Source: Stutzerimonas stutzeri (GTDB lineage: Bacteria > Pseudomonadota > Gammaproteobacteria > Pseudomonadales > Pseudomonadaceae). Taken from it: 64,000 bases of DNA. The DNA lies in assembly GCF_000219605.1 (NCBI RefSeq), contig NC_015740.1:3658001-3722000 (forward strand). Reading direction: 5' to 3'. This document shows, in pieces, positions 1-64,000 of the stretch. A model generated the notes under the pieces. It was not told where the DNA came from. It was given only the letters and a program-made list of their open reading frames with translations, and searched no databases. Numbering within the stretch: the first letter of the stretch is position 1; every line of letters starts with the position of its first letter. Both the position numbers and the translations under genes were made by a program.

Positions 1-13
1 CACATTACGTCGC
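1..13. promoter_or_regulatory. Partial palindromic operator cut by the window edge
   Basis: The first 13 bases, CACATTACGTCGC, fit the right-hand part of the GCGACA-N5-TGTCGC palindrome found six more times in this window: CA, a 5-base spacer, then CGTCGC. Read from the other strand it closely resembles the copy at 13694-13710. The gap to the ATG at 57 is 43 bases, the same spacing as at the other copies. The inference predicts that the four bases just outside the window are GCGA or close to it. Confidence 0.5.
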
Positions 14-56
14 AATGACCCATCACAATACCTCCATAGTCACAGGAGGACTCGCC

Positions 57-2228
57 ATGCCAAAGCCTACTCGCAAATCCGGCCCCCACAGTCACGATAC
101 ATGCCCGCTGGCTATAGCGTGGATGTTCAAGTTGATGCTCGACTGTTCTGGCCATCGTGGCTTTATCAACCACTGCTGCTTCAGTGATGATGATGTCGCC
201 CGTGAGCTGGGGGTCTACTGGCTGATTGAAGATGACGACAGTGAAGAGGAAGACGCGGTGCCGGTACCGGTCTTTCTCACCCATAGATCCGGGCCCTCGA
301 AAAAAGCTCGCAAACCTAGCTTCCACGAACGCACGCTGGCCGCGCTGCGTGCGGAGCGCAAGCTTTTCGACAAAGCCTTCCCTAACCCCTCACTGCCAGA
401 CAACCTCCAGGCAAATCTGGAGAATCTCGCGCTGCTAATTGGTCTGGATGAAATTGAGCAGAAGCTGATCGGCTTCTGCTCATTGATGAATACTGACACT
501 CTGCTGGACGACTGTTGCAACCAGCTCGGCTACATCGGCTTTAACCGCCTAACGAGGGTGCTGAGCATCCTGCTGGACGTCCCGCAGAATGACTTGCGCG
601 TACGGCTGTCGGGAGAGGGGCGCCTGGTGCAGTCGGGCTTGATTGAAACCAACCTGCGCAGCAGTGCGCGAAATCACGTGTCTGATTTGTTGGGCTTCAA
701 CAACAAAGACCTACTGTTTTCAGTGCGTCACCATCAGGGCAGTGCCATCGGACTCTTTCAGAGCGCCTTTCGTCCGACCCCTGATAGCTTGTTGTGTGCC
801 GATGACTTTACCCACCTCAGTGTACCCCTGAATATCGCCCGCCCCTATCTGCAACAGGTACTGGAGGAAAAGAAGCTGGGGGTGAACATTCTGATCTATG
901 GCCCGCCCGGCACAGGCAAAAGTCAGCTCACCCGCATGCTGGCAAACGAACTATGCGCCGAGCTCTATGAGATTGCCTGCACGGATAACAATGGCGATCC
1001 GATTGATCGCCGCGGACGGCTGTGCGCCCTTCGCTCAGCGATGTCCGTACTCGGCCAGCAAAAGACGCTGCTGGTGCTGGATGAGATTGAAGATCTGTTT
1101 AGTGGCAGCAGCGAGCTGGCCATGCTGGCCGGCCAGGAGCGGCAGAAGGGCTGGATCAATCGCATGCTGGAGGAGAACCCCATCCCCTGCTTTTGGCTCA
1201 CCAATAACATTCATGCGCTGGACAATGCCTATATTCGGCGCTTCGACCTTGTTCTCAGGCTGGAAAACCCACCGCGGCGGCAGCGTGAGAACATCATTCG
1301 CAGCGCCAGCCACAATCAGCTCAGCCAGCCCTTGATCGACAAGCTGGCGGACCACGAGCAGTTGATGCCAGCCATCATCACACGGGCGATGAGCGTGGCG
1401 AGTATTCAGGATCAGACAAACGCGGCCAACCTGGACACCACTGTTGAGTTCCTGGTCAATGCCACGCTGCAAGCCCAAGGCTTTCCGCGTCTCGGCCAGG
1501 GCCGCATGCATGCCTTGCCTACGTTTTACAGCCCTGAACTGGCCAATACCGATATGCCACTCGATCAGCTCTTAGGTGGGCTGCGTGATCATGGCGAAGC
1601 GCGCCTATGCTTTTACGGCCCTCCCGGTACCGGCAAGACCGCGTTTGGGCATTGGCTGGCGCAGCAACTCGGCAAGCCACTGTTGACCCGCCGCGCATCC
1701 GACCTGATTTCACCTTATGTGGGAATGACCGAGCAAAACTTCGCCCGAGCATTTGAGCAGGCCAACGACGATGATGCGATCCTGCTGCTCGATGAGGTGG
1801 ATAGCTTTCTGCAGGACCGGCGCAACGCTCGGCATAGCTGGGAGATCAGTGCGGTAAACGAAATGCTGACACAGATGGAAAGCTACCGCGGCCTATTCAT
1901 CGCCTCCACCAACCTGATGGACAACCTCGACGAAGCAGCACTGCGACGCTTCGACTTAAAGATTAGTTTTGGCTACCTCACTGCCGAGCAAATCACTCAA
2001 TTGCTTCGCCAGCATCTACACCAGATGGGCTTGAAGAAACCGGACAGCCTTAAGCTAGCCCGGCTACTCAGACAAAGTTGCCTTACACCGGGTGATTTTG
2101 CACTGGTGGCCAGACGCGCTCGCTTCAACCCATTCACGGACGCCAATCAAGTGATTGATGCGCTGCTGGCTGAGAGCAGCCTGAAAAGTGCCAGCAATAT
2201 GAGAGCCATTGGCTTTGCCGAGTGGTAG
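57..2228 (+). CDS. Tandem AAA+ ATPase (two AAA domains)
   Basis: The start is the ATG at 57, seven bases after AGGAGG; an upstream in-frame ATG at 15 lacks such a site. The 723-residue protein has two AAA+ modules. The first has Walker A GPPGTGKS at about residue 282 and Walker B LLVLDEIEDLF. The second has GPPGTGKT at about residue 521 and Walker B ILLLDEVDSFL, with arginine-bearing RRFDL segments after each. About 270 N-terminal residues are unrecognised and may bind a partner. This Cdc48-like double-ring layout suggests a cytoplasmic protein-remodelling or unfolding ATPase. A WYL regulator follows on the same strand and a probable palindromic operator lies upstream. The specific role is unknown; defence is inferred from context only. 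Confidence 0.8.
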   Translation: MPKPTRKSGPHSHDTCPLAIAWMFKLMLDCSGHRGFINHCCFSDDDVARELGVYWLIEDDDSEEEDAVPVPVFLTHRSGPSKKARKPSFHERTLAALRAERKLFDKAFPNPSLPDNLQANLENLALLIGLDEIEQKLIGFCSLMNTDTLLDDCCNQLGYIGFNRLTRVLSILLDVPQNDLRVRLSGEGRLVQSGLIETNLRSSARNHVSDLLGFNNKDLLFSVRHHQGSAIGLFQSAFRPTPDSLLCADDFTHLSVPLNIARPYLQQVLEEKKLGVNILIYGPPGTGKSQLTRMLANELCAELYEIACTDNNGDPIDRRGRLCALRSAMSVLGQQKTLLVLDEIEDLFSGSSELAMLAGQERQKGWINRMLEENPIPCFWLTNNIHALDNAYIRRFDLVLRLENPPRRQRENIIRSASHNQLSQPLIDKLADHEQLMPAIITRAMSVASIQDQTNAANLDTTVEFLVNATLQAQGFPRLGQGRMHALPTFYSPELANTDMPLDQLLGGLRDHGEARLCFYGPPGTGKTAFGHWLAQQLGKPLLTRRASDLISPYVGMTEQNFARAFEQANDDDAILLLDEVDSFLQDRRNARHSWEISAVNEMLTQMESYRGLFIASTNLMDNLDEAALRRFDLKISFGYLTAEQITQLLRQHLHQMGLKKPDSLKLARLLRQSCLTPGDFALVARRARFNPFTDANQVIDALLAESSLKSASNMRAIGFAEW

Positions 2229-2333
2229 ATCCTGGAAGGTTAGGCAGCCTTGCGGTTGCTGAGCCTGCTGCTGATTTGTTGGTGTCAGGGCATCCCTATG
2301 ATGCAGTTGCTTGGAGTACCGGGGCTGGGCATG

Positions 2334-3389
2334 ATGCCAATTAGAAACCCCCAGACAAGGATGCCCGCTGTGCCATCAGCCACCAGCCGCAGCACACTGA
2401 CCCGCCAATGGGAACTGCTCAAGCTGCTGCCGCCCAAGGGCCCTGGGATCACAACGCTTGAGTTACAACGCCTACTCGGTGACGCAGGGCACGAAACCAC
2501 AAAGCGCACCATTGAGCGTGACCTTGTTGAGCTTTCCAGGCTATTCCCCCTGCAATGCAATAACAAAGGCATGCCCTACGGTTGGCACTGGATGCCCGGG
2601 AAAAGCGCCGAGCTTCCTGGCATCACACTTGGCGAAGCCCTGACCTTGCGGCTAGTGGAAGGCAGCATTCGCCCCTTGATACCGGCTTTTATGCTGAAAA
2701 CGCTTGAGCCGCGTTTCAACCTGGCGAGGCAAAAGCTGGAAGCCATGAGCGAAGAAAACCCTTCGGCTCGCTGGCTGGACAAGGTGGCCAGCGTGCAACC
2801 AGAACTCACGCAAATCCCTCCAGAAATCAACGCCGATCTTCTCGACGTGATTCAGCAAGCGCTGATGAACGACACCCAGCTCAGCTGCCGCTACTACTCA
2901 GCCCACAAGAACCAATTTCACAACTTCACACTTAACCCACTGGGCCTGGTGCAGCGAGCCCATACCACTTACCTCATAGCTAGCGCCGAACCCTTCGACG
3001 ACATCCGTCAATTCGTTGTTCATCGGTTCGAAGAAGCGCGTGGATTGCCGACTCAATGCTTCAAGCCGGAAGGGTTTGACCTGCAAGACTATGTCGATAG
3101 TGGCGCCATGCAGTTTGGAACCCACCAGAAGATCAAGCTCGAAGCCTGGATCAGCGAAGGGCTCGCGCGCCTGCTGCAAGAGGCGCCCATATCCCACGAC
3201 ATGCTGCTGGTCGCAGAAGATGAAGGCTCACGACTAACCGCGACGGTGAATGACAGCTGGGAGCTGAAGTGGTGGATTTTGTCCCACGCGGGATCCATTC
3301 AGATACAACAACCACTGGGTCTCAGAGACGAGATCCAGCAACGACTACGGGCGGCTCTAGAGCTGCATGAGCAAGTGCCTAACAGTTGA
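2334..3389 (+). CDS. WYL-domain transcriptional regulator (first copy)
   Basis: This is a DNA-binding regulator with an N-terminal winged helix (RQWELLKLLPPKG, then KRTIERDLVELSRLFPL) followed by a WYL domain (LNPLGLVQRAHTTYLIASA; DIRQFVVHRFEEA) and a C-terminal WCX-like region. WYL proteins often repress or activate defence genes by binding palindromes in response to nucleic-acid or nucleotide signals. The frame is open back to a TTG at 2250 and offers ATGs at 2331, 2334 and 2361. None has a convincing ribosome site, so the start is uncertain; 2334 is a compromise. The gene lies about 105 bases after the tandem AAA gene and is probably co-transcribed. It resembles the regulators at 6168 and 30155 in length and layout. 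Confidence 0.8.
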   Translation: MPIRNPQTRMPAVPSATSRSTLTRQWELLKLLPPKGPGITTLELQRLLGDAGHETTKRTIERDLVELSRLFPLQCNNKGMPYGWHWMPGKSAELPGITLGEALTLRLVEGSIRPLIPAFMLKTLEPRFNLARQKLEAMSEENPSARWLDKVASVQPELTQIPPEINADLLDVIQQALMNDTQLSCRYYSAHKNQFHNFTLNPLGLVQRAHTTYLIASAEPFDDIRQFVVHRFEEARGLPTQCFKPEGFDLQDYVDSGAMQFGTHQKIKLEAWISEGLARLLQEAPISHDMLLVAEDEGSRLTATVNDSWELKWWILSHAGSIQIQQPLGLRDEIQQRLRAALELHEQVPNS

Positions 3390-3391
3390 TT

Positions 3392-3745
3392 GAAGGGTTC
3401 TACAGCAAGCTGGTGGTTGGTTGTTCGATGCATCACCGTCAGGATCGGCAGATGGTGATCCGAGCGGTGGAGATGGCAATCTGGCAGCGCCAGGGTGACT
3501 GGTCAGTGATCCTGCATTCGGCTCGCGGTAGCCAATTCACCAGTGCTGACTAGCAGCCCTTTCTGAATCGCAACACGCCGGCCTGCAGCATGAACGCAGT
3601 CTGGCATTTCGGCGACAATGCTGCCTTTGAAGGCTTCTTCGGTCAGCTCAAACGGGAGCGTGTTGCCCATCAGTCGTATCGAACTCGTGATGAAGCAAGC
3701 ACGAGCGGATTTATTCGCCTGGTATATCGAGGAAGATGAGTGGCC
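3392..3745 (+). pseudogene. IS3-family transposase relic (OrfB C-terminal part)
   Basis: This stretch between two genes translates as the C-terminal half of an IS3-group integrase-type transposase: FYSKLVVG, VILHSARGSQFTSAD, then FEGFFGQLKRERVAHQSY. The second catalytic aspartate of the usual HSDRGSQ motif is alanine, an in-frame TAG follows SAD, and the frame breaks near 3690. It is a dead remnant with no visible OrfA or inverted repeats. It shows that mobile elements have repeatedly entered this stretch. Confidence 0.75.
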
Positions 3746-3813
3746 AAGCACTGCTCCCTCCCGGTTGCAAGACACTCCTTACCATCTACGCGAGCATAAT
3801 CCGGGTAGATTAT

Positions 3814-4440
3814 TCATGATTTATTTGAATTTAGAACAACTCGTATAAATGAGCGGAGCTCTGCAAAACCCTCGGTACGTGTATGGCATCGGTCGAGATA
3901 ATGACCTTTAATGCCAAATTTAGTTGGCCCATCCCGGTCACACTGCTGTGAGTCTCCGATCATCCATGTCTCATGGGCAGCGACGCCGAGTTGGTCAATC
4001 ACGTACCGGTAGATCCTAGTGTCTGGCTTCAGCGCTCCAACCTCGAAACTGTAGCCGTATCCGTCCAGGCCGGGAAAGAGACGTTCTATCGGCTCCCGGT
4101 ACGGAAGGGCGAGGTTCGAGCAGATCGCGACTTTTATGCCCGCTGACTGCAGTGCTTCGATAGCTAGCAGTGCGTCCTCGTAGGGTTCGATACGCTGGAG
4201 CTCTGAATCTAGCTCTGCTTGAATCCGCTCCAGCTCAGAGGGCAAAAGTGCGATTCCGAAATGAGCCGCCGCCGCTTCAAGGCTCAGCGGATTCGTCATA
4301 ATGATCTTGGCATCGTCAGCACGAACGCCTCGACCTCGCAGCCTACCAATCTTCAGTACCTGCCTGTAGGGATGGCAGCCTTTGTGGATTTTCAGGACAG
4401 TTCCAAAGGCATCGAGAATCACGGCTTTTACGCGGGGCAC
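3814..4440 (-). CDS. HAD-superfamily hydrolase
   Basis: The 208-residue protein has the four HAD motifs: DAFGTV near the N terminus (nucleophile aspartate), ICSNLA, the lysine segment GALKPDTRIY, and MIGDSQQCD. HAD enzymes of this size remove phosphate or halide from small molecules; the substrate cannot be read from sequence. I place the start at a GTG (4438-4440) preceded by AGGA, because the HAD fold begins immediately there. The frame stays open upstream to 4689 but that part has no recognisable content. It lies 242 bases downstream of a tyrosine recombinase on the same strand. The 3' end abuts the IS3 relic. Confidence 0.7.
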   Translation of the reverse strand: MPRVKAVILDAFGTVLKIHKGCHPYRQVLKIGRLRGRGVRADDAKIIMTNPLSLEAAAAHFGIALLPSELERIQAELDSELQRIEPYEDALLAIEALQSAGIKVAICSNLALPYREPIERLFPGLDGYGYSFEVGALKPDTRIYRYVIDQLGVAAHETWMIGDSQQCDRDGPTKFGIKGHYLDRCHTRTEGFAELRSFIRVVLNSNKS

Positions 4441-4682
4441 GGGTATTCCTATCTGAGCGTTAGGGACAACCTGATCTTCGCCGAATTGCCTGGCTTGTTC
4501 TACGCCTGTCCTGTTTTCCCCGGAGCAGCCAGCCAAGACCGAGCGACTGATGAGTACGCTGGACACCATTAACGGACGCTGGGGACGAGGGACGCAGCGG
4601 CCGAGGCGCCCGGCCAAAACAGCCGAACGGAGCATTCGACGGGAGAGATCTACTGAAGGTCGACGCCCGGTGAGCTCGACAA

Positions 4683-5552
4683 TCAGCAATCAATACGCAT
4701 GGCCTTCGCACGAGATCGAGCGTATGCAGCATGTGTTGTTCGAACTTTCGATAAGTCTGCTTCGCACGCAGGCCTGACCTGAACAGCATCGGCGCGGCCA
4801 AATCGTTTATCACCATATCGAGCAATAGAGTCCGTCGCTTGATGACCCATCACATAAGCAATTTCGACCCGCGACAGTCCCGATGCCTTGAGGTTTGATC
4901 CGAACTGGTGTCGCAACGTGTACATACTCGGCACCTTTTTACGAGGAAAGGTCTCAAGAGCCGCGCGATGGATCGCTATTCGGATTGAGTCCAAGCTCCT
5001 GCCTTGAGAATGGAAAGCCTCAAGAGCATTGCTTACCAGCCTGCAGAAATCCTCACTGGCTTCAAGCACTCGGTCAGCACCACGCAGACCGCCATGGCTG
5101 TGTTTCGCGCCAGGAATCACGATGCGATTGCCATTGACGCTGATGCCACTGAGTTCACAAGGGCGCGCGCCTGTCATACTGATCAACAAAAGGGCCCCCG
5201 CCTCAACCACCTGCTCCTTTGCTAACAGCTCCTTGACCCAGCGCCCAAGCTCTTCATCAGAAATTCTCTGCCGCCGAGCCTGCTGGCGTTTGCGAGGCAG
5301 GCCCAAAACGGTAACAGGGTTGAGTGTCCGATTGATTTCCTGGGCAATCCAGAAGTGATTCCGGAGCTTTTGATCCAGCGCGAGTGCATTGCGCAACCGC
5401 CTGAAATAGTCGGGCCGATATTCAGGCGCAGCCCTCAATAAAGCACCAATGATATTCAGCTCATTTAGCTCACTGACCGGGATGCCAGGCAGGCGCGTTT
5501 CGTAGAAGTGGCTGGCTAGTGAGCGGTAAGCATTTTGGGTCTCTGTGTTCAT
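4683..5552 (-). CDS. Tyrosine recombinase / phage-type integrase
   Basis: The 289-residue protein carries the tyrosine recombinase catalytic core: arginine in TGARPCELSGI, a YTLRHQFGSNL box in which tyrosine stands where HxxR recombinases usually have histidine, MGHQ, and the nucleophile tyrosine in IARYGDKRFG. The N-terminal 100 residues would be the core-binding region. It is a candidate for mobilising part of this island or for a resolution function. No attachment site is visible beside it. The ORF begins with an ATG at 5552; the 326 bases upstream (5553-5878) are AT-richer and hold no gene, only the operator at 5815. Confidence 0.75.
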   Translation of the reverse strand: MNTETQNAYRSLASHFYETRLPGIPVSELNELNIIGALLRAAPEYRPDYFRRLRNALALDQKLRNHFWIAQEINRTLNPVTVLGLPRKRQQARRQRISDEELGRWVKELLAKEQVVEAGALLLISMTGARPCELSGISVNGNRIVIPGAKHSHGGLRGADRVLEASEDFCRLVSNALEAFHSQGRSLDSIRIAIHRAALETFPRKKVPSMYTLRHQFGSNLKASGLSRVEIAYVMGHQATDSIARYGDKRFGRADAVQVRPACEADLSKVRTTHAAYARSRAKAMRIDC

Positions 5553-5814
5553 GCTGATTCTTCTTTTTATACGTACGAACGAGCTCGCACATAACCAGCA
5601 TGCTCAATGAGCAAAAGCTATTGCAATACGCCGATCAATTATTTTTTGTATACGACAGAAAAAACAAGCGTCAAACCGACCTGCCACGCCAAGGCGGACA
5701 TAGGTTCGTTGATTGAAGATGAAGCCAACATGGCATAGAGGCAACGGCGTCAAGCGGCTGTGAAGCAACAGAAGCGAGACAAGCTTGGTCCATCGCAGAC
5801 CTCAGTGTTTCAGC

Positions 5815-5831
5815 GCGACAGGTTCTGTCGC
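5815..5831. promoter_or_regulatory. Palindromic operator upstream of the Zorya-like operon
   Basis: GCGACAGGTTCTGTCGC is a perfect 6-bp inverted repeat with a 5-base spacer. It ends 47 bases before the ATG of the zinc-ribbon gene that opens the six-gene operon. It is one of seven related sites in the window. Binding by a WYL regulator is inferred, the best local candidate being the protein encoded two genes downstream. The rest of the 5553-5878 gap shows nothing else I can name. Confidence 0.65.
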
Positions 5832-5878
5832 TATAACCGGGTAATGTCCTCTGCAAGCGCTACGCAAAGGAGACTCGT

Positions 5879-6166
5879 ATGAGAACAGCTATGACCCACT
5901 GCTGCCGCCATTGCGCATGGCAGCAGACGATGGTGCTCCACGATGGGGATAGCACCACAAAAGAGTGCTTCGATCACTGCCCTTGGTGCCGCTCGCCAGA
6001 GCTTGTTGAACGCCGAGCAACCCACCTAGAGGCCCTAGCGGCTAGTTTCGCTCGTTCGGGCTACGGTGTTTATCGCCGGAGTGGCAAATCGCCACTTAAA
6101 GGGTTAGATTCGTCATGTAAATGGCGCCAACAAAGCGCACCCATTTCAGTACGACAGGGAAGTTAA
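5879..6166 (+). CDS. Small zinc-ribbon protein, first gene of the Zorya-like operon
   Basis: The start ATG follows AAAGGAG with seven-base spacing. The 95-residue product has two cysteine pairs, HCCRHC near residue 8 and HCPWC near residue 33, forming a likely zinc ribbon, and then a basic, low-complexity C terminus. It ends one base before the WYL gene, so the two are probably translationally linked. A second small CxxC protein at 12998 sits behind the same palindrome with the same spacing. The two may be related accessory proteins, such as nucleic-acid-binding or partner-recruiting factors. Function unknown. Confidence 0.6.
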   Translation: MRTAMTHCCRHCAWQQTMVLHDGDSTTKECFDHCPWCRSPELVERRATHLEALAASFARSGYGVYRRSGKSPLKGLDSSCKWRQQSAPISVRQGS

Positions 6167-6167
6167 G

Positions 6168-7235
6168 ATGTCCGAAGCTAAGGACACGCTCCTGAGACTT
6201 ATCGCGCTGCTGCGCCTTATACCACGAGCACCAGGCCGCATTGCGACCACAACCTTGCTAGAGAAACTCAAGGATGATGGTTTCTCAGTAAGTCTGCGCA
6301 CAGTTCAACGCGACCTTGACCGACTGTCGATCCCATTTGCACTGCAGCGTGACGAGAGCGCCCCATCATTTCGCTGGAGCCTTTCGGAAAATGCACCTAT
6401 CGACTTGTCGGCCATGGACACTCCCACGGCACTGGCACTGTACCTCGCGGAAAGCCACCTAAAGACACTACTACCACAGAGCGTTCTGGATCAGCTCGGC
6501 CCCCAATTCCGTATGGCCCGTGATTACCTCGACAACTTGGAAAACAATGGCCTGGCGCACTGGGCTCGCAGGGTTAGAGCCCACCCAAACGGCAAGTCCT
6601 TGCAACCAGCACAAATTTCCTCGCAGGTCTGGAAGCAGACCTCCAGTGCCCTGCTGGAACACAAACAACTGCAGATCAACTACCTGAGCCGCAGCAAAAG
6701 CGAGCTCAAGCAGCTATTGATCCACCCCGCTGGACTAGTCTCGCGCCACGCTATTAGCTACCTGATCGGCAGCGTCGACGGCTATGGCGACCTACGACAG
6801 TTCGCTCTGCACCGCATCCGTCAAGCTGAGTGCTTGGACGCAGCAGCCCGCACCCATGATGACTTCGAGATCGATATCTACATACGCCAAGAGCTCAATA
6901 CCACTGCAGCTATTGAGCAGATAGAGCTGGTCGCTGATGTTTCGCCGCAGATTGCCTGGTTACTTGGTGAGACGCCATTAAGCTCGCAGCAAAGTCTGGA
7001 GCCGCTTGCCAATAGCGATTGGAAGCGCCTGCAAGCCATCGTGCCGGATGATCAGGAGACACTTTGGTGGGTGTTTGGACTGGGAGAGAATGTGAGGGTG
7101 TTTGAGCCTCAGCAGTGGGCAGTGGAAATCTTCCAAAGGGCTGAAAAGCTACGGGGCTTATATGAACCTGAAGCAGTTAATAGCCAAGCAAGTAGTCTGC
7201 CGGAGCAACCTCAGTGCGGCGTTCGTACTGCTTAG
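6168..7235 (+). CDS. WYL-domain transcriptional regulator (second copy)
   Basis: The start ATG follows AGGGAAG. The 355-residue protein has a winged-helix N terminus (LRTVQRDLDRLSIPF), a central linker, and a WYL domain (LIHPAGLVSRHAISYLIGS; DLRQFALHRIRQAE), ending in a WCX-like segment rich in tryptophan (LWWVFGLGENVRVFEP). It is the second gene of the operon that ends in the MotA/MotB-type pair. The palindrome at 5815 is the obvious candidate operator for self-regulation. WYL regulators such as BrxR and CapW repress defence operons through palindromes, which fits, but binding is not shown here. Confidence 0.85.
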   Translation: MSEAKDTLLRLIALLRLIPRAPGRIATTTLLEKLKDDGFSVSLRTVQRDLDRLSIPFALQRDESAPSFRWSLSENAPIDLSAMDTPTALALYLAESHLKTLLPQSVLDQLGPQFRMARDYLDNLENNGLAHWARRVRAHPNGKSLQPAQISSQVWKQTSSALLEHKQLQINYLSRSKSELKQLLIHPAGLVSRHAISYLIGSVDGYGDLRQFALHRIRQAECLDAAARTHDDFEIDIYIRQELNTTAAIEQIELVADVSPQIAWLLGETPLSSQQSLEPLANSDWKRLQAIVPDDQETLWWVFGLGENVRVFEPQQWAVEIFQRAEKLRGLYEPEAVNSQASSLPEQPQCGVRTA

Positions 7236-7262
7236 AGCTTCATGAAATATTCAGGAGTCCAA

Positions 7263-8273
7263 ATGAAAAGTTCCAATGATTGCAGTCAGCCTTTGACCGA
7301 TCCAGTTCTAGACTCAGCTCAAACTCCTGACAGCCCTCCTATGCGTGAAAATACGCCTAAAAAAACGTTGGGTGTAACGCCCGAACTATCAGCATTAACA
7401 CTTCAACCCCGCTTCAACCTGTCTCAGGATGTCATTCTGTCCCAGAAAACTCGTCTGCAGTTGGATGAGTGCTTAGCTCGCCTGAGATACCACAATAAAA
7501 TTTACCAAGAGTGGGGGTTTTCGGCAGTTGACCCTATGGGTATGACCGCCATTCTGAATTTTTATGGCCCTCCAGGCACCGGTAAAACACTTTGTGCGGA
7601 GGCCCTTGCTGGGCAACTGGGGCTGCCTTTTATGTCTTTAGGCATCGCTGAGTTGGAAAGCAAATTCATGGGCGAAACCGCTAAGAACATCCAGGCGGCC
7701 TTTGAGCAAGCACGCGATACCGGAGCACTACTGTTCTTCGATGAGGCCGATACCTTGTTGGGCAAGCGCCTGTCTTCAGTTACCCAGGGGGTAGATAACG
7801 AGGTCAACGCTATGCGTTCCACCTTGCTGATAGAACTGGAGCGCTTCGAAGGTATTGTGGTGTTCGCCACCAACTTCGCGAAAAACTACGATGAAGCATT
7901 TCGCAGCCGTATCGGCTACCACATTGAGTTCAGCCTCCCTGACCTAGAAGCACGCCGTCGTCTTTGGGATCGTTTTTTAGTTTCAGGGATTCCTCTCAAA
8001 GAAGGTCGAGAGACTCTTCTCGACTGCGTCAGTTCACGCTCCGAGGGGTTGTCGGGCCGAGAGATTCGCACTTGTATGCGACTTGCACTACCCAAGGCAT
8101 TTCTTGCTGCGGAGCGTGATAGTGAAGATCCCTTGCTGCATTCAGATCATCTTTTAGCAGCCATTGATGAAGTGCTGGCAAGCCACGAGCAAGTAGCAAC
8201 TTCCAACAAATCTAATAAAGCGCATTCTGCGCAAGAAACCGCCAGAGCCAAGGCTCTGCTAGGCATTCAATAA
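7263..8273 (+). CDS. AAA+ ATPase of the Zorya-like operon
   Basis: The start ATG at 7263 follows CAGGAG with good spacing and is preferred over the ATG at 7242. The 336-residue protein has a single AAA+ domain: Walker A GPPGTGKT at residues 102-109, Walker B ALLFFDEADTLLGKR, sensor-1 FATNF and an arginine-bearing AFRSRIGYH segment. This VPS4/spastin/FtsH-like type works as a hexameric remodelling ring. The operon position between a WYL regulator and a MotA/MotB-type pair suggests it remodels or gates the amphipathic protein or the motor complex. Known Zorya types use ZorC/D, ZorE or ZorF/G instead, so an AAA+ partner is unusual. Defence role inferred. Confidence 0.8.
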   Translation: MKSSNDCSQPLTDPVLDSAQTPDSPPMRENTPKKTLGVTPELSALTLQPRFNLSQDVILSQKTRLQLDECLARLRYHNKIYQEWGFSAVDPMGMTAILNFYGPPGTGKTLCAEALAGQLGLPFMSLGIAELESKFMGETAKNIQAAFEQARDTGALLFFDEADTLLGKRLSSVTQGVDNEVNAMRSTLLIELERFEGIVVFATNFAKNYDEAFRSRIGYHIEFSLPDLEARRRLWDRFLVSGIPLKEGRETLLDCVSSRSEGLSGREIRTCMRLALPKAFLAAERDSEDPLLHSDHLLAAIDEVLASHEQVATSNKSNKAHSAQETARAKALLGIQ

Positions 8274-8283
8274 GGAGATAAAC

Positions 8284-9567
8284 ATGGGGTGGTTCAGTTC
8301 TTTATGTAGCGGCGTCTCTAGCTTTGTATCAAGCGCTGTCAGTACTGTCGTCAGTGTAGGCTCAAGTATTGTTAGTAAAGCACGAGATGTTGCCGGAAAA
8401 ACATTGAGTTGGATGGCCGAGAAAGCTGAGGGTTTTGTCGGTGCAGTAAAAGATGTTTGGGAAAAAACCAAACCTTTTATCCAAAACGTTATCCGTCCTG
8501 CCGTGCGGTTTGCCGCTAAATGGGCTGCTATAAACTTGCCAACCTTTCCTTGGGTTAGCACTGCATTAACTGCCTTCGATAAAGCGCTGGGCGCCCTAGT
8601 GGCGTGGGATCAGTCAGACCTCGCGAAGAAAGTCGAAGCTGCTATCAACTGGTCCATTGCTAAAGCAAAAAATCTGCGTGAAGCATGGATGGGGCCGGCT
8701 GAAACTGAAGAAGCTGAGCAGCATGAGGCGGCTCTACGTGAGGCTCGAAGCAAAGTTCGTGGTGAGGCAGCCCAAGGAATAGACCTAGCACTGTTGATAA
8801 ACCAGTACTCGCAATTAGCTACAGGCATTAAAAATGTACTGGAAAACAATGCCATCACCGACTTTCAACACTATCTACGTCTGCGTGCAGCGCAAAAACT
8901 GCTTGGCGACACTGAACTTCGCCTTGCGGAAGCTCAAGATATCAACGCCATCGACGAAGATGACTTGTTCATTACTGAAATCGCTGCAGAATTGTTAAAG
9001 GCTGACCCGCAGATCAGCGATGCCCAGACTCAACAACTGGATGAAATCATCCTGCGTCGTTTCGGCAAAAAACTGATTCCGTTCGTCTTTGAGGAGCTGA
9101 TCATAGCCTGGGGCGTGAACCTCGATGCCCTTGATAAAGAGTGGCAAAAACTCAACGCCAGTCAGGCGAAAAAGAAAACCGAGATGCGTCGCCTCGAAAC
9201 CAGCCAGCGCCTAGCCGAGCTGTCGTCGGAGGAAAGTGCACAACTCGCCAAGCTACAAACGGAGCTGCCCAAGCTAACAGCTAAGGCAGAGCAAAAGCGC
9301 AAGAAAACTAATGAAATGCGCAACTATGTATTCGCAGCCGAAGGCTTCCTGCAAATGCTGGAAAAAGAACCCGAGGAGTTCGCCGGCAAGGAATATATGC
9401 TCGAAGACAGCGCCACGGTAGGCATGTTAATAATCGACTGCGCCCAGCATGGCAAATCCTGGGAAAAACTGACACAGGATGAGCAGAGCCTCATCATCGA
9501 CTTCGCCAATATTTTTGAAGAAGCCAGCCGCGCCCGTACTGCACAAGTGGTGGAAGTTGCGCTATGA
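8284..9567 (+). CDS. Amphipathic N terminus plus coiled-coil protein, unknown
   Basis: The start ATG follows AAGGAGATAAAC. I do not recognise this 427-residue family. The first 70 residues are a serine/valine/glycine-rich amphipathic stretch (FVSSAVSTVVSVGSSIVSK) followed by tryptophan-containing helices, reminiscent of membrane-inserting or pore-forming segments. The rest is helical and charged, with a long coiled coil at about residues 285-350 (AKLQTELPKLTAKAEQKRKK). No signal peptide is evident. It sits between the AAA+ ATPase and the ZorA-like gene, overlapping the latter by ATGA. It may be the effector, kept inactive or inserted by the ATPase, but that is a hypothesis. Confidence 0.6.
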   Translation: MGWFSSLCSGVSSFVSSAVSTVVSVGSSIVSKARDVAGKTLSWMAEKAEGFVGAVKDVWEKTKPFIQNVIRPAVRFAAKWAAINLPTFPWVSTALTAFDKALGALVAWDQSDLAKKVEAAINWSIAKAKNLREAWMGPAETEEAEQHEAALREARSKVRGEAAQGIDLALLINQYSQLATGIKNVLENNAITDFQHYLRLRAAQKLLGDTELRLAEAQDINAIDEDDLFITEIAAELLKADPQISDAQTQQLDEIILRRFGKKLIPFVFEELIIAWGVNLDALDKEWQKLNASQAKKKTEMRRLETSQRLAELSSEESAQLAKLQTELPKLTAKAEQKRKKTNEMRNYVFAAEGFLQMLEKEPEEFAGKEYMLEDSATVGMLIIDCAQHGKSWEKLTQDEQSLIIDFANIFEEASRARTAQVVEVAL

Positions 9568-11498
9568 ACTCCAGCGAAATTCTTGGTTTCCTGCTGCCAG
9601 GCAGCGACCTGATACAGCTCATTTTCGGCATGTCTATTCTGCTGCTCGGCAGCGCGACCCTGATCGCCATGTTCTGGGGTGCACGCCCGGCCAACTGGGA
9701 GCGAAAATGGAACGGCAGCGGAGCCGACGACCTGGACGTAGAGCATGGCTCGGTGAACGAAATCAGCGCCGCCGTTGCCAGCACGGGCGAAAAGATGGCC
9801 GACCTCATGCCTGGCGTCCTGCTGATCCTAGGCCTGCTCGGCACCTTCTTGGGACTGGGCATCGCCCTGAACAAGGCCTCCAGCATCCTCATCGAAGCCA
9901 ACGCAGGAGGCGGCATGGACAATACCATGATCAGCCTGATGGGCATGATGGAGGGCTTGGGCACCAAGTTCAAAACCTCCACCTGGGGTCTTATGGCATT
10001 TCTCATCATAAAAGCCCTTGCTGGACTGAAGGGCTATGAGGAAAAACGCCTACGCTGGTGCATTGGCAAGATGAAAGCGGCTTTCGAGCACAGCCGGCAA
10101 GCATCTCGAGAGTCCAGCGAACAGCAGCAGCAGGCTCTGCTCGGCATACTGAAGAAGCTGGATCAGACCCTGCTGGCGCAACTGCAAGCCAACCGAGAGG
10201 TACTTGAACGACAGCTCCAGCTTAGCCAGCACGGCATCCAGGCAACCACGGTGGCACTATCCACCACGCATCAGGCCATAGACGGCCTGCAGCAGGTTTT
10301 GTTGCCGCAATTGCAGACTCTCAATGCCAGCAGCCTAGACACCAGTCGCTCGCTCAGCAAAGCCACAGAGCTACTACAACAGCACGGCGAACAGAACCAG
10401 CAGCAACTGAACGATGGTCAAGCCATGCGCGCCAGCCTGGAGAACGAACTGCGGGAACTGCTCTCAACACTGACACAAATAGCCCAAACCAACACCACCG
10501 CCCAGGCGACCACGCACCTGGCCATTGCGGACATGCAGCAGGCGCTCCTTCCACAATTGCAGACACTTAACGCAAGCAGCCTCGACACCTGCCGCTCACT
10601 CGGTGAGGCCACGACGCTACTACAACGCCATGGCGAGCAGAACCAAAAGCTCCTGGACGACAGCCACGCCACGCGCACCAGCCTGGAAGGCTTTATCGAA
10701 GCCAACAGCAGCAACCTCGGCGCAATTTCCGATGCAGCAGGGCAGATGGCCGGAGCCGCTGGTGGCATCGGCCAATCGGCGAATCAACTGCAAACGGCGA
10801 TTGGCGAGTTCAAGTCGAGCGTCAGCGAAGTGCTGGATGGCATCAAACGCGATCTGGCCGAAACCATCGGCGATATGGGTGAGAGTTTCGCCCACAACAT
10901 GTCTAATATCTCCGCCACTATGGCGCAAGCCACTTCCGGGATTTCCAACGCCGTATCCGATCTGTCTGTGAACGTCGGCAAAACCATGACCAGCGTTCAG
11001 CAATCGAACGACGCTTCCATGGCGATCCAAAAGAATGCTCATGTCGCATTCATCCAGAGCAGCGACACGCTCAATGAAAAAATCGAAATAATGAAAGGGC
11101 TGGTAGAAGACTTGCGCGAGAGAATCGTCAAGGGACTTCAGGCCGTATCAGAGAGCAACAGAAACATGGCCTCGCTTACCCAGCGTAATGATTCGGTTGT
11201 AGAGCACTCATCCCGCAGCGCAGAGGCGATCAACCAACTGGTAGAGCAATTGAAAAGCCTTCAGCTATCCAGCCCATTACAGCCAGCGGTAGAGCGGATG
11301 ATTAAGCAAGTCGACACGCTCGGCAGCAGCCTGAGCAACATCGACCAGCACATTTCCATGCTCCAGCAGGCAGTGGGCAGCAGCTCCAACTGCGAACACA
11401 TCGGCCACATTCGTAATGCAATGCAGGACGTCATCGAGCACCTGAAAGCGATCGACTACCGCATGAATCAGGTCACGCTCGACAACGAAAGCGCTTGA
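9564..11498 (+). CDS. ZorA-like MotA/TolQ/ExbB-family membrane protein with long coiled-coil tail
   Basis: The 644-residue protein begins with a membrane segment (residues about 14-38), then has the MotA/ExbB-like pair: VLLILGLLGTFLGLGIAL at about 90 and STWGLMAFLIIKALAG at about 140. After residue 160 it continues as some 480 residues of predicted cytoplasmic coiled coil rich in glutamine and leucine. That layout matches ZorA of Zorya, a proton-driven stator whose long tail transmits signal to cytoplasmic effectors. The tail contains an internal duplication of about 82 residues (LLPQLQTLNASSLDT near residues 247 and 329). The gene overlaps its upstream neighbour by ATGA and the ZorB-like gene follows directly. 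Confidence 0.8.
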   Translation: MNSSEILGFLLPGSDLIQLIFGMSILLLGSATLIAMFWGARPANWERKWNGSGADDLDVEHGSVNEISAAVASTGEKMADLMPGVLLILGLLGTFLGLGIALNKASSILIEANAGGGMDNTMISLMGMMEGLGTKFKTSTWGLMAFLIIKALAGLKGYEEKRLRWCIGKMKAAFEHSRQASRESSEQQQQALLGILKKLDQTLLAQLQANREVLERQLQLSQHGIQATTVALSTTHQAIDGLQQVLLPQLQTLNASSLDTSRSLSKATELLQQHGEQNQQQLNDGQAMRASLENELRELLSTLTQIAQTNTTAQATTHLAIADMQQALLPQLQTLNASSLDTCRSLGEATTLLQRHGEQNQKLLDDSHATRTSLEGFIEANSSNLGAISDAAGQMAGAAGGIGQSANQLQTAIGEFKSSVSEVLDGIKRDLAETIGDMGESFAHNMSNISATMAQATSGISNAVSDLSVNVGKTMTSVQQSNDASMAIQKNAHVAFIQSSDTLNEKIEIMKGLVEDLRERIVKGLQAVSESNRNMASLTQRNDSVVEHSSRSAEAINQLVEQLKSLQLSSPLQPAVERMIKQVDTLGSSLSNIDQHISMLQQAVGSSSNCEHIGHIRNAMQDVIEHLKAIDYRMNQVTLDNESA

Positions 11499-11509
11499 CG
11501 GAAACCGCC

Positions 11510-12157
11510 ATGAAAGACAAACCGAACGAGTGGGTTTCCATCTCCGACCTGATGGCCGGCGTGATGGCGGTGGTGATGCTGCTATTGGTGATGTCGGTGC
11601 TTCAAAAGACCTACTCCGACCTCAAGCACCAGCAAGAGCTGGAACAAAGCAGCCAATCGCAACGGGATAAGGTCAGCCACATGCTGAGCGGGCTGAAGCA
11701 AACTCTCAGCGGCACCGCCAGCGAAGGGCTGGTCGCTATCGACGTCAACGCCCAGAAGTTCACCCTGCGCGACGGTGTGTTCGGGCGTGGCAGCGCCTGC
11801 ATCACCGATCAGGCGCGACAGGCATTTAGCAGTATTGAAGAAAAGGTCGCGGACTTTCTCAACGAATTTCCCAAAGGCAAGGTATATGTCGAAGGGCATA
11901 CCGACAACCTACCGGTATCACGCCCAGTGACCAACTTTGAGGCTTTTTGCACCGTCTACGACGACAACTTCACTCTGTCCGCAGCTCGGGCACGGGAGGC
12001 ACGCAAACTGATCACCGGAAATCTGACCCTCACTGATGCCAGACGCGTCGTCGTAGCAGGCTACGGAGACTCTCAACCGATTCCAGGAGTTCCTCCTGAA
12101 GACGCCAGGCAGCGACGTATCGAAGTGCTGTGGGTAGTTCAGGACGATAACGACTGA
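11510..12157 (+). CDS. ZorB-like MotB/OmpA-family protein
   Basis: The 215-residue protein has an N-terminal membrane helix with the MotB-type proton-binding aspartate (ISDLMAGVMAVVMLLLVMSV). A linker and an OmpA-like peptidoglycan-binding domain follow (VYVEGHTDNLPV; LSAARAREARKL; DARQRRIEVLW). With the upstream gene it would form an inner-membrane stator anchored to the cell wall, as in Zorya. I use the ATG at 11510. A TTG at 11495 overlaps the upstream stop and is an alternative. No ZorC, ZorD, ZorE, ZorF or ZorG gene follows; the next gene is convergent. Confidence 0.8.
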   Translation: MKDKPNEWVSISDLMAGVMAVVMLLLVMSVLQKTYSDLKHQQELEQSSQSQRDKVSHMLSGLKQTLSGTASEGLVAIDVNAQKFTLRDGVFGRGSACITDQARQAFSSIEEKVADFLNEFPKGKVYVEGHTDNLPVSRPVTNFEAFCTVYDDNFTLSAARAREARKLITGNLTLTDARRVVVAGYGDSQPIPGVPPEDARQRRIEVLWVVQDDND

Positions 12158-12228
12158 GTGCTTACCATGCCTAACAGAGAGTCGATCATCGTTAACAGAA
12201 AACAACGATTAATTACGGCACTCGTTTC

Positions 12229-12879
12229 TCACGCCTCCACCACCGGATAACAAGCATCCCCCCACAGCGAATCCGCGCTATCCATCATCAATTCGATGAT
12301 CAGCGGCACCAGCTTGCCCAGCAAGCTGGTGCAATCGCGCATCTGCTCGCGGTTGACCGAACCGTTCCAGGTAGCGCCGCCGTGAATAAGCTGGTTGCGC
12401 AGGGTATACAGCCTGTTGAACAGCACGCCGAGCAGCGCTGGCGTGTTACCGCCGGCCAGGGCCTGCTGGGCAGCACGCTTGCCGCTGGCGAAGCGGCTTT
12501 TCCAGGTGGGCTCGTCGATCTTGCCGCTCTGGTGATCCCAGAAGCTCTGAAACACGTAAGGGTTGTCCAGCAGCACGCGAATGCTGCCGGAGAACGCCTT
12601 CCACACCAATGCATCGATACGCTTGCTCTCGTCCAGAGAGCAGAGCTTTTCAAGAAAAGCCTTGAAGGTCTCCTGCTCCGAGAGGCGTTGGCGCTCGTCG
12701 ATCTCTGTGGCATAGGCCGCGTTGAAGGCGATCCACAGGAAGATGAAGCGGCCGTCGAGATCGTCCGCCTGCTCGGCGCGGTCTAGCCAGCTCAAGGCGC
12801 GATGCACCCGCAGGCGCAGATTGGGGTGCTGGGCATCGCGCTCCTGACGATGGCGTTGCTTGAGCGACTGGAACTGCAT
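12229..12879 (-). CDS. HEPN-domain protein (Apea/MAE-like)
   Basis: The start ATG at 12877-12879 follows GAGGAGAG on the minus strand; an open frame further upstream to 13167 has no support. The 216-residue, all-helical protein ends with LRNQLIHGG, the Rx4H motif typical of HEPN ribonucleases. FIFLWIAFNAAY in the N-terminal half is typical of the same group. HEPN proteins of this kind cleave RNA or act as scaffolds in defence and abortive-infection systems. It runs divergently from the zinc-ribbon gene at 12998, and the palindrome at 12937-12953 lies between the two starts. Nuclease activity is inferred only from the motif. Confidence 0.75.
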   Translation of the reverse strand: MQFQSLKQRHRQERDAQHPNLRLRVHRALSWLDRAEQADDLDGRFIFLWIAFNAAYATEIDERQRLSEQETFKAFLEKLCSLDESKRIDALVWKAFSGSIRVLLDNPYVFQSFWDHQSGKIDEPTWKSRFASGKRAAQQALAGGNTPALLGVLFNRLYTLRNQLIHGGATWNGSVNREQMRDCTSLLGKLVPLIIELMMDSADSLWGDACYPVVEA

Positions 12880-12936
12880 GACTCTCTCCTCGGATGAGCC
12901 CCGCACCCTACCAGAGTAATCTTTGACTGCAATACC

Positions 12937-12953
12937 ACGACACGATCTGTCGC
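12937..12953. promoter_or_regulatory. Palindromic operator shared by HEPN and zinc-ribbon genes
   Basis: ACGACACGATCTGTCGC is a palindrome with one mismatch at the outermost base of the left arm. It lies 57 bases from the HEPN start on the left and 44 bases from the zinc-ribbon start on the right, so it could control both divergent genes. It belongs to the same site family as 5815, 13694, 27529, 30118 and 32346. Confidence 0.6.
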
Positions 12954-12997
12954 GCTGCTGCGGCACAGTCACTCTACGCACAACGTAGAGGTTATAC

Positions 12998-13198
12998 ATG
13001 CCAATACCACCCCCTCCGCTTACCACCATCTGCCCCCACTGTCGCTGGAAGCGCACCAGCTTTCCAACCAGCGACGCCCTCAAGCTGAATGTCGACTGGT
13101 TCTGCCGCTGCCCCATCTGCCAGTACACCGAACTGGAAACCCGTCCGGCCAGCCGCGCGGAAATCATGCGAGAGCGACTGCGCCAGTTCCTCCGCTAA
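12998..13198 (+). CDS. Small zinc-ribbon protein (second copy)
   Basis: The 66-residue protein has a proline-rich start and two CxxC knuckles, ICPHCRWKR at residue 11 and CRCPICQYTELE at residue 37, indicating a zinc ribbon, and then a basic helix. The ATG follows TAGAGG. It resembles the 95-residue protein at 5879 in size and cysteine pattern (the Cx2C-Wx pattern recurs). Like that gene it is the first one after a palindromic operator, with nearly identical spacing. The gene for a secreted protein starts 35 bases downstream. Function unknown. Confidence 0.55.
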   Translation: MPIPPPPLTTICPHCRWKRTSFPTSDALKLNVDWFCRCPICQYTELETRPASRAEIMRERLRQFLR

Positions 13199-13233
13199 CC
13201 AAGTATCTGAACAACATGAAAGGAGAACCCATC

Positions 13234-13683
13234 ATGCATACAACCAAGATATTGCTCCTCTGCGGCCTGCTCATCTGCACCAGCGCCCAGGCCGGCACCT
13301 ATGAATGGACGTCCGGCTGGGGTATGGGCGTCAGTGAACATCTGGTGGACGACGGTAACGGCAACGAGTTGAACATCTCCTGCCCGGACGACGAGGAAGA
13401 CGGCTATGTCAGCGCCTACGCCAGCATCGGCGGCCGGCAGTACAGCTCCGAAGAGGGCAGCGGCTTCGACGTGATCGTCGACGGAGAGACCTACAGCAAC
13501 CCCTTCTTCACCGACTGCCGAGTGTGCGGGGCCAACTTCCCCGTTTTTTGGGAGGCCCTGCGCCAGGCCAACCACCTGAAGCTCATGGCGGACGGCAAGA
13601 CCATCAATCTGCCTACCAAAAACATCTCCAGCGTACTCCAGCCGCTGGGCAGCCCAGAGAACAGCTGCCGCTCGGCCTGGTAG
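13234..13683 (+). CDS. Secreted protein of unknown function
   Basis: The start ATG follows AAAGGAG. The 149-residue product begins with a clear Sec signal peptide (MHTTKILLLCGLLICTSAQA, cleavage after AQA). The mature domain of about 130 residues is acidic with four cysteines, suggesting a disulfide-stabilised periplasmic or exported protein. I do not recognise the family. It is probably in an operon with the zinc-ribbon gene and therefore under the operator at 12937. A secreted product is unusual among the cytoplasmic and membrane proteins of this defence island. Confidence 0.65.
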   Translation: MHTTKILLLCGLLICTSAQAGTYEWTSGWGMGVSEHLVDDGNGNELNISCPDDEEDGYVSAYASIGGRQYSSEEGSGFDVIVDGETYSNPFFTDCRVCGANFPVFWEALRQANHLKLMADGKTINLPTKNISSVLQPLGSPENSCRSAW

Positions 13684-13693
13684 GGCAGCCAGA

Positions 13694-13710
13694 GCGACGT
13701 AATCTGTCGC
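13694..13710. promoter_or_regulatory. Palindromic operator separated from its gene by an IS21 element
   Basis: GCGACGTAATCTGTCGC differs from the consensus by one base in the left arm. Removing the IS21 element and one copy of its 7-base duplication places this site 51 bases before the ATG of the GYF-domain gene at 16389. That matches the spacing of the other sites, so this gene was probably the original target. Confidence 0.6.
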
Positions 13711-13949
13711 CCCAGACTGCCACTCTGCGTTACGCAATCAATCGAATCGAGGAGTGAGTCTGCGGATTCCACGGTCATCTGGCCACCCATTCCATGAGCA
13801 TCTGACCACCGATTCCACGGTGATCCGGCCACCCATTCCACGCGTATCCGACCACTGATTCCACGGCCATCCGGCCACCCAACCGGGTAGGCAGCTACGC
13901 AGGATTTCTTCACTACCATCGACCTCTTTTTCGAAGCAGAGAGGTCGTC

Positions 13950-15479
13950 GTGGAGCGTTTATCCATGCGTAAGATTCGCGAAGTACTTCGTCTCAAGTTC
14001 GAGGTCGGGCTATCGGCTCGCCAGATTGCGGTCAGCGTGCAGATCGGTCGTGTCACCGTCGGCGATTACCTCAACCGCTTTGCCGCCAGCGGCCTCAGTT
14101 GGCCCTGTTCGTTGTCCGATTCCGAGCTGGAACAGCAGCTGTTCCCACCGGCGCCGGCAGTGCCCAGCGAGCAGCGGCCACTGCCTGATTGGTCTTGGGT
14201 GCATGCCGAGCTACGCCGGCCGGGCGTGACCTTGGCGCTGCTCTGGCAGGAGTATCGCCTGAGCCAGCCGAAAGGCTTTCAGTACAGCTGGTTCTGCGAG
14301 CACTACCGGGCCTGGCAGGGCAAGCTGGACGTGGTGATGCGCCAGGAGCACCGCGTCGGCGAGAAGTTGTTCGTCGACTACGCCGGGCAGACGGTGCCGG
14401 TGATCGACCGCCACAGCGGCGAGATCCGCCAGGCGCAGGTGTTCGTCGCGGTGCTCGGTGCGTCCAGCTACACCTTCGCCGAAGCCACCTGGTCGCAGCA
14501 GCTGCCGGACTGGCTGGGCTCGCATACCCGCTGCTTTGCCTTCCTCGGCGGCGTGCCGGAGATCGTGGTGCCGGACAACCTGCGCAGCGCGGTGAGTAAG
14601 AGCCATCGCTACGAGCCGGACATCAACCCGAGCTACCGCGATCTGGCCGAGCACTATGGCGTGGCGGTGGTGCCGGCGCGGGCGCGTAAACCGCGCGACA
14701 AGGCCAAGGCCGAGGTCGGCGTGCAGGTGGTCGAGCGCTGGATCCTCGCCGCGCTGAGGAATCGGCAGTTCTTCTCCCTGGATGAACTCAACAGCGCCAT
14801 CGCCTTATTGCTGGAGCGGCTCAACCGACGACCGTTTCGCAAGCTGCCGGGCTCCCGGCAGTCGGCCTTCGAAGCTCTGGATCGTCCGGCGCTGCGCCCC
14901 CTGCCGGAGCAACCCTACGTCTACGCCGAGTGGAAGAAGGCGCGGGTGCACATCGACTACCACGTCGAGGTCGATGGGCACTACTACTCGGTGCCGTACC
15001 AACTGGTGAAGAAACAACTGGAAGTACGCCTGACAGCGCGCACGGTGGAGTGCTTCCACGCCAATCAGCGGGTGGCCAGTCACCTTCGCTCAATGCACAA
15101 GGGCAGGCACAGCACGCAGGCCGAGCACATGCCCAAGAGCCATCGCGAGCATGCCGAGTGGACGCCGCAGCGGCTGATCCGCTGGGCCGAGCAGACCGGG
15201 CCGAACACGGCCGGCGTGATCCGGCACATCCTCGAACGGCGCATCCATCCGCAGCAGGGCTACCGGGCCTGCCTGGGCATCCTGCGCCTGGGCAAGACCC
15301 ATGGCGAAGTGCGCTTGGAGTTGGCCTGCCGTCGCGCCCTCAGCCTCGGCGCGTGCAGCTACAAGAGCCTCGAATCGATCCTGCGCCAGGGGCTGGAAAA
15401 CCTGCCGTTGGCTCAAGCCAACCTGCCCCTGCTGCCGGACGACCACGCCAACCTGCGCGGCCCCGCCTACTACCACTGA
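13950..15479 (+). CDS. istA: IS21-family transposase IstA
   Basis: The 509-residue transposase starts at a GTG. It has an N-terminal helix-turn-helix (GLSARQIAVSVQIGRVTVG), an RNase-H-like catalytic core with DDE residues (LFVDYAGQTVPV; EIVVPDNLRSAV), and a C-terminal beta-barrel region. The length is usual for IstA and the frame is intact, so the element may be active. istB follows 17 bases downstream. A long overlapping frame through the end of this gene is only an open extension of istB and is not a separate gene. Confidence 0.95.
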   Translation: MERLSMRKIREVLRLKFEVGLSARQIAVSVQIGRVTVGDYLNRFAASGLSWPCSLSDSELEQQLFPPAPAVPSEQRPLPDWSWVHAELRRPGVTLALLWQEYRLSQPKGFQYSWFCEHYRAWQGKLDVVMRQEHRVGEKLFVDYAGQTVPVIDRHSGEIRQAQVFVAVLGASSYTFAEATWSQQLPDWLGSHTRCFAFLGGVPEIVVPDNLRSAVSKSHRYEPDINPSYRDLAEHYGVAVVPARARKPRDKAKAEVGVQVVERWILAALRNRQFFSLDELNSAIALLLERLNRRPFRKLPGSRQSAFEALDRPALRPLPEQPYVYAEWKKARVHIDYHVEVDGHYYSVPYQLVKKQLEVRLTARTVECFHANQRVASHLRSMHKGRHSTQAEHMPKSHREHAEWTPQRLIRWAEQTGPNTAGVIRHILERRIHPQQGYRACLGILRLGKTHGEVRLELACRRALSLGACSYKSLESILRQGLENLPLAQANLPLLPDDHANLRGPAYYH

Positions 15480-15496
15480 CCCCAAGGAATCCCACC

Positions 15497-16252
15497 ATGC
15501 TGCCCCATCCGACCCTGGACAAGCTCCAGACCCTGCGCCTGACCGGCATGCTCAAGGCACTCGCCGAGCAACTGAAAACCCCCGACATCAACAGCCTGAG
15601 CTTCGAGGAACGCCTCGGCCTGTTGGTCGACCGCGAACTGACCGAACGCGACGACAAGCGCCTCAGCAGCCGCCTGCGCCAGGCCCGGCTCAAGCACAAC
15701 GCCTGCCTCGAAGACATCGACTACCGCAGCCCGCGCGGGCTGGATAAGGCGCTGATCCTGCAACTGAGCGGCGGCCAGTGGCTACGCGACGGCCTCAACC
15801 TGATCATCGGCGGCCCCACCGGCGTGGGTAAAACCTGGCTGGCCTGCGCCCTGGCCCACCAGGCCTGCCGAGAGGGTTACAGCGTGCGTTACCTGCGCTT
15901 GCCACGCCTGCTGGAAGAGTTGGGCCTAGCCCACGGCGACGGGCGCTTCGCCAAGCTGATGAGCGGCTATGCCAAGACCGACCTGCTGATCCTTGATGAC
16001 TGGGGTCTGGCCCCGTTCACCGTTGAACAGCGCCGTGACATGCTGGAGCTACTGGACGACCGCTACGGCCAGCGCTCGACCCTCGTGACCAGCCAAATGC
16101 CCGTGGACAACTGGCACGAACTGATCGGCGATCCGACCCTGGCCGATGCCATCCTCGACCGCCTGGTGCACAACGCTTATCGGATCAACCTCAAGGGCGA
16201 ATCGATGCGCAAACAGACGAAGAAATTGACGACACCGGGCACCTCAGACTAA
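15497..16252 (+). CDS. istB: IS21-family helper ATPase IstB
   Basis: The 251-residue AAA+ ATPase assists IstA in target capture and strand transfer. Walker A is GGPTGVGKTWLACAL and Walker B is LLILDDWGLAPF, followed by the IstB-specific SQMPVDNWHELIGDP and DRLVHNAYRI segments. The start is the ATG at 15497 after AAGGAA. Intact. Confidence 0.95.
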   Translation: MLPHPTLDKLQTLRLTGMLKALAEQLKTPDINSLSFEERLGLLVDRELTERDDKRLSSRLRQARLKHNACLEDIDYRSPRGLDKALILQLSGGQWLRDGLNLIIGGPTGVGKTWLACALAHQACREGYSVRYLRLPRLLEELGLAHGDGRFAKLMSGYAKTDLLILDDWGLAPFTVEQRRDMLELLDDRYGQRSTLVTSQMPVDNWHELIGDPTLADAILDRLVHNAYRINLKGESMRKQTKKLTTPGTSD

Positions 16253-16388
16253 CAATGCAACCCCTGCGTCGCTGCGCTCCGACTGCCCGGCCGGATGGCC
16301 GTGGAACAGGTGGCCAGATGGCCGTGGAATGCCTGGCCAGATGAGCGTGGACTGGGTGGCCGGATGGTGTGGAATCCGCAGTGAGTCG

Positions 16389-16943
16389 ATGTCCGATGCT
16401 CAAAGCAGCACGAATCAGTGGTTCTATGAGGAAAAAGGTGAACGCAAGGGCGGCGCCAGCGAACAGGAGGTGATAGAGCTGATTCGCGCAGGCCGCCTCG
16501 GCTATGGTAGCTCCGTGTGGACACATGGCTTTACCGAGTGGACGAAGCTGGAAAACACCCCGCTGCGGCAACACCTGCAGCACACCCCGCCACCGCTGGT
16601 TGGCAGCCAGGTGAACAACACCCTAGTCTGGGTGCTCGCCTTCGCGCCCATCATCGGCTACTTGATGGAGTGGTTCGTCGCAGGCGCCATCAATGGTAGC
16701 GAGGCAGCAGCAGTACGAGCGATGGAAAACGCCAGTTACTGGTACATCACGCTAGCGTTCAACCTGCTGCTGTCCTTCTTCGACGAGAAGCGCCTGCAAA
16801 AGGCCGGGCACAATACCAGCCGCTTCCGAGGCTGGGCCTGGCTGGTGCCGGTGTACCTGTATCAGCGCGCCAAAAACCTACAGCAGAACCTGGCCTACTT
16901 CGTTGTCTGGCTGGTGTGTTTTGCGCTGGTTCTTCTGGCCTGA
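16389..16943 (+). CDS. GYF_2 (DUF4339)-domain membrane protein
   Basis: The 184-residue protein has an N-terminal GYF_2 domain (QWFYEEKGERKGGASEQEV, then GYGSSVWTHGFTEWTKL). Such domains usually recognise proline-rich partners. Two to four hydrophobic segments follow (LVWVLAFAPIIGYLMEWFV; ITLAFNLLLSFF; FVVWLVCFALVLLA). The ATG is eight bases after the IS21 end. Joining across the insertion restores GAGGAGTGAGTCG before the ATG, so the IS has removed the native ribosome site and promoter link. The protein frame is intact but expression is probably altered. A 40-codon gene follows. Confidence 0.7.
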   Translation: MSDAQSSTNQWFYEEKGERKGGASEQEVIELIRAGRLGYGSSVWTHGFTEWTKLENTPLRQHLQHTPPPLVGSQVNNTLVWVLAFAPIIGYLMEWFVAGAINGSEAAAVRAMENASYWYITLAFNLLLSFFDEKRLQKAGHNTSRFRGWAWLVPVYLYQRAKNLQQNLAYFVVWLVCFALVLLA

Positions 16944-16955
16944 CGGAGCCCTCTC

Positions 16956-17078
16956 ATGTTCAAAAATCTTCTTGCTACTGTAGGCCTGGCCGTCGTGCTT
17001 AAGGCCGCCTTTGAACACTACCGCGAGTTTCGGGAGTTGAAGCGCGAAAAGCAGGGCCGCAGGGAACCGACCACCTGA
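16956..17078 (+). CDS. 40-residue single-helix membrane peptide
   Basis: A short ORF starts with an ATG after CGGAG, 12 bases behind the GYF-domain gene. It encodes a hydrophobic helix (LLATVGLAVVLKAAF) and then a strongly charged tail (YREFRELKREKQGRREP). The pattern suits a small inner-membrane peptide with a cytoplasmic basic tail, possibly a partner of the GYF protein. The evidence is the ribosome site, spacing and helix pattern only. Confidence 0.45.
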   Translation: MFKNLLATVGLAVVLKAAFEHYREFRELKREKQGRREPTT

Positions 17079-17153
17079 ATGACCGCGAGCCTGCACCGCT
17101 CCACTGGCGGCGGCAGCTAAATGGCAGTGTCGATATTCACAAATAATGACTGG

Positions 17154-17176
17154 GGTTCATCTGATTGAGATGAACC
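17154..17176. repeat. Perfect inverted repeat in an intergenic gap
   Basis: GGTTCATC, seven bases, GATGAACC forms an 8-bp hairpin in the 319-base gap between the 40-residue gene and the HNH gene. No T-run follows, so it could be a regulator site or a weak terminator stem. I see nothing else in this gap. Confidence 0.4.
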
Positions 17177-17397
17177 TCATGCATCGCCGTAGGCTGACGT
17201 TAACGGATCCCCCCCATATCAGCCAATAGAGCCATGACTTTTCGCCCGGAAACCAGTTCTATGCCTTGAGCATATCGCTCCAACTGTGCGCTGTGTGTTG
17301 ACGCCTCATTCCGTAGAGTTTGCATGAACTCAACGGAGCGCCTGGTAGAATCCACCACTACACTCCAGTGCACGTTAAACCTCACAAGGGAGCCACA

Positions 17398-18168
17398 ATG
17401 GCTATCAAATATCGTGTAATTCACACGACCTGCCCTTGGAGAAAGGCCCAGCACTCGTCCCTCCAAAAAGCTATAGACGGGCCGGATGGAGCAAAGAATC
17501 TTCTTCGGAATATAGGCCGTGTTGGCCAAAAGTGGCAGAAATATGGTCCAGTGTCCTGCATCTTTGTATGGGACGAGAATCGTGATCCGGGCTACGCCTT
17601 CCGCCTTAAGCCGGGCTCCAGCTATGAGATTGAAATGGCGACCGTGGCCCGTCACCTACTTGAGCATCACGACCGGGAAAAGAGCTGCCCCGCATCCGAA
17701 ATTGAAGCCTACTTCTCACGCCCTCAGCATTCTCATTCGGCAACCGACCAGGACACACCAAGTAATACAACCAAGACCGAAAGCACCGGCATCGTAGGAG
17801 AACAACTTCTCGCACAAACTATTTTTCCAGATGAATTACCTGATGATGCATCTCATGTGGAGGGGCTAGCGCGTTCTGTTCTCGTTAATACTTACGAGCG
17901 TAGCGAATCAGCTCGCAATATATGCATCAATCATCACAAACCGATTTGTAAGGTATGCACCTTAAACTTTGAGGAAAAATACGGAGAAATCGGACGTGGT
18001 TACATTCATGTTCACCACATAGTGCCGATCTCCGCGATCGGAAAGCAATACCAAGTCGATCCTATCAACGACTTGGTACCGGTCTGCCCGAACTGCCACG
18101 CCATGCTTCATTGGCGAAACCCGCCACTCTCCATTGAGGAGTTGCGGATAAAGTTAAATGACAGCTAA
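17398..18168 (+). CDS. HNH endonuclease-like protein
   Basis: The start ATG at 17398 follows AAGGGAG. The 256-residue protein ends with a zinc-bound HNH nuclease domain: CKVC at about residue 183, HVHHIVP at about 205, then CPNCHAMLHW. The N-terminal 120 residues are unrecognised and contain tryptophan-rich segments (GQKWQKYGPVSCIFVW). C-terminal HNH domains behind a variable recognition region are common in modification-dependent restriction enzymes. It stands alone with no methyltransferase nearby, which favours recognition of modified or foreign DNA. It converges with recD. Target unknown. Confidence 0.75.
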   Translation: MAIKYRVIHTTCPWRKAQHSSLQKAIDGPDGAKNLLRNIGRVGQKWQKYGPVSCIFVWDENRDPGYAFRLKPGSSYEIEMATVARHLLEHHDREKSCPASEIEAYFSRPQHSHSATDQDTPSNTTKTESTGIVGEQLLAQTIFPDELPDDASHVEGLARSVLVNTYERSESARNICINHHKPICKVCTLNFEEKYGEIGRGYIHVHHIVPISAIGKQYQVDPINDLVPVCPNCHAMLHWRNPPLSIEELRIKLNDS

Positions 18169-18215
18169 AGATTCATCTTGCTCCATCACAAAGCGTTATG
18201 GTGCAGGCTCGATAT

Positions 18216-20345
18216 CTACATTATCCCGCCCACTACTGATGTCAGTGATCCTGCCTGCCCTACTCGTTGAGCCAGCGCCTCGTGCAGTTGCAATGCCAAG
18301 CCGCTGGTGCGCTGCACGTTGCGCTCTACCGCGCCTTCAAACACACCTGGTTGAGTCTCGGCCAGGCTGAACCACTCCCTGGCGCGGGTGATCGCGGTGT
18401 ACAGCAGCTCCTTGGTCAACACCGGGTTCAGCGCATCAGGCAACACCAGCGCGGTGTGGTTGAACTCCGACCCCTGGGACTTGTGCACCGTCATGGCGAA
18501 CACCGTTTCCACCTCCACCAACCGGCTCGGCAGCACGAAGCGCACGCCGCCACTGCCGTCATTACGCGGGAAGGCCACGCGTAGGGCCAACGCACCCTCT
18601 GGTCCAAGCACACATAGCGCGATGCCGATATCGCCGTTCATAAGGTTCAGGCTGTAGTCGTTGCGCGTAACCAGCACTGGGCGCCCTTCGTACCAACCGT
18701 GGTCGCTGCTCAGCAAGCCGCGCCGACGCAACTGCGTGGCCACGCGCTGGTTCAGGCCCTCGACGCCCCAAGGCCCCCGACGCAATGCACACAGCAGGCG
18801 GAAACGGTCGAATGCAGACAACACCTTGCCCGCCCAGTCGGCCCAAAGCTGGCTATCCCACGGTGTGTCGGGTGCGGGGCGCAGGTCGCGCAGTTGCTCC
18901 AGATAATGCCGGTAGCCGGGGGCGTTGCGGTTACCATCGATGGCCAGGTCGGTGAGTGCAGCATCCTGCTCACCACGCACCAGCAGGTTGAAAAGCTGCT
19001 CCGAAGGCTGCTCCAGCACACGCCGTGCTTCGTCGGCGTGTTTGTGGTTGATCAGCTTGGCCAGACGCCCGATGCCCTTCTGCGGGTCGAAACGCCACGA
19101 GCGACGCAGCATCACGGTCTGCTGCGCCAATGGGTCACCGGCGTCTGCGGCCATCTGCAACTCGGGGTCGAGCAGGGCTTCACTGCTGTGGGTGCTCAGC
19201 CACTGGGCGGTTTGCACGTTGTAGCCGCCTTTTTCAGCCTCGCGGCACAAGTCGCCCATCACGGAACCGGCTTCCACCGAAGCCAACTGGTCCTTGTCGC
19301 CCAGCAGAATCAACCGCGCCGCATGGGGCAAGGCGTCCAGTACGCAGGCCATCATTTCCAGGTCGATCATCGAGGCTTCGTCAACCACCAGCACATCCAG
19401 CTCAAGCGGTTTGTCGCGCTGGTGAATGAAGTTGCGCGAGTTCGGGCGGCTGCCCAGCAAGCGGTGCAGGGTGGACACATCCGTGGGGATCTCGGCGCGC
19501 ACCGCATCACTGACCGGCAACGCCCTCACCTCCTTGCCGATGGACTCAGACAACCGCGCAGCCGCCTTGCCGGTCGGGGCCGCCAGGCGAATGCGCAGCG
19601 GCTTGCCGCTATCGACCGCCGGCGTTTGCAGCAAGCCCAGCAAGCGCACCACCGAGGTGGTCTTACCGGTGCCTGGGCCGCCGGTGATGATGCTGAAATT
19701 GCCACGGGCCGCCAGCGCGCAGGCAATTTTCTGCCAGTTGCTGCCCTGCGCGCGCTCGGCTTCGGAAGGCGGTGGGAACAGTTCGTCGAGGCGGCTGGCG
19801 AGGTTGTCCGGGGTGCCTGGCGCCACACCCAAGCGTGCACTCAAGGCTTGGGCAATGCTGCACTCGTAGTTCCAATAGCGGCGCAAGTACAGGCGCTGCC
19901 CCACCAGCACCAAGGGCCGCTCGGGCGCGTTCGGGCTGGCGTCGCGGTCCTCGACCATGGGGCTTGCGGCCAGCGCCTGGCGCCACTTCGCGGCGTCCAG
20001 GCCCTGCAACCATTGCGATGGAAGCGTGTTGCCCTGCTCACCTTCAGGTGGCAACGAGAGCACGAAATCCGGGGCGGCCAGGGTGGCAGCCAGGTCCAGG
20101 CAGGCGTGGCCACGGCCCAGTTGGTGGCTGGTCATCGCGGCAGCCAGCAGCACGCTGGCCTGGGCTTGAGGGTCTTGTTCGAGGATGAACTTGGCCAACG
20201 AACGATCCAGCGCACGCAGCCAGCCACGCGCCACCCAGGTATCGAGTTGCTGCAATAGCTCGCCATGGCTGGCTGCGCCGATGGGCACTACCACTTGCTC
20301 GCTATCGCCTTGGCTGGCGCTGAGTTGCTTGAGGGTCTGGCTCAT
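18216..20345 (-). CDS. recD: RecBCD helicase alpha subunit RecD
   Basis: The 709-residue SF1B 5'-3' helicase is the fast motor of RecBCD. Walker A is [15 protein letters not shown], Walker B VVDEASMIDLEMM, and the late helicase motifs are FAMTVHKSQGSEF and LLYTAITRARE. It is longer than the E. coli protein (608 residues), as is usual in pseudomonads. The start ATG overlaps the recB stop (ATGA), giving tight translational coupling in the order recC-recB-recD. Confidence 0.95.
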   Translation of the reverse strand: MSQTLKQLSASQGDSEQVVVPIGAASHGELLQQLDTWVARGWLRALDRSLAKFILEQDPQAQASVLLAAAMTSHQLGRGHACLDLAATLAAPDFVLSLPPEGEQGNTLPSQWLQGLDAAKWRQALAASPMVEDRDASPNAPERPLVLVGQRLYLRRYWNYECSIAQALSARLGVAPGTPDNLASRLDELFPPPSEAERAQGSNWQKIACALAARGNFSIITGGPGTGKTTSVVRLLGLLQTPAVDSGKPLRIRLAAPTGKAAARLSESIGKEVRALPVSDAVRAEIPTDVSTLHRLLGSRPNSRNFIHQRDKPLELDVLVVDEASMIDLEMMACVLDALPHAARLILLGDKDQLASVEAGSVMGDLCREAEKGGYNVQTAQWLSTHSSEALLDPELQMAADAGDPLAQQTVMLRRSWRFDPQKGIGRLAKLINHKHADEARRVLEQPSEQLFNLLVRGEQDAALTDLAIDGNRNAPGYRHYLEQLRDLRPAPDTPWDSQLWADWAGKVLSAFDRFRLLCALRRGPWGVEGLNQRVATQLRRRGLLSSDHGWYEGRPVLVTRNDYSLNLMNGDIGIALCVLGPEGALALRVAFPRNDGSGGVRFVLPSRLVEVETVFAMTVHKSQGSEFNHTALVLPDALNPVLTKELLYTAITRAREWFSLAETQPGVFEGAVERNVQRTSGLALQLHEALAQRVGQAGSLTSVVGGIM

Positions 20346-23300
20346 GCGCTGGCCTCCAGGTGTTGCCCCATGAAGAGTTGGTCAAGCTGCTCGATCAATT
20401 GCCGCGGTGGGCGTTCGAAGTGCAGGCCATGGGTGGGCGCCTGGTGCCCACGGATGAACAGGTACAACGCGCCACCCATGTGCTGGTCGTAGTCGTAGCC
20501 GGGCAGGCGCAGCTTGAGCTGGCGATGCAGGGCCAGCAGGTACAGGCACATCTGCAGGTCGTAGCGTTTGCCCAACATGGTTTCGGCCATGGCCTCGGCG
20601 GCATAGGCGCAGTCGGTACTGCCCAGCCAGTTGGACTTGTAGTCCGCCACGTAGTAGCGGCCCTCGTGCTCGAAGGTCAGGTCGATGAAGCCCTTGAACA
20701 TGCCGTTCAACTGGCTTGGGGCGAGCGCTGGCCGTGGCACGCCGCCCAAGGTGTGTTCACGCACCAGGGCATCGAGGCGCTCGACGCTCACGTTTTGGCT
20801 GGCGAACCAGAACTCCATCTCGACCTGGTAGGTGTCCAGCGCTGCGAGGGTGCATTGGGTGCCGTTGAAGCGCAGTGGCGCCTTCAGGTAGTGGCTGAGC
20901 CAGGCCGACAACGGGTCGATCCAGCGTTCCCAGCCACGCAGGTTGCAGCGCCGTGCCACGGCGTCGTGCAGGGCTTGCTCATCACTGGCGGCGTTGCCGA
21001 AGCCCTCATCGCCCGCCCACTCGAACAACCCGTGCAGGAAGGTGCCCGGCCCCGCCCCTCGGGGGAAGCCGTGAATGCCAACGCCGGCAGACGGGTTCTG
21101 CTCGTCGTCCTGCTCTTGCAGGTTGGCTTCTAGGGCAGTTGCAGGCTCTGGGGCGATGGGCGAAGTGGCGCCCACCAGGGTACGGTCGTCGGCGATCGCC
21201 AAGGCGGAGTAGCTGGCGATCCACCAATTGGCTGCCAGCGCATGCAGCGGGCGCAAGGCTGGGCCTGCGGTGGATCGGGCGGGCGCTGTGTGGACGGTTT
21301 GGGTGGGCGTGGGCGCCTTGCTCACGGCGATGTCGTCGCAGCCCTTTGCCAGTGCCTCGACCACTTCAGCCAGGCGCTCGGGCGCCACCTTGTTTTCGCC
21401 TGCCAGCAGGTAGCCCAGGCCCGACTTGTGCAGGTCGAGCGATTTTTCCCCGGTTTTAGCCACCTTGGGCGCCACGCAAATCCAGGTAGCGTAGCGGGCG
21501 CGGGTCAGGGCGACATACAGCAGGCGCATTTCCTCGCCCATGCGCTCATCGTCGGCCAGTTTCTGCGACGGCTTCGCCAACTCGCCTTTGCCCAATTCAA
21601 GCACCAGGCGGTATTGCTCACCCTGCTGCTCATGGAACATGGGCGGCGTTTTGCTGCGGCCATCCACCGGCCTGGCGCTGCACGCGAACGGCAACATCAC
21701 CAAGGGGTACTCAAGGCCCTTGGACTTGTGCACAGTCACCACCTTGATCAGGTCTGAGTCGCTTTCCAGGCGCAGAATTTCTTCTTCGCTCTGCGCCTCG
21801 ATCTGCTCGGCCAAGTGGCGAATCAGCGCGTGCTCGCCGTCCAGCTCAGTGGCGCTGCGTTGCAGCCATTCAGCCAGGTGCAGCAGGTTGGTCAAGCGAC
21901 GTTCGCCCTGCGCCTCGGCAAGCAACCGGGCCGGAACCTGGAAGGTCGCGAGCAGCTTACGCAGCATTGGCAGCACGCCTTGTTGCTGCCAATGCTGGCG
22001 AAACACGCGGAAGCACTGCACAAGCTCTTCCCAGCACAGCTCGTTCTGATTCAGGCGCTCCAGCGCCTGCCAGCCAAGGCCCACGCTGCGGGTTGCCAGT
22101 GCCGCACGCAGCAAGCGGTCACTGCTGGGTTGGGCGCAGGCCCGAAGGATGCACAGCAGGTCTTTGGCCTCTTCGCTTTCGAACACCGAGTCGCGGTCAG
22201 ACAAATAGACGCTGGCCAGTTTGCGACGTGCGAGGGCCTTGCGAATGGCTTCGGCTTCCGTGCGGCTGCGTACCAGAATGGCGATATCGGCGGGTTTGAG
22301 CTTGGTCAACTGGCCGTCGCTGCTGCGCAAGCCCGAGGGCTCGGGCGCACTACCGTCGAGCCAGGCCTGAATCGCCGAGGCGCACACCTCAGAGGCCTCG
22401 CGCAGGTACGTGGCGTTGTTGATGACGCCGTCGGTCTGCAGTTGCCAAAGAGTCAGGGCCTTCTGCTGTTCGCCCTCGATTTCCAGCACATCGCTGCGGC
22501 CTTTGGCGTCGACGCCCTTGAACGGCACCGGGTTCTGCCCGTCCTTGGCGAAGCGGAACGCCGCTCGCGGGTGCGCTTCGGCGAAGCTGAAACAGTGGTT
22601 GGCGGCATCGACCATAGCTTTGGTGGAACGGTAGTTGGTGCCCAGGGTGTAATGCCGGCCCTCGGTAGCCTCACGCGCCTTTAGGTAGGTGTAGATGTCG
22701 GCGCCACGGAAGGAATAGATCGCCTGTTTCGGGTCGCCGATCATGAACAGCCCGCAGTCGGGCAGGTTGTCGCCGATGCGGTAGATGGTGTCGAAGATGT
22801 CGTATTGAACCGGGTCGGTGTCCTGGAACTCGTCGATCAAGGCCACTGGGTACTGCTGGCGAATGGTCTGCGCCAGGCGCGGCCCAGATGGTCCTTGCAG
22901 CGCACGGCCGAGGCGATTGAGCAAATCGTCGAATCCGATCTGCGCCCGGCGCAGTTTTTCTTCCTCGAAGGCACCCTGCACTTCACGCAGTGCATGCAGC
23001 AGCAACTGCGCGCGAATGTCCTGCTTGGTGGCCTTGTGGTCGGCCAACGCATCGATGGCCTCGAACGCCAGGTGCCTGGGAATGCTGCCGCCCTTTTTTA
23101 GCTTGAAGCGGGTCTGCCCACACTTGAACACGTGGTCACAGGCTTCGCCGCCCTGGCTCCAGGCCTCGATGTTAAGCAGCATCCCGTCCAGAGTTTCGCG
23201 GCTCTTGGCGGGGTAGGAGTTACCGTTCAGCGAGGTGCGGGCCTCGTGCAGCATGGCCTCCAACGCTACGTTGTCCTTGGCCCACGCGGCGCGCGCCGAC

Positions 23301-24022
23301 GCTTCGAGCGCGGCGTACTTGGCATTCCAGTCGGCGGTTACCTGAAGCAAGGCATCCAGTTTCGCGGGTGCCGTGATCGATACACCCTCTTGCCGAAACT
23401 CGGCATCGGTACGCGACAGCAGCGGCGTCAATGCCTCGCGCAGCTCGACAGGGCTTTTGAAGCAATCCGTCACCACCTTGGCAAACTCGGGCGACACGCT
23501 ATAGAACTGCCGGCGCCAGTAGTCCCTGACCACTTCCTCGAGCAACTCGCGCTGGTCGGTTTCCAGTGTTTGGGTAAACAAGCTGCCGCTGTCGAAGGCG
23601 TGCTCGCGCAGCATCCGGTAGCACCATCCATGAATGGTCGAAACCGCCGCTTCGTCCATCCACTCGCTGGCCAACTGCAACCGCCGAGCACAGGTCGGCC
23701 ACTGGTCGGCGGGGTACTCGTCACGCAGTTTCACCAGCAGCGGGTCATGGGACGATTCGGCTGCCTGGAAGCACCGAGCAGCCTCGTTCAAGCGTGCGCG
23801 AATGCGGTCGCGCAGCTCTTGGGTGGCGGCGTCGGTGAAGGTCACTACCAAAATTTGCGGTGGCGTCAGCGCTTGCTTGAACGCCGCGTCGCCGCCATGG
23901 CCCAGCACCAGGCGCACATACAGCAAGGCGATGGTGAAGGTTTTACCGGTGCCCGCGCTCGCCTCGATCAAGCGGCTGCCGTGCAGGGGGAAACCGAGGG
24001 GGTTGAGGTTTTCCGCGGTCAT
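20342..24022 (-). CDS. recB: RecBCD helicase-nuclease subunit RecB
   Basis: This 1226-residue protein is a 3'-5' SF1A helicase with a C-terminal nuclease. Walker A IEASAGTGKTFTIALLY lies near the N terminus, VALIDEFQDTDPVQYDIF is motif II, VVTVHKSKGLEYPLV and LLYVALTRARY are later motifs, and YVADYKSNWLG is the DYK nuclease signature. I place the start at the ATG overlapping the recC stop (ATGA). The frame is open about 30 codons further but that stretch is recC sequence in another frame. RecB cuts linear DNA until a Chi site is met and then loads RecA. Confidence 0.95.
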   Translation of the reverse strand: MTAENLNPLGFPLHGSRLIEASAGTGKTFTIALLYVRLVLGHGGDAAFKQALTPPQILVVTFTDAATQELRDRIRARLNEAARCFQAAESSHDPLLVKLRDEYPADQWPTCARRLQLASEWMDEAAVSTIHGWCYRMLREHAFDSGSLFTQTLETDQRELLEEVVRDYWRRQFYSVSPEFAKVVTDCFKSPVELREALTPLLSRTDAEFRQEGVSITAPAKLDALLQVTADWNAKYAALEASARAAWAKDNVALEAMLHEARTSLNGNSYPAKSRETLDGMLLNIEAWSQGGEACDHVFKCGQTRFKLKKGGSIPRHLAFEAIDALADHKATKQDIRAQLLLHALREVQGAFEEEKLRRAQIGFDDLLNRLGRALQGPSGPRLAQTIRQQYPVALIDEFQDTDPVQYDIFDTIYRIGDNLPDCGLFMIGDPKQAIYSFRGADIYTYLKAREATEGRHYTLGTNYRSTKAMVDAANHCFSFAEAHPRAAFRFAKDGQNPVPFKGVDAKGRSDVLEIEGEQQKALTLWQLQTDGVINNATYLREASEVCASAIQAWLDGSAPEPSGLRSSDGQLTKLKPADIAILVRSRTEAEAIRKALARRKLASVYLSDRDSVFESEEAKDLLCILRACAQPSSDRLLRAALATRSVGLGWQALERLNQNELCWEELVQCFRVFRQHWQQQGVLPMLRKLLATFQVPARLLAEAQGERRLTNLLHLAEWLQRSATELDGEHALIRHLAEQIEAQSEEEILRLESDSDLIKVVTVHKSKGLEYPLVMLPFACSARPVDGRSKTPPMFHEQQGEQYRLVLELGKGELAKPSQKLADDERMGEEMRLLYVALTRARYATWICVAPKVAKTGEKSLDLHKSGLGYLLAGENKVAPERLAEVVEALAKGCDDIAVSKAPTPTQTVHTAPARSTAGPALRPLHALAANWWIASYSALAIADDRTLVGATSPIAPEPATALEANLQEQDDEQNPSAGVGIHGFPRGAGPGTFLHGLFEWAGDEGFGNAASDEQALHDAVARRCNLRGWERWIDPLSAWLSHYLKAPLRFNGTQCTLAALDTYQVEMEFWFASQNVSVERLDALVREHTLGGVPRPALAPSQLNGMFKGFIDLTFEHEGRYYVADYKSNWLGSTDCAYAAEAMAETMLGKRYDLQMCLYLLALHRQLKLRLPGYDYDQHMGGALYLFIRGHQAPTHGLHFERPPRQLIEQLDQLFMGQHLEASA

Positions 24023-27000
24023 TGGTCGCTCCCTGCGTCGGTCGGGGTGAAGTGGCCGAACAAGCCGCCATACAAGCGCTTGGCCCAGGCTGGGAACTGG
24101 CCGCTTGCGCACAGTTGGTCGAAGTCGGGGTAAGCCCGCCGCTGGGCGAACGAGCGCTGCACCTCGCCCTCGACCGTGTAGCTACCTTCGTAGGTTTCAC
24201 GCGCCTTGGCGTAGGCCGCCTCGCCGTTGTCACTGTTCTCCCCGCCCGCAGCCAACCAGACGAAAGCACTTTTGCAGGCCACCGGCAGCGGCTCCTTCAT
24301 GCCCGCCACCCAGGCTTCGAGCAGCGCTTGCAACTGTTGCTGCGCCTGTTGCGCGGGCACTGGCTGGAACACCACGTCCCCATTCAAGCCCACCAGAATC
24401 GTCGTGCAGGCAGGCCCGTTCAACTGCAACGCCAGGTGCCGCAACCAAGGCCGCACCAAGTGGTGCCAGCAATAGCTGTCGTCGGTGCACAGCTTTTTGC
24501 TGTCCAGTTGCAGGTAGGCTCGCTCATCCAACGCATTGCGGCGAATGCCACCCAGCCAGTCCTTGAGGCCGGGAAGCTCGTCGGTGGCGTCGATAACGGC
24601 AGCGCTCTGGCCCTCTTCCAGCTCAGGCCAGGCTTGCAGTTGCGCGTGGTAGCGCGCCAGCAGGCCCGGCATCGGCCCCACCAGCGCCGAGGCGCTCAAG
24701 GTGCCGAAGCCGCCCAGCGGCAAGGCGCCCTCGCGTTGCAGGCGCTGCACTTGCAGGCCCAGTTCGGTCGCGGCCTGTTCGGGGTCGTACGCCTCCTCTA
24801 CCCAGCGCTTTAGCGCCTGGGTGAGCCTGTCCTGGTGCTGCCAGTTTTCCAGGCCATCGAGCTGGAAGGCTTCGTCATCGCGGTTGACCAACTCGTCGTC
24901 ATCGAAATTGACCTTCAAGCGCTGGGTGAAGAAGGCGCCCACCGGGTCGCGTACGAACTCGGAAAGTTGGCGCAGGTTCAACGGTGTGTCCTGAACCGGC
25001 GCGGGCAAGCGCTCGCCTTCTGGCTGCAAGGCATGTTCGTCGTGCACCTCGCGCCACTCGCTGGAATAGGTGAACAAGCCATCAGGCCCCGGCTGGTTAG
25101 CGAAGTACGCGGCGCTGAAGGGTTGTAGCGGGTGCTCCTGGGTCAGTGCGGGCAGCAACGGTTGGCCGCTGGCCGAGCGCCAGCCGTTGGCCAGGTGGTC
25201 GCGTAGCTGGCCGATCAGCACCGAGGGCACGCGCTCGCTGTTGTCGCGAATATTACGGCCCACCCAGCTCACATACAGTTGCTTGCGAGCCGAGAGCAGG
25301 GCTTCGAGCAGCAGGTAGCGGTCATCTTCACGTCGCGACCGGTCACCTGGGCGATAGTCGTTGCGCATCAGGTCGAAATCGACCGGCGATTGCTGGCGCG
25401 GGTAATCGCCATCGTTCATGCCCAGCAGGCAAACCACCTTGAACGGAATCGCCCGCATCGGCATCAGGGTGCAGAAGTTCACCGCACCGGCCAGAAAACG
25501 CTGCGACAAGCCACCGTCCTCGATGCCGCTGAGCCAGGCTTCGTGCACCACGCTCAGCGGCAGTGGCTGCGCGAACTGCGCCAGCTCGCAGGTGCGCAGC
25601 CAACCTTCAAGCAGCTTGAGCAACTGGTTGAGCAGCAACTCTTCGGCATCGCTCTCCGAGCGGAAGAACACCTTCAACAAGGCTTGCAGGCGCTCGGCCC
25701 ACTGCACGGGTGTGGCCGGTTGCTGAAGCTCCTGAAGAGCGACTTCCAAGTGGTCGAGCAAGGTCAGCAGCGGGCCGGCCAGGGCCGCTTCCAGCCCCGA
25801 CACTTCATCGTAGGGCTCGATGCCGTTGAGCTCAGGCCCACGCCCAACGGCGTAGCCCAGCAGCATGCGGCGCATGCCGAAGCGCCAGGTGTTCTGCTCC
25901 AGGCCCTGCGGCATACCCAGGCTTTCGCGCTGTTGGGCATCCAGCCCCCAGCGCACCCCGGCGCCCTCGATCCAGCGCTGCAGGGTCGGCACGTCCGCTT
26001 CGTTGATCGCGAAACGTGCGCGCAGGGCCGGCACGTCCAGCAGGTCGAGAATGTCGCTGGCAGCGAAGCGGCTGTGGGGCAGCTTGAGCAGGTGCTCCAG
26101 CGCGATCAGCAGCGGCTGGCGACCGCGTTGGCCTTGGTCGGACACGGTGAAGGGCAAGTAGCGCGGGTCGTGACGCGGCACCTGTCCGAACACCGCTTCT
26201 ATATGCGGGGTGTAGGCGTTGATGTCCGGCACCATCACGATCACATCGCGCGGGCTCAATTGTGGGTCGGCGCTGAAGCGGGCGAGCAGTTGGTCGTGCA
26301 GCACTTCCACTTCGCGCTGCATGCTGTGCACCACGTTAAAACGCAGCGAGCGGTCGGCACTAACCTCTACCGGGTCCCAGGTTTCGCGGCTTTCCGCCAA
26401 AGGGCGCAGTTCGAGAATGTCGCTTTGCAACTGGCCTAGCAGGGTTGTGGTATCCGGCTCGGTAAACAGGTCGATACGCCCGCCATTGAGGCCGTCGAGC
26501 AGGTGGCGATAGCTGCCGGGTTCGTCGTGCTGGTCGAGCAGGTTGATATAGTCGCGCCCCTGCTTGCCCCAGGCAGCGAGCAAGGCTTGGCCATGCTCGT
26601 TCGCTACGGTGCCAACCTCTCGGGCAGGCTGGCGACGGTAGTGGTGCGCCAGCAGGTCTTTATCGGCAACGATGTCGCCCCAGTGGTGGCGGCAAGGGTT
26701 GTGCACGCACAACAGCACTTGGCTGTAGCGGGAAAGCTCCTTCAGCGCTTCAAGCACTTGTGCGGGCATCGAGGAAATACCGAACACCACAACTCGGCGT
26801 GGCAGCCCCTTCGGCGCCTGGGCGGCGCTGCGCAGGTGGGCGACGAAGCGTTTGTGCACCCCAGCGCGGCTTTGCTCAAGCGCGCCTTCGCCTACGTCTG
26901 CCAGTACCTCGCGCCATAGCTGCGCCTGCCACAGGTTCGGCGCATCCAGCGGCTGCGCAGTGCCCTTGATGTGCCGCAGTTGATCGCGCCCGACAGCCCA

Positions 27001-27486
27001 GTCTTCCAGCCAATCGGCGCGGTACACCTGGTATTGGTCGAACAAGTCCGCCAGCCGCTCGCACAGTTGGTGCAGCTTGCGCTGTTCGTCGTCCTGTTCC
27101 AAAAAGCGCTGCAGGCTTGCGAACACCGGCTTTTCCAGCAAGCTCGGCAACAGACGCATCAGCCGCCAGCTCAGGGCGGCCTTGTCCAGCGGCGAAGACT
27201 GCGGGGTGGTTTGCGCCCCAAGCACCGAGCGATACACCTGCCACAGAAAGCGCGCGGGCAGTTGCACATCCAGCGCCGCGGCAATACCGCAGCCGCCGTT
27301 GTGCGGGTCTTCGGCCAGCGCCAGCTTCAGCCACTGGCCGATGCCATTGCTCTGCACCAGCAGCACTTCGTTCTCCAGTGGTCGCAGCGGGTGACTGCGC
27401 ATCCACTGCACCGCGAGGGCTCGCAGTTCTTCTAGATGATTGCCATGGATGACAACAAGACCAGGCTGAAGCTCCTGCATAGACAC
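24019..27486 (-). CDS. recC: RecBCD Chi-recognition subunit RecC
   Basis: The 1155-residue protein matches RecC in length and sequence (FRWQVYRSVLG-type N terminus, MNDGDYPRQQSPVDFDLM, RREDDRYLLLEALLSAR). RecC splits the DNA strands and scans for Chi through inactivated helicase and nuclease folds. The start is a GTG at 27486 or an ATG at 27480, both behind AGAGGG. It is the first gene of the recCBD operon, and the palindrome at 27529 lies about 42-48 bases upstream, the same spacing as for the island genes. This suggests that the operon shares their regulation. Confidence 0.95.
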   Translation of the reverse strand: MSMQELQPGLVVIHGNHLEELRALAVQWMRSHPLRPLENEVLLVQSNGIGQWLKLALAEDPHNGGCGIAAALDVQLPARFLWQVYRSVLGAQTTPQSSPLDKAALSWRLMRLLPSLLEKPVFASLQRFLEQDDEQRKLHQLCERLADLFDQYQVYRADWLEDWAVGRDQLRHIKGTAQPLDAPNLWQAQLWREVLADVGEGALEQSRAGVHKRFVAHLRSAAQAPKGLPRRVVVFGISSMPAQVLEALKELSRYSQVLLCVHNPCRHHWGDIVADKDLLAHHYRRQPAREVGTVANEHGQALLAAWGKQGRDYINLLDQHDEPGSYRHLLDGLNGGRIDLFTEPDTTTLLGQLQSDILELRPLAESRETWDPVEVSADRSLRFNVVHSMQREVEVLHDQLLARFSADPQLSPRDVIVMVPDINAYTPHIEAVFGQVPRHDPRYLPFTVSDQGQRGRQPLLIALEHLLKLPHSRFAASDILDLLDVPALRARFAINEADVPTLQRWIEGAGVRWGLDAQQRESLGMPQGLEQNTWRFGMRRMLLGYAVGRGPELNGIEPYDEVSGLEAALAGPLLTLLDHLEVALQELQQPATPVQWAERLQALLKVFFRSESDAEELLLNQLLKLLEGWLRTCELAQFAQPLPLSVVHEAWLSGIEDGGLSQRFLAGAVNFCTLMPMRAIPFKVVCLLGMNDGDYPRQQSPVDFDLMRNDYRPGDRSRREDDRYLLLEALLSARKQLYVSWVGRNIRDNSERVPSVLIGQLRDHLANGWRSASGQPLLPALTQEHPLQPFSAAYFANQPGPDGLFTYSSEWREVHDEHALQPEGERLPAPVQDTPLNLRQLSEFVRDPVGAFFTQRLKVNFDDDELVNRDDEAFQLDGLENWQHQDRLTQALKRWVEEAYDPEQAATELGLQVQRLQREGALPLGGFGTLSASALVGPMPGLLARYHAQLQAWPELEEGQSAAVIDATDELPGLKDWLGGIRRNALDERAYLQLDSKKLCTDDSYCWHHLVRPWLRHLALQLNGPACTTILVGLNGDVVFQPVPAQQAQQQLQALLEAWVAGMKEPLPVACKSAFVWLAAGGENSDNGEAAYAKARETYEGSYTVEGEVQRSFAQRRAYPDFDQLCASGQFPAWAKRLYGGLFGHFTPTDAGSDQ

Positions 27487-27528
27487 ACATCCCTCTGGGT
27501 ACGCTGGAGTGAAAGCTAATCAACACAT

Positions 27529-27545
27529 GCGACACCCTGTGTCGC
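27529..27545. promoter_or_regulatory. Palindromic operator upstream of recCBD
   Basis: GCGACACCCTGTGTCGC is a perfect 6-bp palindrome with a 5-base centre, extended by one more pair on each side (T...A). Read toward recC it is GCGACACAGGGTGTCGC, differing by only one central base from the sites before the Sel1 gene and the 54-residue gene. It lies about 42-48 bases from the recC start. Confidence 0.7.
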
Positions 27546-27619
27546 ACGGGATCTTTCACGGAAGAAGCAAAGTGACGTCGTTGAACTAAGGCAGCGATTG
27601 GAGAACCGCTCCGGCAACC

Positions 27620-28213
27620 TCAAATGACTTCAAGCCGGTAGGTATCGGCATCACCAACCAATTCAAAGAACAGCTCACCATCCAAAGAACGAGGGCTGTC
27701 AGATGCGGAGGACCAGAACGAAGAGTGCTGCCTCGCATAGGTGCAAAGCGCGGCCACCAGCGGATGGGCCTTCCACAGCTCGGTCATCTCACGTCGATGC
27801 AGGCCCGGCATAAAGAGCGGTGCAAGCTTCTGCTTTTGATCCAACGAAAGCTCAGCCAGCTCCTGCCCATGCTGACTGATCCACTTGCCAATCAAACGAA
27901 TATCGCTGTGGTAGCGCGCATCGGTCACTTGAAGCTGAGCAATACGGATTTTCTGCTGTTCTACAACAACCCGGCAGGCAACGTATTCTTCGCCATCCGC
28001 CAGCGGAGCACTGGCATTCTGCAAAGCGAGCTCAGGAGTGGGGCTGGCATAAATGGCATGCCGGCGGGACGGCATATTCTTCGGCCGAATAGACTCCCAG
28101 AGGTTGTCGACAACATAGGGAACATTGCTCGGAATCCGCATCGTCGCGTGGCGACGAAGACCTTTCTCTGCCGCCGCCAACTGGCTGAACGGAATCGCCC
28201 GAAACAACTCCAC
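27620..28213 (-). CDS. Unrecognised protein, possibly ADP-ribosyltransferase-like
   Basis: The 197-residue protein starts at a GTG six bases after AAGGA, only 10 bases behind its upstream neighbour, so the two genes form a pair. I do not recognise the family with certainty. Conserved-looking segments are FRAIPF at the N terminus, VPYVVDNLWE, and SRRHAIYASPTPELAL. An arginine, then an aromatic/serine strand, then a glutamate can occur in RES- or ART-type NAD-using toxins. That match is weak. If true, the upstream 302-residue protein would be the natural partner or antitoxin. The fold assignment is a hypothesis. Confidence 0.4.
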   Translation of the reverse strand: MELFRAIPFSQLAAAEKGLRRHATMRIPSNVPYVVDNLWESIRPKNMPSRRHAIYASPTPELALQNASAPLADGEEYVACRVVVEQQKIRIAQLQVTDARYHSDIRLIGKWISQHGQELAELSLDQKQKLAPLFMPGLHRREMTELWKAHPLVAALCTYARQHSSFWSSASDSPRSLDGELFFELVGDADTYRLEVI

Positions 28214-28223
28214 TTTAAATTCC

Positions 28224-29132
28224 TTAGCGTGAAATCTGGGGAAGCGGCAGCGGTGGCATCGCCGGATCTACGTTGTAGCCGATCATAAATAGAGCTTTCT
28301 CAAGCTCTGCAATGGAGCCGATGCTTGGGTTGAAGGCCATCACCTGCTGCAGCAGCTCTCCTGCAAGCAAAACCTGTCCCGCCCATAGCTGGCACTGAGC
28401 AGCGTTGAGCTTACTAAACTTGAACGCCCCCAGCGATGGATCCCTATTCGTCGTGTCGCCTTGCCCGGCTCCCCACCGAAAAGATAAATCAGCAGGGACG
28501 CTAGTTACGCCAGCGCGCATGAGCGAATAACGGGCAAGCAATCCAAGTGCAGCGCCAACACGGCCGTCGTAGATAATGATGTGGTCAGGGTCGGCAGCCG
28601 CGTAGACCTTTGTCATAGCGGAATTCATCAGGAGTCTCTTGCCATCGAATGCAGCAAGCCCCTGTGCAGATCCAGGCTGAAGCAGTTGGACTGCCTGTAT
28701 GATCGATTGACATAGAGTTTTTTGTTGGTATTGATCCTCGACCCAAGCCAGAGATTTACGGCCCCGGACGCCCCCCCAGCGGAATATAGCCAAACATGCA
28801 TTGCGAGCAGTTTCTTGATCATGCACAGCTAGCGCTTGCCGTAAACGGGCGGCAATGCATTGGAATGAATTAGGCTTAGGGCTATCAGGCCAGGAGTAAT
28901 GGAGAAAGGCCTCCTGCAGCGAATGACACCACCAATGATGAACCACTGAGGCAATACGCCCTTTCCAAGGCTTCCAGCTCTGATGTTTGCTAATGCGAAA
29001 GCTATGCAGCAGCCCTGCCTCAGAAGCATCTCCCACTGGGAACAAATCACACATCTCTCCCAGTGCCTCTGGCTTGCCCCATAAGTCAGCCAGGTACTGT
29101 GCAAAGGCCTTTTGATTTCCAGTCAAACTCAT
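28224..29132 (-). CDS. Unrecognised protein with a glycosylase-fold-like segment
   Basis: The 302-residue protein starts at an ATG after AAGGGGAAGGG. It is helical with several tryptophans. The segment AMTKVYAAADPDHIIIYDGR at about residue 177 resembles the PD..IYDSRV stretch of OGG/HhH-type helix-hairpin families often found in defence loci. RWGGVRGRKSLAWVE precedes it. No catalytic lysine or aspartate can be assigned with confidence. It lies 76 bases after the Sel1-repeat gene and 10 bases before the 197-residue gene, so the three probably form one operon under the operator at 30118. Confidence 0.4.
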   Translation of the reverse strand: MSLTGNQKAFAQYLADLWGKPEALGEMCDLFPVGDASEAGLLHSFRISKHQSWKPWKGRIASVVHHWWCHSLQEAFLHYSWPDSPKPNSFQCIAARLRQALAVHDQETARNACLAIFRWGGVRGRKSLAWVEDQYQQKTLCQSIIQAVQLLQPGSAQGLAAFDGKRLLMNSAMTKVYAAADPDHIIIYDGRVGAALGLLARYSLMRAGVTSVPADLSFRWGAGQGDTTNRDPSLGAFKFSKLNAAQCQLWAGQVLLAGELLQQVMAFNPSIGSIAELEKALFMIGYNVDPAMPPLPLPQISR

Positions 29133-29208
29133 TCCCTTCCCCTTAATCACCTAACCCCAGCGCCTCTTGATATCCCTGCAAGGGCATAAAGCCAGCATGC
29201 TATGAGCT

Positions 29209-30072
29209 TTAGCATACCTGTTGAATAGCAACATTCGATGCACGCAACTCTCTAGCCCACAAGCTTCCCTGGCTGATCGCCAGATCCCGCCAAAAACGAA
29301 ACAGCACCCCATCAGGATCCGGCGGGGATTCGAAGGTAGAGAAGTAAAAATCGGTAAGCTGCTCAGTCGCCAACACCTGCCCCTTCATCGCAGCCCACTG
29401 TAACCAATACAAGCCAAGCGCGGGATCATACTCAGGTGATGATTCATCCAGTGCCAACCTACCAAGCGAGAAGCACGCCATCGAGTCATGTTCCGCCGCA
29501 CCTCGCTTGTACCAACTGATGGCTTTACCATGATCGACGATGACCCCCTCATCCCCACGCTCATACAAACTCCCTAATGCTTGCGCAGCACAGGGAATCC
29601 CAGCTTCGAAAGCCTGCTCGTAATAGTCGATGGCCAACTCCGGATTGACCGGCAAGCCCTTGCCGTAATAGGCCAGCTCGGCAAGGTTGAATAGAGCCTC
29701 AGGGGCTCCCATCACTGCCGCAATCTTGAATAAGCGCCTGGCCAGCGCAGGGTTCGGCTTCAGCCTGAGACCATTAAGCCAAAACCACCCTAGATCATTG
29801 ATCGCATCCGCATCGCCCAACAGAGCCTGTTCACGCAGTTCCACATAGCGATTTCGAATTATGATCGGGTCAACCAATCCAAGAAGCGGATTTGCTCCCT
29901 TGATCTCGTGATAGTTAACACCCGCCTGCCCGCTCAGCTCCATCGCTCTCAGCGATGGCATACCGACTCCAGCATAAAGACGTTGCAATTCGTCAGGCTC
30001 AGCCAGTTCGACGTAGTCAGCTCGGGGAAGAAGGTTGTCCATAAGATTGAAGATGTCTGCAGATTTGCTCAT
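29209..30072 (-). CDS. Sel1-repeat (SLR/TPR-like) protein
   Basis: The protein, about 287 residues, contains several Sel1-like helical repeats: AINDLGWFWLNGL, ALFNLAELAYYGKGL, CAAQALGSLYERGDEG, MACFSLGRLALDES. Sel1 repeats form protein-interaction solenoids. I choose the ATG at 30070-30072 because the upstream palindrome at 30118 then has the usual 45-base spacing. The open frame extends upstream, but those codons cross the operator. It is the first gene of a probable three-gene operon. Confidence 0.7.
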   Translation of the reverse strand: MSKSADIFNLMDNLLPRADYVELAEPDELQRLYAGVGMPSLRAMELSGQAGVNYHEIKGANPLLGLVDPIIIRNRYVELREQALLGDADAINDLGWFWLNGLRLKPNPALARRLFKIAAVMGAPEALFNLAELAYYGKGLPVNPELAIDYYEQAFEAGIPCAAQALGSLYERGDEGVIVDHGKAISWYKRGAAEHDSMACFSLGRLALDESSPEYDPALGLYWLQWAAMKGQVLATEQLTDFYFSTFESPPDPDGVLFRFWRDLAISQGSLWARELRASNVAIQQVC

Positions 30073-30117
30073 GCTGCTGCCCATCGATGATCGTGTCTGA
30101 CCATTTTCAACGGCCAT

Positions 30118-30134
30118 GCGACAACCTGTGTCGC
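30118..30134. promoter_or_regulatory. Palindromic operator between the Sel1 operon and a WYL regulator
   Basis: GCGACAACCTGTGTCGC lies between divergent genes: 45 bases from the Sel1 start and only 20 bases from the WYL gene's GTG at 30155. The short right-hand distance suits autorepression of the WYL gene by blocking its promoter or first codons. Flanking T and A extend the palindrome. Confidence 0.7.
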
Positions 30135-30470
30135 ACACAAACAAGGACGGAAGTGTGGAACAGCTGCTTCGCCATGAACTCATTCTTGGCCTTCTCCCGA
30201 ACAAGGAAAGCGCTCTCGATAGCAACGCCATTCACCAACGAGTAGCCAACCAGGGTGTCCAGGTTGATAAGCGCACCATTCAGCGTGACCTGAGCGAGCT
30301 AGAACAGAAATTCCCCCATGTGCATAGCAGGCCAAAGGGAAAAGCCAAGTTGTGGTGGGCAGAAAAGTCGCTGTCGCGACTGAGCATGCTGCCGACAGAT
30401 GCAATGAACCTCGTCATGATCATGGATCACGCGGCTAGATTCGGAATGGCGGTGCAGGTTGAAAACCTAG

Positions 30471-31662
30471 GGAAACTCTGAAGAAGACTTCCTGATTTTG
30501 GCAAGATCCCCGGACTCCACTCACCGAGTTTTCCGATGAAGCAGATGACCTTCGCCGATGCCGAGTACGCCGGCAAGCGCAAGCAGACCCGCAAAGAGCT
30601 GTTCCTGATCGAGATGGATCGGGTGGTGCCCTGGAAGGGGCTGATAGCCCTGATCGAACCGCACTACCCCAAGGGTGAAGGCGGCCGTCCGGCCTATCCG
30701 CTGATGGCGATGCTGCGGGTGCATCTGCTGCAGAACTGGTTTGGCTACAGCGATCCGGCGATGGAAGAGGCGCTGTACGAGACCACTATCCTGCGCCAGT
30801 TCGCTGGGCTGAACCTGGAGCGTATCCCCGACGAAACCACCATCCTGAACTTCCGTCGCCTGCTGGAGAAACACGAACTGGCTGCCGGCATCCTGGCCGT
30901 GATCAATGGCTACCTGGGCGACCGAGGTTTGTCGCTGCGCCAAGGCACCATCGTCGATGCCACGCTGATCAATGCGCCGAGTTCGACCAAGAATAAAGAC
31001 GGCAAACGCGACCCGGAAATGCACCAGACCAAGAAGGGTAACCAGTACTACTTCGGCATGAAGGCGCACATCGGCGTGGATGACGAGTCGGGTTTGGTGC
31101 ACAGCGTAGTAGGCACTGCCGCCAACGTGGCGGACGTTACCCAAGTCGACAAGTTGTTGCATGGCGAGGAAAACGTGGTCTGCGCTGATGCCGGTTATAC
31201 CGGTGTCGAGAAGCGTGCCGAACATGATGGTCGTGAGGTGATCTGGCAGGTGGCGGCACGGCGCAGCACTTACAAGAAACTGGGCAAGAGCAGCCCGCTT
31301 TACAAAGCCAGGCGCAAGATCGAGAAGGCCAAAGCCCAGGTGCGGGCCAAGGTCGAACACCCGTTCCGGGTGATCAAGCGCCAATTTGGCTATGTGAAGA
31401 CGCGCTTCCGTGGCCTGGCAAAGAACACCGCGCAACTGGTGACACTCTTCGCGCTGTCGAATCTGTGGATGGCTCGACGACATTTACTGACGAATGCAGG
31501 AGAGGTGCGCCTGTAATGTGGAAAATGGCTGCTGCGAGGTGCTCGCGGCGGCTAAAAACACAGAAATAAGCGGGCGATCTGATCGTTTTTGATCGGTTGA
31601 CCGCTTTCAAAATCGGCGGAGGCTGAAGTCAGCCAGAAATACAGGGCTACTTCAGACCATCC
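30471..31662 (+). mobile_element. IS5-family insertion sequence
   Basis: The 1192-base element has imperfect terminal inverted repeats (GGAAACTCTGAAGAAG at the left; the right end complements GGATGGTCTGAAGTAG). It is flanked by a 4-base CTAG duplication at 30467-30470 and 31663-31666, as is usual for the IS5 group. It encodes one intact transposase and splits the WYL regulator gene. Confidence 0.92.
30536..31516 (+). CDS. IS5-family transposase
   Basis: The intact 326-residue DDE transposase has the catalytic aspartates in GTIVDATLIN and VVCADAGYTG and the glutamate in KVEHPFRVIKRQFG. An N-terminal DUF772-type region (AYPLMAMLRVHLLQNWFG) precedes the core. This is the typical single ORF of IS5-subgroup elements. 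Confidence 0.95.
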   Translation: MKQMTFADAEYAGKRKQTRKELFLIEMDRVVPWKGLIALIEPHYPKGEGGRPAYPLMAMLRVHLLQNWFGYSDPAMEEALYETTILRQFAGLNLERIPDETTILNFRRLLEKHELAAGILAVINGYLGDRGLSLRQGTIVDATLINAPSSTKNKDGKRDPEMHQTKKGNQYYFGMKAHIGVDDESGLVHSVVGTAANVADVTQVDKLLHGEENVVCADAGYTGVEKRAEHDGREVIWQVAARRSTYKKLGKSSPLYKARRKIEKAKAQVRAKVEHPFRVIKRQFGYVKTRFRGLAKNTAQLVTLFALSNLWMARRHLLTNAGEVRL

Positions 31663-32345
31663 CTAGCACCCCTGCGGGATTACGCGATATCTCTGTTGAA
31701 AGGAAACCGACCCAGCCGGGACTGCTCAGGCAAAATCATCAGTAATACCCGCTTCATTGTCCTGGAGCCAGGGCAGGTAAAATCAGAGGTGCTAGAGGTT
31801 ATTCAGCAAGCACTTCTAGATGATTCATCTATCGAAGCGCTTTATCTGAAACGCGGTGCTAGTGAGCCACGAACACTACATCTCAAGCCGCTGGGTCTTT
31901 CCTATCAAGACTCCAATATCTACCTCGTTTGTATTTTCAAAGGCTTACCCGATGGCAAACTGGCCTCTCTTCCCCTGCATCGCTTTCAATCTGCCAAGGC
32001 TACATGGGAAGACCTGAGAGCTCCTGACGGTTTTGAGATGAACTCGTTCGAGGTCAAGCGCAGCCTGATATCCCAGAAATCTGAGTACCCAACTCAACTG
32101 AAGCTGCGCATTTCTCAGACGCTCTATGAACGCCTAGACGAGAACGCGCTCACTGCCGATCAACAGCTACAGCCCACCGCTGATGGCTGGTGGCTGATGA
32201 TGGGCAGCCTGCCTCTTAGCCAGGGGCTGGAACTATGGCTATTGAGCCAGGGCGAACACCTGGAGGTTCTTGAGCCGGTTGAGCTAAGACAACAAATGGC
32301 CTTATCGGCGCATCGGATGGCCGCACTGTACGAACAAGGTTGAAT

Positions 32346-32362
32346 GCGACACAGGCTGTCGC
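32346..32362. promoter_or_regulatory. Palindromic operator upstream of the 54-residue gene
   Basis: GCGACACAGGCTGTCGC begins two bases after the stop of the interrupted WYL gene and ends 48 bases before the ATG at 32411. Read toward the gene, it differs by one base from the recC and Sel1 sites, placing the three in one subclass. Confidence 0.7.
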
Positions 32363-32410
32363 ATACCGGAAGCAACCTGTCTCCTGTCATATGACCATGG
32401 AGACTCCACT

Positions 32411-32575
32411 ATGAAGACCTACTCCGCGTTTCTGCAACGTGTCATCCCAAATGCAGGCCCTCGCGCCAACTTCACGATCACGGTCCAGGCCGTGAGCTCC
32501 GAAATGGCTCGCGTCACAGCCGAAGCGCAATACCCTGGGTACAAATGCGCCAACACTCCTGTGCAGGTGCGCTGA
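32411..32575 (+). CDS. 54-residue small protein
   Basis: A short ORF starts with an ATG eight bases behind GGAG and directly after an operator. It encodes a compact product with a beta-alpha-beta-like pattern (FTITVQAVSSEMARVTAEAQ, then YPGYKC), similar in style to small phage or plasmid proteins whose last segment is a QYPGYK-type turn. Function unknown. It overlaps the start of the next gene in another frame, suggesting coupled translation. Confidence 0.55.
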   Translation: MKTYSAFLQRVIPNAGPRANFTITVQAVSSEMARVTAEAQYPGYKCANTPVQVR

Positions 32576-33384
32576 AGGTGCTCAAGCCACGCTTTGGCAA
32601 ATCGGGACTTCGAGACTACCTCTACTACCTGTTCAACCAAGAAGAAAGTCTCGAAAGTCCCAAAGGTGCGCTCGACCAGATGGCAGCTCAAGAAGCGCCC
32701 CACCTGGATACTTACGAAGTTGGGCTTATCGCCGCTACACAAGCGGAGGCCGACCGGTTTATGGGGATTGTTGAAGGGGCCATGCACAAGCACCTATCCA
32801 ACCCGACAAGACAGCGCTTTACGGCTTATGGGTTGGATCAGGCATGGCGACCACTGCGGCTATTTGATGAGGCCCATTGGATTCATGGCGGCTCCACCTG
32901 CCCGCTACCACAGGAGCTTCTGGCGAGCCTAGGCAGCATCGTACACATCCATCTGCTAGAGCAAAGCGATACAAGACTACAGTCTGGATTTCGCGCCTAT
33001 CGCTGGAAGTCAGAAAGTGACCTGGTAGAGTTTTGGGCAAGCCTCTACCTCTCCCGCGAAATGTGCTGGTTCTTAAACCTAGACTGGGAAAGCTACTTTA
33101 TGTGGCAGCCACGAGTTGACTGCATTGCCACAGTGAATGTCGGCTGGGGGGTGACACCTAGCGCAGCTGTGAATGCTCTGCTGGCATCAGCAGAGACTAC
33201 GAATTCAAGCCACTTCAATGGTGAGATCTTGATCATTGAAGGTGGTATCGACACACGCATCGGAGATTACGTCGATATCGTGGATACTCTGGAGCGAAGC
33301 CTCGAACTGGACTTTGTCACCACTGGCTGGGTAAGCCTGAACTATTCGGGCTACGGCCTTAAACTCCTGAGGTTTAGCCATTGA
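32545..33384 (+). CDS. Unrecognised 279-residue protein
   Basis: The ORF overlaps the 54-residue gene by 31 bases. The ATG at 32545 has little ribosome signal and a GTG at 32578, just after the upstream stop, is an alternative. The sequence is soluble, aromatic-rich and without a signal peptide. Its C-terminal half (LDWESYFMWQPRVDCIATVN; HFNGEILIIEGG) shows alternating strands. I do not recognise the family. Likely in one operon with the 54-residue gene under the operator at 32346. The DdmD-like gene starts 260 bases downstream with its own ribosome site; that gap holds a lone TGTCGC half-site at 33472 and nothing else I can name. Confidence 0.5.
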   Translation: MRQHSCAGALKVLKPRFGKSGLRDYLYYLFNQEESLESPKGALDQMAAQEAPHLDTYEVGLIAATQAEADRFMGIVEGAMHKHLSNPTRQRFTAYGLDQAWRPLRLFDEAHWIHGGSTCPLPQELLASLGSIVHIHLLEQSDTRLQSGFRAYRWKSESDLVEFWASLYLSREMCWFLNLDWESYFMWQPRVDCIATVNVGWGVTPSAAVNALLASAETTNSSHFNGEILIIEGGIDTRIGDYVDIVDTLERSLELDFVTTGWVSLNYSGYGLKLLRFSH

Positions 33385-33644
33385 TGAGGTTGGTCTAGCG
33401 CACTCACACCCATTAGTCACTAGCGAAGCGGCATCGCTCTGAGGCAGCCCATGAAACAACGTCAAAGATGCTGTCGCAGCGCTCGGCGCCTAGCGGCATT
33501 CAGGTCAGACACCTTATGGGGCGATGCCAACTACCCAGAGGTTGGCTGAGAGTGGACGCCGGTTCATCTTGAATAGATGAATAACCATCAATCTATTTTT
33601 GAGGGAGCAACAGCAGCTACCTCGACAAGCGAAGGATTGCCGCC

Positions 33645-36600
33645 ATGCAGAAGAAACTTAGAGACGACAAGGGTGGTAGTAGCCCTCCAGAGACCCCACC
33701 GCTACCCAATGGCGACCTATTCGCCGGCATCACTCCTGCGCGTAAGGGAGCAATCAGTGCTGCGCTTAGCGACGAGATAAATTCGCACCGGGCCAGGCTG
33801 GCACCGTTTTTCAATGGGCACGCCAAGCCTAACCCTTCGGTAAGTTTCGCCAACGACGGCACCGGCTTCGGCAAGTCCTACAACGTGTTCGACCAGTTCA
33901 TCGAGCACGCAGCAGTGCGTGGCGAACGTGGTGGCCACCGCAACCTGTTCTTTATCACCCCGCACAAGGCACAGATAGACGTCTCTAAGGCAACCCAGGA
34001 GAAGGCGGCTGCTCAGGGCGTCAGTATCCTCAGCTTCCTGGCGGAACAGGATTTATCCGACCTAAATTTTGTCGGCTGGGTATCGGGTGTTTGCAATGAA
34101 GATCTCTACGTCGGCTGGACTAGGACTCTCAAAACTGACTACTACCGCGAGACTATTGGCGAACTGAGTAGCGCGATTAGTGGACTCAAGATCACTGAGG
34201 CGGAGCAGACTCGATTCCTGAGGTCAGGGGTCACCGACTACCTGCGAGAAGCTGACCTTGAGCGTCGGATTGATGCCGCTAAAAGCCGGCTGCTCTATGC
34301 GTTGCAAGACTTGGCCAAGGCTGTAATCCGGGAGAAGATTGGCTCTGAGTTCCAGACCATTCACGAGCGTTTTCAGCGCGCCAAGGACGACCGTGATCGG
34401 GCTAAGATCCAAATCATCGATCACGTTCTACCGTTCGAGCGGGCCAAGGTGGGACCTACCATCTTCGTTGCCACCACCGCCCGATTCCTGAAACGCGCGT
34501 TCATCGGATATTTAGACAACAAGAAAGAACCCAATATCAAGAAGTTGGGCTTTGACGAAATTCTCGGAGCGAAACGCAGCCCAACCGATGCGGATGAGGA
34601 CGCCGCCGCCCCGATTGGGGCGGCCTGCAGCCTGAGCCATGATGAGCAAATTGCGTACCTGAAGAGTGACTTTTTCCTCCCCGACGAGGCCAACTATTTC
34701 CATCTGAACGGAATCACCTTCAACCTCGTGATCGACGAGGAGCACGACAGCTACGACCGGATTTTTGAGGACGGTAAGAAGAAGCTGATCAGCGAGAAGG
34801 TCAAGCCCCCTCATGTTATTGCCGGCCTCCACCGCCTGATGGAAATGATTTCGGCCACGTATGGCCCTGACGAGGAGGAACCCATCGCGTTCAACGAAGC
34901 TGTTCAGCTGATGAATGATCTCCGCCGGTATTACGATGAGGACTGCGAAACCAGCGTCAGCCTGGACTCCATTCTGCAAATGTGTTCCGGGAATGTCGGA
35001 CACATCACCATCGACAACCGTGATGTCGAGCAGATCCTCGCTTTGTCACGCAACATCTTCAGCATGACGCCAAGGCGCTTCTACAACGAGGATGCCCTCA
35101 AGCGTATTCGAATGCGGTCTGTCTGCGGCAAGAGCGAGATCCGCCTGTCCTTCAATGATGGCGGCCCCAGCACAGACCCAACTTTGCACGACTTCTTGCA
35201 AGTCATGCTTTGTGCCCTGTACGCCTGCTCCAAGATCCCTCAAAACAGCTCGCTAAGACATTTGCTGGCGCTGGGCGAGGATGCCAGTCAGAACGCCCCA
35301 CTTTCTGAGTTCATCACGAAGGCTCGTCAGCATAGCTCCTATGTCGCATCCATCTTCGACCGCGCTAAGGACGCCGAGATTTTCGTAGATGCGTTCTTCA
35401 CCTTCTTCGCTCCCAAAATCGTGTTTTCACTGGTCAAGGTGGACAAGATTCCCTTCGGAAATGACGCGGTGAAGAACCGTATTTTTGTCGACTTACACCT
35501 CGACCTAATCCTGGAACTACCTGAGGTCAAACTACTTCGTATCCTGCATGGAACACAGAACAGCTCGATGTGCCTGAGCGCCACAACGGGCTTCAAGGAC
35601 TCCTACTCTGGGAACTTCTCCAGAAAAATGCTGAGCCGCTATGGGGAAGCGCTTGGCGATAACCTTGGTGTACGAGTAATTCAGCGGTCTGTAGCGGACG
35701 TAAGTGCAATGGAAGACCTCCGTGAGGCCCGCGCCAAAGCCAGAACGATGCAAGTCAGGCCCTTCCACAACACCTCTGCAGATGACATCAGCGGTTTGCG
35801 CAGCGACCCTGCCTTCCAGAGTGCATACAAATTCTGGTCAAGCGCCCTGCTTCCTAAGGGCTACCGTGAAAGCAAGTATCGAATGTCAGCCTACCGCCGG
35901 CAGATCGAGGCCATGCTCATGGCCGCCTGGGATGGAAAGAACACCTTCATTCTCTCCCTGAACAACCGTTTTGCAGATCTTTTTAGAACCCTGTTGGCAC
36001 AGGGCCTTGAGGGTCGTTTAAAGGGTTTTCGGCGCAAGCACCAAGACAAGATTTTCGAGCTGAAACCTTTTGAGGACAAAGCTAGGATCAGGGTCATCCT
36101 CTTCAGCTCCCAGCTGGCTAAAGAGGTCAACATCGACGAGTACCTTAAGGTTGATGCAGACACTCGCATTTGCCTGATCTCCGCATACGGCAGCGCTGGT
36201 ACCGGCCTCAATCTGTTCATTGAGCGAAGCGAGGACAACTTCCACCAAGACTTCGACCGTCTGGTGCTGGTCAATACCCCCTTCTACAGCGCGATCCGCG
36301 AGAAGGACACCGGCCTCAACACCGTCAAAAACCATATTCTCCTGCTGAAACACATCTCATCCGGGGAGAACGAGGCTGTTCGTTTGTCTGAGTTCGACTC
36401 AAACCTGATGCAGCCCAAGAATCGCCGCATCCTAAACCACGAGCATGATCTAGCAGTGCTCAAGGCCATCATCCAGGCTGTAGGTCGCGTTGAAAGACGG
36501 GATAGCTATCTCCAAACCGAAATCTTACTACCGAGTGACGTCATCGACGACTTGGTGGTGAGGTATAGCCGACTTCGCCGTGAAGGTAACGACCTTCTCA

Positions 36601-37649
36601 TCAACAGCCTTTCGCTACTGAATCACAGGCTCATGCAGTTCTGCCTTGAACAAGCGGAGAGACGCTGCTTCCCATCCGAAGTGGAGCGCGAGCAGTTCAC
36701 CGCCAACGTAGCCGCCGCCGCTGACGACATCGAAAACTTCTTCAGCGGGGCATTCCGAAACAAGATTCTCAGCAGTGCGCGGGAAGGTAATCGGGATGCC
36801 ATCGAGCTCAATGAGCTGCTCAGGTCACCAGATAGCATCACCGCCCCTGAAAAGTACGTCCGCAAGCTCCTGGCCTCTCCTCTTGTAAAGGCCTCCAACT
36901 ACTACCAAGAAGTCATTAGTGCCTTTTACCTTCCGAGGCAGGTAACAGATCGAGTCACCGTCTGCACGAAATCGGAAAGCGTCTACCACCTTACCGACCT
37001 GCTTCATGGGCAAGCTGTCTATCAGCCCGGGAAATGGCTGGTTCCTGACTACGTGCGAACTGACGGCAAAGACACTGACTCAGGGCCCGGCATCGTTAAT
37101 CTAGCGTGCAACATGGCCAGCGATGGGGTGGATGTACACCTACCTAACCCAGCCCTCATCCCGCTCCTGAAGGGGAACGTGGGGGAATTCATCTTCTCGA
37201 AGGTGCTCTCTGCATTGGGGATCAAACCACTGAACCTGGATCAGTTGATCGATCTTCTCGGGCCCGCGGTGTACGAGTACTACGACACCTATGTACATGT
37301 CGATAACACCATCATCTGCATCGACGTGAAACGATGGTCGGGCACCCTGGACAACCACGAGCAATCTCTCAAAACCCTTCACAGAGCGGAGAAAAAAAGG
37401 CAGGACATGTATGAGCTATGTGGAGCACTGAACCTGACCCCACGCTTCCTCTATGTCAACACTCAACCCAACCACAACGATCTAAATGCCGAGCGCGAGT
37501 TCAATTTCGGGGAGTCAATCCACTTCCTAAACGCGTTCAAGACGATCACTAGCTACGTCCCTACCAAAGACAAAAACCGCATCTTTAAAGTCGATGACCG
37601 CTTGATGATCAACCCTACTCTGGTACAGCTGCTAAGGAGCGCGGAATGA
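33645..37649 (+). CDS. ddmD: DdmD-like SF2 helicase with C-terminal PD-(D/E)xK nuclease
   Basis: The start ATG follows AAGGA. The 1334-residue protein has SF2 helicase motifs: Walker A GTGFGKS at residues 72-78, VIDEEHDSYDRIF (DEEH at 364-367), SAT at 645-647, and QAVGRVERR at 944-952. The C-terminal region has a PD-(D/E)xK nuclease pattern: GEF (E1181), then ICIDVKRW (D1227, K1229). DdmD of Vibrio cholerae has this architecture and is recruited by DdmE to degrade invading plasmids. The assignment rests on architecture and on the downstream partner of DdmE length. This copy is somewhat longer than the Vibrio protein. The next gene overlaps its stop (ATGA). Confidence 0.75.
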   Translation: MQKKLRDDKGGSSPPETPPLPNGDLFAGITPARKGAISAALSDEINSHRARLAPFFNGHAKPNPSVSFANDGTGFGKSYNVFDQFIEHAAVRGERGGHRNLFFITPHKAQIDVSKATQEKAAAQGVSILSFLAEQDLSDLNFVGWVSGVCNEDLYVGWTRTLKTDYYRETIGELSSAISGLKITEAEQTRFLRSGVTDYLREADLERRIDAAKSRLLYALQDLAKAVIREKIGSEFQTIHERFQRAKDDRDRAKIQIIDHVLPFERAKVGPTIFVATTARFLKRAFIGYLDNKKEPNIKKLGFDEILGAKRSPTDADEDAAAPIGAACSLSHDEQIAYLKSDFFLPDEANYFHLNGITFNLVIDEEHDSYDRIFEDGKKKLISEKVKPPHVIAGLHRLMEMISATYGPDEEEPIAFNEAVQLMNDLRRYYDEDCETSVSLDSILQMCSGNVGHITIDNRDVEQILALSRNIFSMTPRRFYNEDALKRIRMRSVCGKSEIRLSFNDGGPSTDPTLHDFLQVMLCALYACSKIPQNSSLRHLLALGEDASQNAPLSEFITKARQHSSYVASIFDRAKDAEIFVDAFFTFFAPKIVFSLVKVDKIPFGNDAVKNRIFVDLHLDLILELPEVKLLRILHGTQNSSMCLSATTGFKDSYSGNFSRKMLSRYGEALGDNLGVRVIQRSVADVSAMEDLREARAKARTMQVRPFHNTSADDISGLRSDPAFQSAYKFWSSALLPKGYRESKYRMSAYRRQIEAMLMAAWDGKNTFILSLNNRFADLFRTLLAQGLEGRLKGFRRKHQDKIFELKPFEDKARIRVILFSSQLAKEVNIDEYLKVDADTRICLISAYGSAGTGLNLFIERSEDNFHQDFDRLVLVNTPFYSAIREKDTGLNTVKNHILLLKHISSGENEAVRLSEFDSNLMQPKNRRILNHEHDLAVLKAIIQAVGRVERRDSYLQTEILLPSDVIDDLVVRYSRLRREGNDLLINSLSLLNHRLMQFCLEQAERRCFPSEVEREQFTANVAAAADDIENFFSGAFRNKILSSAREGNRDAIELNELLRSPDSITAPEKYVRKLLASPLVKASNYYQEVISAFYLPRQVTDRVTVCTKSESVYHLTDLLHGQAVYQPGKWLVPDYVRTDGKDTDSGPGIVNLACNMASDGVDVHLPNPALIPLLKGNVGEFIFSKVLSALGIKPLNLDQLIDLLGPAVYEYYDTYVHVDNTIICIDVKRWSGTLDNHEQSLKTLHRAEKKRQDMYELCGALNLTPRFLYVNTQPNHNDLNAEREFNFGESIHFLNAFKTITSYVPTKDKNRIFKVDDRLMINPTLVQLLRSAE

Positions 37650-39724
37650 CCCTTTTCAATGTCTTGGAACCAGGAACAGCCGCCAAGGCCCGCACCAACA
37701 TGCTGAAGCTACCTGGTGACTTGGAGACCATCATTGATCTCTTGTCGGCCCCCACCGAAGGGGTTGGGCATATTCAGGCAGCCGTGGTTGAGGTAACCCG
37801 TAACTCCGACGAGAGGACCGAGAGGTACTACCAGCGCGTTGACTCGACCATCAAGGACTTCATCCGCCAGAAGCTTGGCCTTCCTGCTTCCACCAAAGTG
37901 CACTACAGCAAATTCAACGCGAGAAAGGGGGCTTTCGGTTTCCTATATCTGAGCGCCTTCCCCCCTGAACCAGGCCAGGTCCGTGAGGTCATCGCTAAGC
38001 ATTCGCTGAATCCTCTCTACGCGATTCAGGCCCTGCTGGACCTGAAACTCAAACTCTCGTTTCTCATGGATGTGGACAAGCACTACGAAATTGCCCCGGT
38101 CGAGTTCAATGCTGACCTGTACATTGGACTGATGCTGAGCCGCACATCCAGGGACGGAAAATTTGTCTTCGATGCACTGGCGTACGACCTGTTCTTCTCC
38201 AAAGAACAGGAGCTCGCCATTAAGCTCAATCGAGTGGTCATGGAATGCTCCTCCACACAGGACTCCATAAGCCGATCGATCACAGACAGCGGCGAGCTCA
38301 TGTTCGACTGGGCCGGGAAGCGATTCGAGCGCACCCGCCGGCTCAGCGCGACAACGAACAGTGATCGCAACTACATGGCCTTCGCCACGAACAATGAAAA
38401 TGCCAGGGCCTGCGATCGCTATGAAAACAGCATCAACTACCATCAAACCGACTGTATCAATCGAATCGAGCGCTTACTGAATCTGTCAGGGGTTGAGTTT
38501 ATCCCTGTCGTGTACGAAGCCACTCACCAGGTCAAGGCCTTCCTAGAAGGACTTCCGACCATGTCCAACCCACTTTGGCTGCTCGACACTGTCACGAGCT
38601 ATTCAAGTGATGAGGCCCGACTTGGCTTCATCAGCGAGCTCGTCGACAGGTTTGGAGCATCAAAAGTGCTGGCCGCCGACTCCCTTCCAGACCCCACGCA
38701 ACTGGATGTGGGCACAACGAACTATCTGGTTCTTAGTGAGAAGGTCAAAACCGTTGGCGGGAGCAAGAACGGATCCAGCATCTTTGAAACCTCCATCGAC
38801 GAGTCCTTCAACTCCTTCTGGCAGGCTCTTGCTGCCAAGCAACGCAATCCCACAGCAGAGTTCGACTACTACACGTCGGTGAAACTACATCGCTTCGCCC
38901 AGTCTATCGGTAGCATCTGCCAGGGGTTCAACGTAGTCGCCAGCAAGCTGCCATCTGAGGCGGCCATCGAAAAATCCCTGCAGGAGCTGGCCCTAAAAGA
39001 GGCAATCCATAAGGACAGAGCCGTAACCATCAGCGAAGCAACGCTGCCCACAATGTCACTGGAGCTGATGAGTTGCCGGAGGGACTGGAAGGAGAACGTC
39101 TATATCCAGGTTCTGGATGTATCCATTGCCGGCAAGACAATAAAAATTGAGCGATCGCGACGATACGACGAGGCCTCCAAGGGGGAATTCAACTACGAAT
39201 TCAAAAAGCTCAGTAGTGCCCTCGGTAAAGGCGATGCGAAACCCTTCGATGTCATTTGGGATGGAGCATTCCTGATCCGCGACAAAGAAACAAACGCCTG
39301 GCTAAACGCTTACAGAACCGATCGGATACCCTCGATCATCGGGAACACCCTGTTCGACAACCAGGAGCGTCAGGACAAAGGCATGCCTCCGTCACGAGAG
39401 GTCGGCATCCAAATATCTGCCCTCCCGTACTACCTCACGCCAACTAGGCAGAAACAGCGCCATAGCATCTTTATCCAGGATAACGGTACTGAAGGGGCTT
39501 GGTTCTTTGTTGCGTCTAACAAAGCAGCCAACAACACCATCCCGAAGCAAAGCCTCGTCTACAACGTAGTAATCACGAACGATTCCGGAGCGAAGGTTCC
39601 CGTCTTGAGCCACCCGCTGGGTGAGATGTTCTTCTCTACGTTCACCTTTGACATAGTGAAGCTCCGGGAATCGGCCAAGACCTCGATCCTTCAAAAAATC
39701 GTGGAGCTGTGTCTGCACAACTGA
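37646..39724 (+). CDS. ddmE: DdmE-like Argonaute-related protein
   Basis: The 692-residue protein, whose start overlaps the helicase stop by ATGA, is close in length to DdmE of Vibrio cholerae, a catalytically inactive short-guide-binding prokaryotic Argonaute relative. I infer the identity mainly from the partner and length. The C-terminal half, with alternating strands such as VEFIPVVYEA, TNYLVLSEKV and HSIFIQDNGTEGAWFFV, would suit MID-PIWI-like folds, and no DEDX catalytic tetrad is obvious. In the known system DdmE uses DNA guides to find plasmids and then recruits DdmD. An alternative is another unnamed helicase-nuclease partner protein. Confidence 0.65.
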   Translation: MTLFNVLEPGTAAKARTNMLKLPGDLETIIDLLSAPTEGVGHIQAAVVEVTRNSDERTERYYQRVDSTIKDFIRQKLGLPASTKVHYSKFNARKGAFGFLYLSAFPPEPGQVREVIAKHSLNPLYAIQALLDLKLKLSFLMDVDKHYEIAPVEFNADLYIGLMLSRTSRDGKFVFDALAYDLFFSKEQELAIKLNRVVMECSSTQDSISRSITDSGELMFDWAGKRFERTRRLSATTNSDRNYMAFATNNENARACDRYENSINYHQTDCINRIERLLNLSGVEFIPVVYEATHQVKAFLEGLPTMSNPLWLLDTVTSYSSDEARLGFISELVDRFGASKVLAADSLPDPTQLDVGTTNYLVLSEKVKTVGGSKNGSSIFETSIDESFNSFWQALAAKQRNPTAEFDYYTSVKLHRFAQSIGSICQGFNVVASKLPSEAAIEKSLQELALKEAIHKDRAVTISEATLPTMSLELMSCRRDWKENVYIQVLDVSIAGKTIKIERSRRYDEASKGEFNYEFKKLSSALGKGDAKPFDVIWDGAFLIRDKETNAWLNAYRTDRIPSIIGNTLFDNQERQDKGMPPSREVGIQISALPYYLTPTRQKQRHSIFIQDNGTEGAWFFVASNKAANNTIPKQSLVYNVVITNDSGAKVPVLSHPLGEMFFSTFTFDIVKLRESAKTSILQKIVELCLHN

Positions 39725-39965
39725 ACAGAGCGGGACTCCACATTGGCGCCGTACGCAAGGGACACTCCCCCCAGCAGAGATGTTTCGCACCAGATCAAGA
39801 CGAGGATCGCATTTCGCCTCAAGCGTACTCGAAAGTGTCCGTGCTAGCGGGGCTTCTACAAGGGTGCATTGGTCATGGACGTACCAATATCCAGGGCCCC
39901 AGCACATCTGAACTACTACCCCTCGCTCAGCCCCCTCGGCCCTCGCTATGGCGCAGATCGCCTAG

Positions 39966-40028
39966 AACTGCGCCAAATTCGCCACTCCAATTGGCGCAGT
40001 TCAGAAAACTGCGCCATAATTGCGCCAA
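39966..40028. promoter_or_regulatory. Cluster of TGCGCCAA repeats upstream of the Fic gene
   Basis: AACTGCGCCAA (39966-39976) and TTGGCGCAGTT (39991-40001) form a perfect 11-bp inverted repeat. A third copy, AACTGCGCCA, follows at 40007-40016 and a shorter TGCGCCAA at 40021-40028. The cluster lies 27-90 bases before the Fic ATG in a 331-base gap. The N-terminal winged helix of the Fic protein is a plausible binder, which would make the gene self-regulated. The remainder of the gap shows nothing else. Confidence 0.6.
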
Positions 40029-40055
40029 CAGCATTCAAACGGCGCCACCTAAGCT

Positions 40056-41411
40056 ATGCCCTCCTCCACAGACATACTCAACAGTATCCAGGCATCTGGG
40101 AACGGTCTGACGCTGACTGAGCTATTGGCCAAACATCCCGACATTGCTCGGAGAACAGCGCAGCGACTGATTGCAAAGCTGATAGCAAGCGGTCAGATCT
40201 CAGCGCAGGGTGAAGGTAGAGCACGGCGCTATTTCGGAACTGCTATCCAAGCAGAAACCAGCACCCTGGACACTGATAGCTTTCCGTCCTTTATCCCGCT
40301 GTCGGCAGACAGCCGGGACATCCTCGCTTACATCAACCAACCACCTGAAGCGCGCAAGCCCGTAGGCTACCAGCGCGACTTTCTTGACACCTACCAGCCG
40401 AACGCAACGAGCTACCTGCCAGAATCACTGCGGCGCCAACTGCACAGAATGGGCAAAACCACAGATGCCTTGGAGCCTGCAGGCACGTACAGCCGCGCAG
40501 TCCTGAATCGCCTGCTGATTGATTTATCGTGGGCATCGAGTCACCTGGAGGGGAACACCTACTCGCGACTCGATACGCGACAGCTGATTGAGCATGGAAA
40601 GGCCGCACAAGGTAAAGCAGCCATCGAAACACAGATGATCTTGAACCATAAAACGGCAATCGAGCTGTTGGTCGAGAACATTGAAAGTGCAGAGTTCAAC
40701 CGCTACACATTGATGAACCTGCACAGCGCCTTGGCCGAGAACCTGCTCCCAAATCCTGCAGATGAAGGCCGCATCCGGCAGCATGCCGTCGACATTGGGA
40801 AAAGCACCTATCGCCCTCTCTCAACACAACAACAGATTGAGGACACCTTGGAGGTTCTGCTTAGCAAGGCCAATCAGATTACTGATCCGTTCGAGCAGTC
40901 GTTCTTCATGATGGTGCACCTGCCCTACCTGCAGCCCTTTGCCGACATCAACAAGCGCACCTCCAGACTGGCAGCGAACCTGCCACTGTTTCGCGCCAAC
41001 CTATGTCCGCTGACATTTCTGGATGTACCCGAACAGGCCTACAGCCGCGCCACGTTGGGCGTATACGAAATGACCCGGGTAGAGCTGCTGCGCGACCTGT
41101 ACCTCTGGGCCTATGAACGCTCAACGCAGGAGTACCTGGCAATCAAGCAAGACCTTGCTGAACCAGACCCACTTAGACTGACCTGGCGGGACTTCATCAA
41201 ATCGACCATTCGAGAGGTCGTCACTCATCCTGAGCTTGATCCGCTGACCTGCATTCAACACGCAGTAGCTGAGCATGTTTCAGACACTGAGCAGCCAGAA
41301 GTACAAGCCCTGATCGTTGAAGAGCTCCGACGACTGCACGAAGGGGTGCTGGCGCGTTACGGATTACGGCCATCCGAGTTCACCCTCTGGAAATCGCGCC
41401 ATGGGAATTGA
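40056..41411 (+). CDS. Fic-family protein with N-terminal winged helix and atypical Fic motif
   Basis: The 451-residue protein begins with a helix-turn-helix (LTLTELLAKHPDIARRTAQR). It then has an inhibitory-helix-like SSHLEGN segment and a Fic core. The expected HPFxxGNGR signature reads QPFADINKRTSR at residues 293-304, so the catalytic histidine position holds glutamine; an upstream histidine sits at 288 in HLPYLQPF. Classical AMP transfer may therefore be lost or altered, although this variant recurs in a Fic subfamily. The C-terminal third is unrecognised. Its 3' end overlaps the next gene, suggesting an operon with the phosphatase-like and AbrB genes. Alternatives are a transcriptional regulator or a toxin-type modifier. 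Confidence 0.8.
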   Translation: MPSSTDILNSIQASGNGLTLTELLAKHPDIARRTAQRLIAKLIASGQISAQGEGRARRYFGTAIQAETSTLDTDSFPSFIPLSADSRDILAYINQPPEARKPVGYQRDFLDTYQPNATSYLPESLRRQLHRMGKTTDALEPAGTYSRAVLNRLLIDLSWASSHLEGNTYSRLDTRQLIEHGKAAQGKAAIETQMILNHKTAIELLVENIESAEFNRYTLMNLHSALAENLLPNPADEGRIRQHAVDIGKSTYRPLSTQQQIEDTLEVLLSKANQITDPFEQSFFMMVHLPYLQPFADINKRTSRLAANLPLFRANLCPLTFLDVPEQAYSRATLGVYEMTRVELLRDLYLWAYERSTQEYLAIKQDLAEPDPLRLTWRDFIKSTIREVVTHPELDPLTCIQHAVAEHVSDTEQPEVQALIVEELRRLHEGVLARYGLRPSEFTLWKSRHGN

Positions 41412-42276
41412 TGATCTCACACCCAACCATTCACGCCCTCAGACAGAAAGCGAACACTCAATATTAAGCCCTATGGATTACGAAAGCCTTCTTGCACAGG
41501 TCGTCCAACTAGTCGAAGACGCTGGCCTGCTGCTCATTACTGAATGGCAGCGCCCAGAAGGACCTCGCGGCTCAGGCGATAAAGCAGATGTCGATGTTGA
41601 AATTGAATCACTGCTAAAGCCGCGGTTACTGCAGCTGCTCGACTGTGATTTCTGGGGTGAGGAAACAGGCCATAGGCTCACAGGAGCCAGGTATTGCTGG
41701 GTTGTTGACCCCAATGATGGGACTGCAGACTTCCTGAAAGGCCACAAAGGCTCTGCAATATCTGTCGGCTTGCTTGAGGATGCCCAACCGGTGCTTGGCG
41801 TGGTCTATGCACCTGTTTTGCTGGATGGTGATTCCGACTGCGTCGCATGGGCAAAAGGGGCACCGTGTGTGCTTCGCAATGGGAGCCCCATTAAAGCGAC
41901 ACTCACCCAAAAAGAATGGAATCAAGACAGCAGAGTTATGGTCAGCACTGCGGCAACGAACAAGCCCGAAATCAATTCTGAATTGTGCTCACCAGGTTGC
42001 TTTGTGGCGATGCCCAGCATCGCCTATCGGTTGGCACGAGTCGCAGCAGGTGATGGGGATGCAGGCGTATCGCTTGTGCCGGTTTCAGCACACGATGTGG
42101 CTGCAGGTCATGCGCTGCTAATTGGCGCAGGGGGCGTGCTGATTGACCAGGATGGGAACAGCATCACTTATGTCACTGAAGCCGACATGCAGACAGTATC
42201 TCGGAGATGCTTTGGCGGTACGCGAGAAGCCTGCCAGTCACTGGCAAGCCGAAATTGGAGCAAGGTATTTACATGA
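41401..42276 (+). CDS. Inositol monophosphatase / CysQ-family phosphatase
   Basis: The 291-residue product belongs to the metal-dependent IMPase superfamily: FWGEE provides metal-binding glutamates and WVVDPNDGTADFLKG is the DPxDGT motif. A later AHDVAAGHALLIGAGG segment matches the family's second signature. Members remove phosphate from inositol phosphates or 3'-phosphoadenosine 5'-phosphate. The start is uncertain: an ATG at 41401 overlaps the Fic stop and another at 41473 lies nearer the conserved fold. Neighbours suggest a modifier-phosphatase-antitoxin-like operon; whether the enzyme acts on a Fic product is speculation. Confidence 0.75.
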   Translation: MGIDDLTPNHSRPQTESEHSILSPMDYESLLAQVVQLVEDAGLLLITEWQRPEGPRGSGDKADVDVEIESLLKPRLLQLLDCDFWGEETGHRLTGARYCWVVDPNDGTADFLKGHKGSAISVGLLEDAQPVLGVVYAPVLLDGDSDCVAWAKGAPCVLRNGSPIKATLTQKEWNQDSRVMVSTAATNKPEINSELCSPGCFVAMPSIAYRLARVAAGDGDAGVSLVPVSAHDVAAGHALLIGAGGVLIDQDGNSITYVTEADMQTVSRRCFGGTREACQSLASRNWSKVFT

Positions 42277-42512
42277 AAACGCTAAAAGTCGTGATCGAGG
42301 ATTGGGATGGTGATGGCGCCATTCGCATTCCCGATGAGGTCCTCCAAGAGCTCGGTGTAGATGTTGGTGACTCCCTTTATCTAGTCGAGGAATACGTTGG
42401 CTCAACGCGGTGCCTAGTGCTGAGCAAAACTGAACGCACTCCAGACCGCGTTGATGAACTGGTCGGACACTGGGATACCTTCGGAAAAGTGCAGAATGTT
42501 ACGGATGATTGA
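42273..42512 (+). CDS. AbrB/MazE-type (SpoVT-AbrB) DNA-binding protein
   Basis: The 79-residue protein starts at an ATG overlapping the upstream stop. It has the swapped-hairpin beta strands of AbrB-type domains (DGAIRIPDEVLQELGVDVGD, SLYLVEE). Such proteins are usually antitoxins or autoregulators. Here it ends the Fic/phosphatase operon, so it may counter or regulate the Fic protein. No PIN or MazF toxin follows. Confidence 0.75.
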   Translation: MKTLKVVIEDWDGDGAIRIPDEVLQELGVDVGDSLYLVEEYVGSTRCLVLSKTERTPDRVDELVGHWDTFGKVQNVTDD

Positions 42513-42828
42513 GCAGGCAACCAGGCAGAACTGGCTGCCCTGCCTGTCGCATGACGTCATGAGCAAAGCGTTTAGAGGACTGATCGGGGCAACCACCTGA
42601 ACCAAAACGCCTTGATCAATCCAGTCAGTTCAACTCCCCAGAAAGGATTTGAACGCAAAAAACCCTCCCTGTACCGCGCTAAGCCTTTGAAGTGAAAATC
42701 GATTTGGATGCGCTCTTGACGGAAGGCTCAAGGTTCCTATACTGCTCAACGACTGAGTGAAATCCTACAAATCAGTTTTCCGAGGCCAAGCGCCTGAAAC
42801 GCTGATTTGAGCTGGGCATTTGTGTCTT

Positions 42829-42855
42829 TGGATTCAAATCCCCCCGGCTCCACCA
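42829..42855. other. Attachment-site scar: 3' end of a tmRNA/tRNA-like gene
   Basis: TTGGATTCAAAT, six C residues and GGCTCCACCA give a T-loop (TTCAAAT), a 3' T-stem, an acceptor strand CGGCTCC and ACCA. The CGGCTCCACCA end matches what I know of Pseudomonas ssrA. The 5' T-stem is not complementary and no gene body precedes it. This is therefore a duplicated attachment half rather than a functional RNA gene. A P4-like integrase gene begins about 165 bases downstream, marking the junction of two tandem elements. Confidence 0.65.
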
Positions 42856-42900
42856 AATGTAAGTTTCCACATGTTCCCACATGACCGGAAACACCCTGAA

Positions 42901-42926
42901 AAGCCCGCCCCGTGCGGGCTTTCTTG
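42901..42926 (+). terminator. Rho-independent terminator
   Basis: AAGCCCGC, a CCCGT-type loop and GCGGGCTTTCTT form a strong GC stem followed by a T-rich tract. It follows the tmRNA/tRNA-like 3' end by about 45 bases, as would a terminator of that RNA gene carried along in the attachment region. Confidence 0.75.
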
Positions 42927-42968
42927 TATCTGCATGTCCCTGAACGCGCCCCTATACAATTGCCCACC

Positions 42969-43018
42969 GTGTATCCCGCCGTGTATCCTTTGACAAAAAG
43001 TGAACCGAGGGGATACAC
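42969..43018. repeat. GTGTATCC repeats upstream of the integrase gene
   Basis: GTGTATCC occurs at 42969-42976 and 42981-42988, with its inverse GGATACAC at 43011-43018 overlapping the ribosome site of the integrase gene. Such repeats beside an att site suit integrase arm-binding or self-regulation. Inference only. Confidence 0.45.
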
Positions 43019-43020
43019 GA

Positions 43021-44259
43021 GTGAAGCGCAGCCAGATCAAGCGGCGCCCGCTGGCCGATACCGTACTTGCCAGCCTGGAGCCTGAACCAAAGGAATACCG
43101 GGAACTGGACGGTGACGGCCTGTACTTTCGCGTTAAGCCGGACGGCTCGAAGTCTTGGCAGCTGCGCTACAAAAAGGCGGATGGCAAGTGGTCATGGCTA
43201 GGTCTTGGCGGTTACGGCACTGGCGACCACCAACTGACCGGCGAACAGGCTCGCCGCAAAGTTCGCGAACTACGCGACAACACGGCGAAAGGCGGTAGCG
43301 TTCTGGCAACCAAACAAGCCCAGAAAGCAGCCGAGCTAGAGGCAGCCAACAACACCTTCGAGCGCCTGGCGCGCGAGTGGTACAGCGCCAAATGCAAGAC
43401 CTGGACAGAAGGAACTGCTGTCCGAACCATCGGAGCACTGGAAAAGCACGTTTTCCCCGTGTTCGGTAAACGGCCGTTCACCAGCATTCTGCCGATGGAA
43501 TGGATGAATTTCCTGCGAGCCATGGAAGAGACAGGCATCGTCGAGCAGACGAGTCGCGTTCGCGGCATGTGCAGAGAAGTCTACGATCTCGCCAGGGTTA
43601 CCGGACGCGCCACCCACAACCCGCTCGAAGGCTTGCATAAGTTCCTTCTGACCAAGCCTGTCGAAAATTTCGCCCATGTATCCCTAGATGAACTGCCCGC
43701 ACTGCTGAGGGCCATCCGCTCCTACCCTCACGCAACAGACGTGCGTCTTGGCCTGCAGCTACTCACGATGCTTGCCTGCCGCCCCTCGGAGCTACGCGAA
43801 GCACGCTGGCAGGAGTTCGATCTGGATGCCGGGTTATGGCTGATTCCCGCTGAACGCATGAAGCGTCGCCGCGAACACCTTATACCTTTGCCCAGCCAAG
43901 CTATTGCACTGCTTCGAGATCTACACAACATCACAGGGAACTACCAGCTTCTTTTCCCCGGGCGCAGCGACACAACCAAGCCACGTAGCAACACCGTTTT
44001 TCTGATGGCCTTGCGTCGCCTGGGTTACGAAGGTCGGCAGACAGGCCATGGTTTCCGCCATCTGGCCAGCACCATCCTCAACGAGAATGGCTTCGACTCA
44101 CAGCACGTTGAAGCTCAGCTCTCGCATGTAAAAGAAGGCGTCCGAGGCGTCTACGACAAAAGCACTTACCTAGAGCAACGCAAAATCATGATGCAGTGGT
44201 ATGCCGATCATCTTGACAGACTGGCCGCTGGCAACGTGGTGAAGATCAAGCGCGCGTGA
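43021..44259 (+). CDS. P4-like tyrosine integrase (DUF4102 N terminus)
   Basis: The start is a GTG eight bases behind AGGGG. The 412-residue integrase has an N-terminal arm-binding domain (ELDGDGLYFRVKPDGSKSWQ), a core-binding segment, and the catalytic domain with arginine in TMLACRPSELREARWQEF, GHGFRHLASTILNENGF (HxxR), LSHVKEGVRGVY, and nucleophile tyrosine near YDKSTYLEQRK. P4-type integrases insert at 3' ends of tRNA/tmRNA genes, in line with the scar just upstream. It is likely the enzyme that mobilises the BREX-bearing element. Confidence 0.9.
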   Translation: MKRSQIKRRPLADTVLASLEPEPKEYRELDGDGLYFRVKPDGSKSWQLRYKKADGKWSWLGLGGYGTGDHQLTGEQARRKVRELRDNTAKGGSVLATKQAQKAAELEAANNTFERLAREWYSAKCKTWTEGTAVRTIGALEKHVFPVFGKRPFTSILPMEWMNFLRAMEETGIVEQTSRVRGMCREVYDLARVTGRATHNPLEGLHKFLLTKPVENFAHVSLDELPALLRAIRSYPHATDVRLGLQLLTMLACRPSELREARWQEFDLDAGLWLIPAERMKRRREHLIPLPSQAIALLRDLHNITGNYQLLFPGRSDTTKPRSNTVFLMALRRLGYEGRQTGHGFRHLASTILNENGFDSQHVEAQLSHVKEGVRGVYDKSTYLEQRKIMMQWYADHLDRLAAGNVVKIKRA

Positions 44260-44316
44260 GCGCCAACGCCGGTCTACTCATCGAAGCAAACCGCACCAGA
44301 GAGTGAGCGATACTGC

Positions 44317-45045
44317 ATGCCAGTGATGAAATTCCATGCACCTTATGAAGCAGCCTTTCTTCCGTTCGAAGTTACGGCATACATGCTGCACCCCGCAGAC
44401 GAAAAACTGAGAAACGCATATCTCGCACGAAAAATGGCCGAGTACACGCTCCGCTGTGCGAACGATGATGGGCTTGAATCAGTCCCCGTCGAGGTGCTCA
44501 AGGATCTGCTCGAAAGCCCTACCTCTGCAGGAACGGATGCCATGGAAAGTCTCGCCATACGGGGATCGGTTGCCGGCGAGATCCTTCTAAATCTGATCAA
44601 GCTGACTGCCAGTGGCGAAGATGCCAGCGTCAACAAAGCAATCCACTTAGGAACCCAGTATTTCCAGGAGGCCCGAAACTCGTTAGGAGGCAGAATAGCC
44701 CCCGGAGAGAGATCTATCCGGCGAGCATGGTCAGCCTACATGACCGTAGCCCATTTCTGGGCAGCTCTCCAAATCCATGTCCAGTCGACCGCAAACCTCG
44801 CCACGCCCATCAGCCCGGATTCGTATCTACAGCAACTGAGTCTGGGAAAGGAGCTCGGCAAACTTGCACCACAGCTGACTAGCAAGAATGCAAGAGAGCC
44901 GATCTGGACTCCAAATGAGCTATGGACACTGCCCTGCACCATTGAACTACCAACCTGCACATTCAGGTGCCACGGCCTAGACGAGCAAGAACGGAACTGG
45001 CTTCGCAGCTACAAAGCTCCATCCATCAGCAAATTCGACAGCTAG
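44317..45045 (+). CDS. Unrecognised 242-residue element protein
   Basis: This soluble, mostly helical protein of unknown family lies between integrase and AlpA-type genes, a common place for element-specific accessory genes. It has the segments YMLHPADEKLRNAYLARKMA and RRAWSAYMTVAHFWAAL. No domain is identifiable. The start ATG has no strong ribosome site (GAGTGAGCG precedes it), so an alternative start is possible. Confidence 0.6.
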   Translation: MPVMKFHAPYEAAFLPFEVTAYMLHPADEKLRNAYLARKMAEYTLRCANDDGLESVPVEVLKDLLESPTSAGTDAMESLAIRGSVAGEILLNLIKLTASGEDASVNKAIHLGTQYFQEARNSLGGRIAPGERSIRRAWSAYMTVAHFWAALQIHVQSTANLATPISPDSYLQQLSLGKELGKLAPQLTSKNAREPIWTPNELWTLPCTIELPTCTFRCHGLDEQERNWLRSYKAPSISKFDS

Positions 45046-45134
45046 AAACAGCTACTGCCATGCACCCCGACAGTAGTGTGCGGGCACATCGAGATGCATA
45101 ACTTAGCGAGCGTCATCACCCAGGAGACGCTCAG

Positions 45135-45350
45135 ATGCATCTAGACACGCAGAAAACATTGATCCGCCAATCCAGCCTGATTGAGCATCTCGATCTGTCG
45201 AGATCTGGACTGGACAAACTGCGCAAAAAGGACGCAACTTTCCCCAAACCGATCAAGGATGGGGCACATCGGCAAGCAACGTGTTACTACATCGTCGCCG
45301 AAATTGAGGCATGGCTCCGGGCTCAGATTGAGAAGCGGGATCAGGGTTGA
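45135..45350 (+). CDS. AlpA-family regulator / excisionase-like protein
   Basis: The 71-residue protein starts at an ATG behind AGGAGACGC. It has the AlpA/MerR-like winged-helix pattern: LIEHLDLSRSGLDKLRKKD, then TFPKPIKDGAHRQATCYYIV, with EIEAWLRAQIEKR at the end. AlpA proteins activate integrase or excision in P4-like elements. It overlaps the replication gene by TGATG. Confidence 0.85.
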   Translation: MHLDTQKTLIRQSSLIEHLDLSRSGLDKLRKKDATFPKPIKDGAHRQATCYYIVAEIEAWLRAQIEKRDQG

Positions 45351-46240
45351 TGGGGGCGCTCATCAAGGCGCGCCAACTTGAGTCCAAGGCCCGCGCCGCA
45401 ACTTCAGCCGCGCTTCATGTCCAGGTAGCTCGCCTGCCCCATTGGAGTGAGGCATATCGAGCGTTACCCAACGCAGTCCTGCGCTCGGCTTTGTTTGCAG
45501 TGATAGGCAAGGGCCAACGAGCCATACTGGATGGAGCTACGATCAACTCGCAGGCTGGTATTGCACTGACCTTCAGCGGAGAACAGCTCGATCAGAGCGA
45601 CCTAGACCTTTGGGCTGCGCAGCTACACCTGCTGCGCAATCACCCCCTGGATCAGGAGCTCCACACGAGCATATACGCCCTGCTAAAAGGTCTGGACATC
45701 ACGGACACGGGCCCTAGCAGAGCTAGCCTGAAACACAGACTGCTGCGCCTCAGCAGCTGCGAGCTGTCGATCCGTACTGCCTCGTGTGTATATGAGGGCA
45801 ACCTCACTAAGACTGATGGCCTCGACGGCAATAAACCGCTTGCCCTGAGCCTCAACCCCAGCATCATCAAGCTATTCGCCAGTGACCAGTACACCCTGAT
45901 TCACTGGGGGGTCAGAGGCATGCTGAGCGGGAGCCCCCTGGCGCAGTGGCTGCACGGATATTATTCAACCCATGCAGCCCCCTACCCGGTGCGCATCGAC
46001 ACACTGCAAAAACTTTCGGGCAGCAAAACTCTTAGCCCGGGCAAATTTCTCCAGTTACTCCGCCGAGCTCTGGACAAGCTAACTCTAGCCAGCGCCGAGC
46101 ACGGCCAAAAATTTACGTATCAGATCGACGGCGAGTTGGTCAGGGTTGATAAGCGCCCGAGCCCCGCGCAACAGCGCCACCTCTCAAAACGCCAAAACCG
46201 TACCGTTACAGCGGGTAAACCTTACCGTCATAGCGGGTAA
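45350..46240 (+). CDS. TrfA-like plasmid replication initiator
   Basis: The 296-residue protein has the TrfA signature (LPNAVLRSALFAVIGKGQR; FSGEQLDQSDLDLWAAQLHL) and a winged-helix C-terminal half (LIHWGVRGMLSGSPLAQWLH). TrfA binds iterons and opens the origin. The 22-base iterons overlap the last codons and continue downstream, so this element probably has its own origin that works after excision. The ATG at 45350 overlaps the upstream stop. A TTG at 45347 is less likely. The integrase, AlpA, Rep and iteron layout resembles P4-like or satellite-type integrative elements. Confidence 0.82.
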   Translation: MGALIKARQLESKARAATSAALHVQVARLPHWSEAYRALPNAVLRSALFAVIGKGQRAILDGATINSQAGIALTFSGEQLDQSDLDLWAAQLHLLRNHPLDQELHTSIYALLKGLDITDTGPSRASLKHRLLRLSSCELSIRTASCVYEGNLTKTDGLDGNKPLALSLNPSIIKLFASDQYTLIHWGVRGMLSGSPLAQWLHGYYSTHAAPYPVRIDTLQKLSGSKTLSPGKFLQLLRRALDKLTLASAEHGQKFTYQIDGELVRVDKRPSPAQQRHLSKRQNRTVTAGKPYRHSG

Positions 46241-46308
46241 CGATACCGTTATGACGGGTTTTCGCAGCCGTTTCTGCAGGTAGCAAATACCGTTGTCGCA
46301 GGTTTTCT
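46199..46308. repeat. 22-bp iterons (probable replication origin)
   Basis: Five units at exact 22-base intervals start at 46199, 46221, 46243, 46265 and 46287, built on TACCGTTATAGCGGGT; the fourth is most diverged. The first two lie within the 3' end of the TrfA-like gene. An AT-rich stretch (about 46366-46395, with two TAATCGT motifs) follows and could be the unwinding element. This fits an iteron-controlled origin. The array has no unique spacers, so it is not a CRISPR. Confidence 0.75.
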
Positions 46309-46489
46309 TGTCTGTACCAAGAACCAGCACCTACAAGGCATAAGGTCAAAAAACCGATACCTGCTAATCGTCTTTTAATCGTTATTTAATACTTGCCCCG
46401 GACAAACATGCAAAAAACTTTACGGTAACTATTTACACCCGCGCCGCAGCCACCCAGAATCCAGCTACGCAAATGCCCAGGCCGGATCC

Positions 46490-47359
46490 ATGCCACCTCT
46501 CAAACACCAGACGCTCACTCGTTATCGTGCCATCGAGCTGATTGCCCTCTGGGAAGGCCGCCTGATTACCGCTCAGCTCATGGAATGGTTCGGTATCACT
46601 CGGCAGCAAGCCTCGGCCGACATCAACCGCTACAACAACGAACTCAACCCCCAGGCCCTGTTGCATAGCCCGTCCATCAAGGGCTACATCCCAGCCAACG
46701 GATTCCAACCAGTGCTTTCCTCGGGGCATATCAACGAGTACCTGGATCTGCTGAGCAGTAACGGTTCTCAGCCAATGAATCTGGTGCTGGAATCCCAACC
46801 AGGGGTAGTGGCAGTCCAACTGCCTGAGCGAGCCGTCAGGCCCGATGTTGTACGTGAATTGGTAAGGGCCTGTCGCAACAGAGCCAGTCTGAAAATCGCC
46901 TACAGTTCGATGCGCAATCCCGAACCGCATGAGCGAATCATGTCGCCTCACACCCTTATTTACAGTGGCTTTCGCTGGCATGTCAGGGCCTGGTGTCACA
47001 AGAACCAGAGCTTCCGGGACTTCCTGCTCTCGCGCATTAGCGGCACACCTCAGCCTAGCGATGAACATGCTCCGCCCAGCGAGCCTGACACCGCCTGGAA
47101 TGAGCAGACCACCCTGCACATCATCCCCAACCAGCGCCTAAGCGAAGCTCAGCAAGCCATGATCGCTCGCGACTACGCCATGACAGATGGGCAACTCCCC
47201 ATTACCGTCAGAAAAGCTCTGGCCCACTACACGCTGCAGCGTTACCAGGCCGCAATCACTGACGAGCAGTGTTCTCGGGGCGCAGAACATCCAATACAGC
47301 TGTCCCCCGAAGATCGTGAGCAGCTTTTACCTTACTTGTTCGGCAGTGAAGTCGCTTGA
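46490..47359 (+). CDS. brxR: BREX regulator BrxR (WYL family)
   Basis: The 289-residue protein has a winged helix (AQLMEWFGITRQQASADINR), a WYL domain (RIMSPHTLIYSGFRWHVRAW) and a C-terminal WCX-like part. Proteins of this type sit just upstream of BREX operons and repress them by binding a palindrome upstream of their own gene. It directly precedes brxA (2-base gap). It is more distant in sequence from the three left-island WYL proteins than those are from one another. I do not see an obvious copy of the GCGACA-N5-TGTCGC site upstream. Confidence 0.88.
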   Translation: MPPLKHQTLTRYRAIELIALWEGRLITAQLMEWFGITRQQASADINRYNNELNPQALLHSPSIKGYIPANGFQPVLSSGHINEYLDLLSSNGSQPMNLVLESQPGVVAVQLPERAVRPDVVRELVRACRNRASLKIAYSSMRNPEPHERIMSPHTLIYSGFRWHVRAWCHKNQSFRDFLLSRISGTPQPSDEHAPPSEPDTAWNEQTTLHIIPNQRLSEAQQAMIARDYAMTDGQLPITVRKALAHYTLQRYQAAITDEQCSRGAEHPIQLSPEDREQLLPYLFGSEVA

Positions 47360-47361
47360 TC

Positions 47362-47970
47362 ATGCAGACGTTCAGCTACGACTCCGACCTCATCGGCGGT
47401 TCTCTGCAAGTACGTGAATGCAGAGTCATCGCGGATCTACTGCTGCAACAGGCTTCCCCAGAGCAGTGGGCGGAAGAAATACAGCAGCACAATCGCCTGC
47501 AGAAACGCTCCCCGGCCTCAGCCAAGCGCGTTGCCCAGGCATTGCGTAAACGCCTGGAGCGCCTGGATCAGCCTTTCTGGCGAGCCCTACGTGATGGTGA
47601 TGACGAACTCGCTACTCAGGTCGCCTTCTGCGCGGCGCTGGAGCGCAACCTGCTGCTGGTGGAGTTCATCGAAACCGTCCTGCGTGATGCCTATCTGACC
47701 AAGGCAGAACATCTCGAACCCTGGCATTGGCATGATTTCCTCGAAGAGCGCAGCCATCGCGACCCTGCCATCGAGACCTGGACGGAATCCAGCCGCAAGA
47801 AAATGGGCCAAGTCATCTATCGCATGCTGGCCGAGGTCAAGCTACTCAAAAGTACGCGCAGCATGCAGTTGCAGTCCTTACTGGTCCGCCCAGAGGTTCG
47901 CACCTTGCTGGATGAGAGCTACCGCCACCGCATCAAAGCCTGCCTGGAAGTGTCCAGCAGCACCCTCTGA
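47362..47970 (+). CDS. brxA: BREX protein BrxA (DUF1819)
   Basis: The 202-residue protein has the BrxA pattern: SLQVRECRVIADLLLQQ at the N terminus and WHDFLEERSHRDPAIETWTE in the middle. It is a small helical DNA-binding protein of type I BREX. The ATG at 47362 is preferred to the TTG at 47356. It is followed by brxB after 24 bases. Confidence 0.9.
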   Translation: MQTFSYDSDLIGGSLQVRECRVIADLLLQQASPEQWAEEIQQHNRLQKRSPASAKRVAQALRKRLERLDQPFWRALRDGDDELATQVAFCAALERNLLLVEFIETVLRDAYLTKAEHLEPWHWHDFLEERSHRDPAIETWTESSRKKMGQVIYRMLAEVKLLKSTRSMQLQSLLVRPEVRTLLDESYRHRIKACLEVSSSTL

Positions 47971-47994
47971 CAGGCAGTACCAAGGAATGAATGC

Positions 47995-48570
47995 ATGAAC
48001 CAGCAGCTACAGGATCGGCTGAACCAGATCCCAGAAAAAATCCTCACCGAGGAGTTTCTCAAAAGCCAAGGGCTTGGCAACGAGATCGGTTTCTGGATCT
48101 TCGACTATGACCCCGAGGATGAGCTGCAGGTGCGCCAATACCTCGACTTCCTCAAAAGCTTTCTGGATAAAAAGCACAGTCAGCTGAAGGTTGTGAACAT
48201 CAACCTGCTGCAAGCCATGAAGGACTATCTGGACCAGCGTAACTTCACTGGCAAAGCCATCCAGATGCAGACCACCAAGGGCGACTTGGCACTGCTCAAA
48301 GCGCTTGCCGGCCCGCTGCACATGGACAAGTTCGCGCCCTACCTGATGGAGCATTACCGCGCCACGGAACACGATGTTGTGCTCATTACAGGCGTGGGCT
48401 CTGTATGGCCGGTGCTCCGCGCCCACAACCTGCTCAACAAACTGCATGCCCTGCTCGGCCATAAGCCGCTGGTACTGTTCTACCCGGGGCACTACTCAGG
48501 CCAGTCGTTGGCTCTGTTCAACCGCATTACCAGCAACAACTACTACCGCGCATTCAAGCTGGTGCCCTGA
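47995..48570 (+). CDS. brxB: BREX protein BrxB (DUF1788)
   Basis: The 191-residue protein matches BrxB: GFWIFDYDPEDELQVR near residue 32, VVLITGVGSVWPVLRAHNLL and PLVLFYPGHYSGQSL at the C terminus. It is a required component of type I BREX of unclear biochemical role. It is intact and in order between brxA and brxC. Confidence 0.92.
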   Translation: MNQQLQDRLNQIPEKILTEEFLKSQGLGNEIGFWIFDYDPEDELQVRQYLDFLKSFLDKKHSQLKVVNINLLQAMKDYLDQRNFTGKAIQMQTTKGDLALLKALAGPLHMDKFAPYLMEHYRATEHDVVLITGVGSVWPVLRAHNLLNKLHALLGHKPLVLFYPGHYSGQSLALFNRITSNNYYRAFKLVP

Positions 48571-48579
48571 TCAATAAGG

Positions 48580-51500
48580 ATGATGGCCGTGAGCATTAAA
48601 GAAATCTTCTTCAAGGAACTCGACCGCCCGATTAACGGTGTGGTCAAGGCGGACCAGGCAGACGACGCCACCGTGCACCAGGAGCTCGACGAATACGTCG
48701 TGACCAACGAGCTGGAAAAACACTTCCGCAGCTTCTTCGAGTCCTACAGCACCGACCTCAGCGATCCCTCCATCGCCAACCGAGTGGGCGTATGGATCAG
48801 CGGTTTTTTTGGTTCAGGTAAGTCGCACTTCCTGAAAACGCTGTCTTACCTGCTGGCCAACATTGAAGCCCATGATGCAAAGGGCAACAGCAAGCGCGCC
48901 GTTGCCTTCTTCGACCAGAACAAAGTGCGCGACGCCATGATCCGCGCCGACATCGACAAGGCTGTCGCCAACAGCGCCGATGTCATCCTGTTCAACATCG
49001 ACAGCAAGGCCAGCTCCAACGACGCAGGCAACCCAATCCTCAACGTCTTTCTGCGCGTATTCAACGAACATCAGGGCTTCAGCGGTGACCACCCGCACAT
49101 CGCCCACATGGAGCGCCACCTCACTCAGCGCGGCGTGTATGAGCAGTTCAAGCAAGCCTTCAACGCAGCCACAGGCCTGGAGTGGGTCGATGAGCGTGAC
49201 GGTTACCAGTTCTACCAGGACGATATCGAAAAGGCGCTCGCCAGCGCTTTAGGCCTCTCTGCCGAAGCCGCGCACAAGTGGTTTGAAGCCTCAGAGCAAA
49301 CCTTCAGCGTGTCGGTGGAAAACTTCTGCAACTGGGTGAAGGAATACCTCGATACTCAGCCTGCCAAGCACCGTGTGCTGTTCCTGGTCGACGAAGTGGG
49401 CCAGTTCATCGGCAGCGACACCCGCCTGATGCTTACCCTGCAAACCATTACCGAAAATCTCGGCACCATCTGCAAAGGCCGCGCCTGGATCATCGTCACC
49501 TCCCAGGCCGATATGGATGCCGTGCTCGGCGAGCTGTCCGCCACCAAAGCCAATGACTTTTCCAAGATTGCCGGGCGCTTCAAAACTCGCCTGTCGCTTT
49601 CCAGCTCCAACACCGACGAAGTCATCCAGAAACGTCTGCTACGCAAAACAGAAGCTGCCGAGGCGGAACTGCGCGCGCTCTGGGAGCAAAAGGGCGACAT
49701 CCTGCGCAACCAGATCACCTTCGACCGCTCTGGCCCAACGCTGAAGAATTACGACGGCCCAGACAGCTTTGTCGCCAACTACCCGTTTGCGCCTTACCAC
49801 TTCCAACTGGTGCAAAAAGTCTTCGAGGAAATTCGCAAGGTCGGTGCCACCGGGGCGCACCTGGCCTATGGCGAACGTTCCATGCTCGATGCCTTCCAGA
49901 TGGCCGCCCTGTCACTCAAGGACAAACCCTTGGGCGCGTTGGTGCCCATGTACAGTTTTTACCGTGCGGTGGAAGGCTTCCTCGACACCGCCGTCAAGCG
50001 CACCATCGACCAGGCCAGTGAAAGTGAAGTACTCGATGACTTCGACGTACAGATCCTGCGCACCCTGTTCATGATTCGCTATGTCGATTTGATCAAAGGC
50101 ACGCTCGACAACCTGGTCACCCTGTCCATCGAAGAGGTCGACACCGACAAGCTTGCCCTGCGTCGCCGGCTTGAAGGCACCCTGCAGCGCCTGGAAAAGG
50201 AAAACCTGGTCATCCGCAACGGTGACGAGTTCGTCTTCCTCACCAACGAAGAGCGCGACATCACCCGCAAGATCAAGGCCACCGAAATCGCCTCCTCGGA
50301 CGAGAACAAGGCACTGGCCGAGCTGATCTACAAGGACCTGCTCAAGGACAAGAACAAGTTCCGCTACAACCTGACCAAGACCGACTACAGCATCGGCCGC
50401 TTCCTCGACGGCCATAGCCTGGAAGGCCGCTACGAGCAGGATCTTCGCGTCGAGGTTATCTCTCCGCTAGATCCGGACTACGCGCTGTATGGTGAAGCCG
50501 GTTGCCTCAACAAGAGCAACGAAGCCCCAGCTGGCCTCGCACTGTTCAAACTCCCCGACAGCAGCGAGCTGTTCGGCGAGCTGCGCATTTGGCTCAAAAC
50601 CAACAAATTTATTCGCCTCAACAACGATGACAATCAGCCGGATCTCAGCCGCATCCTGTCCGACCGTGGCCGTGAGAACCAGGAGCGTAAAAAACGCCTG
50701 CGTCTGATGCTCGAAGCGCTGCTGGAGCGTGCTGAAATTTACGCTCTCGGCCAGCACCTCAAACTCAGCGGCAACAATATCCAGACCCGCTTCGACGAAG
50801 CCTGCCAATACCTACTGGAGAACACTTACAACAAGCTTGGCTACCTGCGCGTCTTGCAACAGGAGCCCGAGCGCGAACTGCATGCCGTACTGCACAGTGA
50901 TGACATCGCCCAGCTTGGCCTAACCCTGGATGGGGAAGACGGCAACGCCCAAGCCATCAAAGAGGTCGAGCAATTCATCACCCTGCGTGCCTCCGGTAAT
51001 GACCGCCTGCTCGTGTCAGACATCGTCGAGCGCTTCAACAAGCGTCCGTTCGGCTGGCCTGATGGCGAAATCCTCCTGTTGATCGGCCGCCTCGCTGCCG
51101 CCGGGCGGATTTCCTTCCATGTTGCTGGCCCCAGCCTCGCATTGCCGGATGCTTTCGAATACCTGACCAACAGCCGCAAGCGTCGGGAAATCTCGGTGCA
51201 GAAAAAGCGCCAGACCGATGAGGTATTGCTCAAGAAAGCCCGCAATCTCAGTCAGGATCTGTTCAACGCCCTAGGCCCGGCCGGTGAGAAAGAGCTCTAT
51301 GCCTTCTACCGCAGCCGCCTGGAAACCTGGCTCTCCGAACTCAAGAGTTACAAGAGCAAGGTTGATGTCGGTCGCTTCCCAGGCAAAAGCACAATCGAGA
51401 AGTCTCTGCTGACCCTACAGCGTCTGCTGGGCAACAGCGATAGCGTCGACTTCTTCAAGGAGGTGGTCGACAACCAGAACGACTACCTCGACCTCGAAGA

Positions 51501-52260
51501 GGATTACCGCGACCTCAACGAATTTTTCACCAACCAGTTGCACAGCTGGCAGCAGCTGCAACAGGCCCTGCGTCGCTTCGAAAAAAACCGCAACGCCCTG
51601 GAGAAGAATGACAGTGCCCGCAAGGCAATGGCCGAACTTCAGGCCATCGAAAGCCATGCCAGCCCATACAACCAGCTGCACAAAATCTCTGGTTTGGTAG
51701 AAACCGTTGAGACAGTCAACGTCAGCATCCTCACCGAACAGCGCGAGCAGGCGCTGGCAGCGATAGACCAGAAGATCGCCCTGCTGCAGGCCGAAATCGC
51801 CAAGAGCGGCATCGAAAGCGCTGAGCTAAGCAATCGCCTACTGCGCCCACTGCAGCTGCTTAAAGCCGAAGCCGAGACTGAAACCAGCCTGGCCCACATT
51901 TACCAACTGGAAAGCCAAACCGCCGAAGAGCGCCTGCAAGACGGCATCTTCGAGCTGGAGCGCGCCATTCAAGCCGAGGTGGATCGCCAGCAAAAGCTGC
52001 AGCAGCAAGCTGAAAAAGCCGCGCAGCAAGCGGCCCAAGGTAGCAACCAGGTCAAGGAAGAGCGCACGCCGCCTCCCGTTCCGGTCAAGCCTGTCGCCCC
52101 ACCCAAGCCAGTGGTCGAAATTGCGGCCACCAGCGTTTTCAACAAGCTGGGTAATGGCGTCTACCTTGAGGCCCAGGCCGACGTGGATCGTTTCCTCAGC
52201 GCCTTGAAAGCAGAGCTAGATGCACAGATTCAACAAGGCAAACGTATTCGGCTGCGCTAG
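48580..52260 (+). CDS. brxC: BREX ATPase BrxC
   Basis: The protein, about 1226 residues, matches BrxC: IKEIFFKELDRPINGVVKADQ-type N terminus, Walker A GFFGSGKSHFLK at about residue 74, Walker B VLFLVDEVGQF, then a long helical, coiled-coil-rich C-terminal half. It is full length. Three starts are possible (ATG 48580, ATG 48583, GTG 48589); the last has the best spacing to AAGGA. It is the last complete BREX gene here. The expected pglX methyltransferase, pglZ and brxL genes are missing, so BREX cannot work from this locus alone. Confidence 0.93.
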   Translation: MMAVSIKEIFFKELDRPINGVVKADQADDATVHQELDEYVVTNELEKHFRSFFESYSTDLSDPSIANRVGVWISGFFGSGKSHFLKTLSYLLANIEAHDAKGNSKRAVAFFDQNKVRDAMIRADIDKAVANSADVILFNIDSKASSNDAGNPILNVFLRVFNEHQGFSGDHPHIAHMERHLTQRGVYEQFKQAFNAATGLEWVDERDGYQFYQDDIEKALASALGLSAEAAHKWFEASEQTFSVSVENFCNWVKEYLDTQPAKHRVLFLVDEVGQFIGSDTRLMLTLQTITENLGTICKGRAWIIVTSQADMDAVLGELSATKANDFSKIAGRFKTRLSLSSSNTDEVIQKRLLRKTEAAEAELRALWEQKGDILRNQITFDRSGPTLKNYDGPDSFVANYPFAPYHFQLVQKVFEEIRKVGATGAHLAYGERSMLDAFQMAALSLKDKPLGALVPMYSFYRAVEGFLDTAVKRTIDQASESEVLDDFDVQILRTLFMIRYVDLIKGTLDNLVTLSIEEVDTDKLALRRRLEGTLQRLEKENLVIRNGDEFVFLTNEERDITRKIKATEIASSDENKALAELIYKDLLKDKNKFRYNLTKTDYSIGRFLDGHSLEGRYEQDLRVEVISPLDPDYALYGEAGCLNKSNEAPAGLALFKLPDSSELFGELRIWLKTNKFIRLNNDDNQPDLSRILSDRGRENQERKKRLRLMLEALLERAEIYALGQHLKLSGNNIQTRFDEACQYLLENTYNKLGYLRVLQQEPERELHAVLHSDDIAQLGLTLDGEDGNAQAIKEVEQFITLRASGNDRLLVSDIVERFNKRPFGWPDGEILLLIGRLAAAGRISFHVAGPSLALPDAFEYLTNSRKRREISVQKKRQTDEVLLKKARNLSQDLFNALGPAGEKELYAFYRSRLETWLSELKSYKSKVDVGRFPGKSTIEKSLLTLQRLLGNSDSVDFFKEVVDNQNDYLDLEEDYRDLNEFFTNQLHSWQQLQQALRRFEKNRNALEKNDSARKAMAELQAIESHASPYNQLHKISGLVETVETVNVSILTEQREQALAAIDQKIALLQAEIAKSGIESAELSNRLLRPLQLLKAEAETETSLAHIYQLESQTAEERLQDGIFELERAIQAEVDRQQKLQQQAEKAAQQAAQGSNQVKEERTPPPVPVKPVAPPKPVVEIAATSVFNKLGNGVYLEAQADVDRFLSALKAELDAQIQQGKRIRLR

Positions 52261-52286
52261 CCAGACACCAAGGATTGGAGCGTTGT

Positions 52287-52544
52287 ATGGACAGACTGGA
52301 AAAGATAGAAGCCCGCCGACTGATTCTGAGTTGGAAGGACCGCTGGACGCAGACAACACAGCAGCGCCTCGAAGTCGAGTCGCGGCAGCTGCAGGGCGAG
52401 CTGCACGCCAAAATCGACCAAATCAGTTTTTGGGATGCACTTTTTTCCGGCCGGTATCTGCGCAACACCATTCAGCCGCTCTTTACCGAGTGGTGCCAAA
52501 CCAAAGCCACGGAATTGAGAATGGCGGCAGAGTGTTGGCGCTGA
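52287..52544 (+). pseudogene. Gene after brxC, truncated by IS21
   Basis: An ATG behind GGAG opens a helical, charged ORF (DRLEKIEARRLILSWKDRW) that runs into the left end of the IS21 element. The stop codon TGA at 52542-52544 is the first triplet of the IS. About 85 residues of the native protein remain. I do not recognise the family; it sits where pglX or a small BREX accessory gene would begin. Confidence 0.6.
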
Positions 52545-52726
52545 TGGAAAATTGACCCACCCTGCCGATTGAAATTTGACCCAGGGCGGATTGCTGATTT
52601 TGTTACCAGCAACTGTGGATAAGTCTACCAGCGCAGCTGCTGTTGCCCCCACTCCTTCGCTAGCCCAGTTCAGTTGTTTAAGACCTGCCACACGCAGCCA
52701 TGTAGCAGGCCGTCGTCGCCATGAAA

Positions 52727-53530
52727 TCAGAACGACTCATCGTCCTCCGGTTCCTGGCCGCCCTTACGCTTTCGCTCCCGTGATTTGATCTTGGCCTGGG
52801 CCGCCAAGCTACTGTGTTGCAGGCGATAGGACTCGTTACCGGTTTCGACGATGTGGCAGTGGTGGGTCAGCCGATCCAGCAGGGCGGTGGTCATCTTGGC
52901 GTCGCCGAACACGCTCGACCATTCGGCGAAGCTCAGGTTGGTGGTGATCACCACGCTGGTGTGTTCGTACAGCTTGGACAGCAGGTGAAACAGCAACGCA
53001 CCGCCAGCCTGGCTGAACGGCAGATAACCCAGTTCGTCGAGGATGACCAGATCCATGCGCAGCAGTGCCTGGGCGATCCGCCCGGCTTTGCCGTCGTGTT
53101 TTTCGCGCTCCAGCAGATTGACCAGATCGACCGTGGAGTAGAAGCGCACGCGCTTACCGTGCCGGGTGATGCCGGACACGGCCAGCGCGGTGGCTAGGTG
53201 GGTTTTGCCGGTGCCTGGGCCACCGATCAGCACCACGTTCTGCGCGGTGTCGGTAAAGCTCAGGTTGGCCAGCTCGCTGATCAAGCGAGCGTCGGCGCTG
53301 GAGGCGCTGAAGTCGAAGCCGGCCAGATCGCGGTGCATCGGCAGCTTGGCCATGTTCATCTGGTGGCTCACCGAGCGCATGGCGCGATCTGTGTGCTCTT
53401 GTTCCAGCAGGTGTTCGAGCAGCCACTTGGACGAGGCTGTGTTCGACTCACCCTGAGCAGTTAACTCCGCCCAGGCCGTGGCCATGCCGTGCAGGCGCAG
53501 CTCCTTGAGTTCCGCCATCAAATCACGCAT
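52727..53530 (-). CDS. istB: IS21-family helper ATPase IstB
   Basis: The 267-residue AAA+ helper has Walker [17 protein letters not shown] and Walker [18 protein letters not shown], with a C-terminal [20 protein letters not shown] segment typical of the family. It starts at the ATG at 53528-53530 and overlaps istA by eight bases. Intact. Confidence 0.94.
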
Positions 53531-55031
53531 GACCGACCTCCTCGGCCTGGCCACGCAGGCGGTCGTAGCGCGCCGTGTTAGCGACGGGGGCTTCCTTGAG
53601 CGACAAGTGGGTTTCGACGCTGGGTGGTGGTTCGGTCGCGGCCAGGCGCGCCACGACATTGAGGATGTGTTCGGCGCTCAGGCTGCCGCTTTCCAGTACC
53701 AGCTCAACAGCCACCAGCACCGCATCGAGCCCGGCGACTGGTACGGCAGCCAGAACTTGCGCCATGATCCGGTCACCGCCGGCATGACGCCCCAGACCGT
53801 GCTTAAGCTGACGCAGCGGCGCCGGCAGATCAGCAAAGGGCGCGCCGTTGCGCAGCGCACCGGGCTTGCGTTCGATCAGCGGGAGGTAGTGCTGCCAGTC
53901 ATAGCTGACCTGGTCGCGATCCAGCAAGCGGACATGGCTGGCGATCAGCGCGTCGTCAGCCACCACCTCGATTCGCGTCGGATACAAACGGCTGCTGACC
54001 CACTTACCCGCGTACTCACACGGCACCGAGTAGCGGTTGCGCCCGACGCTGACCAGGCAGGTGCTGGAGACCCGCGCAGGCCGCTCGACGTAACCGTCGA
54101 ATGGCGCTGGCACAGGCATCAGTTCAGCGTGCTCCAACTCCAGCACTTCGGCCACACTCAGACCGCTGTATTGAGGGTGCGTCAGCTCGTTCCAAAGCGC
54201 GCGGCAGCGCTGGCCCAGCCAGGCATTGAGTTCCTCGAAGGAGTGAAACTGGCAGTCCTGGGCGTCTAGCCAGATACGCCTGCGGCTGTCTTGCACGTTC
54301 TTTTCAACGATGCCCTTTTCCCAACCAGCGGCGACGTTGCAGAAGTCCGGATCAAGCAGGTAATGCGCGCACATCACCGCAAAGCGTGCATTCACCGCCC
54401 GGCCTTTGCCCTTATTGACCTTGTCGACGGCGGTCTTCATGTTGTCGTAGATGCCCCGGCGCGGCACGCCGCCCAAGGCGCCGAACGAGCGTGTATGGGC
54501 GTCAAATAACATCTCATGGCCCTGGCTCGGATACGCCACAAGCCAGAACGCACGGCTGGCACACAGCTTCAGATGTGCCACCTGCATACGCCGGTAAATG
54601 CCGCCGACCAGCAAGCCTTCCTCGCTCCAGTCAAACTGAAACGCCTCGCCAAGAGCAAAGGTCAGTGGCACAAAGGCCTGCGACGCCTTGTCCTGTCCCC
54701 CTCGCCAGGCACGGATAAACGCGGTGAGCTGGCTGTAGCCACCGTCATAACCATCGGCTTTGATTTGCGCCAACAGCGCCTTGGCACTGCGCCGCTGTTG
54801 CTTGGGGCGCAGCGAATCGGCTTTTAGCGCCTGCTCCAGCGTGGCGTGAAAAGGGCTGAGTTTGTTGAAGATCGCGCGGCGTTGGTAGACCGGCGGCTTG
54901 GCCTCAGGTGCTCTGACCCACTTGCGAATCGTGTTGCGCGCCAACCCGGTGCGCTTGGCTATCTCATGCAGCGACAGCTTGTCGCGGAAATACATCCGGC
55001 GAATTTTGCCCATCATTTCCATACTGATCAC
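53523..55031 (-). CDS. istA: IS21-family transposase IstA
   Basis: The 502-residue transposase has an N-terminal helix-turn-helix ([20 protein letters not shown]) and a DDE core ([28 protein letters not shown]). It is unlike the IstA at 13950 in sequence, so the window holds two separate IS21 lineages. Intact. Confidence 0.94.
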
Positions 55032-55128
55032 CCTGTGTTCTCCTGCTCAAAAATTGAGCAGAAGCAGTTGAACACCTGGGTCAGTTTTCAGTCGGCAGAA
55101 CAGCCTCTACTGGGTCAGTTTTCGGTCA

Positions 55129-55704
55129 GCGGCAACAGTCGGCGAAGGGACTGGCCTGGGCCTGGCCCAGGTCTATGGTTTCGCCCGCCAATCCGGCGGG
55201 ACGGTGTCGATCCAGAGCGAGCTCGGCAAGGGAACCCGCGTGTCCTTGCTGCTACCGCGCATGGAACAGGCTGTCTGCGCCATACCGGAGGATCAGGATG
55301 CGTCCGTGCGGGCCGGCCGCCCGGCACGGGTGCTGGTGGTCGATGATGACGCCGAAGTGCGCGAAGCGATGGTCGCGATGCTCGATGAGCTGGGTTATCA
55401 GGTCGACGAAGCACCTTCGGCGGATGACGCGCTGGCGAGGCTGGCCGACCGGCGTCAGCCGGCCATCGACATCCTCCTGTCGGATGTAGTCATGCCTGGG
55501 CGGCTGGATGGTGTCGGCCTCGCCGAAGAAGTGCAGCGGCTCTATCCAACGATCCCGATCATCCTCGCATCCGGGTACACCACGCGGATTGCCACCGAGC
55601 CGGCGGTCAGGGTGCTGGCGAAACCGTTCAGCCATCAGGCCCTGGCCGAGACCCTGTCGGAAATCCTCGACTCGAATACGCCCGCGCCTCCCGCCGCGCC
55701 GTGA
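55129..55704 (+). pseudogene. Hybrid sensor histidine kinase, 3' fragment
   Basis: The reading frame is open from the IS21 edge and encodes the last part of a histidine-kinase ATPase domain (GEGTGLGLAQVYGFARQSGG) and a complete receiver domain (VLVVDDDAEVREAMVAML; ILLSDVVMPG with the phospho-acceptor aspartate; VLAKPFSHQALAETL). The 5' part with sensor and dimerisation domains is missing. This is the point where chromosomal backbone begins. Confidence 0.88.
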
Positions 55705-55779
55705 GCGCCCGGGCAGGCGCCACGCGTGCGAGGGTCGGTTCGCTCCCCTCCTTCCGTCGCTCCGCCCTGCCGCAGCCCC

Positions 55780-56895
55780 TTACCCGTAGATGGCCGGCTC
55801 CCGATAGTGCCGGGTGCACGCCTCGCCGTTCTCGCGGAACAGGTGGCACTTGTCGGCCTTGAGGCCGGCGGCGAAGGTCTCGCCCTCGGTGACGCGCAGG
55901 TTGCCGTCGACGCAGAGGGTGATCACATCCTGCAGACGTTCAAGGGTGAGGTGCAGCAGGTTGTACTGGCCCAGGCGCTCGGCCACGGTGATCTGGCCAT
56001 GGAACGTGAAATCGGCCTGATCCGGCATGACGAAGTGCTCCGGGCGAATGCCCAGGGTGAGCGGGTCGCCGGGGCTCACCGCGCTGCCGTCCACCGGCAG
56101 GGTCAGCGGGAAGCCGCTGGGCAGTTCGATGGTGACAGCCTCGGGGCTGGCGGAAATGGCCCTCACGTCGACGAAGTTCATCTGCGGCGAGCCGAGGAAG
56201 CCGGCGACGAAGCGGTTCTGCGGGTAGTGATAAAGGTGCAGCGGCTGACCGACCTGGGCAATCTCGCCGGCGTTGAGCACGACGATCTTGTCGGCCAGGG
56301 TCATGGCTTCGACCTGATCGTGGGTCACGTAGATCATGGTGGAGCGGATGCGCTGGTGCAGGCGGGCGATCTCGATGCGCATCTGCACGCGGAGGAAGGC
56401 ATCGAGGTTCGACAACGGTTCGTCGAACAGGAAAACCTTCGGCTCGCGGACCATGGTGCGACCGATGGCGACACGCTGGCGCTGACCGCCGGAGAGGTCC
56501 TTGGGCTTGCGTTCGAGCAGCTTGTCCAACTGCAGGATCGCCGCGGCCGCCTCGACGCGACGCGCGATCTCGCGTTTCTCGACACTGGCAAGCTTGAGGC
56601 CGAAGGCCATGTTCTCGGCCACTGTCATGTGCGGATAGAGCGCGTAGGACTGGAACACCATGCCCACCGAACGGTCCTTGGGGGGCAGGTCGTTGACGCG
56701 CTGGTTGTCGATGAACAGGTCACCGGAGGTGATGTCCTCGAGCCCGGCGATCAGCCGCAGCAGGGTGGACTTGCCGCAGCCGGAGGGGCCGACGAAGACG
56801 ACGAACTCACCGTCTTCGATATCCAGGTCGATATGCCGGGTAATGGGCGTACCGTCGTAACTCTTGCAGATGTCGCGCAGCGTGACACTGGCCAT
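55780..56895 (-). CDS. malK: Maltose/maltodextrin ABC transporter ATPase MalK
   Basis: The 371-residue protein has the length of MalK. It has Walker A GPSGCGKST, signature LSGGQRQR, Walker B VFLFDEP and a C-terminal OB-fold regulatory part (LGIRPEHFVMPD). It powers import through the MalF/MalG membrane channel at the cytoplasmic face. It lies just downstream of the alpha-glucosidase gene on the same strand. Confidence 0.88.
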   Translation of the reverse strand: MASVTLRDICKSYDGTPITRHIDLDIEDGEFVVFVGPSGCGKSTLLRLIAGLEDITSGDLFIDNQRVNDLPPKDRSVGMVFQSYALYPHMTVAENMAFGLKLASVEKREIARRVEAAAAILQLDKLLERKPKDLSGGQRQRVAIGRTMVREPKVFLFDEPLSNLDAFLRVQMRIEIARLHQRIRSTMIYVTHDQVEAMTLADKIVVLNAGEIAQVGQPLHLYHYPQNRFVAGFLGSPQMNFVDVRAISASPEAVTIELPSGFPLTLPVDGSAVSPGDPLTLGIRPEHFVMPDQADFTFHGQITVAERLGQYNLLHLTLERLQDVITLCVDGNLRVTEGETFAAGLKADKCHLFRENGEACTRHYREPAIYG

Positions 56896-56970
56896 CGTTG
56901 TTGTTCTCCGTAGATGTCGCCATGCACTTCGTTCGTTCGCAGCGGCGGGCCGCCCCGCCGCTGCCGGCCC

Positions 56971-58599
56971 CTACCGCGCCAGCCGCGCGTAGCCGAAGCC
57001 GTGCGCCGGCAACCGCGCCCAGTGGTCATCGTACTCGGCGAAACTCGCCGGCACGTCCACCAGCGGCACCGCCTGTGCCGGCAGCTCGTAGCTGCGTGGC
57101 AGGTCGCCGAGGTTGAACAGGCACAACCAGGCTTCCTCGCCCAGCCGGCGCTCGAATACCAGCAGGGCGTCGTCATGGTAGACCATGCGGATGTCGCCCT
57201 CGATCAGCAGGCGCTGCTCGCGCCGCCAGCCGAGGAAGCGCCGGTAGCAGTTGAGCATCGAATGCGGGTCGGCATCCTGCGCGGCCACCGACAGCGAGCG
57301 GTGCGAGTCGTCCACCGGCAGCCACGGCTGGCTGCCAGTGAAGCCGGCGTGATGCGCCTCGCTCTCCCAGGGCATCGGCGTGCGGCAGCCGTCGCGGCCC
57401 TTGAATTCCGGCCAGAAGGTGATGCCGTACGGATCGACCAGATCTTCATAGCGCAGTTCCGCCTCCGGCAGACCCAGCTCCTCGCCCTGATAGAGGCAGA
57501 CGCTGCCGCGCAGGGACAGCAGCAACGCCATCAGCACGCGGCCGCGCTCCGGATCGGGCCGGCCGTCGAGCGCCCAGCGGGTCATCACCCGCACCACATC
57601 GTGGTTGCCCATGGACCAGCACGACCAGCCATCGGCCAGCTCGCGCTCGATGCCCTCCACCGTGCGGCGGATATAGGCCGGGCTGCACTGTTCGGTCAGC
57701 AGGTCGAAGGAATAGGCCATGTGCAGGGTGTCGCCGCCACTGGTGTAGGCGGCCATGGTGCGCAGGGATTCGTCGCAGCCGATCTCGGCCACCGACGAAG
57801 CGCCGGGGTAACGCTGCAGCAGGGCGCGCAGGCGGCGCAGGAAGGCCAGGTTTTCCGGACGGGTCTTGTCGTAGATGTGCCGCTGGTAAGCGTAGGGGTT
57901 GTCCACGCGCACGCCGATACTGCCCTCGCGGATCTCCAGGTTCGGCGGGTTGTCGCGCAACTCGAGGTCGTGGAAGTAGAAGTTGGCGGCGTCCAGGCGG
58001 AAGCCGTCCACGCCGAGCTTGAGCCAGAACTCCATGTCATCGAGCAACTGATCCTGCACGGCCGGGCAGTGGAAATTCAGGTCCGGCTGGCTGGATAGGA
58101 AATTGTGCAGGTAGTACTGCCGGCGCCGGCTGTCCCAGCTCCACGCGGGGCCGCCGAAAACCGAGAGCCAGTTGTTCGGCACGGTGCCATCCGGCTTGGG
58201 GTCGGCCCAGACGTACCAGTCGGCCTTGTCGTTGTCGCGGCTGGAGCGGCTCTCCACGAACCAGGGGTGCTGGTCCGAGGAATGGTTGAGCACCTGGTCG
58301 ATCAGCACACGCATGCCGCGCTCGTGGCAGGCTTCCACCAGCCGGACGAAGTCATCCAGCGAGCCGAACAGCGGGTCGACGCCGCGGTAGTCGGCCACGT
58401 CGTAGCCGAAATCCTTCATCGGCGAAGTGAAGAAGGGCGACAGCCAGATGGCGTCGACGTTGAGGCTGGCGATGTAGTCCAGCTTGTGCAGCACGCCGGG
58501 CAGGTCGCCCACGCCATCGCCGTTGCTGTCGAAGAAGCTGCGCGGGTAGACCTGATAGATCACCCCGCCGCGCCACCAGTTCTGAAGTTGCTCGGACAT
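56971..58599 (-). CDS. GH13 alpha-glucosidase
   Basis: The 542-residue GH13 enzyme has WWRGGVIYQVYPRSFFDSNG at the N terminus, catalytic nucleophile in GFRLDAANF, acid/base in VAEIGCDE, and MGNHD. It hydrolyses alpha-1,4 (or alpha-1,6) glucosides taken up by the neighbouring transporter. There is no signal peptide, so it is cytoplasmic. I use the ATG at 58599 where the domain starts; the longer frame upstream to 58662 lacks support. Confidence 0.9.
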   Translation of the reverse strand: MSEQLQNWWRGGVIYQVYPRSFFDSNGDGVGDLPGVLHKLDYIASLNVDAIWLSPFFTSPMKDFGYDVADYRGVDPLFGSLDDFVRLVEACHERGMRVLIDQVLNHSSDQHPWFVESRSSRDNDKADWYVWADPKPDGTVPNNWLSVFGGPAWSWDSRRRQYYLHNFLSSQPDLNFHCPAVQDQLLDDMEFWLKLGVDGFRLDAANFYFHDLELRDNPPNLEIREGSIGVRVDNPYAYQRHIYDKTRPENLAFLRRLRALLQRYPGASSVAEIGCDESLRTMAAYTSGGDTLHMAYSFDLLTEQCSPAYIRRTVEGIERELADGWSCWSMGNHDVVRVMTRWALDGRPDPERGRVLMALLLSLRGSVCLYQGEELGLPEAELRYEDLVDPYGITFWPEFKGRDGCRTPMPWESEAHHAGFTGSQPWLPVDDSHRSLSVAAQDADPHSMLNCYRRFLGWRREQRLLIEGDIRMVYHDDALLVFERRLGEEAWLCLFNLGDLPRSYELPAQAVPLVDVPASFAEYDDHWARLPAHGFGYARLAR

Positions 58600-58746
58600 A
58601 CCACGTACCTTGAGTGAGCGTGAAGACGGGGCCACTCTAGGTGCGGCAAGCGGTCGCAACATCCTCCGGCGGCGGGCGGACGCAGGCGTAACAGGCGGGC
58701 GTAGCTGGCCTGCCGAGCGAGGGCGTAGAGCGACCCGGCGAGCCGG

Positions 58747-59295
58747 TCAGCGCACCCGCGCCGGGTTGCCGACCACGATGGCGCCGGCCGGCACGTCGCG
58801 GGTGACCACGCTGCCGGCACCGATCACCGCATCGTCGCCCACCGTCACACCCGGGAGGATGATCGCCCCGCCACCGACCCAGACGTTGCGACCGATATGG
58901 ATCGGCCGACCGAACTCCACGCCCGAACGACGCGCCTCGGGGTCACGCGGATGGTCGGCGGTGTAGAGCTGCACCGCCGGCCCGATCTGCGCACCGGCGC
59001 CGATGTGCACCTCGACCACATCGAGAATCACACAGTTGAAATTGAGAAAGGCGCCTTCGCCCAGGTGGATGTTGTAGCCGTAGTCGCAGTGGAACGGCGG
59101 ACGGATCACCGCGCCGGCACCGACCGAGGCCAGCCGCTCGGCCAGCAGCACCCGGCGCTCGTCCGGCGAGGCTGCCAGCGCTGCGTTGTAGCGCACCATC
59201 CAGGCCTTGGCCGCGGCCTGGTCGGCGAGGATTTCCGGGTCGCCTGGGTGGTACAGCTCGCCCGCCAGCATCTTCTGTTTCTCGCTCATCGCCAT
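58747..59295 (-). CDS. maa: Maltose O-acetyltransferase
   Basis: The 182-residue protein has a left-handed beta-helix of hexapeptide repeats (IGAGAQIGPAVQLYTADHP; WVGGGAIILPGVTVG) and the N-terminal Maa-type helix (EKQKMLAGELYHPGDPE). It transfers acetyl from acetyl-CoA to maltose or glucose, probably to prevent sugar overload. Its place beside the maltose genes supports this. The ATG at 59289 is an alternative start. Confidence 0.85.
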   Translation of the reverse strand: MAMSEKQKMLAGELYHPGDPEILADQAAAKAWMVRYNAALAASPDERRVLLAERLASVGAGAVIRPPFHCDYGYNIHLGEGAFLNFNCVILDVVEVHIGAGAQIGPAVQLYTADHPRDPEARRSGVEFGRPIHIGRNVWVGGGAIILPGVTVGDDAVIGAGSVVTRDVPAGAIVVGNPARVR

Positions 59296-59459
59296 GGCAA
59301 CGCCTCCTTCGCTGAAAGCCCGAGGGTGCCACAGCGCCCGGCGCGCCTTCCTCCTCCCTGACGGTCGCTAGCGGATGAGACGATCGACGGTCGCGCCTTC
59401 GCATTAACCGCCGGGCTCGACTAGGGTTGTTGCACCTCTCCCCGTCCGGAGCACTGCCC

Positions 59460-60083
59460 GTGAAACTGATCGGTCGCTACATGTCGCCATTCGTCCGCCG
59501 CGTCGGCGTCAGCTTGCATCTGCTGGATATACCGTTCACCAACGAGCCCCTCAGCGTTCTGACGGATAGTCTGAAGATCCGCGAATACTCGCCGCTGGGT
59601 CGAGTGCCCGCCTTGGTGCTGGACGATGGCCGGGTGCTGATCGACAGCAACGCCATCCTCGACCATTTCGATCAGCAGGCGGGCGCCGAGCGAGCGCTGC
59701 TGCCCCTGTCCGGCGCCGAGCGCAGCGAGGCGATGAACCTGCTGGCCTTCGCCGTCGGTGCCTGCGAGAAAACCGTGGCGGCGTACTACGAACGCGATCG
59801 TCGGCCGGAAGGACTGGTGTGGGACGATTGGTACCGCCATTGCGAAGACCAGGCGCGTGGCGCGCTGGCCTTGCTGGACGCACGCCAGGCCGAGCGCGGC
59901 GAGCGGCCCTTGCTGGGCGAACGCATGAGCCAGGTGGATATCAGCGCGGTGGTCGCCTATGACTTCGCCCGCCTTACCCTGCCCGACACGCTGGCGCCGG
60001 ACGGCGCATTCCCCCACCTGGCCTCAGCGTCTCAACGCGCCAACACCCTGCCCGCCTTCGCTCAGACGCAGTGGAAGGGCTGA
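59460..60083 (+). CDS. Glutathione S-transferase family protein
   Basis: The 207-residue protein starts at a GTG after GGAGC. It has a thioredoxin-like N terminus (LIGRYMSPFVRRVGVSLHLL; GRVPALVLDDG; IDSNAILDHFD) and a helical C-terminal domain. GSTs of this type conjugate glutathione or act as stress-related reductases. It is transcribed away from the maltose genes and is probably unrelated to them. Confidence 0.85.
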   Translation: MKLIGRYMSPFVRRVGVSLHLLDIPFTNEPLSVLTDSLKIREYSPLGRVPALVLDDGRVLIDSNAILDHFDQQAGAERALLPLSGAERSEAMNLLAFAVGACEKTVAAYYERDRRPEGLVWDDWYRHCEDQARGALALLDARQAERGERPLLGERMSQVDISAVVAYDFARLTLPDTLAPDGAFPHLASASQRANTLPAFAQTQWKG

Positions 60084-60129
60084 GCGGCGCACCGCAGGCG
60101 CGGGCTAACAGTACGCAGCCCCGACGTAC

Positions 60130-60545
60130 TCAGCGCGGCGCGCGAACCTGCGCCACCACCTCGTCCAGGGTCGGGTTGGCCTTGCCCATGCCATTGAAGA
60201 ACACCGCTGGGATGCCACCGTTGAGCACCGCAACGGTACGCTGCAGCTGCGCCTGCTGTTCGGCGCTGGGGTTGGTCGTCTCGGTACTGAAGTGACTGGA
60301 ACGCTGCACGGCGATGCCCATGCGGGTCAGCCCAGCCGCCAGCTCGTCGGCCCGCCGTGCGGCGTCGGAGGGGCAGTTGACCGGTGCGAAGACCATCACC
60401 ACGCCCGAGCGCGCGCCACCGGGACGAACCCCGAGGGGCTGCTTGCCGTGCCTGCCTGGAGCAGCGCCTCCTGCTGATGCCCGCTCCACAGCTTGTAGCC
60501 GAGACCCAGGACGGCGGCGATAAACAGGACGCGGGTCAGGCTCAT
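60130..60545 (-). pseudogene. Glutaredoxin-like small membrane-anchored protein with a frameshift
   Basis: An ATG at 60543-60545 opens a membrane helix (TRVLFIAAVLGLGYKLWSG) and runs to about 60396 in one frame, ending with a stop. The rest (VVMVFAPVNCPSDAARRADE; GGIPAVFFNGMGKANPTLDE) lies in another frame. Together they would make one protein of about 138 residues. A single-base change in a GC-rich run near 60400-60430 explains it. This may be a true frameshift or a sequencing error. Confidence 0.6.
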
Positions 60546-60681
60546 GGGCGGCCCCCGGCGTGCAGTGCGGCGCCGGGCGCACGCCGGCCGGTTCGCTGAG
60601 CTGTCTTCATCATCCGCCACGTCCCTGTTGTGCTGTACGGACAGCGAGCATAGCCGCTCGCCCGGGCGGCGGCGAGCGGCC

Positions 60682-63429
60682 CTACTCGCCCTGAATCTTG
60701 CTCAACAGGTCGCGCGCCAGCTGCACCGCTTCGCTGCGGTGGGTGATGTTGAGCTTCTGGTAGAGGCTGCGGATGTGCGTCTTGATGGTGGTCGGCGCGA
60801 CGTTGAGGTGATCGGCGATCTGCTCGTTGGACTGCCCCGCGTGGATCAGGCTCAGCACCTGCCATTCGCGCCGGGTCAGCGGCGAACGGCGGATCAGCTC
60901 GGGCACGTCGGGGCGGTTGATGATGTCCTGGATCACCGCCTCGTCCAGCGTGATGCGAATGGCGCGGCTGAAATCGCGCTGCTGCTGCGCCAGCTGGATC
61001 AAGCGCGCGGCGCGCTGGGCCTCGGCTTCATCGAGGGTGCGCTCGTGCAGCAGGCACTTGAGCATGCCGATGATCGGCTTGCCGACGCGCAGGAAGCTGC
61101 CGATCGCGCCACTGCCGCTGGCCAGGGTCATGGCTCGCTGCAGGTGGTCCAGTGCCTGCTGGCGCTCCTCGCGCAACCAGTGCAGCTGCGCCAGGAGGAT
61201 ATGGTTGCGGTTGCGGTCCATGATCAGGCCGTGGCGCTCGGCATCGGTCAGCAGCTGGCGCAGGATCGGCAGGGCGCGCTCCAGCTGCCCCAGCGCCAGG
61301 TGGGCACGGGCGTGATTGCGTGCATTGAGCTGGGCGAAATGGTTGGCGCCGCCGCACACCGGCGGCGCACTGAGCAGCCACTGGCGGATCGCCTCGCGAT
61401 CCTGGCTGGAGTCCCAGTAGGCGAGCATGATCGCGTGGGCATTGGCCAGCCAGTCGATGTGGTAGCGGTCGTCGGCGAGCATCGTCTGCAACTGGGCGAT
61501 GTAGTCGGCGCAGGCGTGCTGCTGGCCGCGGGCGTAGGCGACGCCGGCCAGCAGCGCGTAACTTTGCAGGCGCCAGCGTGGGTCGTCCAGTTCGTCGAGT
61601 ATCTGGATACCCTGCAGCGCGCACTGCTCGGCAGCGTCCAGCTGGTGCCACTCCAGCAGCACCTGTCCGCGCACTCGGTAGATGAACTCGACGATGGGCG
61701 TGGCCTGCAGATTCTGCTGCTCGATGTACTGAATGGCGCGCTCCTGCAGGGTATAGGCCTTTTGCAGATGGCCCTGGGCGATGGCGATTTCCGACAGCTG
61801 GCCGAGGCTCCAGACCACCAGGTGCGAGGCGTTGATCTCCCGCGCGCGGCGCTCGGCTTCCTCGTACTGTTTCTGCGCCTGCGGCAGTTCGCCCTGGACG
61901 AAATGCGCCTCGGCCAGGCCCGACATCGCCGCTACCCGTGAGGTGCGCATGATCAGCGGCTCGCGGGTCAACGCCTCCCGCGCCAGGGCGATGGCGCGCT
62001 GCTCGTCGCCCTGGTTCATCGCCACCTGCGCGCGTACGGCATTGAACTCGCAGACGATACGCGCCCAGTCCTGCTCCGAGCAGCTGCGCTGCAGCGCCAG
62101 CTCGCCGGCCTTGAACCAGCGCTCGACATGATCGAACTGATAGGAGTTCTGCGACACCCAGGCCTGCAGCAGGGTGAGCAGCGGCGAGCCGGCGATCACC
62201 GGTTCCGGCAGGGTTTCCAGGCACTGTTGCAACAACCCGAGACGACCCTGGCGATAGAACGCCCGGCCGTGGCGCTGCAGGATCTCGTCGACCTGCTGCG
62301 GGTCGCTGGCCTGCACGGCATGGCGCGCGGCTTCCTCGGGCATGTTCTCGGCCAGCAGCGCGGAGGCCGCACGCAAGTGCAGCTGGTTGACCCGCTGCGG
62401 CTGGTGGGTGCGCAGCTCGCCCTGCAGGAACACGGCGAACAGCGGGTGATAGCTGTACCAGCGGCGCAGGCTGTCCAGCGGCTGGATGAACAGGCCGCCA
62501 CGCTCGAGCCGTTCGAGCATCTCGCGGCCGTGACAGGCTTCGGTGAGGCGATCGGCCAGGGCGGCGTCGAAGCGGTCGAGCAGGCAGGTCGCCTCGAGAA
62601 AACCGCGCAGGTCCTCGGGCAGCCCCTCGATCACCTGTTCGCGCATGTAGTCGCGGATGTCCGGGTGGCCGAGCTGCAGGTTCTCCAGGAACAGGTCCAT
62701 GCCGCGGCTGGTCTGCACCTCCTGCAGGGCCAGCTGCAGCGCGCAGGGCCAGCCACCGATGCGGCGGTTGAGACGTTCGACCTGCTCGCGGTTGATGCTT
62801 GCCGGCACACCCAGTTCCAGCAGCGCCTGTACCTCGTCATCCTCGAAGGCCAGCTGGCGCGCGTCGAGCAACAGCAGCTGGTGCTTGACCCGCAGCTCGG
62901 CGACACCCAGTTCGGGCAGGCGACGACTGCACACCAGCAGGGTCATCCAGCTCGGCATGTGGCGCAGGAAGAAGCGCAGGCCGGCGATCAGCTCGGCGTC
63001 ATTCAGCACCTCGAACTCGTCGAGCACGATCAGGATGGCCTCGTGCTCGTCCGGCAGCTCGGCCAGCAACTGGGTGAACAACGCGTCCAGCGATACCCGG
63101 CCCTGCTCGGCCAGCGCCACGGACAGAGGACAGCCGGCGTCCAGCTGGCGGTCCAGCGCCTGGGTCAGGTAGCGACCGAACTGCAGCCCCAGGTTGTCGC
63201 TGGCATGCAGCTGGAACCAGGCGATACGCCCATCGAAGGCCCGCGCCCACTGCGCCGCCAGGGTGGTCTTGCCGAAACCGCTGGCGGCATGCAGCACCGC
63301 CAGGCGCACCTGCGGCAGGCGCTGCTGCCACTCGTCCAGGCGCGGCCGTTCGAGCAGGCCCGGCGGCAACATGGGAATCGCCAGCTTGGTGGGGATCAAT
63401 GGCAGCAGTGGTGGCATCGCGGCATTCAT
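60682..63429 (-). CDS. malT: MalT-type LuxR-family ATP-dependent transcriptional activator
   Basis: The 915-residue protein has a STAND-type ATPase (ASGFGKTTLAAQW; ILIVLDEFEVLND), a long tetratricopeptide-like sensor region, and a C-terminal LuxR helix-turn-helix (LTRREWQVLSLIHAGQSNEQ; TTIKTHIRSLYQKL). MalT binds ATP and maltotriose and activates maltose genes. The ATG at 63429 follows AGGGA; the upstream frame to 63513 is not convincing. It sits between the permease gene and the catabolic genes it would control. Confidence 0.88.
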   Translation of the reverse strand: MNAAMPPLLPLIPTKLAIPMLPPGLLERPRLDEWQQRLPQVRLAVLHAASGFGKTTLAAQWARAFDGRIAWFQLHASDNLGLQFGRYLTQALDRQLDAGCPLSVALAEQGRVSLDALFTQLLAELPDEHEAILIVLDEFEVLNDAELIAGLRFFLRHMPSWMTLLVCSRRLPELGVAELRVKHQLLLLDARQLAFEDDEVQALLELGVPASINREQVERLNRRIGGWPCALQLALQEVQTSRGMDLFLENLQLGHPDIRDYMREQVIEGLPEDLRGFLEATCLLDRFDAALADRLTEACHGREMLERLERGGLFIQPLDSLRRWYSYHPLFAVFLQGELRTHQPQRVNQLHLRAASALLAENMPEEAARHAVQASDPQQVDEILQRHGRAFYRQGRLGLLQQCLETLPEPVIAGSPLLTLLQAWVSQNSYQFDHVERWFKAGELALQRSCSEQDWARIVCEFNAVRAQVAMNQGDEQRAIALAREALTREPLIMRTSRVAAMSGLAEAHFVQGELPQAQKQYEEAERRAREINASHLVVWSLGQLSEIAIAQGHLQKAYTLQERAIQYIEQQNLQATPIVEFIYRVRGQVLLEWHQLDAAEQCALQGIQILDELDDPRWRLQSYALLAGVAYARGQQHACADYIAQLQTMLADDRYHIDWLANAHAIMLAYWDSSQDREAIRQWLLSAPPVCGGANHFAQLNARNHARAHLALGQLERALPILRQLLTDAERHGLIMDRNRNHILLAQLHWLREERQQALDHLQRAMTLASGSGAIGSFLRVGKPIIGMLKCLLHERTLDEAEAQRAARLIQLAQQQRDFSRAIRITLDEAVIQDIINRPDVPELIRRSPLTRREWQVLSLIHAGQSNEQIADHLNVAPTTIKTHIRSLYQKLNITHRSEAVQLARDLLSKIQGE

Positions 63430-63522
63430 GGACGGTTCCCTGTTCTTGTTCTTGTCGTGGTCTGGCGCACCGGTTCGCACCGCTCCCGCTCCCCGGTTCC
63501 GCGCCTCGTTCAACTCAGGTGG

Positions 63523-64000
63523 TCAGCCCTTCACCCCGCCGGCGGTCAGGCCACCGACGATCCACCTCTGGCAGTAGAGGAACACGGCGGTGATGGGCAG
63601 GCCGGAGAGTACCGCGGCGGCGGCGAAGTCGCCCCACAGGTAGTTCTGCGGGTAGAGGTACTGCTGCGCGCCGACCGAGAGGGTGAGCTTGTCCACGTCC
63701 ATCAGCAGCACCGAGGCGATGGGGTATTCGGTGACGCTGGTGATGAAGGCGAGGATGAACACCACCGCCAGGATCGGCACGCTCATCGGCAGCAGGATAT
63801 GGAAGAACGCCTGCCAGGTGGTCGCCCCATCGACGATGGCAGCCTCCTCCAGCGAGGCGTCGATGCTCTCGAAGTAGCCCTTGATGGTCCAGATGTGCAG
63901 CGCCATGCCGCCCAGCGAGGCGACGATCACCGCGCCGTGGCTGTTCACCCCGAGCCAGCTGACGTGCTGGCCGAGCTGGTCGAACAGGGCGTAGATCGCC
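63523..64000 (-). CDS. malG: MalG-type ABC transporter permease (partial, 5' end outside window)
   Basis: The reading frame enters from the right edge and encodes the C-terminal 150 or so residues of a binding-protein-dependent permease. [20 protein letters not shown] is the EAA loop that docks on MalK, and three membrane helices follow or flank it ([34 protein letters not shown]). It ends in [10 protein letters not shown], as is typical of MalG. Confidence 0.85.

Follow-up and report, generated by a model that had tools for sequence, protein, structure and literature searches.

WYL regulators of phage defence are described, in the available parts of the sources, as repressors of the operons that they accompany (PMC9122588, PMC9122601, PMC13373217, PMC10693628), and WYL activators as members of DNA-damage responses. 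CapW and BrxR are of the first kind: they are found in defence loci and have palindromic or inverted-repeat sites that lie on the -10 element or beyond it toward the gene (PMC9122588, PMC9122601), and BrxR represses an island in which two of its sites occur (PMC9122601). RptR, too, is a single regulator that governs a defence island through conserved DNA sites, but it is a repressor acting on direct repeats at one promoter, and the accessible text does not describe it as a WYL protein. How the systems within a defence island are coordinated is little known.

DriD of Caulobacter crescentus is described as a WYL activator that is triggered by single-stranded DNA (ssDNA) and regulates repair and division genes during DNA damage. 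Its published consensus is ATACGAC(X)7GTCGTAT, and its promoters are reported to have a poor -35 that the site overlaps. PafBC, the mycobacterial WYL activator, has the consensus tTGTCRgtg-8nt-TannnT, which puts 10 bp between half-site and -10.

We analysed 64,000 nucleotides of Stutzerimonas stutzeri DNA (the window, whose positions are used unless genome positions are named), in which the palindrome GCGACA-N5-TGTCGC recurs before unrelated genes of a defence island. The palindrome is probably the DNA target of a DriD/PafBC-type clade of WYL proteins, which would act as activators triggered by ssDNA, their site replacing the -35.

Distribution of the motif

Four exact copies lie in the window, at 5815, 27529, 30118 and 32346, and two more, at 12937 and 13694, have one mismatch; these are the six copies that an earlier note on this DNA had listed. 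The seventh, which it thought probable at the left edge, is real, spanning genome positions 3657997-3658013 (window -3 to 13) with one mismatch. An eighth copy, missed by the earlier note and also with one mismatch, is found at genome position 3656848 (window -1152), about 1.15 kb left of the edge copy; the ATG of a 131-aa ORF follows it by 45 bp.

A genome scan for enrichment in the island, which the note had proposed, bears out the clustering. The 4.55-Mb genome holds 6 exact copies, 4 of them within a 33.5-kb stretch, and 28 at up to one mismatch, 8 of them in that stretch (0.7% of the genome; binomial p ~2e-11, a value that is somewhat post hoc because the stretch is delimited by the sites themselves). 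At this threshold the reversed-pattern control has 22 genome matches versus 28 for the motif; enrichment is confined to the 33.5-kb stretch, and the genome overall is not enriched. Allowing two mismatches yields an unremarkable 9 matches in the window (7 of 100 shuffles reach 9) and 336 in the genome versus 466 for the control, and these looser matches were dropped as evidence because the genome counts do not favour the motif.

Fourteen of the 20 one-mismatch-or-better sites outside the stretch were inspected. Thirteen lie inside open frames of 158-923 aa, a crude measure, as island sites also fall within open frames of 61-340 aa; the remaining one, at genome position 4321072, precedes a recC gene and has an open frame of 57 aa. 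The exact site at 3369795, within a 417-aa open frame, was set aside by the same crude measure. The literature searched, which mostly does not cover subscription journals, contains no report of the motif as a defence-island site.

Organization of the island

The edge copy, s1 (GCGACACATTACGTCGC, + strand, positions 1-13 and four bases to their left), stands before the AAA/WYL1 operon. A -10-like CACAAT (24-29, +) follows it by 10 bp, and the ATG of an AAA ATPase gene with an IetA-like match (57-2228, +), preceded by a Shine-Dalgarno-like stretch, by 43 bp. The next gene encodes WYL1 (2250-3389, +), whose true start is probably within the ORF. Site s2 (5815-5831, +, exact) is followed after 10 bp by TAATGT (5842-5847, +) and after 47 bp by a 95-aa zinc-ribbon-like gene (5879-6166, +). 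This gene heads an operon with WYL2 (6168-7235, +) and the ZorA-like (9564-11498, +) and ZorB-like (11495-12157, +) genes; another AAA ATPase with an IetA-like match is encoded at 7242-8273 (+). The ZorB match is good, and that of ZorA is weak, below the NCBIfam cut-off.

Site s3 (12937-12953, +, one mismatch) has CACAGT (12964-12969) on its + side only, and a 66-aa zinc-ribbon-like gene (12998-13198, +) starts 44 bp after it. On its other side, a 216-aa gene (12229-12879, -) starts 57 bp away; family search gave no support for the HEPN label that this gene had received in the earlier note. Behind s4 (13694-13710, +, one mismatch; CACTCT at 13721-13726) lie IS21-type transposase and IstB genes (13950-16252, +). 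An insertion of about 2.6 kb cuts off the GYF-domain gene (16389-16943, +), which the earlier note had listed among the genes close to a site. The relative in locus L120 starts 51 bp after its site.

The recC-, recB- and recD-like genes (24019-27480, 20342-24112 and 18216-20345, all -) are preceded by s5 (27529-27545, -, exact), 48 bp from the recC ATG at 27480, with TAGCTT at 27518-27513 on the - strand. Site s6 (30118-30134, exact, assigned to neither strand) lies between a Sel1-repeat gene (29209-30072, -), whose ATG is about 45 bp away, and WYL3, 20 bp away. WYL3 is split into an N-terminal piece (30155-30481, +) and a C-terminal piece (31696-32343, +) by an IS5-type element with a transposase gene (30536-31516, +; DDE_Tnp_1, DUF772). 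Site s7 (32346-32362, +, exact) follows, with CAACCT at 32373-32378 and a 54-aa gene (32411-32575, +) starting after 48 bp.

Promoter geometry

Read one by one, seven of the eight island sites have YANNNT exactly 10 bp past the site. At these sites no -35 is present (the best match is 3 of 6 or less with any spacer of 15-19 bp), so that the palindrome takes the place of the -35, and its distance to the weak -10 is fixed. The fixed -10 is missing from s6 toward the Sel1 gene and from s3 toward 12879. The near-constant distances from site to start that had been noticed earlier hold well: 43-48 bp for target genes and 57 bp on the 12879 side.

The same spacing appears in relatives: of 76 non-WYL gene/site pairs, 58 have both an A at +12 and a T at +16, whereas no other offset gives more than 12, and the count is 41 of 54 once similar sequences are collapsed. 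A pair required an ORF start 15-110 bp from the site and a Shine-Dalgarno-like stretch, and where the site and the 20 bp behind it were identical only one copy entered the count; window sites s1, s4, s5 and s6 (- side) are not among the rows. The exact composite (site, N10, YANNNT) is found in 129 of 298 family genomes versus 45 of 298 for the reversed control, the former count still including the argG promoter family.

The WYL gene at 30155 does lie 20 bp from its site, as had been reported, but it is no exception. Of the 18 pairs with starts 15-30 bp from a site, 14 are WYL genes and none has a -10 at the fixed place. The other nine WYL pairs are spread over 31-41 bp (2), 42-60 bp (4) and 61-111 bp (3). 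Judged by position, the 20-bp spacing at WYL genes is thus a second class of site, and the site of WYL3 itself could be an operator of CapW/BrxR type.

Conservation among relatives

Loci were chosen by WYL protein similarity alone, and the site was counted at up to one mismatch. By WYL identity, it occurs in 23 of 29 loci (58-84%), 9 of 13 (40-56%), 11 of 20 (31-36%) and 7 of 7 (25-31%). It was also found in 17 of 18 named loci, which partly repeat the first set, and in the 18th (L128) it lies just beyond the scanned stretch, at 7301. Some loci were hand-picked from the WYL match list, mostly skipping ones already taken because they were site-rich. With permuted arms, 25 controls gave a mean of 0.4-0.7 sites per set and a maximum of 4, versus 12-29 observed. 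Among the 29 loci closest to WYL2, six have no site within about 1.5 kb; five are similar and from one genus (L029-L033), and the sixth is L050.

A de novo count of 6-mer palindromes with spacers of 0-11 gives GCGACA-N5 as the commonest in the closest set (12 of 29; next, 5 of 29). It is also on top in 29 class-wide loci (6 exact), where the next, TGCGAC-N7 (4 of 29), is the same motif shifted. Shifted cores are likewise commonest in the 40-56% group (TGCGAC-N7, 5 of 13) and in the 31-36% group (CGCGAC-N7, 3 of 20), the latter without an exact site in any locus. Class-wide, 11 of 29 loci give no hit even when only the 5-mer core is required and one mismatch is allowed; of the 18 that do, only 6 carry YANNNT at the fixed place. 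Across species, the arms and the -10 are kept while spacers and flanks differ.

In the genus, 18 of 30 recC promoters keep the arms and CANNNT, with a variable spacer and N10; the other 12 are without the site. The regulon therefore extends outside the island. A DriD-type WYL protein is present in 10 of the 18 relatives with the recC site versus 2 of the 12 without it (one-sided p 0.038, two-sided 0.058), a link that is only suggestive. Since none was found in the genomes of the other 8 with the site, another reader or a lost WYL protein must be assumed there.

The WYL proteins

Pfam WYL and WCX are found in WYL1, WYL2 and, in its C-terminal piece, WYL3. The predicted model of WYL2 (mean pLDDT 88, pTM 0.63) has N-terminal HTH-like helices, two mid helices and the WYL and WCX parts, and the island proteins share the DriD/PafBC layout of wHTH, helical region, WYL and WCX. 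Profile search of solved structures gives PafBC as the best match (3e-17), then DriD (8tp8, 1e-14, nearly full length), with BrxR weak and partial (0.004). All three proteins have a helix R[TS]x[QE]RDL (KRTIERDL in WYL1, LRTVQRDL in WYL2, KRTIQRDL in WYL3), in which R44 and R48 are invariant among 42 aligned sequences and are also arginines in the DriD alignment. Y172, Y198 and R216 are likewise invariant in the same 42.

Three WYL regulators had been proposed as the binders. Comparative evidence favours WYL proteins in this role, but the IS5-type element interrupts WYL3, so that 2250-3389 and 6168-7235 are left as the only genes here that could supply an intact binder of the clade. Four other WYL genes (genome positions 802498, 2436491, 3653358 and 3704847) have other helices, of the SRQQAS type that WYL1-3 lack; we label them BrxR/CapW-type.

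Comparison with DriD and PafBC

The DriD consensus and a published probe contain CGAC-N7-GTCG, which the island sites match, and the probe also contains CGACA-N5-TGTCG, as does the island core. By our computation, the sites of the driD/CCNA_03891 and didA promoters (PMC12340889) lie 10 bp from CAATCT and CAAGGT; at the third DriD promoter, bapE, this layout was not seen at the best-scoring position, and that promoter was not used. Like WYL3, driD is flanked by a divergent promoter. The island differs in that its sites precede defence-island genes and accompany three WYL genes, in that the outer base is G/C where DriD has A/T, and in that the alignment to DriD is weak in the HTH region except for the two arginines. 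PafBC differs in that it is described as fused or heterodimeric, as contacting one half-site and as binding only with RNA polymerase, and the available parts of its literature describe no link to defence.

Weighing the alternatives

The same WYL proteins might instead bind as repressors freed by ssDNA, like CapW (PMC9122588) and BrxR (PMC9122601), for which such release is described (PMC13373217). The WYL phage-defence regulators identified so far are said to be repressors (PMC10693628, 2023), polymerase can be blocked by a protein bound across the -35 and spacer, and many WYL genes carry the palindrome 15-24 bp away from where they themselves start. An ssDNA trigger cannot separate the two modes because CapW and BrxR also respond to it. 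We considered this model first and now hold it unlikely, since the fixed -10 spacing appeared: exact spacing is unnecessary for a block, and the -35 is missing. CapW sites are reported to overlap the -10 and that of BrxR to lie between promoter and gene, whereas at seven of eight island sites the palindrome ends 10 bp upstream of YANNNT; moreover, the nearest named solved relatives, PafBC and DriD, are activators. Sites of DriD/PafBC-type activators, not operators of CapW/BrxR type, are the likeliest reading. Comparative evidence lends good support to a single regulon under WYL proteins, and the earlier term operator gives way to a geometry that fits an activator.

It is rather improbable that the sites are read by a different protein, be it an unrelated host factor or any of the four BrxR/CapW-type WYL proteins. 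The genome does encode those four, and some relatives have the recC site although no DriD-type protein was detected in them. Yet no site at up to two mismatches lies within about 1.5 kb of the four genes, whereas DriD-type loci often have one; that scan also misses the WYL1 locus (L149), whose site is more than 2 kb upstream, at the operon head. That the copies are a spreading repeat, or palindromes that arose by chance and have no regulatory role, would agree with the known spread of palindromes in some genomes and with the unremarkable two-mismatch counts, but is very improbable given arms and -10 that persist while spacers and flanks vary, at the same fixed place before unrelated genes. TGTCGC is also a half-site of the pseudomonad arginine regulator ArgR, whose half-sites are direct repeats. 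The composite pattern matches the argG promoter family as well, and three members that were opened (L134-L136) precede what we read as an argininosuccinate-synthase-like ORF; the family probably represents ArgR sites and was set aside. For the island sites, which are inverted, precede non-arginine genes and accompany WYL genes, an ArgR origin is scarcely credible.

A model for the regulon

With DriD/PafBC-type activators as the preferred reading, WYL1 and WYL2 would bind the motif as dimers at the -35 position, 10 bp upstream of the weak YANNNT. Because the site replaces the -35, RNA polymerase would be expected to depend on the bound dimer. If the analogy with DriD and PafBC holds, short ssDNA arising in phage attack or from DNA damage would be the trigger. 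A single signal could then raise six island units with intact promoters (the 131-aa gene, AAA/WYL1, zinc ribbon/WYL2/ZorAB-like, the other zinc ribbon, recCBD and the 54-aa gene), the genus-wide recC and perhaps the Sel1 operon, while the promoter of the GYF gene, the seventh, now reads into the IS21-type element. Where the palindrome lies 15-24 bp from a WYL start codon, as it often does, it may let the regulator limit its own gene.

More broadly, and more tentatively, the island could belong to a mobile, positively controlled immune regulon in which ssDNA-sensing DriD-type WYL activators raise unrelated defence operons together with the cell's own recBCD. Its code, GCGACA-N5-TGTCGC-N10-YANNNT, would be common to diverged WYL families of Pseudomonadaceae and in part of Gammaproteobacteria, with the core also in Caulobacter; this is a real possibility, short of a probable one. 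If true, a damage-type activator would control many immune operons and RecBCD, joining defence regulation to damage response, and a newly acquired defence cassette with such a promoter would enter the regulon at once. The promoter code is precise enough for genome scans for new defence genes and for simple reporter tests. The family of the 54-aa gene recurs behind the site in relatives, and nine of its ten pairs, the window's included, have the -10.

Distribution of the site

The palindrome GCGACA-N5-TGTCGC is concentrated in one part of the genome, which was scanned as a single 4.55-Mb contig (the window being its bases 3658001-3722000). Exact copies lie at 5815, 27529, 30118 and 32346, and one-mismatch copies at 12937, 13694, the left edge (-3..13) and -1152, numbered s0 (-1152) to s7 from left to right. 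The six copies of the earlier note and its suspected seventh at the left edge are thus all present, and the copy at -1152 is an eighth. Four of the 6 exact sites in the genome fall within a 33.5-kb stretch, where 0.015 would be expected at the outside rate, as do 8 of the 28 near matches (at most one mismatch; expectation 0.15). The island enrichment for which the earlier note proposed a genome scan is therefore found, and since a reversed-pattern control gives 22 near matches across the genome, it is confined to the 33.5-kb stretch.

Promoter layout

When each site is read in the direction of its target gene, a -10-like YANNNT hexamer begins exactly 10 bp downstream at seven of the eight island sites (CACGAT, CACAAT, TAATGT, CACAGT, CACTCT, TAGCTT on the minus strand, and CAACCT). 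No such hexamer occurs at this place on either side of s6, or on the 12879 side of s3. Upstream of the island -10s, hexamers at 15-19 bp match TTGACA in at most three of six positions. The distance from site to start codon is 43-48 bp, with 57 bp on the 12879 side and 20 bp for the WYL3 gene (30155 on), so that the near-constant spacing with one short WYL exception, as first described, holds. The GYF gene, once listed as a site-adjacent target, does have a site (13694), but an IS21-type element lies between the two. An IS5-type element splits the WYL3 gene. Genome-wide, the exact composite CGACA-N5-TGTCG, N11, YANNNT occurs five times, at four island sites and a recC site. Allowing one mismatch gives 15 matches, of which 8 fall on seven island sites; at two mismatches the control is equally frequent.

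Other features accompany the island. To the left of the first site, ORFs of 509 and 440 amino acids (L009, a stretch fetched there, 15801-18103, minus strand) match in length the IS21-type genes at 13950-16252; judged by ORF length, two such pairs would flank s0-s4. On the minus strand between the first two operons, 4683-5552 gives a weak phage-integrase match that falls under the Pfam cut-off, while 3814-4689 is a HAD-hydrolase-like ORF.

The same geometry is found in relatives. The fetched loci yield 142 gene/site pairs, including 76 non-WYL pairs with a start codon at 42-60 bp; in 58 of these 76, positions +12 and +16 are A and T, forming YANNNT in 52, while the best other offset reaches 12. 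Collapsing at 80, 70 and 60% identity leaves the fixed -10 in 41/54, 39/51 and 36/46 pairs. Among the 18 pairs with a start at 15-30 bp, 14 belong to WYL genes, and a -10 at the fixed place is absent from all 18; the remaining nine WYL pairs start 31-111 bp from the site. The exact composite is present in 129 of 298 family genomes versus 45 for the reversed composite; the figure of 129 takes in the argG promoter family, which is excluded as evidence. These matches, at apparent argG promoters in many Pseudomonas genomes, are presumably ArgR sites. Two small protein families recur directly behind the site: a zinc-ribbon-like one (5879-6166, 12998-13198 and six fetched loci; 20 pairs, all with the -10), and one of 54 amino acids (NAGPRANF...AEAQYPGY; 32411-32575 and nine fetched loci), which often adjoins WYL3-type genes.

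WYL proteins as candidate readers

The site also recurs near WYL genes picked by protein alone. As a query, WYL2 (6168-7235) has a match in 94 of 298 family genomes. In the closest group, the 29 non-self loci returned for its best matches, the site is found with at most one mismatch in 23 and exactly in 12. GCGACA-N5 ranks first there among all 6-mer palindromes with spacers of 0-11, the runner-up reaching 5/29. More distant groups, chosen by us from the WYL2 match list, carry it (at most one mismatch) in 9/13, 11/20 and 7/7 loci, every match in the 31-36% identity group having one mismatch; permuted-arm controls average 0.4-0.7 sites per locus set (maximum 4). Some close WYL2-type loci lack the site in the surrounding DNA scanned. 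Searching 369 class genomes with a profile gave matches in 32 at 1e-30, own genome included, and in the 29 loci taken GCGACA-N5 is again the top palindrome (exact in 6). The 5-mer core is exact in 8 and within one mismatch in 18 of these loci, against a permuted-arm mean of 0.14 for the exact core (maximum 3); of the 18, 6 show YANNNT at the fixed offset, making the -10 less regular than in the family. Among the named carriers are Pseudomonas aeruginosa PA7, P. mendocina, P. putida 31753, Stutzerimonas nitrititolerans, Salinicola and Kushneria.

WYL2 shares 31% identity with WYL1 (2250-3389) and 26% with WYL3, and all three have the helix R[TS]x[QE]RDL, from which a few relatives (three loci) deviate. 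Against solved structures, a profile of 42 relatives places PafBC (3e-17) and DriD (1e-14) first among named entries, with three unnamed WYL entries matching over the WYL/WCX part (7e-14), BrxR weak (0.004) and arginine-repressor HTHs at 0.007-0.01. The genome's four other WYL genes have other helices and no site nearby.

Comparison with DriD and PafBC, and a proposed mechanism

WYL-controlled defence and WYL activators are each already known; the literature searched showed no defence regulon of many operons controlled by a DriD-type activator. The DriD probe contains CGACA-N5-TGTCG, the core of the island site. The driD/CCNA_03891 promoter agrees with the motif in 10 of 12 letters and that of didA in 8 of 12, and after 10 bp they continue with CAATCT and CAAGGT, respectively (PMC12340889); the bapE promoter does not show this layout at its best-scoring position. 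DriD sites are reported to overlap the -35, their distance to the -10 being constant, and to activate poor promoters, and the PafBC consensus has a spacing to the -10 equal to that of the island sites. The best account is that WYL dimers loaded with ssDNA would bind the site and activate promoters lacking a -35, with transcription predicted to start about 7 bp downstream of YANNNT, and that the regulators might also control their own genes. The sites, their spacing, their conservation and their association with WYL genes are seen in the sequences; that the proteins bind and activate, that ssDNA is the signal and that autoregulation occurs is inferred.

RecBCD generates ssDNA, which DriD and PafBC take as their ligand. 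Island recC, recB and recD lie downstream of s5, and a second recC, at site 4321072, is the one found in 56/56 genus genomes. Of 30 genus genomes with recC loci returned, 18 have the site, N10 and CANNNT upstream of recC and 12 do not; in the 18, sites keep nearly one position before recC and spacers differ. Some recC genes in two other genera, either core or island copies, also have it. A DriD-type WYL was not detected in 8 of the 18 genomes, which counts against the WYL reading, as do the close WYL2-type loci that lack the site and the less regular -10 across the class. RecBCD-made ssDNA might close a regulatory loop.

Both WYL classes are present in this genome: a fourth window WYL gene (~46379-47357, plus strand; WYL domain 46847-47041) has a helix that we label BrxR/CapW-like and no nearby site, and the DNA just left of the window holds a further WYL gene (genome 3653358). 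In other genomes, shortened, stop-containing WYL3-type copies each lie close to two sites (G180 C9:321406, G189 C10:41088, G215 C1:3723007), and another carries two copies, one with a stop (G221 C33:929 and 14972), which suggests that this regulator has been duplicated and has decayed.
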